Positions 1 through 39,181 of a DNA stretch of 39,181 bases are shown here, one piece after another. How positions within the stretch are numbered: position 1 is the first letter of the stretch; the number at the start of each line of letters is the position of its first letter. The stretch is from Betaproteobacteria bacterium (lineage in GTDB: Bacteria > Pseudomonadota > Gammaproteobacteria > Burkholderiales > Rhodocyclaceae), in the NCBI GenBank assembly GCA_004295105.1, contig SHNC01000029.1, positions 1 to 39,181 of the forward strand, read 5' to 3'. The position numbers and the translations under genes are program-made. The notes under the pieces were generated by a model. The model ran no database searches and was not told the origin of the DNA. It worked only from the letters and a program-made list of their open reading frames with translations.

Positions 1-2001
1 CAGCACGAGTTCCAGCGCATCCATGTCCACCGCCGGCATGTTGCGGAACTCGCCCAGGCGCGACGCGATGCGGGTGGAGCGGATCATGTCGGCGACCAGG
101 AAGCTGTTCAGCGGCGGCAACGCGACCGCGACCTCCGGGTTGGCATCGACGTTGTTGCCGCCCTCACCGAAGGTGATGACCGGTCCGAAGACGCCGTCGC
201 GCCTGACCCCGACCACCAGCTCGCGGCCGTTGCGCTTCTGGATCATGGGCTCGATGGCGATGCCATTGACGACGGCGTTCGGCTGCGCCTTCTTCACCTC
301 GTCGAGGATCTCCTGGTAGGTCGAGCGCACCGCCGCCAGGCTGCGGATGTTCAGGCGCACACCGCCCACGTCCGACTTATGCACGATGGCCGGCGAATCG
401 ATCTTCATCACCACCGGCAGCCCGATCTCTGCGGCCAGCACCATGGCTTCGGCCGCCGAGCGTGCGACCACGGTCTGGGCGATGGGAATGCGGAACGCCG
501 CGAGCAGTGCCTTCGACTCCATCTCGTTGAGCTTCTTGCGATGCTCGCCCAGGGCCATCTCGATCACCAGCCGGGCGCTCTCGATCGACGGCGGCGACAG
601 GTGCGACAGCGAGGCCGGCGTCTGCATCAGCAGCTTCTGGTTGCGGTAGTAGGCCGAGATGTGGCTCATCAGCTCCACCGCCGGCTCGGGCGTGCGGAAG
701 GTCGGGATGCCGGCCTCGATGAACTTGCTGCGGCCTTCGGCGACGAGCTCTTCGCCCATCCAGCAGGTGACGACCGGCTTGTCGGCGTTCTTCTCGAGCT
801 CGATGATGGCGTCGGCCACGCCGCTCGGGTTGGTCATCGACTGCGGCGTCAGCATCACCAGCACGCCGTCGACGTTGGGGCCTTCGAGCACCGCCTGCAC
901 CGCCTTGCGGTAGCGTTCCGGGTCGGCGTCGCCGAGGATGTCCGCCGGATTGCCGTGCGACCAGCTCGGCGGCAGCACCGCGTTGAGCTTCTCCATCGTG
1001 CCTTCGGAGAACTGCGCCAGCGGAATGCCGATGTCGACGGCGCGGTCGGCCGCCATCACGCCCGGGCCGCCGCCGTTGGTGATGATGGCCAGGCGGTTGC
1101 CGCGCGGGCGGAAATGCGAGAACAGCGCGTTCGCGGCGGCGAAGAGCTGGCCCATGTTGTACAGCCGGATCACGCCCGCGCGGCGCAGGGCCGCGTCGAA
1201 TACCGCATCGTCGCCGAAGGACGAGGCCGAGTGCGACAGGATCGCGCGCGAGACGTCCGGATGGCGTCCGGCCTTGATCAGCAGCACCGGCTTCACGCGG
1301 GCGGCACCGCGCAGTGCGCTCATGAAGCGGCGCGCCTCGCGCACGCCTTCGACGTACAGGAAGATGCTCTCGGTGCGCGGGTCGGAGATCATGTAGTCGA
1401 GCACTTCGCCGAAATCGATGTCCGACGAGGTGCCGAGCGAAACGACCGCCGAGAAGCCGACGTTGTTGGGCTTGGCCCAGTCGAGAATCGCCGCGCACAG
1501 CGCGCCGGATTGCGAGATGAGGCCGATGCTGCCCTTCACCGCCCCGGCATGGGCGAAGGTGGCGTTGAGGCCGAGCTGGGGGCGGATGACGCCGAAGCAG
1601 TTGGGGCCGAGCAGGCGGATGCGGTGGCGGTGCGCGGCATCCATGACCTGGCGCTCGAGCAGGGCGCCGCGCGGCCCCGCTTCGGAAAAGCCGGCCGACA
1701 GCACGATCACCGCCTTGACGCCGGCACGGCCGCAGGCATCGACGATGGCCGGCGTCTTTTCCGCCGGGACGGCGATCACTGCGAGGTCGAGGCGTTGCGG
1801 CACGTCCTCGATCGTCTTGAAGCACGGCACGCCGTGGACGATCTCGTACTTCGGATTGATGGCGAACAGCTTGCCCCGGTAGCCCGCTGCGAGCATGTTG
1901 CGGACCAGAACATCGCCCAGCGAGGATTCCCGTTCGCTCGCGCCGATGATGCCGACCGAGCCGGGTTCGAGCAGCGGAGAGAGGTAGTGCTTTTCGTTCA
2001 T
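1..2001 (-). CDS. ADP-forming acetate/acyl-CoA synthetase family protein (5' part; runs off the window)
   Basis: An open frame of 667 codons starts at ATG 2001 and is still open at base 1, so the C-terminus is missing. The N-terminus (MNEKHYLSPLLEPGSVGIIG) opens a CoA-binding Rossmann domain (GASERE), followed by succinyl-CoA-ligase-like domains (LLGPNCFG, ISQSGA, ITNGGGPGV) and then an ATP-grasp domain (VVMKIDSP, HKSDVGGVRLN, FGEGGNNVDANPE). This order is that of NDP-forming acyl-CoA synthetases (ACD/Pat family), which couple an acyl-CoA to acid plus ATP or the reverse. In many proteobacteria a GNAT acetyltransferase domain follows, making a lysine acetyltransferase of about 900 residues; whether it is present cannot be seen. 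The substrate is unknown. The family is secure, the exact role is not. Confidence 0.9.
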   Translation of the reverse strand, partial: MNEKHYLSPLLEPGSVGIIGASERESSLGDVLVRNMLAAGYRGKLFAINPKYEIVHGVPCFKTIEDVPQRLDLAVIAVPAEKTPAIVDACGRAGVKAVIVLSAGFSEAGPRGALLERQVMDAAHRHRIRLLGPNCFGVIRPQLGLNATFAHAGAVKGSIGLISQSGALCAAILDWAKPNNVGFSAVVSLGTSSDIDFGEVLDYMISDPRTESIFLYVEGVREARRFMSALRGAARVKPVLLIKAGRHPDVSRAILSHSASSFGDDAVFDAALRRAGVIRLYNMGQLFAAANALFSHFRPRGNRLAIITNGGGPGVMAADRAVDIGIPLAQFSEGTMEKLNAVLPPSWSHGNPADILGDADPERYRKAVQAVLEGPNVDGVLVMLTPQSMTNPSGVADAIIELEKNADKPVVTCWMGEELVAEGRSKFIEAGIPTFRTPEPAVELMSHISAYYRNQKLLMQTPASLSHLSPPSIESARLVIEMALGEHRKKLNEMESKALLAAFRIPIAQTVVARSAAEAMVLAAEIGLPVVMKIDSPAIVHKSDVGGVRLNIRSLAAVRSTYQEILDEVKKAQPNAVVNGIAIEPMIQKRNGRELVVGVRRDGVFGPVITFGEGGNNVDANPEVAVALPPLNSFLVADMIRSTRIASRLGEFRNMPAVDMDALELVL

Positions 2002-2063
2002 GGTCAGGTCCCGAAGGGGTTCGGTAGCGCCCGGGGGCCGGTGATGCAGCCTCACGGACATTG

Positions 2064-2081
2064 TTCAATATTGAAATTGTA
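2064..2081 (-). promoter_or_regulatory. Possible promoter and operator of the acyl-CoA synthetase gene
   Basis: A perfect 12-bp palindrome TTCAATATTGAA (2064-2075) lies in a short AT-rich island in otherwise GC-rich DNA, about 63 bases upstream of ATG 2001. Directly beside it the minus strand reads TACAAT (2081-2076), a good -10 hexamer; no convincing -35 hexamer is seen at 17 bases. A repressor bound to the palindrome would cover the start of transcription. Promoter and operator are inferences from position. Confidence 0.3.
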
Positions 2082-2169
2082 CTGCGCCGCACAACTCCGT
2101 CGGATTCGAGTTTCGCGGCCGGTGCGACATTCGCCGCGCGTCACGCGCTGCCGGGCCGCGACCCGCCGC

Positions 2170-3573
2170 TCAGTGGCCCATTGTGAAGCGGAAGCGCGTC
2201 CCGCCATCGGGGTGCGAATCCACCCAGATCGTGCCCTCGTGCCGCTGCAGAATGCGCTGCACGGTCGCCAGGCCGATGCCGGTGCCGGGAAAGTCGGTGG
2301 CTTTGTGCAGGCGCTGGAACGGCCGGAACAACTGGCCTGCGTGGGCCATGTCGAAACCGACGCCATTGTCCTCGACGCAGAAGATCAGGCGGTTGCCTTC
2401 CCTCTCCGCACCGAAGGCGATCCGCGCCACCGGCTCGCGGGCGGTGAATTTCCATGCGTTGCGCAGCAGGTTTTCCAGCACGGTGTGCATCAGGATCTTG
2501 TCCGCGTTCACGACGAGGCCTTGGGTGATCTCCACCTCGACCGCGCGGTTCGGCTCCTCGGCGCGCAGCGCGTCGATGATCGGCCGGGCGAGCTCCGACA
2601 GGTCGAAGGTCTCCTTGTGCAGCGGCTGGCGGGTCAGCGTGGCGAGATTGATCAGCGCATCGATCAGGTTCGCCATGCGCTCGCAGGCCTTGTGGATGCG
2701 GTCGAGGTGACTGCGTGCTTCATCGTCCAGGCGGTCGGCGAGGTCGTCCCCGAGAATGCGGGCGAAGCCGTCGATGGCGCGCAGCGGTGCGCGCAGATCG
2801 TGCGACACCGAGTACGAGAAGGCCTCGAGTTCCCGGTTCGAGACCTCGAGCTCCATGGTGCGCATGCGCACGCGGGATTCCAGCTCCTGATTGAGGTTGC
2901 GCAGCGTGAGTTCGGCCACCTTGCGCGCCGAGATGTCGTCGATGGTGCCGATCATGCCCTGTGCGGCGCCCGCTTCGTCGGTAACGACACGGCCGCTGAG
3001 TTCGGTCCAGCGCATCTCGCCCGCACGCGTGCGCAGGCGCAACTGGCAGTGGCAGTCGGTGAGCTTGCTCTGGACCATCGCACCGAGCTTCTCTCGTGCC
3101 ATCGGGCGATCGTCCGGATGCAGGAAGTCGATCAGCGGGCGGCCCAGGCTCTGCGACACCTCGTAACCGGAAATGCGCGTCCACGCCGCGTTCAGGAACA
3201 CGAGCTGGCCCGCCACATCGAGGCGGAAGATGACGCTGTTGACCAGTTCGACCATCTGCCGGTGGCGCTCCTGGCTGTCCTGCAGGGCCCGGTTGAGGGT
3301 GCGCAGGCTGTCGACCTCGGCTCCGGTGTGCTCCCCGGTCGCGGCATGCGGGGCATGCGCCGGCAGGCCGGCGGCTTTGTCCCTGCGCATGCGCCGGCCG
3401 ATCGCATAGCCGAGCGCGGCGCCGGCCAGCGCGGCGATGAGGACCGATGGCACGGCGTCCATGCCGGGTGTGGCATGCGCAGGCAGCGGGAGAAGCATCA
3501 GGGAAAAGCCCAGGAAGGCGGGCGTGCGAGTGGGAGACGTTGAGAAGAGTTCGCGACGGCCGGTGAGGCGCAT
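2170..3573 (-). CDS. PAS-domain sensor histidine kinase
   Basis: The product (467 residues from ATG 3573) has an N-terminal signal-like or membrane segment (about 18-34), a second hydrophobic stretch (about 42-60), a PAS domain (about 105-220), a short coiled coil and a HisKA domain with the phospho-acceptor His258 in FSYSVSHDLRAPLR. The HATPase domain shows N box ENLLRNAWKFT, G1 VEDNGVGFD, F box LFRPFQ and G2 GTGIGLA. It resembles bacteriophytochrome-like or hybrid-type kinases that pair with a stand-alone receiver. No response regulator is adjacent, so its partner is unknown. The start is uncertain: the same frame is open to 3684 and no start has a clear ribosome binding site. It follows 168 bases upstream of the synthetase gene on the same strand but probably is not in one operon with it. 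Confidence 0.88.
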   Translation of the reverse strand: MRLTGRRELFSTSPTRTPAFLGFSLMLLPLPAHATPGMDAVPSVLIAALAGAALGYAIGRRMRRDKAAGLPAHAPHAATGEHTGAEVDSLRTLNRALQDSQERHRQMVELVNSVIFRLDVAGQLVFLNAAWTRISGYEVSQSLGRPLIDFLHPDDRPMAREKLGAMVQSKLTDCHCQLRLRTRAGEMRWTELSGRVVTDEAGAAQGMIGTIDDISARKVAELTLRNLNQELESRVRMRTMELEVSNRELEAFSYSVSHDLRAPLRAIDGFARILGDDLADRLDDEARSHLDRIHKACERMANLIDALINLATLTRQPLHKETFDLSELARPIIDALRAEEPNRAVEVEITQGLVVNADKILMHTVLENLLRNAWKFTAREPVARIAFGAEREGNRLIFCVEDNGVGFDMAHAGQLFRPFQRLHKATDFPGTGIGLATVQRILQRHEGTIWVDSHPDGGTRFRFTMGH

Positions 3574-3918
3574 GCGACTGCACGAGGCCTGGGCGTCCGG
3601 CAAGGCTTGTCCTCCAGCGGAGTAGGCGCGGCGCATGCGGGCGCACCGGCGATGACGCGGGAAATCTAGCACATTGGCTCGCACGGCGTGGTCTGCGGCA
3701 AGGTACGACGGGCCATCGAGAGCTCCGGGGCCGGCGTCGCGGCAGCCCGGCTTCGGGGCTCCCGCGCGACCGGCCGCGGGGCGCGGTGGAGCGTCGGTGC
3801 CGCGTGTTGCCCCGCGCTTTGCCGGCTAGAATGGGTGCATGCCGCGGCGCGCAACTGCGACTGCCGCTGCCACGGCCGCCATCCCGACCCTCACGCGCGA
3901 CGTCGAATCGCAATCTCC
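3574..3918. other. Intergenic region between divergent kinase and methyltransferase genes
   Basis: These 345 bases separate two divergent starts. Part of them (3574-3684) could be an N-terminal extension of the kinase. I see no clear promoter, repeat or RNA gene; the sequence is uniformly GC-rich. Confidence 0.4.
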
Positions 3919-4461
3919 ATGCATGCCAGTCTGGTTTCGCCCTCGACCTGGGTCACCCGCTTCGCGCCGCTGATCGCGGCGGGCGGCGAGGTGCTCGATT
4001 ACGCCTGTGGCGGCGGCCGGCATGCGCGCTGGCTGGCACAGCGCGGATTCCGCGTCGAGGCGGTGGATCGCGACGGCGTGGCACTGGAACTGCTGCAGGG
4101 CGTGCCGCATGTGCGCACGCGCCATGCGGATCTCGAGCAGGGGGTTTGGCCGTATGCCGGGCGACGCTTCGATGCGGTCGTCGTCACGAACTACCTCTAC
4201 CGCCCCCGGCTGCCGCACCTGCTCGAGCTGCTGGCGCCCGGCGGCGTGCTGATCTACGAGACCTTCATGGTGGGCAACGAGCGATTCGGCAAGCCCAGCA
4301 ATCCCGACTTCCTGCTCGCCCCCGGCGAGATGCTGCAGCGCCTGGCGGCGGGGTGGACGGTCGTCGCTTTCGAACAGGGCGAGGTGCGTGAACCCAGGAC
4401 GGCGATGGTGCAGCGGGTGTGCGCCATCAAGGGCGCCGCCGCCGTCGGCCTGCTGCCCTGA
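3919..4461 (+). CDS. Class I SAM-dependent methyltransferase (TehB-like, small)
   Basis: The 180-residue product starts at ATG 3919 (MHASLVSPSTWVTRFAPLI). Motif I of the Rossmann methyltransferase fold is clear (EVLDYACGGGRHARWLAQRG, about residues 24-43), with the acidic residue of motif II in VEAVDRD, motif IV near FDAVVVTNYLYRP, and a post-motif LLAPGGVLIYETF. The substrate cannot be told from sequence; relatives are annotated as tellurite-resistance-like or unspecified methyltransferases. The frame is open upstream to 3688 but lacks a typical N-terminus there. The gene converges on selU, 78 bases away. Confidence 0.85.
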   Translation: MHASLVSPSTWVTRFAPLIAAGGEVLDYACGGGRHARWLAQRGFRVEAVDRDGVALELLQGVPHVRTRHADLEQGVWPYAGRRFDAVVVTNYLYRPRLPHLLELLAPGGVLIYETFMVGNERFGKPSNPDFLLAPGEMLQRLAAGWTVVAFEQGEVREPRTAMVQRVCAIKGAAAVGLLP

Positions 4462-4539
4462 ACCCGAGCCACGAATGGGGAGGCCCGCCGTCGGGATGCC
4501 CCACGGCGGCGATCCGCCGATCCGTGCGCGGACCCGTGC

Positions 4540-5592
4540 TCACGCTGTCGCGGCGAGGATGCGGGCCGCCAGTGCATCGATGCCGGGCGGCGACAGATCC
4601 TCGGTGGCGAGGCGGGGAGCGGACGGAAAGCCGGCGTAATTGCTGTTCTGCGACCGGCGGTACAGCGGGTCGTAATGCCGGTCGATGAACTCCGCGAACA
4701 GTTCGGGCAGCGCATGCGCGCTGGCGAGCGCCTTCCACTGGGTGATGGTTTCACGGCTCTGCAGATCGGCGAGGTGCTCGATGCTGCGGTGCAGGCGGGC
4801 GATATCGTCGCCGAGGTAGGCATAGTCCCGCACGAGGAACTCGAGGCGCGCCTCGCGGCTGGCGTCGATGGCGATGCAGGGCGCGTGGCGCATCGCCAGG
4901 ATCAGCGCCTCCGGCACGAACAGGCGCCCGATCTTGCGGCTCTCGGCCTCGACGAACACCGGTCGGCTCGACTCGAAACGCTTCAGCTTCATGCAGATGG
5001 CGGTCTCGAAGGCTTTTTGCGGCGGCTGCATGCGATCGGGCAGCGCGCCGAGCACCGAGCCCTTGTGCGCAGCGAGGTCTTCCAGATCGAGAACCTGGGC
5101 GCCGCGGCGCGCGAGCGCTTCCAGCAGCCGCGTCTTGCCGCTGCCGGTGGGTCCGCAGATCACCCGGAAGGGCAGTACCGGTGCCAGACGCTCCAGCTCG
5201 GCGATGACGTGGTGGCGAAAGGCCTTGTAGCCGCCCTCGAGCTGGCAGGCGTCCCAGCCCACCATGCGCAACCAGGTGGCGAACGACCCGCTGCGCTGTC
5301 CGCCGCGCCAGCAGTAGATCAGCGGCCGCCAGGTCTTCGGCTTGTCGCGCAGCGCACCCTGCAGGTGGCGGGCGATGTTCTCGGCGACGAGGGCGCCTCC
5401 CAGCCGGCGTGCCTCGAAGGCCGAGCGCTGCTTGTAGATCGTGCCCACGATCACGCGCTGCTCGTTCTCGAGCACCGGCAGGTTGATCGCACCCGGGATG
5501 CTGTCCTCGGCGAACTCCAGCGGCGTGCGCGCGTCGATGATCTCGTCAAACTCGTGGAGCTGTGCTACGGTCGCGACGCCTTTTCTCATCAT
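4540..5592 (-). CDS. selU: tRNA 2-selenouridine synthase
   Basis: SelU (MnmH/YbbB) replaces sulfur with selenium in 2-thiouridine at the tRNA wobble position, using selenophosphate from SelD and passing through a geranylated intermediate. The 350-residue product begins MMRKGVATVAQLHEFDEIID. A rhodanese domain comes first (IDARTPLEF, catalytic Cys in YCWRGGQRSGS), then a P-loop domain with Walker A GPTGSGKT. Conserved family segments follow: FVEAESRKIGRL, VRDYAYLG and a C-terminal HYDPLY. Start 5592 (or 5589) is chosen because it gives the usual distance to the rhodanese IDAR motif; an upstream ATG at 5613 is possible. It is divergent from selD with 47 bases between, a common pairing that points to joint use of selenophosphate. 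Confidence 0.95.
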   Translation of the reverse strand: MMRKGVATVAQLHEFDEIIDARTPLEFAEDSIPGAINLPVLENEQRVIVGTIYKQRSAFEARRLGGALVAENIARHLQGALRDKPKTWRPLIYCWRGGQRSGSFATWLRMVGWDACQLEGGYKAFRHHVIAELERLAPVLPFRVICGPTGSGKTRLLEALARRGAQVLDLEDLAAHKGSVLGALPDRMQPPQKAFETAICMKLKRFESSRPVFVEAESRKIGRLFVPEALILAMRHAPCIAIDASREARLEFLVRDYAYLGDDIARLHRSIEHLADLQSRETITQWKALASAHALPELFAEFIDRHYDPLYRRSQNSNYAGFPSAPRLATEDLSPPGIDALAARILAATA

Positions 5593-5639
5593 TGTTCGCG
5601 CCTGGCGGAGCATTCCGCGCCGCGCGTTTCCTCTCTTCC

Positions 5640-6680
5640 ATGGATCAAGTCAGACTGACGCAATTCTCCCACGGCGGCGGATGCGGCTGCAAAATCGCAC
5701 CGGGCGTGCTCACCGAACTGCTCGCGACCATGCCCGCCGGCCTCATGCCGCCCGACCTGCTGGTGGGCACGGATACCGCCGACGACGCGGCGGTTTACCG
5801 GCTCAACGATCGTCAGGCCATCGTCGCCACGACCGACTTCTTCACGCCCATCGTCGACGATCCCTACGACTTCGGCCGCATCGCGGCGACCAATGCGCTG
5901 TCGGATGTCTACGCCATGGGTGGCACGCCGCTGTTCGCGCTGGCGGTGGTCGGCATGCCGCTCGACAAGCTGCCGCCGGCGGTCATCGGTCGCATCCTGC
6001 AGGGCGGGGCCGACGTCTGCCGCGCGGCGGGCATCCCGGTGGCGGGTGGTCACTCCATCGACGTGCTGGAGCCCATCTACGGCCTCGTCGGCCTCGGCGT
6101 GGTCGATCCGGCCAGGGTGAAGACCAATGCCGGCGCGCAGCCCGGCGATGTCCTTATCCTGACCAAACCGCTCGGGATCGGCATCCTGTCGGCGGGGCTC
6201 AAGAAGGGCGTCCTGTCGGGCGAGGGCTACGCCGAGATGGTGCGCTGGACGACGATGCTGAACCGTGCGGGAGCGCTGCTGGCGGACATCGATGCGGTGC
6301 ACGCGGTGACCGACGTCACCGGCTTCGGCCTCGCAGGTCATCTGCTGGAAATGTGCCGTGGTGCGAACCTGGAGGCGACCGTGCGGTTTGCCGACCTGCC
6401 GCTCATCGCGGAGGCGGCCCGCCTGGTGCGCGAAGGCGTTGCCACCGGCGCGTCGGCGCGCAACTGGGCGAGCTACGGTTCGTCGGTCGTGCTGCCGGCC
6501 GATGCCCCCGAATGGCAGCGCAAGCTGATCACCGACCCGCAGACCTCGGGCGGCCTGCTGATCTCGTGTGCGCCCGCGGCGGTCGACGCCGTGCAGGCGG
6601 CGATCCGCGGCGTGCAGGGCGCGCCGGGGGCAGTGGTCGGCAGCATGTCGGCGGGCGAGGCGAGGGTCCGGGTGGTCTGA
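5640..6680 (+). CDS. selD: Selenide, water dikinase (selenophosphate synthetase)
   Basis: SelD makes selenophosphate from selenide and ATP. The 346-residue product begins MDQVRLTQFSHGGGCGCKIA, which aligns without gaps to the E. coli N-terminus; the catalytic pair is Cys15 and Lys18 (C17/K20 in E. coli). The residue is cysteine, not selenocysteine. Other AIRS-family motifs are the ATP/Mg segments DTADDAAVY and TTDFFTPIVDDPYDFGRIAA, ALSDVYAMGGTP, GGHSID and VTDVTGFGLAGH. Start 5640 is chosen over an open frame that reaches 5562 because only it fits the family N-terminus. selA and selB are not in the window, so the visible use of selenophosphate is tRNA modification by the divergent selU. Confidence 0.97.
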   Translation: MDQVRLTQFSHGGGCGCKIAPGVLTELLATMPAGLMPPDLLVGTDTADDAAVYRLNDRQAIVATTDFFTPIVDDPYDFGRIAATNALSDVYAMGGTPLFALAVVGMPLDKLPPAVIGRILQGGADVCRAAGIPVAGGHSIDVLEPIYGLVGLGVVDPARVKTNAGAQPGDVLILTKPLGIGILSAGLKKGVLSGEGYAEMVRWTTMLNRAGALLADIDAVHAVTDVTGFGLAGHLLEMCRGANLEATVRFADLPLIAEAARLVREGVATGASARNWASYGSSVVLPADAPEWQRKLITDPQTSGGLLISCAPAAVDAVQAAIRGVQGAPGAVVGSMSAGEARVRVV

Positions 6681-6707
6681 ATCGAGTGGCCGCGAGGCGC
6701 GAGGCCG

Positions 6708-7331
6708 TCAGCGGCGGGCTGCGGAGGCGAGCAGGGGCTTGAGTCCGCGCCACACCGTTTCCAGGATCAGCGCTTGCGCCTGCGCGGTGGGGTGGATGCC
6801 GTCGGCCTGGAACAGCTCGGCCCTGTCGGCGAAGCCTTCCATCAGGAAGGGCACGAGGGCCACGTTCTGGGTCTGTGCCACGTCGGCGAAGGTGTCGGCG
6901 AAGCGGCGGGTATAGGCCGGGCCGTAGTTGGGCGGCATGCGCATGCCGACGAGCAGGACGCGTGCGCCGGCCGCGCGCGTGGCGGCGATCATCGCCTGCA
7001 GGTTGTCGGCCAGCAACTGCGGCTTCAGCCCGCGCAGGCCGTCGTTGGAGCCGAGTTCGAGGATCACGATGTCGGGCTTGTGCTCCGCCAGTGCAGCCGG
7101 CAGGCGCGAGCGGCCGCCGGCGGAGGTTTCGCCGGAGACGCTGGCATTGATCACCTTGTGGCGGAACCCTTCGCGCTCCAGACGCGTCTGCAACAGGGTG
7201 GGCCAGGCCTCGCCGGGCTTGAGGCCATAGCCGGCAGACAGGCTGTCGCCCCACACCAGAATCGACGCCGCCGGTGCGGCGCCCGCGAACAGCAGCAGGA
7301 ACAGGAAGGTGGCGATGGATCGCAGCGGCAT
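6708..7331 (-). CDS. tesA: SGNH-hydrolase, TesA-like arylesterase/lysophospholipase
   Basis: The 207-residue product (MPLRSIATFLFLLLFAGAAP) has a signal peptide with likely cleavage after residues 19-22, so it acts in the periplasm. Block I is WGDSLSAGYG with nucleophile Ser30; block III is ELGSNDGLRG; block V carries the Asp-His pair in DGIHPTAQAQ. This is the TesA family (acyl-CoA thioesterase I, protease I, lysophospholipase L1). ATG 7331 is chosen because GGAG sits 6 bases upstream; an in-frame ATG at 7343 is the alternative. Its 5' end overlaps the divergent ABC ATPase gene by 17 bases, the arrangement of E. coli tesA and ybbA. Confidence 0.92.
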   Translation of the reverse strand: MPLRSIATFLFLLLFAGAAPAASILVWGDSLSAGYGLKPGEAWPTLLQTRLEREGFRHKVINASVSGETSAGGRSRLPAALAEHKPDIVILELGSNDGLRGLKPQLLADNLQAMIAATRAAGARVLLVGMRMPPNYGPAYTRRFADTFADVAQTQNVALVPFLMEGFADRAELFQADGIHPTAQAQALILETVWRGLKPLLASAARR

Positions 7332-8031
7332 TGAGTTCTCCATTCCGGTCATCGAGGTGGCCGGCTTGTCCCGGCGGGTGCCGATGGCCGACGGGCAGGG
7401 CGTGCTGCACATTCTGCAGGATGTGAAGTTCGCGGTGCGCGCGGGCGAATCGGTGGCCGTCGTCGGCGCATCCGGTTCGGGCAAATCGACGCTGCTGGGA
7501 TTGCTCGCCGGATTGGACGTTCCCGACGCGGGCAGCGTCCGCCTCGCGGGGACCGACCTGTTCGCGCTGAACGAGGATGCCCGCGCGGCACTGCGCGGCG
7601 AAGCCATCGGCTTCGTGTTCCAGTCCTTCCAGTTGTTGCCGGCATTGACCGCGCTCGAGAACGTCATGTTGCCGCTCGAGCTGGCCGGCGCGGACAACGC
7701 CAGGGAGGTCGCAGCGCAGTGGCTGCAGCGTGTCGGGCTGGGCGACCGCTTGCGCCATTACCCCAAGCACCTGTCCGGTGGCGAGCAGCAGCGCGTGGCC
7801 CTGGCGCGCGCGTTCGCGCCGCATCCGCGGCTGCTTCTGGCCGACGAGCCGACGGGCAACCTCGATGCCGAAACGGGTCGCGCCATCATCGAGCTGATCT
7901 TCCGCCTCAACCGCGAGGCGGGCACGACGCTGATCCTGGTGACCCACGACGAGTCTCTGGCGCGCCGCTGCGGCCGCGTGCTGCGAATGGCGTCCGGGCA
8001 TCTGGTCGAGGCGCCGCGGCAGGTGGCGTGA
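7315..8031 (+). CDS. ybbA: ABC transporter ATP-binding protein, YbbA/LolD type
   Basis: The product (238 residues from ATG 7315) has Walker A GASGSGKST, Q-loop FVFQSFQLLPALTALENV, signature LSGGEQQRVALARAF, Walker B LLLADEPTGNLD and H-loop THDE. The MacB/LolD/YbbA group works with FtsX-like permeases. ATG 7315 is favoured by AGGA at 7303-7306; GTG 7309 would be too close to it. The divergent tesA neighbour matches E. coli ybbA. In E. coli the permease gene ybbP follows directly; here the next 148 bases hold a REP element and then serB on the other strand, so no permease is adjacent. The partner may be elsewhere or lost. Confidence 0.9.
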   Translation: MDRSGIEFSIPVIEVAGLSRRVPMADGQGVLHILQDVKFAVRAGESVAVVGASGSGKSTLLGLLAGLDVPDAGSVRLAGTDLFALNEDARAALRGEAIGFVFQSFQLLPALTALENVMLPLELAGADNAREVAAQWLQRVGLGDRLRHYPKHLSGGEQQRVALARAFAPHPRLLLADEPTGNLDAETGRAIIELIFRLNREAGTTLILVTHDESLARRCGRVLRMASGHLVEAPRQVA

Positions 8032-8078
8032 AGCATGCTATCGCGATGGCTGTGGCTGGCTCGGCGGTGCGATTGCCT

Positions 8079-8135
8079 GTAGGAGCGGGCTTGACCGCGA
8101 CCTGCACGGTCGATCGCGGTCAAGCCCGCTCCTAC
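8079..8135. repeat. REP-type perfect inverted repeat
   Basis: Two 22-base arms (8079-8100 and 8114-8135) are perfect reverse complements around a 13-base spacer. Each arm contains GTAGGAGCGGGCTTGACCGC, the typical core of repetitive extragenic palindromes in Pseudomonas and related GC-rich genomes. It lies between the convergent ybbA and serB ends, where it may also work as a bidirectional transcription stop. Only this one pair is in the window, so repetition across the genome is an inference. Confidence 0.85.
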
Positions 8136-8179
8136 GGCGATGGCACGGAGTCTCGCTGCTTGACCGCCGCGTCAGGCAG

Positions 8180-9013
8180 TCAGCTTGCGAACAGATCGAG
8201 GATGCCGTCCAGGCCGCGGTGGTCGAGGCAGCACTGTGCCACCGCGCGCAGCACCGGCTTGGCGCGGAAGGCGACACCGAAGCCGGCTGCCTGCAGCATG
8301 GGAATGTCGTTGGCGCCGTCGCCGGCGGCGATCACCTGCCCCGGGGCCAGTCCCAGCTCGTCGCGGATGCGCATCAGGTGCGCCGCCTTGGCCCTGCCGT
8401 CGACGATGTCGCCGACGACGCGGCCGGTGAGTTTTCCGTCGGCCACTTCCAGCAAGTTGGAATAGGCGTGGTCGAAGCCGAGGCGCTGCTGCAGTCGCTC
8501 GGTGAAATAGGTGAAACCGCCCGACACCAGCACGGTGCGGATACCGGCGCGCTGCAGCCCGCGCATCAACCGCTCGGCGCCGGGGTTCAGTTGCAGGCGC
8601 TGCTCATAGACCTCGCCCAGCGCTTCCTCGCGCAGCCCGGCCAGCAGCGCGACGCGGCGCGTCAGCGATTCGCAGAAGTCGATCTCGCCGCGCATCGCCG
8701 CTTCGGTGATTTCGGCCACCTGGGGCTTAAGGCCCTGCATGTCGGCGATCTCGTCGATGCACTCGATGTTGATCAGCGTCGAGTCCATGTCGGTGACGAA
8801 GAGGCCAAAGTCGCGCAGCCTGCGACCGTCCGGCACCCAGGCGAAATCGAGCGAGGCTTCGACGCAGCGCGCGGCGAGCGCGTCGTGCGGCCGGGCATCG
8901 ACCAGGCGGAAGGAGTGCGGCGTGATCTGCTCGATCGCGCTCGCCCCGGTCAGCTTCGCGACCGACTTCAGCGCGAGGTTGTCGACGTCTTCGCCGAGGA
9001 CGACCAGACTCAT
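8180..9013 (-). CDS. serB: Phosphoserine phosphatase
   Basis: SerB removes phosphate from O-phospho-L-serine, the last step of serine synthesis. The 277-residue product has an N-terminal ACT-like regulatory region (about 1-75) and a HAD phosphatase domain. HAD motif I is FVTDMDSTLINIECIDE, with both aspartates; the SGGFT motif II and GDGANDIPML motif with the Mg-binding aspartates follow, as does the Lys region before them (DGRAKAAHL). The start MSLVVLGEDVD at 9013 is the only one that gives the full N-terminal domain. It lies 79 bases downstream of aroG on the same strand. Confidence 0.96.
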   Translation of the reverse strand: MSLVVLGEDVDNLALKSVAKLTGASAIEQITPHSFRLVDARPHDALAARCVEASLDFAWVPDGRRLRDFGLFVTDMDSTLINIECIDEIADMQGLKPQVAEITEAAMRGEIDFCESLTRRVALLAGLREEALGEVYEQRLQLNPGAERLMRGLQRAGIRTVLVSGGFTYFTERLQQRLGFDHAYSNLLEVADGKLTGRVVGDIVDGRAKAAHLMRIRDELGLAPGQVIAAGDGANDIPMLQAAGFGVAFRAKPVLRAVAQCCLDHRGLDGILDLFAS

Positions 9014-9059
9014 CGCAAGACGCTCCCGTCGCCGCGCGACCCCCTCCCCATGGGAGGAA

Positions 9060-9094
9060 GAGCGCCTCCTTCGGGCGGCCGGGCGGAGGCGCTC
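9060..9094 (-). terminator. Hairpin at the end of aroG
   Basis: A perfect 10-bp stem (9060-9069 with 9085-9094) and a 15-base loop overlap the aroG stop codon. No run of U follows on the minus strand, so it is either a weak terminator or an RNA-stabilising hairpin between aroG and serB. Confidence 0.4.
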
Positions 9095-10172
9095 ATGCAG
9101 CCTGCTCCCGGCGTGCGCGCGTGTCGCGCAGCACGGCGGCGGCGTTGCGGATCATCTCTTCGGTGGTTTCCCAGCCCACGCAGGCGTCGGTGACCGAGCA
9201 GCCGTACTTGAGCTGCGACAGGTCGGCGGGAATGGGCTGGTTGCCGGCGACGAGGTTGCTCTCGATCATCAGGCCCACCACCGACCGGTTGCCCTCACGG
9301 ATCTGATGCACCACGTCCTTCATCACCAGCGGCTGGAACTCGGGGTTCTTCCAGGAGTTGGCGTGCGAGCAGTCGACCACGATGTTGAGCGGCAGCCTGG
9401 CCTTGGTCAGCGCCTTCTCGGCGAGCGAGATCGACACCGTGTCGTAGTTCGGCCGTCCGCCGCCGCCGCGCAGCACGACGTGGCCATAGCGATTGCCACG
9501 GGTGCGCGTGATGGCGGATTCGCCGCTGGAATTGATGCCGAGGAAACTGTGCGGGCTGGATGCAGAGATGATGGCATTGATCGCTACCTCGAGGTCGCCG
9601 TCGGTCGCGTTCTTGAAGCCCACCGGCGTCGACAGGCCGGAGGCCATCTCGCGGTGCGTCTGCGATTCGGAGGTACGCGCCCCGATCGCCGTCCACGAGA
9701 TCAGGTCGCCGTAGTACTGCGGCGCGATCGGGTCCAGCGCCTCGGTGCCGGTGGGCAGGCCGACTTCGCACACGTCGAGCAGGAAGCGGCGGGCGCGCTC
9801 CATGCCGACGTCGATACGGAAGGAGTCGTCCATGAAGGGGTCGTTGATGAATCCCTTCCAGCCGGTGGCGGTACGCGGCTTCTCGAAGTAGACGCGCATC
9901 ACCAGCAGCATCGTGTCCGACACTTCGTCGGCCAGCGCCTTCAGGCGGCGCGCGTAGTCCAGGCCGGCCACCGGGTCATGGATGGAGCATGGGCCGACGA
10001 CGACGAACAGGCGGTCGTCCTTGCGGTCCAGGATGTCGCACAGCGCCTTGCGACCGGCCAGCACCGACGCCGCGGCGCGCTCGGACAGCGGCACGCGCGC
10101 CTTGATCTCGTCAGGCGAGGGCATGTGGTCGAATGAGGCGATGTTGAGGTTCTCGGTCTGTGCGACGGACAT
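9093..10172 (-). CDS. aroG: 3-deoxy-7-phosphoheptulonate synthase, class I (AroG/AroF/AroH type)
   Basis: This enzyme condenses phosphoenolpyruvate and erythrose 4-phosphate, the first step of aromatic amino acid synthesis. The 359-residue product has the class I-alpha signatures: VVVGPCSIHDP, MRVYFEKPRTATGWKGFIND, GLPTGTEALDPI, GARTSESQTHRE, VVDCSHANSWKN and GLMIESNLVAGNQ. Cys of GPCSIHDP is the metal ligand. ATG 10172 has GGAG 9 bases upstream and gives the usual N-terminus; the frame is open to 10286 without support. Which aromatic amino acid inhibits it cannot be judged safely by eye, so the symbol is given for the family. Confidence 0.94.
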   Translation of the reverse strand: MSVAQTENLNIASFDHMPSPDEIKARVPLSERAAASVLAGRKALCDILDRKDDRLFVVVGPCSIHDPVAGLDYARRLKALADEVSDTMLLVMRVYFEKPRTATGWKGFINDPFMDDSFRIDVGMERARRFLLDVCEVGLPTGTEALDPIAPQYYGDLISWTAIGARTSESQTHREMASGLSTPVGFKNATDGDLEVAINAIISASSPHSFLGINSSGESAITRTRGNRYGHVVLRGGGGRPNYDTVSISLAEKALTKARLPLNIVVDCSHANSWKNPEFQPLVMKDVVHQIREGNRSVVGLMIESNLVAGNQPIPADLSQLKYGCSVTDACVGWETTEEMIRNAAAVLRDTRARREQAA

Positions 10173-10357
10173 TACGTGACTCCGGTGTGCTGCCTGAAAA
10201 GCCGGCATTGTAACTCCCCGATCGCACGACTGTCCGGCTCGCACGCGCCGCGCGAGGGCCGGCTGGGGCATCGAAGCGCGCGGCATTACGATGGACGTGC
10301 GATACGCGTGTCGGCCGATGCGCGCGCCTCCTTGTGAATTCTTGCCGGAGCCGGACG

Positions 10358-10939
10358 ATGAAAAAGCGCTGCGATTGGTGCGGAACCGACCCCCTCTACG
10401 TCGACTACCATGATCGTGAGTGGGGCGTTCCCGCGCATGACGACCGGCACTTGTTCGAAATGCTGATCCTGGAGGGGGCGCAGGCTGGCCTCAACTGGAT
10501 CACCATCCTGCGCAAGCGCGACAACTACCGCCGCGCCTTCGACGGTTTCGATGCCGAACGCGTGGCCGGCTACACCGCGCAGGATGTCGAGCGCCTGCTG
10601 GGCGACGCGGGGATCGTGCGCAATCGGCTGAAGATCGAATCCGCCATCGCCAACGCGCGCGCCACGCTGGACGTCCGCGCCCAGTTCGGCTCGCTCGACG
10701 CCTTCCTGTGGCGCTTCGTCGACGGCCGGCCCCGGCACGTCGGCTGGTCCAGCCTGGCGGATGTGCCGCCGAGCACGGCCGAGTCGGAGGTGATGAGCCG
10801 GGAGCTGCGCCGCCGCGGCTTCCGCTTCGTCGGGCCGACCATCTGCTATGCGTTCATGCAGGCGGTGGGCATGGTCAACGACCACCTTGCAGAATGCTTC
10901 CGCTACGCGGAGATCCGCGATCGCCAGCCCGTTGTGTGA
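10358..10939 (+). CDS. tag: DNA-3-methyladenine glycosylase I
   Basis: Tag removes 3-methyladenine from alkylated DNA. The 193-residue product starts at ATG 10358 (MKKRCDWCGTDPLYVDYHDR) with GGAG 8 bases upstream. The zinc ligands of E. coli Tag are recognisable as Cys5 and His18 at the N-terminus, and His and Cys in MVNDHLAECFRY at the C-terminus. The base-binding segment GLNWITILRKRDNYRRAF and the VGPTICYAFMQAVG helix are also typical. It is a single gene, convergent with mgtA with only 5 bases between the stops. Confidence 0.96.
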   Translation: MKKRCDWCGTDPLYVDYHDREWGVPAHDDRHLFEMLILEGAQAGLNWITILRKRDNYRRAFDGFDAERVAGYTAQDVERLLGDAGIVRNRLKIESAIANARATLDVRAQFGSLDAFLWRFVDGRPRHVGWSSLADVPPSTAESEVMSRELRRRGFRFVGPTICYAFMQAVGMVNDHLAECFRYAEIRDRQPVV

Positions 10940-10944
10940 CGCGC

Positions 10945-13530
<2,586 letters not shown>

Positions 13531-14035
13531 TTGCCCCCCCGTTCTCCTCTCGCACCGCAGCGGTCGAGACCCGTCTGCTCACTGCCGAGCCGGGCAGGCC
13601 TTGCCCGTCGCTCGCGGCTGTGGTGCTGGCATCGCCGCATCGCCTCATCGCCAGCGCCGGGCTTGTCGCCATTGCTACTTTGGAGTCCGATGAAGTCGTG
13701 ATCGGAGTGGTGTGATCCCGCGGCACAAGGCCCGATCATAGTCGGCGCGGCCGTGCGCGTGTTCAGCCGGAGCAGCGTCGAGGGCATCCCTGGGATGATC
13801 GAGACTGTCCGCCGACTGTCGCGGAACGGAGGGTGACCGGCGCCGCTGGCGCGCCGGCTTGGAGGTTGACCCGCTGTAGGGGGAAGGCGCCCGCCGCGAT
13901 CGGCCACGACGAACGTTCCTGAAAACGCCCCGGACGTCGAAATCCGGTGCATGGCTGTCGCGCTCAGACAAGTTGCTTTGTCCGGCCTGGCGTAATTTGC
14001 CGAACACCAAAGAACAATTCAGGAGACACACGACC
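13531..14035. other. Divergent intergenic region mgtA/purU
   Basis: These 505 bases must hold both promoters. The only structure I can point to is the interrupted palindrome GACAAGTTGCTTTGTC (13967-13982), 54 bases upstream of purU, a position suited to an operator. Near the mgtA side there are several TGATC-containing words (13698-13740) without clear order. No open frame with coding character or RNA gene was recognised. Confidence 0.4.
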
Positions 14036-14899
14036 ATGTCTGCGGACCAGCACTGGATTCTCACCGTTGCAGCGCCGAGTGCGCCAGGCCAAGTGGCGGC
14101 GGTATCGACGTTTCTCGACCGGCAGTCGTGCTACATCAGTGAATTCTCTTGTTTCGACGACGAGCTGAGCGGTCGCTTCTTCGTGCGTTGTGTGTTCAGG
14201 CCGGCGTCGGACAATCGGGCGATTCCGCCCACGATCCGGGAGGAATTCCGTCCGCTGGCCGCGCGCTTCGGCATGGATTGGGCGATGCACGAACTTCGCG
14301 AACGCCCGAAAGTGCTCATCATGGTGTCCAAGCTCGACCACTGTCTGCGCGACCTTCTCTATCGCTGGCGCATCGGCGAGCTGCCCATCGACATCGTCGC
14401 AGTCGTTTCCAACCATCCGGATCTTGCGCATCTGGCAAGCGCTGAGGGGATTCCGTTCCATCATCTGCCCGTCACCGAGACCACCAAGCCGCAGCAGGAG
14501 GCGAAGCTGCTGCAACTGGTCGATGACACCGGTGCGGAACTGGTCGTGCTGGCGCGCTACATGCAGATCCTGTCGGCCGAGCTGTGCGAAAAACTGTCCG
14601 GCCGCGCCATCAACATCCATCATTCCTTCCTGCCCGGCTTCAAGGGAGCGAAGCCTTACCACCAGGCGCACGCGCGCGGCGTCAAGGTGATCGGTGCAAC
14701 GGCGCACTACGTGACGAACGACCTCGACGAAGGTCCGATCATCGAGCAGGTCGTCGACCGCGTCAGTCACGCGCACAGGCCGGAGCAACTGCTGTCGGTT
14801 GGGCGGGACATGGAGTGCCAGGCGCTCGCGCGCGCCGTTCATTACCACGTCGAACGCAGGGTTTTCCTCAACGGCTCTCGCACCGTCGTACTACCATAG
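14036..14899 (+). CDS. purU: Formyltetrahydrofolate deformylase
   Basis: PurU hydrolyses 10-formyl-THF to formate and THF. The 287-residue product has an N-terminal ACT domain (about 6-85: ILTVAAPSAPGQVAAVSTFL) and a C-terminal formyltransferase fold. The catalytic Asn-His-Asp set is visible in INIHHSFLPGFKGAKPYHQA and in TAHYVTNDLDEGPII. ATG 14036 has AGGAG (14021-14025) 10 bases upstream. In Pseudomonas a purU paralog lies with the sarcosine oxidase genes. Here purU opens the creatinine/sarcosine island, consistent with recycling folate loaded by SoxBDAG rather than with purine synthesis. Confidence 0.95.
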   Translation: MSADQHWILTVAAPSAPGQVAAVSTFLDRQSCYISEFSCFDDELSGRFFVRCVFRPASDNRAIPPTIREEFRPLAARFGMDWAMHELRERPKVLIMVSKLDHCLRDLLYRWRIGELPIDIVAVVSNHPDLAHLASAEGIPFHHLPVTETTKPQQEAKLLQLVDDTGAELVVLARYMQILSAELCEKLSGRAINIHHSFLPGFKGAKPYHQAHARGVKVIGATAHYVTNDLDEGPIIEQVVDRVSHAHRPEQLLSVGRDMECQALARAVHYHVERRVFLNGSRTVVLP

Positions 14900-15032
14900 A
14901 CGTAGGATTCCTGTCTGCCCGCCAGCGTGCGGGTGACGGACCGCGGCGGGCGCTTCGTCCTCGAGGCGCCCGTGTGCCGTGTCGGATGCGCTTACCCGCA
15001 CCGGTGCAGAGTACTGTCCCTGCTGGACGACG

Positions 15033-16067
15033 ATGACAATGGCTCTTCCTGATGATTCCGGCAAGCACTGGGCTGGACGGGGCGGTGACGCGCCGGTCCG
15101 CTTCGGTTTCCTGCTGGTTCCGAGTTTCACGCTGATCGGCTTCGGTGCTGCGGTCGATCCGCTGCGCCTTGCCAACGTGGCGGCAAGGCGCACGCTCTAC
15201 GAGTGCATCACGTTGACGATGGATGGGGCTCCGGTGCGATCGAGCGCCGGGATCTGCGTGCAGCCGGATATGGCCGCGGTCGATGCGAAAAATCTCGACG
15301 CCGTCATCGTGATCGGCCCCAATCCTCTGCCTGCGGCCGGGACCGAGCCCATCATCCATTGGCTGCGCACGCTTGCCGCCAAGGGCGTATCACTCGGTGG
15401 CGTCGACACCGGCAGCTACTTCCTCGCCTGCGCCGGGTTGCTCGATGGCCACCGCAGCACGATCCACTGGGAGGACATGGATGCGCTGCTGGACCGCTTT
15501 CCGCGGCTGGTGGTGTCGAACAAGATCTACGAGGTCGATCGCGACCGCTGCTCCTGCAGCGGTGGCATCGCGCCGGTGGAGATGATGATCCACCTGATCG
15601 GCCTGGGCAGCGGAGGCCGCAAGGTGGCGGCTGCCGTCGCCGAATACCTGATTTACGAACGCCGCGGCCCCGACGAGCGACAGAGGACTTCGCTGCGCGA
15701 TGTGTCGGGCGCTTCGCATCCCAAACTGGTCGAAGCGATCAAGCTGATGGAATGCAACATCGAGGAGCCGCTGTCGATGGAGGAGCTGGCGGCCCACATG
15801 CAGTTTTCGGCGCGCCAGCTCGAGCGTCTGTTCCGCGACTCCCTCAACTGCACGCCACGGCAGTACTACCTGCAGTTGCGGCTGGAACGCGCGCGGCAAC
15901 TGCTTACCCGCACCAACCGGCCGATCGCCGACATCGTGATGGCCTGCGGCTTCGTGTCGTTCGCGCACTTCTCCCATCGCTACCACGCAGGCTTCGGCAT
16001 CTCCCCGAGTGCGGAGCGTCGCCGACAGGTTGGCGACGGCGAAAAGACCCCCAGGCCGCCCTCCTGA
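15033..16067 (+). CDS. GlxA-family AraC-type transcriptional regulator (creatine-side)
   Basis: The product is 344 residues from ATG 15033; GTG 14979 in the same frame is an alternative. An N-terminal DJ-1/PfpI-like domain (FGFLLVPSFTLIGFGAAVDP; about 20-195) is followed by an AraC-type DNA-binding domain with two HTH motifs (SMEELAAHMQFSARQLERLF and IADIVMACGFVSFAHFSHRY). Where catalytic DJ-1 proteins have cysteine, this one reads GVDTGSYFLACAG, so the domain probably only binds a ligand. GlxA-type regulators control glycine betaine, sarcosine and carnitine genes in Pseudomonas (GbdR, SouR, CdhR). Its place between purU and creA suggests control of creatine or creatinine use; that is inference. 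Confidence 0.88.
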   Translation: MTMALPDDSGKHWAGRGGDAPVRFGFLLVPSFTLIGFGAAVDPLRLANVAARRTLYECITLTMDGAPVRSSAGICVQPDMAAVDAKNLDAVIVIGPNPLPAAGTEPIIHWLRTLAAKGVSLGGVDTGSYFLACAGLLDGHRSTIHWEDMDALLDRFPRLVVSNKIYEVDRDRCSCSGGIAPVEMMIHLIGLGSGGRKVAAAVAEYLIYERRGPDERQRTSLRDVSGASHPKLVEAIKLMECNIEEPLSMEELAAHMQFSARQLERLFRDSLNCTPRQYYLQLRLERARQLLTRTNRPIADIVMACGFVSFAHFSHRYHAGFGISPSAERRRQVGDGEKTPRPPS

Positions 16068-16140
16068 AGGTGGCGTGGCGCGGCTGCGCTGGCTGCAACC
16101 GACTCTCCCTCTGCGGCCGATGTTCGACCGCATTTTCCGA

Positions 16141-16174
16141 CCTCCGGCGTCCCTCGCCGGAGGTTTCTTTTTTT
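16141..16174 (+). terminator. Intrinsic terminator after the GlxA regulator
   Basis: A 9-bp GC-rich stem (CCTCCGGCG, 16141-16149, with CGCCGGAGG, 16155-16163) and a 5-base loop are followed at once by TTTCTTTTTTT. This is a textbook Rho-independent terminator and separates the regulator from creA. Confidence 0.93.
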
Positions 16175-16358
16175 CGACGTGGCGATTTGTCGAAGTCGTT
16201 TTCACGCAAGCGCTCGTCGCCAACCGGCAATCCCGGGGGCGGCCCGACCTCTAGCATGACTTCCACGTTGCCGGTGCGCAAAAAGTCCGATAAGGCATAT
16301 CAGCGTGTAGCCGGCGAGCGTGTTGAACATCAATCCGAGACAGATAAAGGAGCGAGAC

Positions 16359-17603
16359 ATGACGAGTCTAGTGACGGGCGCCCAGTCGATGAGCGAGTTG
16401 AAGGACCTGCTGCGGATCGAGAACGGCGAGAAGGTGAAGCACACCTTCTCGGATCAGGAGTACATCGATCGCCAGACCAAGCTTCGCGCCTACATGGCGG
16501 CCAACGATATCGACGCGGTGCTGTTCACGTCGATGCACAACATCAACTACTACAGCGATTTCCTGTACTGCTCCTTCGGCCGCCCCTACGGCCTGGTGGT
16601 GACTCAGGAAAAGGTGGTGTCGATCAGCGCCAACATCGACGGTGGCCAGCCGTGGCGCCGCACCTTCGGCGACTACAACGTGGTCTACACCGACTGGCGT
16701 CGCGACAACTATTTCCGTGCGATCCAGCAGGAGATCCCGAACAAGGGTCGCGTCGGCGCCGAGTTCGACCATATCCCGGTCGAGCGCCTGGAAAAGCTCA
16801 AGGCCGCGCTGCCCAATGCCCAGATCGTCGATATCGGCGCCGGCACCATGCGCATGCGCATGATCAAGTCCGCCGAGGAAATCGCGCTGATCAAGCACGG
16901 CGCCCAGGTGTGCGACGTCGGCGGTGCGGCGCTGGCCGCTGCGGTGCACGAAGGCGTACCCGAGCATGAAGTGGCGCTGGCCTCGACCCAGGCGATGATC
17001 CGCGAGATCGCCAAGCGCTTCCCGGATTCGGAGCTGATGGACACCTGGACCTGGTTCCAGTCGGGCATCAACACCGACGGCGCGCACAACCCGGTGACCA
17101 CGCGCAAGGTTCAGAAGGGCGACATCCTGTCGCTGAACTGCTTCTCGATGATCTCGGGCTACTACACGGCGCTCGAGCGCACCATGTTCTACGATCACTG
17201 CGACGACGCCTCGCTCAAGCTGTGGGAAGTCAACGTGAAGGTGCACGAGGCCGGCCTGAAGCTGGTGAAGCCGGGCGTGCGTTGCTGCGACGTCGCCGCG
17301 CAATTGAACGAGATCTTCGCGGAGCACGGCCTGCTGCAGTACCGCACCTTCGGCTACGGCCACTCCTTCGGCGTGCTGTCGCACTACTACGGTCGCGAGG
17401 CTGGTCTGGAATTCCGTGAGGATATCGAGACCGTGCTCGAGCCGGGCATGGTGGTGTCGATCGAGCCGATGATCATGCTTCCGGAAGGCATGCCGGGTGC
17501 CGGCGGCTACCGTGAGCACGACATCCTGGTCGTGACCGCCGACGGTGCCGAGAACATCACCGGTTTCCCGTACGGCCCGCAGCACAACATCATCAAACGG
17601 TAA
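16359..17603 (+). CDS. creA: Creatinase (creatine amidinohydrolase)
   Basis: Creatinase hydrolyses creatine to sarcosine and urea. The 414-residue product is very similar along its length to the Pseudomonas putida enzyme: HNINYYSDFLYCSFGRPYGL, ISANIDGGQPWRRT, MDTWTWFQSGINTDGAHNPV, RTFGYGHSFGVLSHYYGREA. The fold is that of the M24 'pita-bread' enzymes, but the metal ligands are absent, as expected for creatinase. Catalytic and binding residues known from P. putida (His232, Glu262, Glu358) fall at His243, Glu273 and Glu369 here. ATG 16359 has AAAGGAG 8 bases upstream. It forms its own unit between a terminator (16141) and a hairpin (17613), 320 bases before crnA. Confidence 0.97.
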   Translation: MTSLVTGAQSMSELKDLLRIENGEKVKHTFSDQEYIDRQTKLRAYMAANDIDAVLFTSMHNINYYSDFLYCSFGRPYGLVVTQEKVVSISANIDGGQPWRRTFGDYNVVYTDWRRDNYFRAIQQEIPNKGRVGAEFDHIPVERLEKLKAALPNAQIVDIGAGTMRMRMIKSAEEIALIKHGAQVCDVGGAALAAAVHEGVPEHEVALASTQAMIREIAKRFPDSELMDTWTWFQSGINTDGAHNPVTTRKVQKGDILSLNCFSMISGYYTALERTMFYDHCDDASLKLWEVNVKVHEAGLKLVKPGVRCCDVAAQLNEIFAEHGLLQYRTFGYGHSFGVLSHYYGREAGLEFREDIETVLEPGMVVSIEPMIMLPEGMPGAGGYREHDILVVTADGAENITGFPYGPQHNIIKR

Positions 17604-17922
17604 AGCCGCAAGACCCCCTTGCGAGACCTGAAAGGAGGCCCAGCAAGGGGGTGCGTATCTCGCCGTTCTTGTCAAACAGAGGAAAATCCTCGCCGCTGAA
17701 GACGCGGCAGAGCAGACCGAAAGCGCACTTGGAATAATGAAGCATCCGCGCCCGGGAACAGCGTGATCATTTACATGCTCTTGGGCGCAACTCGACGTGC
17801 GCTGCAAAAAGGTGCTGATTAAAGGCGCCCGAATAACGATAATTCAAAGACGGCTCTGTCCGGATGGCCACCTGTGGGCGGTGTCCAGAAGGATCGAAAC
17901 AAGTCAAGGAGACAAGCTTCAA
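17604..17922. other. Intergenic region creA/crnA with a perfect hairpin
   Basis: These 319 bases start with a hairpin made of a perfect 10-bp stem (ACCCCCTTGC, 17613-17622, with GCAAGGGGGT, 17643-17652) and a 20-base loop that contains AAAGGAGG. No U-run follows, so it may protect the creA 3' end or stop transcription weakly. Further on there is GATAAT at 17838-17843, a possible -10 element for crnA, with no good -35. AAGGAGA (17906-17912) serves crnA. No further gene was recognised. Confidence 0.45.
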
Positions 17923-18693
17923 ATGAAAAGCGTTCACATTTCCGAGTTGGCGTGGCCCGAATACGATGCCTTGGTCCGTGACGGCAAGACGCCCGTCCTG
18001 ATTCCGGTCGGGGCGCTCGAACAGCACGGCCCGCACATGTCGATGAACCCCGACGTGCTGCTCCCCACTGCTATTTCCGAGCGCGTCGCTGACCGCATCG
18101 GCGCGCTCGTTGCACCACCGATCGCCTACGGCTATAAGTCGCAGCAGAAGAGTGGTGGCGGAAACCACATGCCCGGTACGACGAGCCTGGATGGCCTGAC
18201 AGTAACATCGACGATCCGCGACGTCCTGAAGGAACTTGCGCGTCATGGCGTACGTCGGACGGTGCTCATCAATGGCCATTATGAGAATTCGGCGTTCATC
18301 GTCGAGGGCGTGGATCTGGCGCAACGCGAATTGCGCTGGGATGGCATCCGCGATTTCTCAACCGTGGTTCTCTCCTATTGGGATTTCGTCACGCAGGAAG
18401 CAATCGACGCGATCTACCAGGGCGAATTTCCGGGCTGGGCGGTCGAGCATGGCGGGGTCCTGGAAACTTCATTGATGCTCCACCTGCATCCGCACCTGGT
18501 CGATATGGAGAAGGTCTGCGATCACGCTCCGGCGCAGTTTCCGCCGTACGACTTCTTCCCGATCAGGCCCGAATGGACGCCTGCGTCAGGTTGCCTGTCA
18601 TCGGCGAAACGTGCGAGCGCGCAGCATGGCGAGACGCTGCTGAAGGTTTGCGTGGACGGAATCAGCCACGAACTGGCAAGCGCCTTCGACTGA
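17923..18693 (+). CDS. crnA: Creatininase (creatinine amidohydrolase)
   Basis: Creatininase opens creatinine to creatine and needs two divalent metals. The 256-residue product aligns to the P. putida enzyme nearly without gaps: VGALEQHGPHMSMNPDVLLP, YGYKSQQKSGGGNHMPGTTS, INGHYENSAFIVEG, LSYWDFV, VEHGGVLETSLML. Metal ligands of the known enzyme (E34, H36, D45, H120, E122) map to E33, H35, D44, H119 and E121, all present. ATG 17923 with GGAGA upstream gives the family N-terminus. Part of its 3' end is duplicated, in decayed form, at 20532-20663. With creA upstream it converts creatinine to sarcosine in two steps. Confidence 0.97.
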   Translation: MKSVHISELAWPEYDALVRDGKTPVLIPVGALEQHGPHMSMNPDVLLPTAISERVADRIGALVAPPIAYGYKSQQKSGGGNHMPGTTSLDGLTVTSTIRDVLKELARHGVRRTVLINGHYENSAFIVEGVDLAQRELRWDGIRDFSTVVLSYWDFVTQEAIDAIYQGEFPGWAVEHGGVLETSLMLHLHPHLVDMEKVCDHAPAQFPPYDFFPIRPEWTPASGCLSSAKRASAQHGETLLKVCVDGISHELASAFD

Positions 18694-18967
18694 ATGCTGA
18701 CGGCCCTGCGCCGCGCCGAACGTCGAGATTCACGCAGCTCATCCCACGAGGGCGCTCATGATTGACGCTTTCGAAAGGGCGGATTGCTCGTGGGCAACAG
18801 ATGTTACCGCCAAACCCCGGCTCTTCGTTCGCTCCCCTTCAGCATAAGCCTGACGTGGGGTCGTGGAGGCTAGCCTCTTCGAGTTAAGGAGTTTGCGACC
18901 AAATCTAGGTGTTGTGAAGAAAAGCCGCGGGACGATCTCGCCGATTCCCTTGATCGGAGCGTCGATG
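18694..18967. other. Intergenic region crnA/permease, upstream part
   Basis: No gene is recognisable between crnA and the permease (18694-19016). The first 25 or so bases after the crnA stop are repeated after the remnant at 20664. The word TTGTGAAGA (18912-18920) also occurs inside the 38-bp repeat at 27695 and may be a half-site for a GlxA regulator, but the 22-bp partner is absent here. Confidence 0.3.
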
Positions 18968-18996
18968 TTGTCCACACATAAAGCGCGAGTTATAAG
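18968..18996 (+). promoter_or_regulatory. Probable sigma-70 promoter of the NCS1 permease gene
   Basis: TTGTCC (18968-18973) and TATAAG (18991-18996) are separated by 17 bases. Transcription would start near 19003 and give a very short leader holding GGAGA before ATG 19017. So the permease gene probably has its own promoter in addition to any read-through from crnA. Confidence 0.6.
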
Positions 18997-19016
18997 AACT
19001 ATTGGAGACATGTCAA

Positions 19017-20498
19017 ATGAGTAACCATAGTGGTGATGCTGCTGACTTGGAAGAGATGCTGCAACCGATCCCGGAGAATCGGCGAACCAAGTCCGTTTGG
19101 GGACAGTTCTGGATCTGGTCGGGAGCAAACGTTGCGCCCATCAACTGGATTCTGGGCGCGCTCGGGATAAACCTAGGACTCTCGCTCGCGGACACAATTA
19201 CGGTCCTGGTGGTTGGAAATCTTTTTGGAATGCTTGGTTTTGGCGCCTTTGTGCTGCTTGGGCAACGAACCGGCGTCACCGGGATGGTGCTTTCCCGTGC
19301 CGCATTCGGCCGGTATGGGGCGTACCTGCCGGCCGCTATCCAGGCATCACTGGCGGTCGGCTGGTCAGCCGTGAATACTTGGATCATTCTCGATCTCGTG
19401 ATGGCACTATTCGGTCAGATTGGCTGGGTGGATCCTGCCGCGGAAAACTTCTGGTGGCGCCTGTCAACTGCAGCGACCATCATGACCGCCCAGGTCGTCA
19501 TCTGCTACATCGGGTATCGGGCAATTTCGGCGTTCGAGAAATGGACCGTGCCGCCCACTGTGCTCGTGCTGGTGGCGATGAGCCTTGTTGCCTGGACGCA
19601 GTTCGATATCAACTGGGCCTACGCGGGACCCGAAGGCAAGGTGCTGACCGGCATGCCTCGATTCGCTGCGATGAGTGCAGTGATGACCGCGATTGGTATT
19701 GGCTGGGGTATTGGCTGGTTTACGTATGCACCGGACTATTCGCGCTTCGTTTCGACCTCCGTGTGCAAGACGCGTCTTTACCTTGCAAGTACGCTCGGTC
19801 AGTTCATCCCCGTCGTGTGGTTGGGCGTGCTCGGTGCGACCTTGGCAACGAAGAATGGACTCGCTGACCCCGGCGCACTGATCGTCTCCAATTTCGGGGT
19901 TCTTGCGATCCCGGTGCTGGCGCTGGTCATTCATGGCCCAATTGCGACCAACATCATCAACCTCTACACATTTGGTGTTGCGGCTCAGGCTATGGACATC
20001 AAGATCTCCAGGCACAAGCTGTCTATCATGGTGGGCGTCTTCGCAATGCTGGCGGTCATGTTCTTCATGAAGCAGGACAACTTTGCACACGCGCTTGACG
20101 CTTGGTTGATCTCCATCGTGGCGTGGGTTGCTGCCTGGGGTGGCATCATGGCGGTGCACTTCTTCGTCTTTGAGCGCAACACGAAGAATTTCGACTTCCT
20201 CTTCGAGGGAGCGGAATCCAGGCACATGCTCAAAGTCAATCCGGCGGCAATGCTGGCATTCTTTGGTGGGCTGGGATGTACCTACCTTTTCATGTACGGG
20301 ATCATTCCGTTGTTCCAAGGCCCCATCGCCGTGGCAATGGGCGGGGTTGATCTCTCCTGGCTCGGCGGTTTCGTGAGCTCCGCCTTGCTTTACTACGTGA
20401 TGGGCCGACGGTATGCACTCCGTTATTCACCCGTCGCAAGATCGCAGGCGCCGAGGGTACCGATGGCAAAGGTACAAATGGTGAGGGGGCGTGCCTGA
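19017..20498 (+). CDS. NCS1-family permease (cytosine permease CodB-like); candidate creatinine importer
   Basis: The 493-residue product is an inner-membrane protein with about 12 hydrophobic segments. It has NCS1 hallmarks: an N-terminal WGQFWIWSGANVAPINWILG, then GQRTGVTGMVLSRAAFGRYG, and FTYAPDYSRF in the middle. NCS1 proteins import cytosine, hydantoins, allantoin and other small cyclic amides or ureides with Na+ or H+. Creatinine is such a ring, and the gene lies directly behind crnA, so creatinine is the likely substrate; that is inference from family and position. No cytosine deaminase gene is adjacent. ATG 19017 follows GGAGA; TTG 19002 is less likely. Confidence 0.85.
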   Translation: MSNHSGDAADLEEMLQPIPENRRTKSVWGQFWIWSGANVAPINWILGALGINLGLSLADTITVLVVGNLFGMLGFGAFVLLGQRTGVTGMVLSRAAFGRYGAYLPAAIQASLAVGWSAVNTWIILDLVMALFGQIGWVDPAAENFWWRLSTAATIMTAQVVICYIGYRAISAFEKWTVPPTVLVLVAMSLVAWTQFDINWAYAGPEGKVLTGMPRFAAMSAVMTAIGIGWGIGWFTYAPDYSRFVSTSVCKTRLYLASTLGQFIPVVWLGVLGATLATKNGLADPGALIVSNFGVLAIPVLALVIHGPIATNIINLYTFGVAAQAMDIKISRHKLSIMVGVFAMLAVMFFMKQDNFAHALDAWLISIVAWVAAWGGIMAVHFFVFERNTKNFDFLFEGAESRHMLKVNPAAMLAFFGGLGCTYLFMYGIIPLFQGPIAVAMGGVDLSWLGGFVSSALLYYVMGRRYALRYSPVARSQAPRVPMAKVQMVRGRA

Positions 20499-20531
20499 AT
20501 TGAGAGACCCTCATCATTCTTCCGGCAACGT

Positions 20532-20663
20532 TACGACGAGGTTCCCTAGGTGGAAGACATGAAGGGGATCTCGGTAAAAGGTGCGACCGCGTTGCATTGC
20601 CAGACGCTGCTGAAGGTTTGTACCGATAATTTCAGCCGCGGACGAGCGAACGTGTTCGACTGA
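20532..20663 (+). pseudogene. Decayed 3' end of a second creatininase gene
   Basis: The bases 20571-20663 align without a gap to the last 93 bases of crnA (18601-18693), 68 of 93 identical by hand count, with the same stop codon position; the match fades about 25 bases beyond the stops. In the crnA frame this reads SVKGATALHCQTLLKVCTDN, and 16 of the last 30 residues equal those of CrnA. A TAG stops the frame at 20547-20549 and nothing earlier resembles creatininase, apart from a YDxxP trace. It starts 33 bases behind the permease stop. The divergence suggests an old duplication or a remnant of a paralog, not a recent repeat. Confidence 0.8.
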
Positions 20664-20703
20664 ATGCCGGCGGCTCCGCGCCGCACTGTCCTCCGAATCC
20701 GAG

Positions 20704-20741
20704 TCGGCCCCGCCCGTGACGAAAGTCACATGCGGGGCCGA
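20704..20741 (+). terminator. Strong two-part hairpin with GAAA loop
   Basis: A perfect 10-bp outer stem (20704-20713 with 20732-20741) encloses a 2x2 internal loop (CC/AT) and a 5-bp inner stem GTGAC/GTCAC capped by GAAA, a GNRA tetraloop. It follows the permease and the creatininase remnant and precedes the porin gene. Only TTGCCGTTT follows, so it would be an imperfect intrinsic terminator; another structured RNA role cannot be excluded. Confidence 0.55.
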
Positions 20742-21058
20742 TTGCCGTTTACCCGCATGCAGTTTTCCATGCCGTTCGGAATGTCGCCGACGCGACAACG
20801 AGTGTCGGGATCAGGAAATGCATCAGACCGTCCGATTTCCATACTGCTTGCGTCGAATTCGAGATCAAGAATGAAAAATCAGACGAATTCGAGAGTGACG
20901 CCGACCGGCGTCGTGTGAGTCGAGTTCGATGAGGAGGACGTTGCGCATACTCAGCCACGTATTCGAGCGCAAGGAATACTCCGGGAGGCAAAGAAGAAAT
21001 TGCCCGAGCACATCGCTACCGGAAAACAAAACAATGAATTCAGACCAAAGGAAAGCGA
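20742..21058. promoter_or_regulatory. Leader/promoter region of the Tsx-like channel gene with iterated near-palindromes
   Basis: Three versions of a 10-bp near-palindrome occur in a relatively AT-rich stretch: TCGAATTCGA (20853-20862), ACGAATTCGA (20883-20892) and TCGAGTTCGA (20920-20929). The first two are part of an 11-base direct repeat CGAATTCGAGA at a 30-base distance. They lie about 130-205 bases before ATG 21059, which suits an operator array. No clear -35/-10 pair or gene was recognised. Confidence 0.35.
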
Positions 21059-21895
21059 ATGAAGAGCAAGAGCATTAAACGCAAGGCGAGTGCCGGTGTG
21101 TTGGCCAGTTGCTGTGTCGCACTCGGAGTTGCAGGCGCCAGCAGCGCCTTCGCAACGGAGAGCTGGCAGAACACCAATGTGACCGTTGGTTACACGACCC
21201 AGTCGAAGGCGGATCCCGTATTTGGTACCGGCACGGCCGACGAGAAAATGACCACCGTGCGTCTGGAGCATTTTGGGGTTCACGAGTACGGCGACAACTA
21301 TTTTTTCTTTGATACCTACCATGGCAATAAGGTGGGTGGCGTATTTGACGGGGTTGGCGCAGGTTCGTTCGGTGATACCGCGAGCGACCAGTACTATGGG
21401 GTGTGGAATCCGCGACTGAGCCTGTCGAAAATGAGCGGAGCGAACCTGTCGCTCGGCTTCATCCAGGATGTATATCTGGCGGCGCGCCTGGAGCGTGGTT
21501 CGTATGCGAATTTCCGTGCCAATAATTTCGGCGTCGCCTTCGATCTGAAGGTTCCCGGTTTCAGCTTCTTCGAAACTGATTTCTATGCCCGTGGCGCCCG
21601 CTTTACAGGCGATGACGGAAGCACCACACGCACGCTGTTCTGGCGCACCTTTGCCATGCTGCCGTTCGAAGTGGCGGGCTTCAAGTTCGTTTGGTCGCCG
21701 TTGCTCCTGGTGAACTTCAACAACAAGGAGCGGGAAACCACCGTCTTCGTCCAGCCCGACCTCTGGCTGAAGCTCAACTCGCATTTCGACGTCGGCTATA
21801 GGCATGAGTACGCCACCTACAGCAAGCCGGATAGCGAGGGCGGGGGCAGGTATTCGCGCACCACGCCGACGCTGATGGTGCGCTGGAACTTCTGA
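21059..21895 (+). CDS. Outer-membrane channel, Tsx-like
   Basis: The 278-residue product has a signal peptide (about 1-33, MKSKSIKRKASAGVLASCCV followed by a hydrophobic core and AFATES). A beta-barrel-like sequence follows, with alternating aromatic residues and a C-terminal phenylalanine (LMVRWNF). Segments such as EHFGVHEYGDNYFFFDTYHG resemble the nucleoside-specific channel Tsx and its relatives. ATG 21059 has AAAGGAAAG upstream. Its place between the NCS1 permease and the ABC transporter suggests that it lets creatinine, creatine or a related small nitrogen compound through the outer membrane; substrate is inference. Confidence 0.78.
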   Translation: MKSKSIKRKASAGVLASCCVALGVAGASSAFATESWQNTNVTVGYTTQSKADPVFGTGTADEKMTTVRLEHFGVHEYGDNYFFFDTYHGNKVGGVFDGVGAGSFGDTASDQYYGVWNPRLSLSKMSGANLSLGFIQDVYLAARLERGSYANFRANNFGVAFDLKVPGFSFFETDFYARGARFTGDDGSTTRTLFWRTFAMLPFEVAGFKFVWSPLLLVNFNNKERETTVFVQPDLWLKLNSHFDVGYRHEYATYSKPDSEGGGRYSRTTPTLMVRWNF

Positions 21896-22036
21896 TTCGT
21901 TGCCCATTCGCAGCCGGTTTCATGGCCACCCGGCAAGGTTGGCAGACCGGTTGCGAGGTCCGATGTGTTTCTTCGGCCGAGAGAACTGCAGCAGCAGTCG
22001 TGGCCAGTTGGTCGACCAGTACCAAAGGAGTTGGAG

Positions 22037-23194
22037 ATGAAAGACGAAGAAAAGAACCTGCAGTCGCCCTTCCGCCGTCGATTCCTGCAGGGGGGTGGCG
22101 CACTGGCGGTGGGAAGCGCCTTGCCGCTGTCGATCATGAGTTCGACCAGTCTGGCGCAGCCCGCGGCAGGTCAGCCGCGAACGCTGACAATGCTGGCTTG
22201 GTATGGTCACGCCGAACCGGACATCGTTGCCGAGTTCGAGGCCAAGTACAACTGCAAGGTGAAGCCCAAGTACTACACCGGCGGCGACAACATGCTCGCA
22301 CTCGTCTCGCAGTCACCCGCGGGCACATACGACCTCATCCTCTCCGACGCCGAGTATGTGCCGCAATTGCGCAAGGCGGGCTATCTCGAGCGGCTCGAGC
22401 CGAAGAACTATGCCTTCGACGATTATTTCCCCGAATTCCAGCGTTTTCCGGGGCACTGGGACGGCAACGATCTGTATGCGGTCATGGTGCGGTTCGGTTT
22501 TCTCGGCGTTGCCTACAACACCGATGCAGTTCCAGAAAGCAAGGCGCGTTCGTATAAGGTTTATTGGGATGCGGCGTACAAGGGCAAGGTAGGGCACTTC
22601 GACTGGTACCTGCCGAACATGGGGCAGCTCAGTCTCTATGCGGGCAACAAGACGCCGTACAAGCTCGATCGGGATCAATTCGTCAAGCTGAAGAGTGTGA
22701 TGAAGACGCTGCGCCCACAGGTTGCCGGGTTCTTCGATTACGGCGGGACCTTCAGCGGGCTGAAGAACGGTCAATTGCAGCTCGTGTGCGGCATCGGCGA
22801 CTGGATTACCGGCACGCTGGCCCGCTCCGGCGCCAAGGTAAGCTCGGTCGTGCCCGATGAGGGCGGTCTGCAGTGGACGGAATCCCTCTCCATCGGCAAG
22901 GGCACGCGCAATCGTGATCTGGCCAACGCATTCATTCAGTACATCACCTCGGCGCAGGGGCAGGTGAAGTCCGCCAAGATGGCAGCCTATCCGGCCCTGA
23001 TTCCCAACCGCAAGGGTTGGGAACTCCTTGCCCAGAGCGACGCTGCCGAGGCGAGACGCCAGGGAATGGTGCTTCAGGGCCATAACGTCATGGACGACAT
23101 TCGCTCCGGGAAGATCACGTTCCGGCAACTGCCTGTTCAGCAGAGCATCGAGGACTGGAATGACTTCTGGTCCGAGTACAAGGAAAGCGCCTGA
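22037..23194 (+). CDS. ABC transporter periplasmic binding protein, spermidine/putrescine (PotD/PotF) type
   Basis: The 385-residue product begins MKDEEKNLQSPFRRRFLQGG. The twin arginines with FLQ and the following hydrophobic stretch ending near SLAQPA indicate Tat export. Typical class features are LTMLAWYGHAEPDIVAEFEA, the YDLILSDAEYVPQL segment and the late IEDWNDFWSEY. PotD-type proteins bind polyamines, but relatives bind other charged amino or guanidino compounds. AAAGGAG lies upstream of ATG 22037. It heads a four-gene operon (binding protein, two permeases, ATPase). Position in the island makes creatine, sarcosine or a related methylated compound plausible; this is not shown by the sequence. 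Confidence 0.88.
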   Translation: MKDEEKNLQSPFRRRFLQGGGALAVGSALPLSIMSSTSLAQPAAGQPRTLTMLAWYGHAEPDIVAEFEAKYNCKVKPKYYTGGDNMLALVSQSPAGTYDLILSDAEYVPQLRKAGYLERLEPKNYAFDDYFPEFQRFPGHWDGNDLYAVMVRFGFLGVAYNTDAVPESKARSYKVYWDAAYKGKVGHFDWYLPNMGQLSLYAGNKTPYKLDRDQFVKLKSVMKTLRPQVAGFFDYGGTFSGLKNGQLQLVCGIGDWITGTLARSGAKVSSVVPDEGGLQWTESLSIGKGTRNRDLANAFIQYITSAQGQVKSAKMAAYPALIPNRKGWELLAQSDAAEARRQGMVLQGHNVMDDIRSGKITFRQLPVQQSIEDWNDFWSEYKESA

Positions 23195-23252
23195 TCTTGT
23201 TCCCTCCGGGCCGACTTCTAGTCGGTCCGGCATCGCTCCCGGAGTTCTCACC

Positions 23253-24095
23253 ATGTCGTCGAACACGCTTCGCCGCCGGTGGCCGCTGCTGCTTCCGCCA
23301 TTGTTGTGGCAGCTTGCATTCTTCCTGCTGCCGCTGCTCTTCCTTTTCGTCATATCGTTCTGGAGCATTTCCAATTTTCGGTTGCAGCCGGACCTGACGC
23401 TCAAGAACTGGGACTTCATGCTGAACCGAAGCGCCTTCTGGTCGGCATACGGACACACCTGGGCCATGGCCCTCGGCGCGGCGATCGTCACCACCTGCTG
23501 TTCTTTTCCTGCTGCGTGCAGCTTGGCGTTCACCGTACCCGAGCGGACGCGCAAGCTCGCGCTGATGTTCCTGGTGGTGCCCTTTTTCACCAGCTACCTC
23601 GTCCGCGTGTACTCCTGGCAGGCCTTCCTGTCCGACAACGGCATCGTCAATGTGCTTTTTGGCCTGCTGGGCCTCGATCCCTTGCCGATGCTCAATACGA
23701 ACTTCGGGTCGCTCGTCGGCTATGTAACGCTCTCGCTGCCATTGGTCACGCTTGTTCAGACCATGGGGCTGGCGCAGATCGATCGCAGCCTCATCGAGGC
23801 CGCACACAATCTGCGCGCGGGGCCGGTCCGTACGCTGTTCAGCGTGATCATTCCACTGGGTAAGCCTTCGCTGGTGGTTGGCGCGCTATTCGCCTTCATT
23901 CTCGCGTTCGGCGATTTCGTCGCGCCAACTTATCTGGGTGGAGGCGCACCGCCCACCCTCAGCAATCTGATCATCGATACCACCAAATCCGGCCAGCAAT
24001 GGCCACGCGCGGCGGTCGTGGCGATCGTGATGATCCTGACGCTGGTCGCGACTTCGCTGGTCGCGGTGCGCCTGGCCTATGGGAGACGCAAGTGA
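23253..24095 (+). CDS. ABC transporter permease, PotB/PotH type
   Basis: The 280-residue product starts at ATG 23253 (MSSNTLRRRWPLLLPPLLWQ) after GGAG. It has about six membrane helices. The EAA loop that contacts the ATPase reads IEAAHNLRAGPVRTLFSVII followed by P-L-G-K-P, and the segment FGDFVAPTYLGGG is typical of PotB/PotH. It lies 58 bases behind the binding protein gene and overlaps the next permease gene by one base (TGATG). Confidence 0.92.
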   Translation: MSSNTLRRRWPLLLPPLLWQLAFFLLPLLFLFVISFWSISNFRLQPDLTLKNWDFMLNRSAFWSAYGHTWAMALGAAIVTTCCSFPAACSLAFTVPERTRKLALMFLVVPFFTSYLVRVYSWQAFLSDNGIVNVLFGLLGLDPLPMLNTNFGSLVGYVTLSLPLVTLVQTMGLAQIDRSLIEAAHNLRAGPVRTLFSVIIPLGKPSLVVGALFAFILAFGDFVAPTYLGGGAPPTLSNLIIDTTKSGQQWPRAAVVAIVMILTLVATSLVAVRLAYGRRK

Positions 24096-24904
24096 TGGTG
24101 CGACTTGCTCGATGGTTCGGCTGGGGCTACACGGCCTACACCTTCCTGTTCATTCTGGCGCCGATCGCTGCCAGCCTTGTCTTTTCCTTCAACGCCGACC
24201 GCTTTCCTGCGCTGCCGCTGACGGGCTTCAGCACCGATTGGTACGTTGCCACGTTCAGCGATCCTCTAATCATCGAGGCGTTCCAGCGCAGCCTGATGGT
24301 GGCGGTTCCAGTGGCGCTGTTGTCGACGGTGCTCGGTTTCTGCGCCGCCTACTGCGACTACCGCTTCGTGTTTCGCGGAAAATCGCTCTTCAGCCTGCTG
24401 ATGCTGCTGCCCCCCACAATCCCGGCCGTGATCATGGGTCTGGGCATGCTGTCGTACCTGTCGCGGATCAACCTTGCCGGGGAGATTGGAGCGGTGCTGA
24501 TCAGTCACGTCGTGATCGCCTTGCCGTTCGCGATGGCGATGATCCGTTTGCGCCTGGCGCAGATGGACGACGCGCTCGAAGAGGCGTCGTGGAACCTGCA
24601 TGCTTCGCCCGCGCAGACGCTGTGGCATGTGGTGATCCCGTTCTGCAAGCAAAGCCTGATCGCCGCCTTCTTGATCACGGCCGCAGTGTCGTTCGACGAG
24701 TTCGCCGTTGCCTGGTTCGTGTCCGGCCTTAACGAAACCGTACCGGTGCGCGTGCTGGTGTTCCTGCAAGGGCAGGTCAGCCCCGTCATCAACGCAATCG
24801 GCACCGTCGTGTTCAGTTCGTCGATCCTGCTGGTTGCCTTGGGCATGGCGGTATCCGGCGTCGGAAAGGCAAAGCAGGCGGGGGCCGACGGCAGTCCGGC
24901 CTAG
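24095..24904 (+). CDS. ABC transporter permease, PotC/PotI type
   Basis: The 269-residue product starts at ATG 24095, sharing a base with the stop of the previous gene. The EAA motif is LEEASWNLHASPAQTLWHVV, followed by I-P-F-C-K-Q, and SFDEFAVAWFVSG is the PotC-like signature near the C-terminus. About six membrane helices are visible. Overlap with the preceding gene indicates translational coupling and a heterodimeric membrane part. Confidence 0.92.
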   Translation: MVRLARWFGWGYTAYTFLFILAPIAASLVFSFNADRFPALPLTGFSTDWYVATFSDPLIIEAFQRSLMVAVPVALLSTVLGFCAAYCDYRFVFRGKSLFSLLMLLPPTIPAVIMGLGMLSYLSRINLAGEIGAVLISHVVIALPFAMAMIRLRLAQMDDALEEASWNLHASPAQTLWHVVIPFCKQSLIAAFLITAAVSFDEFAVAWFVSGLNETVPVRVLVFLQGQVSPVINAIGTVVFSSSILLVALGMAVSGVGKAKQAGADGSPA

Positions 24905-24955
24905 TCCACGGGCGCCTTCGCCTTCAGTAATTGATTCATTCTTGTGAGATTCATC

Positions 24956-26044
24956 ATGACTGAAGCACTGGTAGAGATCGACGGCGTATCGAAGCGGTTC
25001 GGCGACTATACGGCAGTGACCGAGACATCGTTCGGTATCCGCGAGGGTGAATTCCTCGCCATCATGGGGTCGAGCGGCTGTGGCAAGACGACGATGCTGC
25101 GCATGCTGGCAGGGCTCGAGGAGCCCTCGACGGGTGAGATCCGTCTCGAGGGCCGGTCTCAGAAGGGGCTGCCGCCGTGGCGCAGGGAGCTACCGCTGGT
25201 GTGGCAGAGCCTGGCCTTGTTCCCGTTTCTGAGCGTGCTCGATAACGTGGGCTTCGGGTTGAAGATGCGGGGCGTCTCCAAGCCGGAGCGCGATCGCCGC
25301 TCGCTGGCCTGGCTCTCCAAGCTTGAACTCGGCGAGTTCGCGAGTCGCAATGTGATGCAGCTCTCGGGCGGCCAGCGGCAGCGCGTCGCCCTCGCGCGTG
25401 CGCTGGTGACCGAACCCAAGGTGCTGCTTCTGGACGAGCCGCTGAGCGCGCTTGATGCGCACCTGAGCGTGCGCATGCAGGCCTTGCTGCGTTCGCTGCA
25501 GCGTGAGCTCGGCATTACCTTCGTGTACGTCACGCATAGCCAGACAGAGGCGTTCTCCATGGCGGACCGCGTGGTGATCATGAGCCGCGGCAAAGTCGAG
25601 CAGATTGCCTCGCCCCAGACCGTTTACCGGCATCCGGCCAATCGCTTTGTCGCCGAGTTCATCGGCAACGTGACCATCCTGCGTGGAAGCGTGGCCGAAG
25701 CGGGCGATCAGTCGATCCGCGTGAATACCGCCACCGGATCCATGACTGTGTCTCGCGGTGACTGCACCCCATCGCACGGTGCGCCGGCGGACTTCTACAT
25801 CAACGCCGATCAGATCTCCATCGGCGGCGCACCACAGCACGAAAACCATGTAACGGCGCGATTCCTGAGCCACAAATTCGTCGGCAACATGGTCACGCTG
25901 TTCCTGGAGGTTCCTGGCATCGAGGACGACTTGAAGGTCATCCTGCCCGAGCGGACGTACGACTGCCTGGGCTTGCAGCCCGGAGACTCGGTGGTGGCCT
26001 CTTGGCCGGCGGCGGCGGCGCACTGCTTCGGCGGGACCAGTTGA
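24956..26044 (+). CDS. ABC transporter ATP-binding protein, PotA type
   Basis: The 362-residue product has Walker A GSSGCGKTT, Q-loop VWQSLALFPFLSVLDNVGFG, signature LSGGQRQRVALARAL, Walker B VLLLDEPLSALD and H-loop VTHSQ. A C-terminal TOBE-like domain (from about residue 280) occurs in PotA/MalK-type ATPases. ATG 24956 is used; GTG 24944 is in frame and possible. It completes the four-gene importer, 51 bases behind the second permease gene. Confidence 0.93.
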   Translation: MTEALVEIDGVSKRFGDYTAVTETSFGIREGEFLAIMGSSGCGKTTMLRMLAGLEEPSTGEIRLEGRSQKGLPPWRRELPLVWQSLALFPFLSVLDNVGFGLKMRGVSKPERDRRSLAWLSKLELGEFASRNVMQLSGGQRQRVALARALVTEPKVLLLDEPLSALDAHLSVRMQALLRSLQRELGITFVYVTHSQTEAFSMADRVVIMSRGKVEQIASPQTVYRHPANRFVAEFIGNVTILRGSVAEAGDQSIRVNTATGSMTVSRGDCTPSHGAPADFYINADQISIGGAPQHENHVTARFLSHKFVGNMVTLFLEVPGIEDDLKVILPERTYDCLGLQPGDSVVASWPAAAAHCFGGTS

Positions 26045-26065
26045 AGCGCTCGGTCGCGCGTCATC

Positions 26066-26094
26066 AGCGCTGCCCTCGGTGCGAGGGAGGCGCT
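26066..26094 (+). terminator. Hairpin after the ABC transporter operon
   Basis: The stem is AGCGC/GCGCT plus CCCTCG/CGAGGG with a 2x2 internal loop and a GTG loop. It lies 21 bases behind the ATPase stop. No U-run follows, so termination is likely but not certain. Confidence 0.4.
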
Positions 26095-26146
26095 ATCATG
26101 TTTCGGCTCCGGGCGGTCCGGGTGAATTGTGAGGTAGTCTGGCGGG

Positions 26147-26440
26147 ATGCCACGTGATGCGAAAGTGCTGGTCGTCGACGACGACCCCGTGACCCGCACC
26201 TGCCTGGCGGAGTACTTCGCCGCGGAAAACTACGACGTGATGGTGGCCGAGACGGCCGAGGAGGCCGGCCGTATCGCCTCGACCCGGGATGTCGACCTCG
26301 TGCTGCTCGACATCCGGCTGCCTGGAAAGGATGGGCTGACGCTGACGCGCGAGCTGCGCGTGCTGTCGGTCGGAAACCGTCGGGCGGCTGCGGCGGAGGT
26401 ACTCGCCGCGAGCTTCCGGAAGGCTAGCAATAACTTGTAA
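26147..26440 (+). pseudogene. Truncated response-regulator receiver domain
   Basis: The 97-residue frame starts as a normal receiver: VLVVDDDPVTRTCLAEYFAA with the acidic pair at 11-13, and LVLLDIRLPGKDG with phospho-acceptor Asp55. It breaks off after LTLTRELR, so beta4 to alpha5, including the conserved Thr/Ser and Lys, are missing. The tail (VGNRRAAAAEVLAASFRKAS) does not continue a receiver; it faintly recalls a Fis-type helix-turn-helix, which would mean a large internal deletion, but that is weak. No kinase is adjacent. It is most likely a remnant; expression as a stub is possible. Confidence 0.7.
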
Positions 26441-26471
26441 ACGCGATTTCCGCGGCTTGTGCAAAGTTGTG
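26434..26471 (+). repeat. 38-bp direct repeat, copy 1
   Basis: This copy matches 27695-27732 at 33 of 38 positions; the last 20 bases (GCGGCTTGTGCAAAGTTGTG) are identical. It lies just behind the receiver remnant, at the 3' side of the GlxA regulator. It contains TTGTA and TTGTG 22 bases apart, a spacing typical of AraC-type half-sites; further TTGTG and TTGTC words follow at 26467 and 26477. Confidence 0.8.
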
Positions 26472-26554
26472 AAGGGTTGTCGCCGCAGGTCTTACATCCC
26501 AGCGCGCGGCCCTGTCAGGGGCTGGCGCGCACGCGGCCGGGCTGCGTGAGCCGG

Positions 26555-27613
26555 TCAGCGACGGCGCCGGGTGCCGACCTGCGACGGCGACACGCCGAAG
26601 AACTCGCGGTAGCACCGGCTGAAGTGGGGGGCGCCGCTGAAGCCGCAGGCGACGGCGATGCTGGTGATCGGCTCGTTGGTCTGCTGGAGCAGGCGGCGCG
26701 CGCGGGTGAGGCGGGTTTCGAGGTAGTAGCGCGACGGCGTCGTGTTCATGTGGCGCTGGAACAGGCGATCGATCTGGCGCCGGGAAATCTGCACGTGGCT
26801 GGCGAGGTCATCGATGCCCAGGGGTTCCTCGATGTTGTTCCTCATCAGTTGCAGAATGGTCTGGAGCGCCTGCGGCAGTGTCGGATCGTCTGCCAGCGTA
26901 GGCATCGGGCTGCCGGGAAGGTCGTCGAGCGTACGGTCGCAGGCGAGGATCTCCTCGATGCCGCGCACGACCTCGTCGCCGTGGTGATGCCTGATTACCG
27001 CGAGCATCATGCCCAAGGCGCTGTTGGCTCCGGCGGATGAGATGCGGTCCCGGTCGATCACGAAGGGGTGCGGCAGTAGCCTGACCTGAGGGCGCACTTC
27101 CTCCAGTCCGGCGCGGCTGTCCGGATGCACGGTGCAGGTGTAGCCGTCCATCAGACCTGCATGTGCGAGCAGGTAGCTGCCGTTCCACAGGCTGCCCAAG
27201 GTCACGTGCTGCCGCGCGGCTTCGCGCAGCTTGCCAACGACCGCACGGCCCGGTACCAGCGCGGCGCGGTAACCGCCGCAGATGATCAGCAGATCCAGAT
27301 CCTTCACGTCCAGCTTGCCCAGCTCGCCGTCCACCGAGATGTTGATGCCCAGGTCGCTGCGCACCGTCGTTCCCTCCAGGCTGAGAGTTTCGAAACGGTA
27401 CAGGTTGGTGCTGCTGATCAGGTTCGCGGTGACGATGGCATCGACGGCCCCCGTGAAGGCAATCATCGAAAAACGTTCGAGCAATACGAAACCGATGCGG
27501 CGAAGGATGAGCGGATGGGCTCCGTCGGACTGCCGTGCTTGCAGATAGGCCTGATTGCTGTGTCTCAATCGACTGTCGAAGCGGCGCGGGTTCGGGTAGG
27601 AACGTTCATCCAT
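26555..27613 (-). CDS. GlxA-family AraC-type regulator, SouR-like (sarcosine-side)
   Basis: The 352-residue product starts at ATG 27613 (MDERSYPNPRRFDSRLRHSN); TTG 27640 in frame is less likely. An N-terminal DJ-1/PfpI-like domain (IGFVLLERFSMIAFTGAVDA) precedes an AraC domain with HTHs IDDLASHVQISRRQIDRLFQ and ITSIAVACGFSGAPHFSRCY. The DJ-1 cysteine is replaced (GSLWNGSYLLAHAG), so it is likely a sensor, not an enzyme. It is divergent from glyA-sdaA-soxBDAG, the place expected for a sarcosine-responsive activator such as SouR of P. aeruginosa. Function is inferred from family and position; orthology was not tested. Confidence 0.88.
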   Translation of the reverse strand: MDERSYPNPRRFDSRLRHSNQAYLQARQSDGAHPLILRRIGFVLLERFSMIAFTGAVDAIVTANLISSTNLYRFETLSLEGTTVRSDLGINISVDGELGKLDVKDLDLLIICGGYRAALVPGRAVVGKLREAARQHVTLGSLWNGSYLLAHAGLMDGYTCTVHPDSRAGLEEVRPQVRLLPHPFVIDRDRISSAGANSALGMMLAVIRHHHGDEVVRGIEEILACDRTLDDLPGSPMPTLADDPTLPQALQTILQLMRNNIEEPLGIDDLASHVQISRRQIDRLFQRHMNTTPSRYYLETRLTRARRLLQQTNEPITSIAVACGFSGAPHFSRCYREFFGVSPSQVGTRRRR

Positions 27614-27910
27614 CGGTGGTCTACCTGTTGTGCCCTGCAACGGCCAGGCGAGGCGCGGTCATCCCGTGACCGCCGATGCGAATCCTAGCAGGCTCTTGTG
27701 AAGAGGATTTGCGCGGCTTGTGCAAAGTTGTGCCGGCCTGTCTTTCCCACGGGGACGGCGCATCAGCCCGGCGCGACCGGTCCATATCAAGCAAGTCCGT
27801 GACGGATACAGGCAAAAGCGCGCGCAAGTAAGTTCCTAACATCTGTCTCCACCAAGTCGCAATCCGCACCGGGCGGCAGGCGGCAATAACCCAAAGAGGA
27901 GACGACACAG
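27614..27910. promoter_or_regulatory. Divergent control region of the GlxA regulator and the glyA-sox operon
   Basis: The 297 bases between the two starts contain the second copy of the 38-bp repeat (27695-27732), about 180 bases before glyA. I found no clear -35/-10 pair, as is common for promoters that need an activator. AGAGGAG (27895-27901) is the glyA ribosome binding site. Confidence 0.5.
27695..27732 (+). repeat. 38-bp direct repeat, copy 2 (candidate operator)
   Basis: See the copy at 26434. Here TTGTG occurs at 27696-27700 and at 27718-27722, exactly 22 bases apart, with a third TTGTG at 27728. Two half-sites on one face of the helix fit AraC-type binding, and the position between divergent regulator and glyA fits an activator site. 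The binding protein is inferred. Confidence 0.65.
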
Positions 27911-29173
<1,263 letters not shown>

Positions 29174-29194
29174 ACGGCAGGAGGGCGATACGCC

Positions 29195-30574
29195 ATGGCG
29201 ATCAGTGTTTTCGAGATGTTCAAGGTCGGTATAGGGCCGTCCAGTTCCCACACGGTCGGCCCGATGCGTGCCGCCCTGACCTTCGTGTCCGGCCTCAAGG
29301 ACAGCGGCTTGCTGTCGCGGGTACGGCGCGTCCGCGCGGAGCTTTACGGTTCGCTGGGTGCGACCGGCAAGGGGCACGGCAGCGACAAGGCAGTGATGCT
29401 CGGGCTCGAGGGCGAGGCGCCCGACCTGATCGATCCGGACACGATCGACGCCCGGCTCGCGCGCGTCCGCGACGCGCGCAAGCTCTCGCTGCTCGGCATG
29501 CACGCGGTCGAGTTCAACGAGAAGACGGACCTCCTCTTCCTGCGCCGCCAGAGCCTGCCCTACCACCCGAACGGCATGCGCCTGATCGCCTTCGGCGAGG
29601 GCGACGTCGAGCTGGCAAACCGGGTGTACTACTCGGTGGGTGGCGGCTTCGTCGTCAATGAGGCGGCGGCGGGCGCCGACCGCATCGTCGAGGACCGCAC
29701 CGAGCTGCCGTACCCGTACCGCAACGCGGACCAGTTGCTCACGCAGTGCGCGGTCAATGATCTCTCGATCAGCCAGTTGATGCTGGAGAACGAGAAGGCC
29801 TGGCGCAGCGAGGCCGAGACGCGCAATGGTCTGCTGCACATCTGGAAGGTGATGCAGGCCTGCGTTCGGCGCGGTTGCGAGGCCGAGGGGGTGCTGCCCG
29901 GCGGCATGAAGGTGCGCCGGCGCGCAGCCGAGCTCTACCGCAAGCTGTCGAGCGCGCCCGAGGCCTCGCTGCGCGACCCGCTGACGACCATGGACTGGGT
30001 GAATCTGTATGCGCTGGCGGTCAATGAGGAAAACGCGGCCGGCGGGCGCATCGTCACCGCGCCGACCAACGGAGCGGCGGGCATCATCCCCGCGGTGCTG
30101 CACTACTACTACCGCTTCATTCCCGGTGCCACCGAGGACGGGGTGGTGCGCTTCCTGCTCACCGCCGCTGCGATCGGCATCCTGTTCAAGGAGAACGCGT
30201 CGATCTCCGGCGCCGAGGTCGGCTGCCAGGGCGAGGTGGGCGTGGCCTGCTCCATGGCGGCGGGCGCGCTGACGGAAGTCCTCGGCGGCACGCCCGAGCA
30301 GGTCGAGAACGCCGCCGAGATCGGCATGGAGCACAACCTGGGGCTCACTTGCGATCCGGTGGGCGGGCTGGTGCAGGTGCCGTGCATCGAGCGCAACGCG
30401 ATGGGCGCGGTGAAGGCGATCAACGCCGCGCGCATGGCGCTGCGCGGTGACGGCAAGCATTTCGTGTCGCTCGACAAGGTGATCAAGACCATGCGCGACA
30501 CCGGGCGCGACATGAAGGACAAATACAAGGAGACGTCCCGCGGCGGGCTCGCGGTGAATGTCATCGAGTGCTGA
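29195..30574 (+). CDS. sdaA: L-serine ammonia-lyase (iron-sulfur)
   Basis: The 459-residue product deaminates serine to pyruvate with a 4Fe-4S cluster. It begins [20 protein letters not shown], the hallmark N-terminus of bacterial one-chain SdaA/SdaB, and continues with [15 protein letters not shown]. The cluster cysteines lie in the C-terminal alpha domain ([35 protein letters not shown]). AGGAGGG lies 10 bases before ATG 29195. It is 21 bases behind glyA, so serine made from sarcosine goes straight to pyruvate. Confidence 0.96.
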
Positions 30575-30592
30575 GTGCGAGGAGAAAAGGTC

Positions 30593-31843
30593 ATGCAACA
30601 CTATTCAGGATTCGGGCTCGTCAAGCACGGGCTCAGCCATCACGAGAACTGGCAGCGCATGTGGCGCAATCCGGTGCCCAAGAGTCAGTACGACGTCATC
30701 GTCGTGGGCGGCGGCGGGCACGGGCTGGCGACCGCCTATTACCTCGCCAAGGTACATGGCATCACCAACGTGGCGGTGATCGAGAAGGGCTGGCTGGGCG
30801 GCGGCAACACCGCGCGCAACACCACCATCGTGCGCTCCAACTACCTGTGGGACGAAGCGGCCTGGCTGTACGAGCACGCGATGAAGCTGTGGGAAGGGCT
30901 GTCGCAGGATCTCAACTACAACGTGATGTTCTCGCAGCGTGGCGTGATGAACCTGGGTCACACGCTGCAGGACATGCGCGACATCCATCGGCGGGTGAAC
31001 GCCAACCGGCTGAACGGCATCGACGGCGAGGTGCTCGACGTCAAGCAGGTCCAGGAGATCGTGCCGATCATGGACTGCTCGCGCAACACCCGCTATCCGG
31101 TGCTGGGCGCCTCGTGGCAGCCGCGCGCCGGCGTCGCGCGCCATGACGCGGTCGCCTGGGGCTTTGCCCGCGGCGCCGATGCGCTGGGCGTCGATCTGCT
31201 GCAGCAGACCGAAGTCACCGGCTTTCGCATCAGCGGCGGCAAGGTGCTCGGCGTCGAGACCAACCGCGGCTACATCGGCGGCAAGACGATCGGCGTGGTC
31301 ACCGCGGGCAACTCCGGGGTACTGGCGAAGATGGCCGGCTTCAAGCTGCCCGTCGAGTCGCACCCGCTGCAGGCGCTGGTGTCCGAGCCGATGAAGCCCA
31401 TCCTCGACACGGTGGTCATGTCCAACCACGTGCATGGCTACGTCAGCCAGTCGGACAAGGGCGACCTCGTCATCGGCGCGGGTATCGACGGCTACAACGG
31501 CTACGGCCAGCGCGGCAGCTACCCGACGATCGAACACACGCTGCAGGCGATCGTCGAGCTGTTCCCGATGTTCTCGCGCGTGCGCATGAACCGGCAGTGG
31601 GGTGGCATCGTCGATACCTGCCCGGATGCCTGCCCGATCATCTCGGCGACACCGGTGGGCGGGCTGTTCTTCAACTGCGGCTGGGGCACGGGGGGATTCA
31701 AGGCGACCCCGGGTTCGGGCCACGTGTTCGCGGCGACGCTCGCCGAGGGCAAGGCGCATCCGCTGGCCGCGCCGTTCTCGATCGACCGCTTCATCTCCGG
31801 AAAACTCATCGACGAGCACGGCGCAGCCGGCGTCGCCCACTGA
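30593..31843 (+). CDS. soxB: Sarcosine oxidase subunit beta
   Basis: SoxB is the FAD- and FMN-binding subunit where sarcosine is oxidised. The 416-residue product has the dinucleotide motif [19 protein letters not shown] (about 33-51), the downstream [20 protein letters not shown] with the flavin-contact region, and a C-terminal [13 protein letters not shown] typical of the D-amino acid oxidase/DadA fold. ATG 30593 has GAGGAG upstream. It follows sdaA by 18 bases and precedes soxD by 12, in the usual order soxB-D-A-G. Confidence 0.97.
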
Positions 31844-31855
31844 GGAGAGGACATC

Positions 31856-32164
31856 ATGCTGCACATCTACTGTCCCTATTGCGAGGAATACCGCGAGGAA
31901 GAGGAGTTCCGGCCCAAGGGCGAAGCGCACATCGCGCGCCCGGCGGAACCGGAAGCCACCAGCGACGAAGCCTGGGGCGACTACCTGTTCTTCCGCAAGA
32001 ACCCGCGCGGGCTGCACCACGAGCAGTGGTACCACGCCGCGGGCTGCCGCAAGTTCTTCAACGCCACGCGTGACACCGTGAGCTACCAGATTCTCGAAAC
32101 CTACAAGGCCGGGCAGCAACCCACGGTGAGCGCCGCGGCCTCCGGCAAGAAGGTGGCAAAATGA
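31856..32164 (+). CDS. soxD: Sarcosine oxidase subunit delta
   Basis: The 102-residue product is the small zinc-binding subunit. The ligands are Cys6 and Cys9 (CPYCEEYREEEEF), His60 and Cys64 (WYHAAGC). The body of the family is about 90-100 residues, so the length is normal. Its last four bases (ATGA) overlap the start of soxA. Confidence 0.95.
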   Translation: MLHIYCPYCEEYREEEEFRPKGEAHIARPAEPEATSDEAWGDYLFFRKNPRGLHHEQWYHAAGCRKFFNATRDTVSYQILETYKAGQQPTVSAAASGKKVAK

Positions 32165-35100
32165 GCCAACGCAATCGTCTCGAGCAGGGCGGGCGCATCG
32201 ACCGCAGCCGCCCGCTGCGCTTCAGCTTCAACGGTGTCGGCTACCAGGGCTTTGCCGGCGACACCCTCGCCTCGGCGCTGCTCGCCAACGGCGTCGACAT
32301 CGTCAATCGCAGCTTCAAGTATGCGCGGGTGCGCGGCATCGTCGCCGCTGGCGCCGAAGAGCCCAATGCGGTGGTCCAGTTGGGCGCCACCGAAGCCTCG
32401 CAGGTGCCCAACGTGCGCGCCACGCAACAGGCGCTCTACGACGGCCTGACGGCCAGCAGCACCAATGGCTGGCCCAATGTCGACCGCGACCTGATGGGCG
32501 TCATCGGCAAGGTCGGCGGCAAGTTCATGCCGCCGGGCTTCTACTACAAGACCTTCATGTCGCCCGCGTCGATGTGGCCGAAGTACGAGAAGTACATCCG
32601 CAAGGCCGCCGGCCTCGGCCGCAGCCCCAGGGAGCGCGACCCCGACATCTACGACCACATCAACCGCCACTGCGACGTGTTGGTGGTGGGCGCGGGCCCC
32701 GCGGGCCTGGCGGCGGCGCTGGTGGCCGCGCGCGCCGGGGCGCGGGTGATCCTGTGCGACGAGCAGGAAGAGATGGGCGGCTCGCTGCTCGACTCGCGTG
32801 AGCCGATCGACGGTCGTCCGGCCGCCGACTGGGTCACCGCGGTGCTGCAGGAACTGGGCGCGATGCCCGACGTGCTGTTGCTGCCGCGCACCACCGCCAA
32901 CGGCTACCACGATCACAACTTCGTCACCCTGCACGAGCGGCGCACCGAGCACCTGGCCGACCTCGCCCCGTTGCAGAACGGCCGCCGCACTGTGCGCGCC
33001 CGCATGCACCGGGTGCGCGCCGGACAGGTGATCCTGGCCACCGGCACGCACGAGCGGCCGCTGGTGTACGCCAACAACGATGTGCCGGGCAACATGATCG
33101 CCGGGGCGGTGTCTGCCTACATTCACCGCTACGGGGTGGTGCCGGGCCAGCGCCTGGTGCTGTCGACCTCCAACGACCACGCCTACCGCGCGGCGCTCGA
33201 CTGGCGTGAAGCCGGGCGCGAGGTGGTCGCGATCGTCGATGCGCGCGAGAATCCGGACGGCGACCTCGTGGCCGAGGCGCGCAAGCGCGGCATCCGCATC
33301 ATCGCCGGCAGCGCGGTGATCGAGACGCGTGGCAGCCGGCGCGTATCGAGCGCGCTGGTGGCCAGGATCGATGTGGCCGGCTTCAAGGTGCGCGGTGCGG
33401 TCGAAGAACTGGCCTGCGATACCGTCGCCAGCTCGGGCGGCTACAGCCCGGTGGTGCATCTGGCCGCCCATACCGGAGCGCGCCCCGAATGGCGCGACGA
33501 CATCCTCGGCTTCGTGCCGGGCAAGGTGAAGGGGCTGATTCCCGCCGGCGGCGTCAATGGCGTGATGACGCTGGCCGACGTGCTCGCCGACGGCGTCGAG
33601 GCCGGCAGCCGCGCGCTGATCGAGACAGGCTACCGCGGGGTGGCGGTGAGGCTGCCCGAGGTGCGCAGGGTGCGCGAGGGCAAGGCGGCGGCGCTGTACC
33701 AGGTGCCGCACGTCAAGCCGGCGATGAGGGCGCCCAAGCAGTTCGTCGACCAGCAGAACGACGTCACCGCGGCCGGCATCGAGCTGGCCACGCGCGAAGG
33801 GTTCGAATCGATCGAGCACGTCAAGCGCTATACCGGCATGGGCTTCGGCACCGACCAGGGCAAGCTCGGCAACATCAACGGCATGGCGATCGCGGCGCGC
33901 TGCCTCGGGCAGACCATCCCGGAGACGGGCACCACGGTGTTCCGGCCGAACTACACGCCGATCACCTTCGGCGCCATTGCGGGGCGGAACTGCGGCGAGT
34001 TCTTCGATCCGCGGCGCTACACCGCGCTGCATGCCTGGCATGTGGAGCGGGGCGCCAAGTTCGAGGAAGTGGGGCAGTGGATGCGGCCGTGGTACTTCCC
34101 GCGCGGCAACGAGACCATGCACGAGGCGGTGCAGCGCGAATGCCGCGCGGTGCGCGAGAACGTGGGCATCCTCGACGCCTCCACGCTGGGCAAGATCGAG
34201 ATCCAGGGCAAGGATGCGCGCGAGTTCCTCAACCGCCTCTACACCAACGCCTGGACCAAGCTCGACGTCGGCAAGGCACGCTACGGCCTCATGTGCAAGG
34301 ACGACGGCATGATCATGGACGACGGCGTCACCGCCTGCCTGGGCGAGAACCACTTCCACATGACCACCACCACGGGTGGCGCGGCGGGGGTGCTCGACTG
34401 GATGGAGATGTGGCACCAGACCGAATGGCCCGAGCTGGAGGTGTATTTCAACTCGGTCACCGACCACTGGGCGGCGATGGCGCTCAACGGTCCGAACGCC
34501 CGCAAGCTGCTCGCCGAGCTCACCGACATCGACCTCTCGAAGGATAAGTTCGGCTTCATGGACTGGCGCGAGGGCACGGTGGCGGGGGTGCCGGCGCGGG
34601 TGTTCCGCATCTCCTTCACCGGAGAGCTGTCGTACGAGATCAACGTGCAGGCCAACCATGCGATGCACGTGTGGAAAGCGCTGTTCGAGAAGGGCGAGAA
34701 GTACGGCCTCACGCCCTACGGCACCGAGACCATGCACGTGCTGCGCGCAGAGAAGGGCTTCGTCATCATCGGCCAGGACACCGACGGCTCGGTCACGCCG
34801 GAGGATCTCGGCATGCAGTGGTGCGTCGGCTACAAGAAGCCGTTCTCGTGGATCGGCCGGCGCGCGCTGTCGCGCCCGGATACCAAGCGCACCGACCGCA
34901 AGCAGCTCGTGGGTCTGAAGCCGCTCGACGGCAAGCTGGTGCTCGACGAGGGGGCACAGATCGTGCTCGACAAGGAGGTGAAGATTCCGATGCCCATGGT
35001 CGGCCATGTCACCTCCAGCTACTTCAGCCCGACCCTGGGGCATTCCTTTGCCCTGGCGTTGCTCAAGGGCGGCAGCCAGCGCATCGGCCAGACCGTCTAT

Positions 35101-35187
35101 CTGCCGATGGCCGACGGCCGAGTACATGCCGCCGAAGTCGTCAGCCCCGTCTTCTACGATCCCAACGGAGACCGTCACCATGTCTGA
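32161..35187 (+). CDS. soxA: Sarcosine oxidase subunit alpha
   Basis: The 1008-residue product is the NAD- and folate-binding subunit. An N-terminal ferredoxin-like domain (about 15-110) precedes the NAD-binding Rossmann motif VLVVGAGPAGLAAALVAARA (about 171-190), which is followed by GDD-like nucleotide-binding segments and a C-terminal GcvT-like domain (from about 600) that binds THF and captures the one-carbon unit as 5,10-methylene-THF. Length and domain order are those of the tetrameric enzyme. Its start overlaps soxD by 4 bases and its end overlaps soxG by 8. Confidence 0.97.
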   Translation: MSQRNRLEQGGRIDRSRPLRFSFNGVGYQGFAGDTLASALLANGVDIVNRSFKYARVRGIVAAGAEEPNAVVQLGATEASQVPNVRATQQALYDGLTASSTNGWPNVDRDLMGVIGKVGGKFMPPGFYYKTFMSPASMWPKYEKYIRKAAGLGRSPRERDPDIYDHINRHCDVLVVGAGPAGLAAALVAARAGARVILCDEQEEMGGSLLDSREPIDGRPAADWVTAVLQELGAMPDVLLLPRTTANGYHDHNFVTLHERRTEHLADLAPLQNGRRTVRARMHRVRAGQVILATGTHERPLVYANNDVPGNMIAGAVSAYIHRYGVVPGQRLVLSTSNDHAYRAALDWREAGREVVAIVDARENPDGDLVAEARKRGIRIIAGSAVIETRGSRRVSSALVARIDVAGFKVRGAVEELACDTVASSGGYSPVVHLAAHTGARPEWRDDILGFVPGKVKGLIPAGGVNGVMTLADVLADGVEAGSRALIETGYRGVAVRLPEVRRVREGKAAALYQVPHVKPAMRAPKQFVDQQNDVTAAGIELATREGFESIEHVKRYTGMGFGTDQGKLGNINGMAIAARCLGQTIPETGTTVFRPNYTPITFGAIAGRNCGEFFDPRRYTALHAWHVERGAKFEEVGQWMRPWYFPRGNETMHEAVQRECRAVRENVGILDASTLGKIEIQGKDAREFLNRLYTNAWTKLDVGKARYGLMCKDDGMIMDDGVTACLGENHFHMTTTTGGAAGVLDWMEMWHQTEWPELEVYFNSVTDHWAAMALNGPNARKLLAELTDIDLSKDKFGFMDWREGTVAGVPARVFRISFTGELSYEINVQANHAMHVWKALFEKGEKYGLTPYGTETMHVLRAEKGFVIIGQDTDGSVTPEDLGMQWCVGYKKPFSWIGRRALSRPDTKRTDRKQLVGLKPLDGKLVLDEGAQIVLDKEVKIPMPMVGHVTSSYFSPTLGHSFALALLKGGSQRIGQTVYLPMADGRVHAAEVVSPVFYDPNGDRHHV

Positions 35188-35818
35188 TCTGTCCATCTTC
35201 GACCTGAACCCGGCGGCGGGCGCCAAACCCGAATCGCCGCTGGCCATGACCCGTGTCACCGTCGCGACCGTGGCCTCGGCGGCCAACGCCGGGGTGGTGG
35301 TGCGCGAGCACGCCTTCCTCGGGCACCTCATCCTGCGGGGCCGCGCCTCGGATCCGGCGTTCTGCGCCGGCGTCGAGCAGGCGCTCGGCCTGCCGCTGCC
35401 GCTGAAGATGGGGCCGCTGTCGCGCGACGAGGCGCGTGGGGTCAGCCTGCAGTGGATGTCGCCCGACGAGTGGCTGGTCATCGTTCCTGCCGGCAGCGAG
35501 TTCGCGACCGAGAAGCGGCTGCGCGAGGCGCTTACCGGGCACTACGCGGTGATGAACGTGAGCGGCGGCCAGACGGTGCTTGAGCTCAGTGGCCCGGCGG
35601 TGAGGGAGGTGCTGATGAAGTGCACGCCCTACGATGTGCATCCGGGCCACTTTCCGGTGGGCAAGGCCGTGAGCAGCGTGTTCGCGAAGAGCACGGCCAT
35701 CATCCGCCGCGTGGCCGAGGACCGCTGGGAGCTGGTGATCCGGCGCAGCTTCGCCGATTACCTGTTCCGCTGGGTGCTCGATGCCAGCGAGGAGTTCGGC
35801 GTTCATGTGGTCCAGTGA
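35180..35818 (+). CDS. soxG: Sarcosine oxidase subunit gamma
   Basis: The 212-residue product has the SoxG features: LQWMSPDEWLVIVPAG, a stretch around VSGGQTVLELSGPAVREVLM and a C-terminal RSFADYLFRWVLDA. ATG 35180 lies inside the end of soxA, indicating coupled translation. Its own end overlaps the folB-like gene by 14 bases. Confidence 0.95.
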   Translation: MSDLSIFDLNPAAGAKPESPLAMTRVTVATVASAANAGVVVREHAFLGHLILRGRASDPAFCAGVEQALGLPLPLKMGPLSRDEARGVSLQWMSPDEWLVIVPAGSEFATEKRLREALTGHYAVMNVSGGQTVLELSGPAVREVLMKCTPYDVHPGHFPVGKAVSSVFAKSTAIIRRVAEDRWELVIRRSFADYLFRWVLDASEEFGVHVVQ

Positions 35819-36272
35819 GGGAGGGGCCGCGGCCTTGCTCGAGGACGCACCGGCCGGTTCGCCGGTGCGCGGCTCGGCGATCAGCGTCCCGCCGCTTCCG
35901 GGCGATGACAGCATCTTCCTGCGAGGACTGCGGGTGGAAGCGCTCATCGGCGTCTACGAGCACGAGCGCCATGCGCCGCAGCCGTTGGTGGTCGATCTCG
36001 AGCTGGGTCTGGCCCACTCGCGCGGCTGCCTCAGCGACCGCATCGAGGATGCGGTCGACTACGCGGAGGTGGCCGCAGCGTTACGACGACACGCGCTGGC
36101 GAATCGTCGTGAGTTGCTCGAGGCATTTGCGCAGGATCTCGCTGACAGCTTGCTGAGGGACTTTGCGCTGGTCTCGGTCGCAGTGACCGTGTCGAAGCCC
36201 GGCATTCTGGATGCGGCCGACAGCATCGGTGTGTCGATCAGGCGCTGGCGTCGCCAGTGCAGCGACGCCTGA
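35805..36272 (+). CDS. folB: Dihydroneopterin aldolase (FolB-like), in the sox operon
   Basis: FolB cleaves 7,8-dihydroneopterin in folate synthesis. The 155-residue product has an N-terminal extension of about 35 residues and then the family core: IFLRGLRVEALIGVYEHERH, VDYAEV with Tyr86, LLEAFA with Glu106, and VTVSKPG with the catalytic Lys131. All active-site positions I can identify are kept, so it is probably active. ATG 35805 lies inside the end of soxG. Because SoxBDAG needs THF as acceptor, a folate-synthesis enzyme in this operon makes sense; epimerase or detoxification roles are alternatives. Confidence 0.85.
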   Translation: MWSSEGGAAALLEDAPAGSPVRGSAISVPPLPGDDSIFLRGLRVEALIGVYEHERHAPQPLVVDLELGLAHSRGCLSDRIEDAVDYAEVAAALRRHALANRRELLEAFAQDLADSLLRDFALVSVAVTVSKPGILDAADSIGVSIRRWRRQCSDA

Positions 36273-36335
36273 CGTCGCCAGCGGCTGGGCCGGAAACGGC
36301 ACCGTTCGTCGTCGAGTCCGCCTGGACGCCTTGGC

Positions 36336-36502
36336 TCAGCAAGTGAGCCGGGCGGCCAGGGACTCGACTTCGGACGGGCAGTTGAGGGCCGCGGCGTCGC
36401 GGCGGGCGACGGTCTGCAGCAGGCGCGACACGACCGGCTCCAGCGGCAGCGACACGCCGAAATGCAGCGGCTTGCCGTCCCTGACGATCGCCAGCGTGGG
36501 GA
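36336..36502 (-). pseudogene. 3' fragment of a thioredoxin-like gene
   Basis: Bases 36415-36502 match the thioredoxin-like gene (38340-38427) at 76 of 88 positions by hand count, in the same orientation. Read on the minus strand this gives PTLAIVRDGKPLHFGVSLPL and then a diverged tail to a TGA at 36338-36336. The N-terminal half with the WCGTC active site is missing. At its 5' end the match stops abruptly, and a fragment of mgtA begins. Confidence 0.85.
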
Positions 36503-36612
36503 TTCAGGCGTACGGCATTGGCGCCGGACTCGGTGCCGCAGCCGGTCTGGATCACCAGCATGCGCGCGGTGCGGCTGCGCACCGAAGTCCGCAGAGTTCT
36601 GCATTCGCTCAT
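36503..36612 (-). pseudogene. Internal fragment of an mgtA-like gene
   Basis: Bases 36503-36590 resemble mgtA 12842-12929 (roughly 85% by eye). Read on the minus strand it gives TSVRSRTARMLVIQTGCGTE, against TSVRSGTARMLVIQTGRGTE in MgtA. An ATG at 36612 precedes it by chance or as a remnant. It is out of frame with the adjoining thioredoxin fragment, so no fusion protein is expected. Confidence 0.82.
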
Positions 36613-36636
36613 CCTCGATGGTCGCGCTGCGCCAAT

Positions 36637-37479
36637 CTACCGCACGACTGGAACGGTCATCAGGTAATCGTAGAGCTTGTCGGCAAGGGCCGCGCGCTGG
36701 TCGGTGGGCATCGTGTCCGGCAAGCCCGGCATGCTGGTGCCCGGCCGGGCGAGATCGGGGCGCAGCACCCATTGCAGGAAGGCGGGGCGGCTCAGCGACT
36801 TGACCCGTTCGGCGAGGTTGATCGGCCACTTGTCGCCGCCATAGCCATTGACCTGATGGCAGCTCAGGCAGTACTTCTGTGCCAGAGCGGCGGTTTTCGC
36901 ATGTTGCGCAGCCGTGCCCGCCGGCAGCAGGGCGTCCAGCCGTGCCGTCGCCAGCCACACTTGCTTGACCTGATATGGCCAGAAGGTGCCGCCTTCGACG
37001 CGCAACTCGGGGTTCCTAAGGTTGTCCCACACCAGGTACCAAGGGCCGAGAGCGACGTTCTTCTCGTTCTGCAAGCGGTTGTCGACGCTGAAGGTGGGGT
37101 GTCCGGGACGTTCGAATACCAGATAGGCGCGATACTGGCCGAAGCGCTCGGCCGGAATCCGCGAGACGTAGCCGTCGAGCGCGCGGAACTCGATCTCGGC
37201 CCCCGTTGCGCGCCACGCCTGCCCCAGCCAGCGATCCAGTATCCGCTCCGCGGGCCACCCCCGATACTGGACAGGCACCGGCCGGTCGGCCGTCGATAGA
37301 TGCGGTTCCACGACCTGGACCACGACCGCCGCTTCGGCCAATGATCTTTCCATGTCACGCGGGTCGGGCAGGTCGACCGCAGCGGCGCGGCCATGAAGGA
37401 TCGCGGCCACCGCGAGGAGGAGCAGCGCGACCACATTGCGAGGCTTGCCGAAGGCAGCCGACCAGATTCGATTCATCAT
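36637..37479 (-). CDS. Periplasmic mono-haem cytochrome c
   Basis: The 280-residue product starts at ATG 37479 with GGAGC upstream and has a signal peptide (MMNRIWSAAFGKPRNVVALL and on, cleavage near AAA-VDL). A C-terminal cytochrome c domain carries one haem site CLSCH, with a distal Met probably in GTSMPGLP. The N-terminal half (about 40-180; RALDGYVSRIPAERFGQYRA, GPWYLVWDN) faintly recalls the molybdopterin-binding fold of sulfite-oxidase-like proteins. The electron-transfer partner is not visible. It is monocistronic as far as the window shows. Confidence 0.8.
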   Translation of the reverse strand: MMNRIWSAAFGKPRNVVALLLLAVAAILHGRAAAVDLPDPRDMERSLAEAAVVVQVVEPHLSTADRPVPVQYRGWPAERILDRWLGQAWRATGAEIEFRALDGYVSRIPAERFGQYRAYLVFERPGHPTFSVDNRLQNEKNVALGPWYLVWDNLRNPELRVEGGTFWPYQVKQVWLATARLDALLPAGTAAQHAKTAALAQKYCLSCHQVNGYGGDKWPINLAERVKSLSRPAFLQWVLRPDLARPGTSMPGLPDTMPTDQRAALADKLYDYLMTVPVVR

Positions 37480-37552
37480 GACTTGCTGCTCCCGTATCGG
37501 CCTATAGTGAGTACATGACCGGCGATCGCCGGGCGTCATCTAGAGCACGATC

Positions 37553-37681
37553 ATGACCAAGGTAAGGAAAAGCAACAAGGAGCCCAAGAAGCAATCCGTC
37601 CTGACCCCCAAGGAAAAGAAGGCCTCGAAGCGCGCCCGGAAACACGCTCACGACGCGGTGCCGCTGATCACCCCGCGGTGA
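37553..37681 (+). CDS. Small basic protein of 42 residues
   Basis: ATG 37553 opens a 42-codon frame, MTKVRKSNKEPKKQSVLTPK, then EKKASKRARKHAHDAVPLIT, ending in P-R. About 40% of the residues are Lys, Arg or His. It resembles small conserved basic proteins of unknown function seen in beta- and gammaproteobacteria, from memory. It is divergent from the cytochrome gene. The ribosome binding site is weak (GAGCACGATC), so translation is likely but not certain. Confidence 0.6.
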   Translation: MTKVRKSNKEPKKQSVLTPKEKKASKRARKHAHDAVPLITPR

Positions 37682-37810
37682 GGCTGGACTGGCCAGCACG
37701 ATGCGCGGGAGTACTCGGATTTGCGCCAATCCGGCCGCGCGTCCGCGGCCCGGATGGACGCTTGAAGCGTGTCGGCACTACCGTTCGACGACCCGTGCCA
37801 GAGCCGGTCT

Positions 37811-38194
37811 TCACCGGCCGCTCCCATAGGGGCGGGTCAGCACTTCCAGGAAGTGTCCGTCCGGATCGTCGAAATACATCCCCCGGCCCCCGTCGCCGTG
37901 GTTGATCTCGCCCGGTCGCGACCGTCCGGGATCGGCCCAGTATGGCAGGCCACGCCCGCGAATCCGGTCGAAGACCTGATCGAACTCGGCTTCGCTGATC
38001 AGGAAGGCATAGTGCTGCGACGCGATCGGCGCGTCGGTATCGAGGAAGTCGAGGCTGACGCCGTTGTCGAGCTCGACCACCACGAACGGGCCGAAACGCG
38101 TCGGCGGCGGAAGACCCAGAATGTCGGTGAGAAATGCGGCCGACAGATGGCTGTCGCGGGCGTGCACGATGGTGTGATTGAGGTGGACGGCCAT
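37811..38194 (-). CDS. VOC-family (glyoxalase/bleomycin-resistance fold) protein
   Basis: The 127-residue product starts at ATG 38194 (MAVHLNHTIVHARDSHLSAA). The fold motifs of the vicinal oxygen chelate family are clear: His near the start (NHTIVHARD), FLTDILGL, a middle YAFLIS strand and the C-terminal GMYFDDPDGHFLEVLTRPYG with the metal-binding Glu. Substrate unknown; such proteins act as dioxygenases, lyases or binding proteins. The frame is open to 38239 without a fitting N-terminus. Confidence 0.87.
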   Translation of the reverse strand: MAVHLNHTIVHARDSHLSAAFLTDILGLPPPTRFGPFVVVELDNGVSLDFLDTDAPIASQHYAFLISEAEFDQVFDRIRGRGLPYWADPGRSRPGEINHGDGGRGMYFDDPDGHFLEVLTRPYGSGR

Positions 38195-38260
38195 GGCATC
38201 GTCCTTTTCGCTGGATCGGGTGATCTGCCCGATAGACACGCACTGGGTCCTGCAGTTCGC

Positions 38261-38644
38261 CTAAGGACAGATCCTGCTGGCTAGCTCGCTCACCGCAGCG
38301 GGCGCAGTGGGCACGGCGCCTTGGGAGTGCGCGACCGATTGCAGCAGCCGAGTCACCACCTGTTCCAGCGGCAGCGACACACCGAAATGCAATGGCTTGC
38401 CGTCCCTGAAGATCGCCAACGTAGGGAAGTTGTCGACGTCGATGTCACCGACGAGCTCGGCGTCGTCCTCGATGTCGGCCCAGGCGAACACCGCATCCGG
38501 ATGGGCGGCGGCGATGCGCTCGAGCATGGGCCGGAACTCGCGGCAGGTGCCGCACCATTCGGCGCACAGGGCCAACACCACCAGCGTTCCGGCGGCAAGG
38601 CGCGGGTGGCCGGGAAGCTCGGCAATTGGAATCAACTCGGGCAT
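38261..38644 (-). CDS. Thioredoxin-like protein
   Basis: The 127-residue product has a thioredoxin fold with active site Cys31-Gly-Thr-Cys34 (AEWCGTCREFRPML), the cis-proline segment NFPTLAIFRDGKPL and a diverged C-terminal tail. There is no signal peptide, so it is cytoplasmic. It is 30 bases behind the U32 peptidase gene on the same strand, probably one operon. A decayed copy of its 3' part lies at 36336-36502. Confidence 0.9.
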   Translation of the reverse strand: MPELIPIAELPGHPRLAAGTLVVLALCAEWCGTCREFRPMLERIAAAHPDAVFAWADIEDDAELVGDIDVDNFPTLAIFRDGKPLHFGVSLPLEQVVTRLLQSVAHSQGAVPTAPAAVSELASRICP

Positions 38645-38674
38645 GGGGCGTGCTGCGGGGCAGGGACGGAGGGT

Positions 38675-39181
38675 TCAGGGCCGGGCGGGGGCCTTGTCCC
38701 TGCCCGGCCGGCTCGGAACGAAACTCACCTTCTGCGCCACCACCGCATCGCGCATCTTCGCCACATGCGGCTTCAGCGCGCCGACCACGTGCATCTCGCA
38801 GCGCTTGCAGTCGAAGCGCAGGGTCAGGGTTTCGTTGCCGTTCACCAGTTGCATCGGGTCGGGGCGGATGCCTTTTACTTCCTTCGGGCACAGGTTGAAG
38901 CTGTAGCGCAGGCAGTGCTTGGTGATCATCAGCGAGACGTCGTCGCGTTCCTCGTTGGCCTCGTAGGCGGCGTCGATGAGCTTGACGCCATGCTTGGCGT
39001 AGAAGGCGCGCGCCCGGTCGTTGAGCACGTTGGCGAGGTAGCTCAGCGCATCCTGTGGATAGGGCACCGGTGGCTCGACCGCGGCCGCGCGCGGCGGGCG
39101 CACGTGGGCCTTCAGGCGCGCGGCTTCGAGCTGCTCGACCGCGTCACGGCGCAGGGCGTTGAGCTGCGAGGCGGGCAGGAA
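38675..39181 (-). CDS. U32-family peptidase, RlhA/YdcP type (C-terminal part; runs off the window)
   Basis: The frame enters from the right edge (FLPASQLNALRRDAVEQLEA) and ends at 38675, giving 168 residues. The end has the signature of the long U32 peptidases: LSYLANVLNDRARAFYAKHG, ITKHCLRYSFNLCP and TLRFDCKRCEMHV, with the conserved cysteines. In E. coli the closest kind is YdcP (RlhA), which is needed for hydroxylation of a 23S rRNA cytidine; YegQ/TrhP is the related tRNA-modifying branch. The branch is chosen on the C-terminal motif only. Confidence 0.85.
   Translation of the reverse strand, partial: FLPASQLNALRRDAVEQLEAARLKAHVRPPRAAAVEPPVPYPQDALSYLANVLNDRARAFYAKHGVKLIDAAYEANEERDDVSLMITKHCLRYSFNLCPKEVKGIRPDPMQLVNGNETLTLRFDCKRCEMHVVGALKPHVAKMRDAVVAQKVSFVPSRPGRDKAPARP

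What the first reader, a model, noticed from the sequence alone, without database searches (positions are those of the whole stretch)
14036..36272. Nearly complete creatinine-to-pyruvate catabolic island with uptake, folate recycling and two regulators
Seen: crnA, creA, soxBDAG, glyA, sdaA and purU all with intact active-site motifs, plus NCS1, Tsx-like and ABC uptake genes and two GlxA-type regulators, within 22 kb. Known: creatininase and creatinase give sarcosine and urea; SoxBDAG gives glycine and methylene-THF; GlyA and SdaA make serine and then pyruvate. Inference: the cell can use creatinine as carbon and nitrogen source with formaldehyde kept folate-bound. The combination with three transport systems and a folB-like gene in one island is unusual. 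Urease is not in the window, so the fate of urea is open.
Basis: partly seen in the sequence, partly recalled or inferred. Interest (0 to 1): 0.72.

Follow-up and report, generated by a model that had tools for sequence, protein, structure and literature searches.

The report
Creatinine-to-pyruvate gene island in Thauera
A bacterium related to Thauera carries, side by side, the genes to take up creatinine (a waste product in urine) and break it down to pyruvate; the pathway is known, but a shared DNA control signal suggests that an unassigned transporter and an outer-membrane channel belong to it.

Summary
In detail: purU, a GbdR-family regulator (R1), creA, crnA, an NCS1 permease, a Tsx-like channel, a four-gene ABC importer, a second GbdR-family regulator (R2), glyA, sdaA, soxBDAG and folB lie at 14036-36272. 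The chemistry is known. 'Unusual' is not supported: relatives carry nearly the same set, and Paraburkholderia joins creA to glyA-sdaA-soxBDAG-folB-purU. Urease is encoded elsewhere in the genome.

The addition here is regulatory. A GATR-type operator (two GTCG half-sites 21 bp apart) lies before creA and before tsx-ABC. The spacing stands out before creA (37 of 84 upstream regions; other spacers at most 7), recurs before tsx in 11 of 11 regions of relatives, and before the ABC operon in 4 of 5 Pseudomonas loci. This makes the polyamine-type ABC importer and Tsx-like channel likely creatinine or creatine uptake genes. A different conserved block precedes glyA; its regulator is uncertain, since one relative keeps the block without an R2 match. 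Away from the locus the operator pattern is hardly commoner than its reversed control. A crnA remnant and duplications in relatives show a reshuffled uptake module. Substrates, binding and growth are untested.

The parts
14036..14899 (+). purU, formyltetrahydrofolate deformylase
   Evidence: TIGR00655 305.8 bits over cut-off 285.95
14979..16067 (+). regulator R1, GATR/GbdR family (DJ-1/PfpI domain plus AraC HTH); proposed creatine/creatinine regulator
   Evidence: in 62 of 79 creA rows of named genomes an R1 hit lies on the same strand within 1.2 kb upstream of creA
16139..16165 (+). terminator-like hairpin after R1 (11 pairs, then a T run)
   Evidence: the scan as a whole found 12 against 11.1 expected, this is its longest stem
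16191..16231 (+). GATR-type operator before creA; half-sites GTCG at 16195 and 16216
16320..17603 (+). creA, creatinase (ORF; ATG probably at 16362)
17797..18693 (+). crnA, creatininase (ORF; ATG probably at 17923)
19002..20498 (+). NCS1-family permease, proposed creatinine importer
   Evidence: Pfam PF02133 130.8 bits; an NCS1 hit within 2.5 kb of crnA in 15 of 27 crnA loci
20571..20684 (+). remnant of the 3' end of a second crnA
   Evidence: 75% identical over 114 nt to 18601-18714; L016 has crnA-ncs1-crnA-tsx
20779..20819 (+). GATR-type operator before tsx-ABC; half-sites GTCG at 20783 and 20804
21059..21895 (+). Tsx-like outer-membrane channel
   Evidence: Pfam 23.4 bits, below cut-off; low-confidence 12-strand model whose best PDB match is Tsx 1tlw
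21965..23194 (+). ABC substrate-binding protein, PotD-like (ATG probably at 22037)
23028..24095 (+). ABC permease 1 (ORF; its start overlaps the upstream gene)
23999..24904 (+). ABC permease 2 (ORF; its start overlaps the upstream gene)
24944..26044 (+). ABC ATPase with TOBE domain
26555..27640 (-). regulator R2, GATR/GbdR family
27780..27820 (+). conserved operator-like block before glyA: GTCC-N17-GACGGATACAGGCAAAAG
27911..29173 (+). glyA, serine hydroxymethyltransferase
29195..30574 (+). sdaA, L-serine ammonia-lyase
30575..31843 (+). soxB, sarcosine oxidase beta
31856..32164 (+). soxD, sarcosine oxidase delta
32161..35187 (+). soxA, sarcosine oxidase alpha
35006..35818 (+). soxG, sarcosine oxidase gamma (ORF; the domain starts near residue 110)
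35781..36272 (+). folB paralogue linked to sox; a second folB is on contig C50

Best explanation
It is a creatinine/creatine/sarcosine catabolic locus of a Thauera-type bacterium, built from two parts. Part 1 (16.2-26.0 kb) takes creatinine in and cuts it to sarcosine and urea: a Tsx-like channel (outer membrane), a binding protein with a twin-arginine-like start and an ABC importer, an NCS1 permease, creatininase and creatinase. Part 2 (27.9-36.3 kb), with purU at the far left, turns sarcosine into pyruvate with the one-carbon unit held on folate. Shown: the genes, their families, their conservation, and conserved operator-like blocks. Inferred: regulator R1, or a close GATR protein, binds direct GTCG repeats 21 bp apart and switches on creA and tsx-ABC together; the ABC importer and the channel therefore carry creatinine or creatine; a different GATR-like block before glyA gives the sarcosine half its own switch (R2 is the neighbouring candidate, but the pairing is unsettled); urea goes to the urease encoded elsewhere.
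For: Enzymes over cut-offs. Nearly the same gene set in relatives; creA and soxA lie within 35 kb on one contig in 7 of 12 genomes. Operator: GTCG-N17-GTCG in 37 of 84 creA upstream regions, other spacers from 8 to 29 at most 7 of 84; outside the 16 rows of the window's own kin (15 with it), in which it was found, 22 of 68. It is present in 23 of 35 creA rows with an R1-like neighbour of 48% or more, in 0 of 27 with a more distant one (Fisher p 1.7e-8, relatedness not corrected), and in 10 of 17 without an adjacent one. Before tsx: 11 of 11 upstream regions of relatives, other spacers at most 4. Before the binding-protein gene of 4 of 5 Pseudomonas loci that have it (4 of 12 such loci in all); in the fifth, L084, it lies before crnA. 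A longer pattern occurs 5 times in the own genome, two being these promoters; reversed control 1. CdhR half-sites GGTCGC with a 15-bp spacer give the same 21-bp period and are said to resemble those of GbdR, SouR and ArgR (PMC5806209, passages). crnA has this ABC importer within 8 kb in 12 and an NCS1 within 2.5 kb in 15 of 27 loci; 3 have both, 3 neither. Urease.
Against: 47 of 84 creA upstream regions lack the operator, among them all Pseudomonas, Acinetobacter and Comamonadaceae loci examined, and 12 of 35 with a close R1 lack it. GTCG-N17-GTCG alone is frequent in the window (16 sites against 4.9 expected; 21 is a multiple of 3, so codon phase may inflate it), so single sites mean little. 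In 11 relatives the longer pattern has 40 matches against 30 in the reversed control; I place 20 of the 40 at creA or tsx. The matrix score of the tsx site (12.2) barely exceeds the best of five shuffles (11.2). No operator before ncs1 in 16 of 16 rows, so how ncs1 is expressed is not explained. G044 keeps the glyA block and R1 but has no R2 match at E 1e-60, and the window's R2 is closer (77-82%) to copies that mostly lie away from sox than to the regulator beside glyA in five Thauera-type genomes (68-72%). The ABC genes were not found in the G193 locus. No substrate was tested; the binding-protein model is too poor to read (mean pLDDT 49.5). Sarcosine oxidase of this type reduces O2 (PMC3691474, passage), so the route should be aerobic.
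Confidence: 0.8

Rival explanations
1. The enzymes work as stated, but the ABC importer and Tsx-like channel import something else (polyamine, betaine, sarcosine or a nucleoside), and creatinine enters through the NCS1 permease alone.
For: The nearest solved relatives of the binding protein bind putrescine or spermidine; the nearest fold of the channel is nucleoside channel Tsx (low-confidence model); 12 of 27 crnA loci have an NCS1 but no ABC importer nearby, 11 of them Burkholderia-like with an NCS1 of only 25-29% identity.
Against: The Pot equivalog cut-offs listed are missed (PotD 64 against 582, PotA 321 against 482, PotC 135 against 326, PotH 130 against 489). Of the PotD contact residues that I recall, D168, E171 and W229 are replaced, W34, W255 and Y293 kept, D257 is Glu. 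The ABC genes sit near crnA in three lineages (Thauera/Aromatoleum, Comamonas-like L077, Pseudomonas) and carry the same operator type in two.
Confidence: 0.25
2. The locus serves mainly sarcosine and betaine turnover; the creatinine genes are a strain-variable add-on used for nitrogen rather than carbon.
For: Lower G+C in crnA, ncs1 and tsx (57-60%) than in sdaA and soxA (68%), though glyA, soxD and soxB are 64-66% and crnA is 63-66% in G193, G167, G044 and L012; creatinase in only 5 of 199 family genomes, own included; duplications and a transposase in relatives; R2-type regulators near betaine genes in G167 and G205; creatine is a nitrogen source in P. putida, regulated by CahR (title in a reference list).
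Against: Creatinine genes and sox lie close together in 7 of 12 genomes; the complete route to pyruvate is present.
Confidence: 0.35
3. One GATR protein (R1) controls both halves; R2 regulates something else.
For: G044 has the glyA block and R1 but no R2 match; both blocks have GNC half-sites with a 21-bp period.
Against: Half-site letters differ (GTCG/GTCG against GTCC/GACG) consistently within each group; R2-like genes sit beside glyA in five Thauera-type genomes and the window.
Confidence: 0.3

Closest known systems
glyA-soxBDAG-purU sarcosine oxidase operon (Corynebacterium, Colwellia; similar clusters in Pseudomonas and Vibrio natriegens)
   Same: Same enzymes and folate-linked logic (PMC3691474, PMC12093977, passages)
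   Different: Here with sdaA and a folB paralogue inside the run, purU 13 kb upstream of glyA, creatinine genes between
Creatinine/creatine degradation clusters (Arthrobacter, Pseudomonas, Corynebacterium glutamicum)
   Same: Creatininase or creatinase with a transporter beside it (PMC8864220, passages)
   Different: In C. glutamicum MFS transporter CreT and regulator AmtR; here NCS1 plus ABC plus Tsx-like channel and GATR regulators
GATR regulators GbdR, CdhR, SouR of P. aeruginosa; CahR of P. putida
   Same: Same domain pair; operator with GTCG-containing half-sites at the same 21-bp period as CdhR (PMC5806209, passages)
   Different: Below the GbdR equivalog cut-off; CahR could not be compared (paper not held)
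PotABCD polyamine ABC importer
   Same: Same ABC subfamily
   Different: Below the equivalog cut-offs listed; part of the recalled amine-binding residues replaced

Membership tests
creatininase (TIGR04448) | equivalog score over cut-off | tested here: met
   354.7 against 235
creatininase (TIGR04448) | metal and catalytic residues kept (list recalled) | tested here: met
   read on the alignment to 1q3k
creatinase | closer to solved creatinases than to prolidases | tested here: met
   686 against 86 bits
heterotetrameric sarcosine oxidase | all four subunits over cut-off, adjacent | tested here: met
PurU | equivalog score over cut-off | tested here: met
   305.8 against 285.95
GATR regulators | DJ-1/PfpI domain plus AraC-type HTH | tested here: met
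   both proteins
GbdR proper | equivalog cut-off 480 bits | tested here: not met
   352 and 302 bits
GATR regulators | binding to the proposed operators | not testable with these tools
   only conservation and spacing were tested
Tsx channel | Pfam PF03502 cut-off | tested here: not met
   23.4 against 27.2 bits
Tsx channel | 12-stranded barrel like 1tlw | tested here: inconclusive
   12 strands, best match 1tlw, but mean pLDDT 56
Pot polyamine importer | equivalog cut-offs | tested here: not met
NCS1 permease | Pfam PF02133 cut-off | tested here: met
   130.8 against 23.5
NCS1 permease | NCBIfam TIGR00800 subfamily cut-off | tested here: not met
   127.7 against 353.1
FolB | equivalog score over cut-off and Glu/Tyr/Lys triad (recalled) | tested here: met
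   87.2 against 72.15; residues read

The most novel reading that the evidence does not exclude
A dedicated high-affinity creatinine (or creatine) uptake route from outer membrane to cytoplasm, a Tsx-like channel plus a PotD-like ABC importer, switched on together with creatinase by a GATR regulator through GTCG repeats 21 bp apart; the ABC part of this regulatory module is shared by Thauera/Aromatoleum and Pseudomonas.
Probability: 0.5. Interest if true: 0.5.

Novelty: new member of a known kind. Interest (0 to 1): 0.35.

Why it matters
Creatinine is an abundant nitrogen compound of urine and wastewater, where Thauera-type bacteria are common (recalled). If the operator reading is right, it assigns two orphan transport genes to creatinine or creatine uptake and gives a simple rule for finding further members. 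The sox-linked folB paralogue, in an operon whose oxidase uses tetrahydrofolate, is a small open question that becomes testable.

Tried and rejected
A known riboswitch before glyA: no Rfam family reached its gathering score anywhere in the window. A chance island: rejected by conservation. Reading the ligand pocket from a model: abandoned, mean pLDDT 49.5. Sequence search of the Tsx-like profile and of NCS1 against solved structures: no hits. A sigma-70 promoter scan found 3 against 2.8 in shuffles. Simple one-to-one pairing of R2 with the glyA block: not sustained. Papers with sarcosine oxidase, folB and dihydroneopterin aldolase, or with creatininase, creatinine, ABC transporter and operon: none found, in open-licence PMC papers only.
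Full report
Observation. Pfam and NCBIfam scans place crnA, purU, glyA, sdaA, soxB, soxD, soxA, soxG and folB over curated NCBIfam cut-offs. CreA is nearest to the solved creatinases (686, 611 and 558 bits; next family 86 bits), crnA to solved creatininases. The channel is only Tsx-like (23.4 bits, cut-off 27.2); a low-confidence model (mean pLDDT 56) has 12 strands and Tsx 1tlw as best match. The binding protein, permeases and ATPase are of the polyamine-type ABC subfamily but miss the equivalog cut-offs listed. The binding protein keeps two neighbouring arginines near its start in 9 of 9 aligned sequences, which I read as a twin-arginine signal (motif recalled).

Host. The window lies in contig C15 of a 3.87-Mb genome in 294 contigs. 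CreA is 99% identical to that of a proteobacterial MAG (KAN-75) and 98% to Thauera sp. 2A1. Creatinase at E 1e-80 or better is found in 5 of 199 genomes of the family, own included: patchy.

Arrangement in relatives. With regions from relatives it shows a variable but recurrent locus. G167 has purU, R1, an NCS1-family gene, crnA, tsx, ABC genes, creA, an MFS gene, glyA-sdaA-soxBDAG-folB in one run; G044 matches it gene for gene where hits were scored. G193 has purU, R1, creA, crnA, tsx, R2, glyA-sdaA-soxBDAG-folB, with a sodium:solute symporter, MTHFR and a BCCT transporter between, but no ABC hit. In the 12 genomes, creA and soxA share a contig within 35 kb in 7 (G000, G193, G167, G044, G201, G205, G206), are on different contigs in 4 (G199, G200, G202, G203), and soxA was not matched at E 1e-100 in 1 (G204). 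Paraburkholderia L019 and L020 have R1-creA-glyA-sdaA-soxBDAG-folB-purU in sequence. Of 27 loci with crnA, 12 have the ABC genes within 8 kb, 15 an NCS1 within 2.5 kb, 3 both and 3 neither.

Scars. Between ncs1 and tsx lies a remnant of the end of a second crnA (20571-20684, 75% over 114 nt to crnA). L016 has crnA-ncs1-crnA-tsx, a plausible earlier state. MAG KAN-75 has a second creA behind a DDE transposase gene, and Thauera 2A1 two sets of crnA, ncs1 and tsx. crnA, ncs1 and tsx have 57-60% G+C against 68% for sdaA and soxA, though glyA, soxD and soxB are 64-66%; in G193, G167, G044 and L012 tsx stays at 57-60% while crnA is 63-66%. I read this as a module that is copied and reshuffled.

Operators. 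Aligning upstream regions showed a conserved block before creA, GTCG-N17-GTCG-N6-GGMAA, and the same design before tsx. CdhR of P. aeruginosa, in the same regulator family, has half-sites GGTCGC with a 15-bp spacer (PMC5806209, passages): the same 21-bp period. Test: in 84 creA upstream regions (300 bases; own and close relatives included; three loci, L002, L062 and L071, dropped for short flanks) spacer 17 occurs in 37, other spacers from 8 to 29 in at most 7. Of the 16 rows L003-L017, the window's kin, 15 have it; of the other 68, 22. By neighbour (79 rows of L008-L086): 23 of 35 with an R1 of 48% or more, 0 of 27 with a more distant one, 10 of 17 with none adjacent. Before tsx: 11 of 11 upstream regions from 10 relatives, other spacers at most 4. 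Before the binding-protein gene: 4 of 12 rows, all Pseudomonas; before crnA 3 of 28 (L016, L046, L084); before ncs1 0 of 16; before glyA 0 of 26; before R1 3 of 48. In the own genome the longer pattern has 5 matches, two being these promoters, with 1 in the reversed control. In 11 relatives it has 40 matches against 30 in the control, 20 of the 40 at creA or tsx by place or sequence: away from the locus it is mostly chance. The short pattern is common in the window (16 against 4.9 expected).

Before glyA a different block, GTCC-N17-GACGGATACAGGCAAAAG, is conserved in 9 of 9 aligned regions with small changes. The shorter GTCY-N17-GACGGRTA is found just before glyA in 10 of 10 genomes; in all it has 20 matches against 21 in the reversed control, so its other matches carry no weight. 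R2 beside it is the natural candidate. But G044 has the block and no R2 match, and the window's R2 belongs to a subtype that elsewhere lies near betaine genes (G167, G205) or beside a Na+/H+ antiporter in the A. evansii creatinine locus (L181). The pairing is therefore open.

FolB. The genome has two folB genes, in the window and on C50, 35% identical. A folB hit follows soxG in 8 of 9 Thauera/Aromatoleum regions (not L110), in 3 of 4 other loci with soxG (L019, L020, L031; not Crenobacter L034) and in 0 of the 8 other genomes of the class with soxG (8 beside the own among 185 searched, window FolB as only query, 1.5-kb flanks). The catalytic triad, recalled from the literature, is kept. A role in folate supply for the oxidase is a guess.

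Urea. One urease alpha subunit gene (585 aa, 941 bits, cut-off 680) is on contig C92; other urease genes were not checked.

Verdict. A real, well-assigned catabolic locus of a known kind, with kin in its lineage. The added value is the operator evidence that ties the ABC importer and channel to creatinine or creatine use. I saw passages of PMC8864220, PMC7921472, PMC5806209, PMC12951989, PMC12093977 and PMC3691474; the CahR paper was not held.

Noticed in passing
window 26419-26481 and 27680-27742: 63-nt direct repeat (76%) on either side of R2; a similar sequence lies upstream of a Na+/H+ antiporter gene beside R2 in relative G193 (L103).
   Followed up: partly
window 20571-20684: Remnant of the 3' end of a second crnA between ncs1 and tsx.
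   Followed up: yes
window 26079-26373: 93% identical to a stretch behind the MFS gene that follows the second creA in MAG KAN-75 (L008 20423-20720).
   Followed up: partly
L181 4677-5453: Isochorismatase-family gene in the A. evansii creatinine locus, by position a candidate N-carbamoylsarcosine amidase, next to a DctP-type binding-protein gene.
   Followed up: partly
L178 8170-9342: One ORF matches part of GbcA and then part of GbcB (glycine betaine monooxygenase), as if fused by a deletion, near an R2-type regulator.
   Followed up: no
G000 contig C139:2756-3484: Second creatininase-family gene of the genome, 34% identical to crnA; function not examined.
   Followed up: no
L102 12422-13384: Methylenetetrahydrofolate reductase gene inside the creatinine locus of relative G193.
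   Followed up: no
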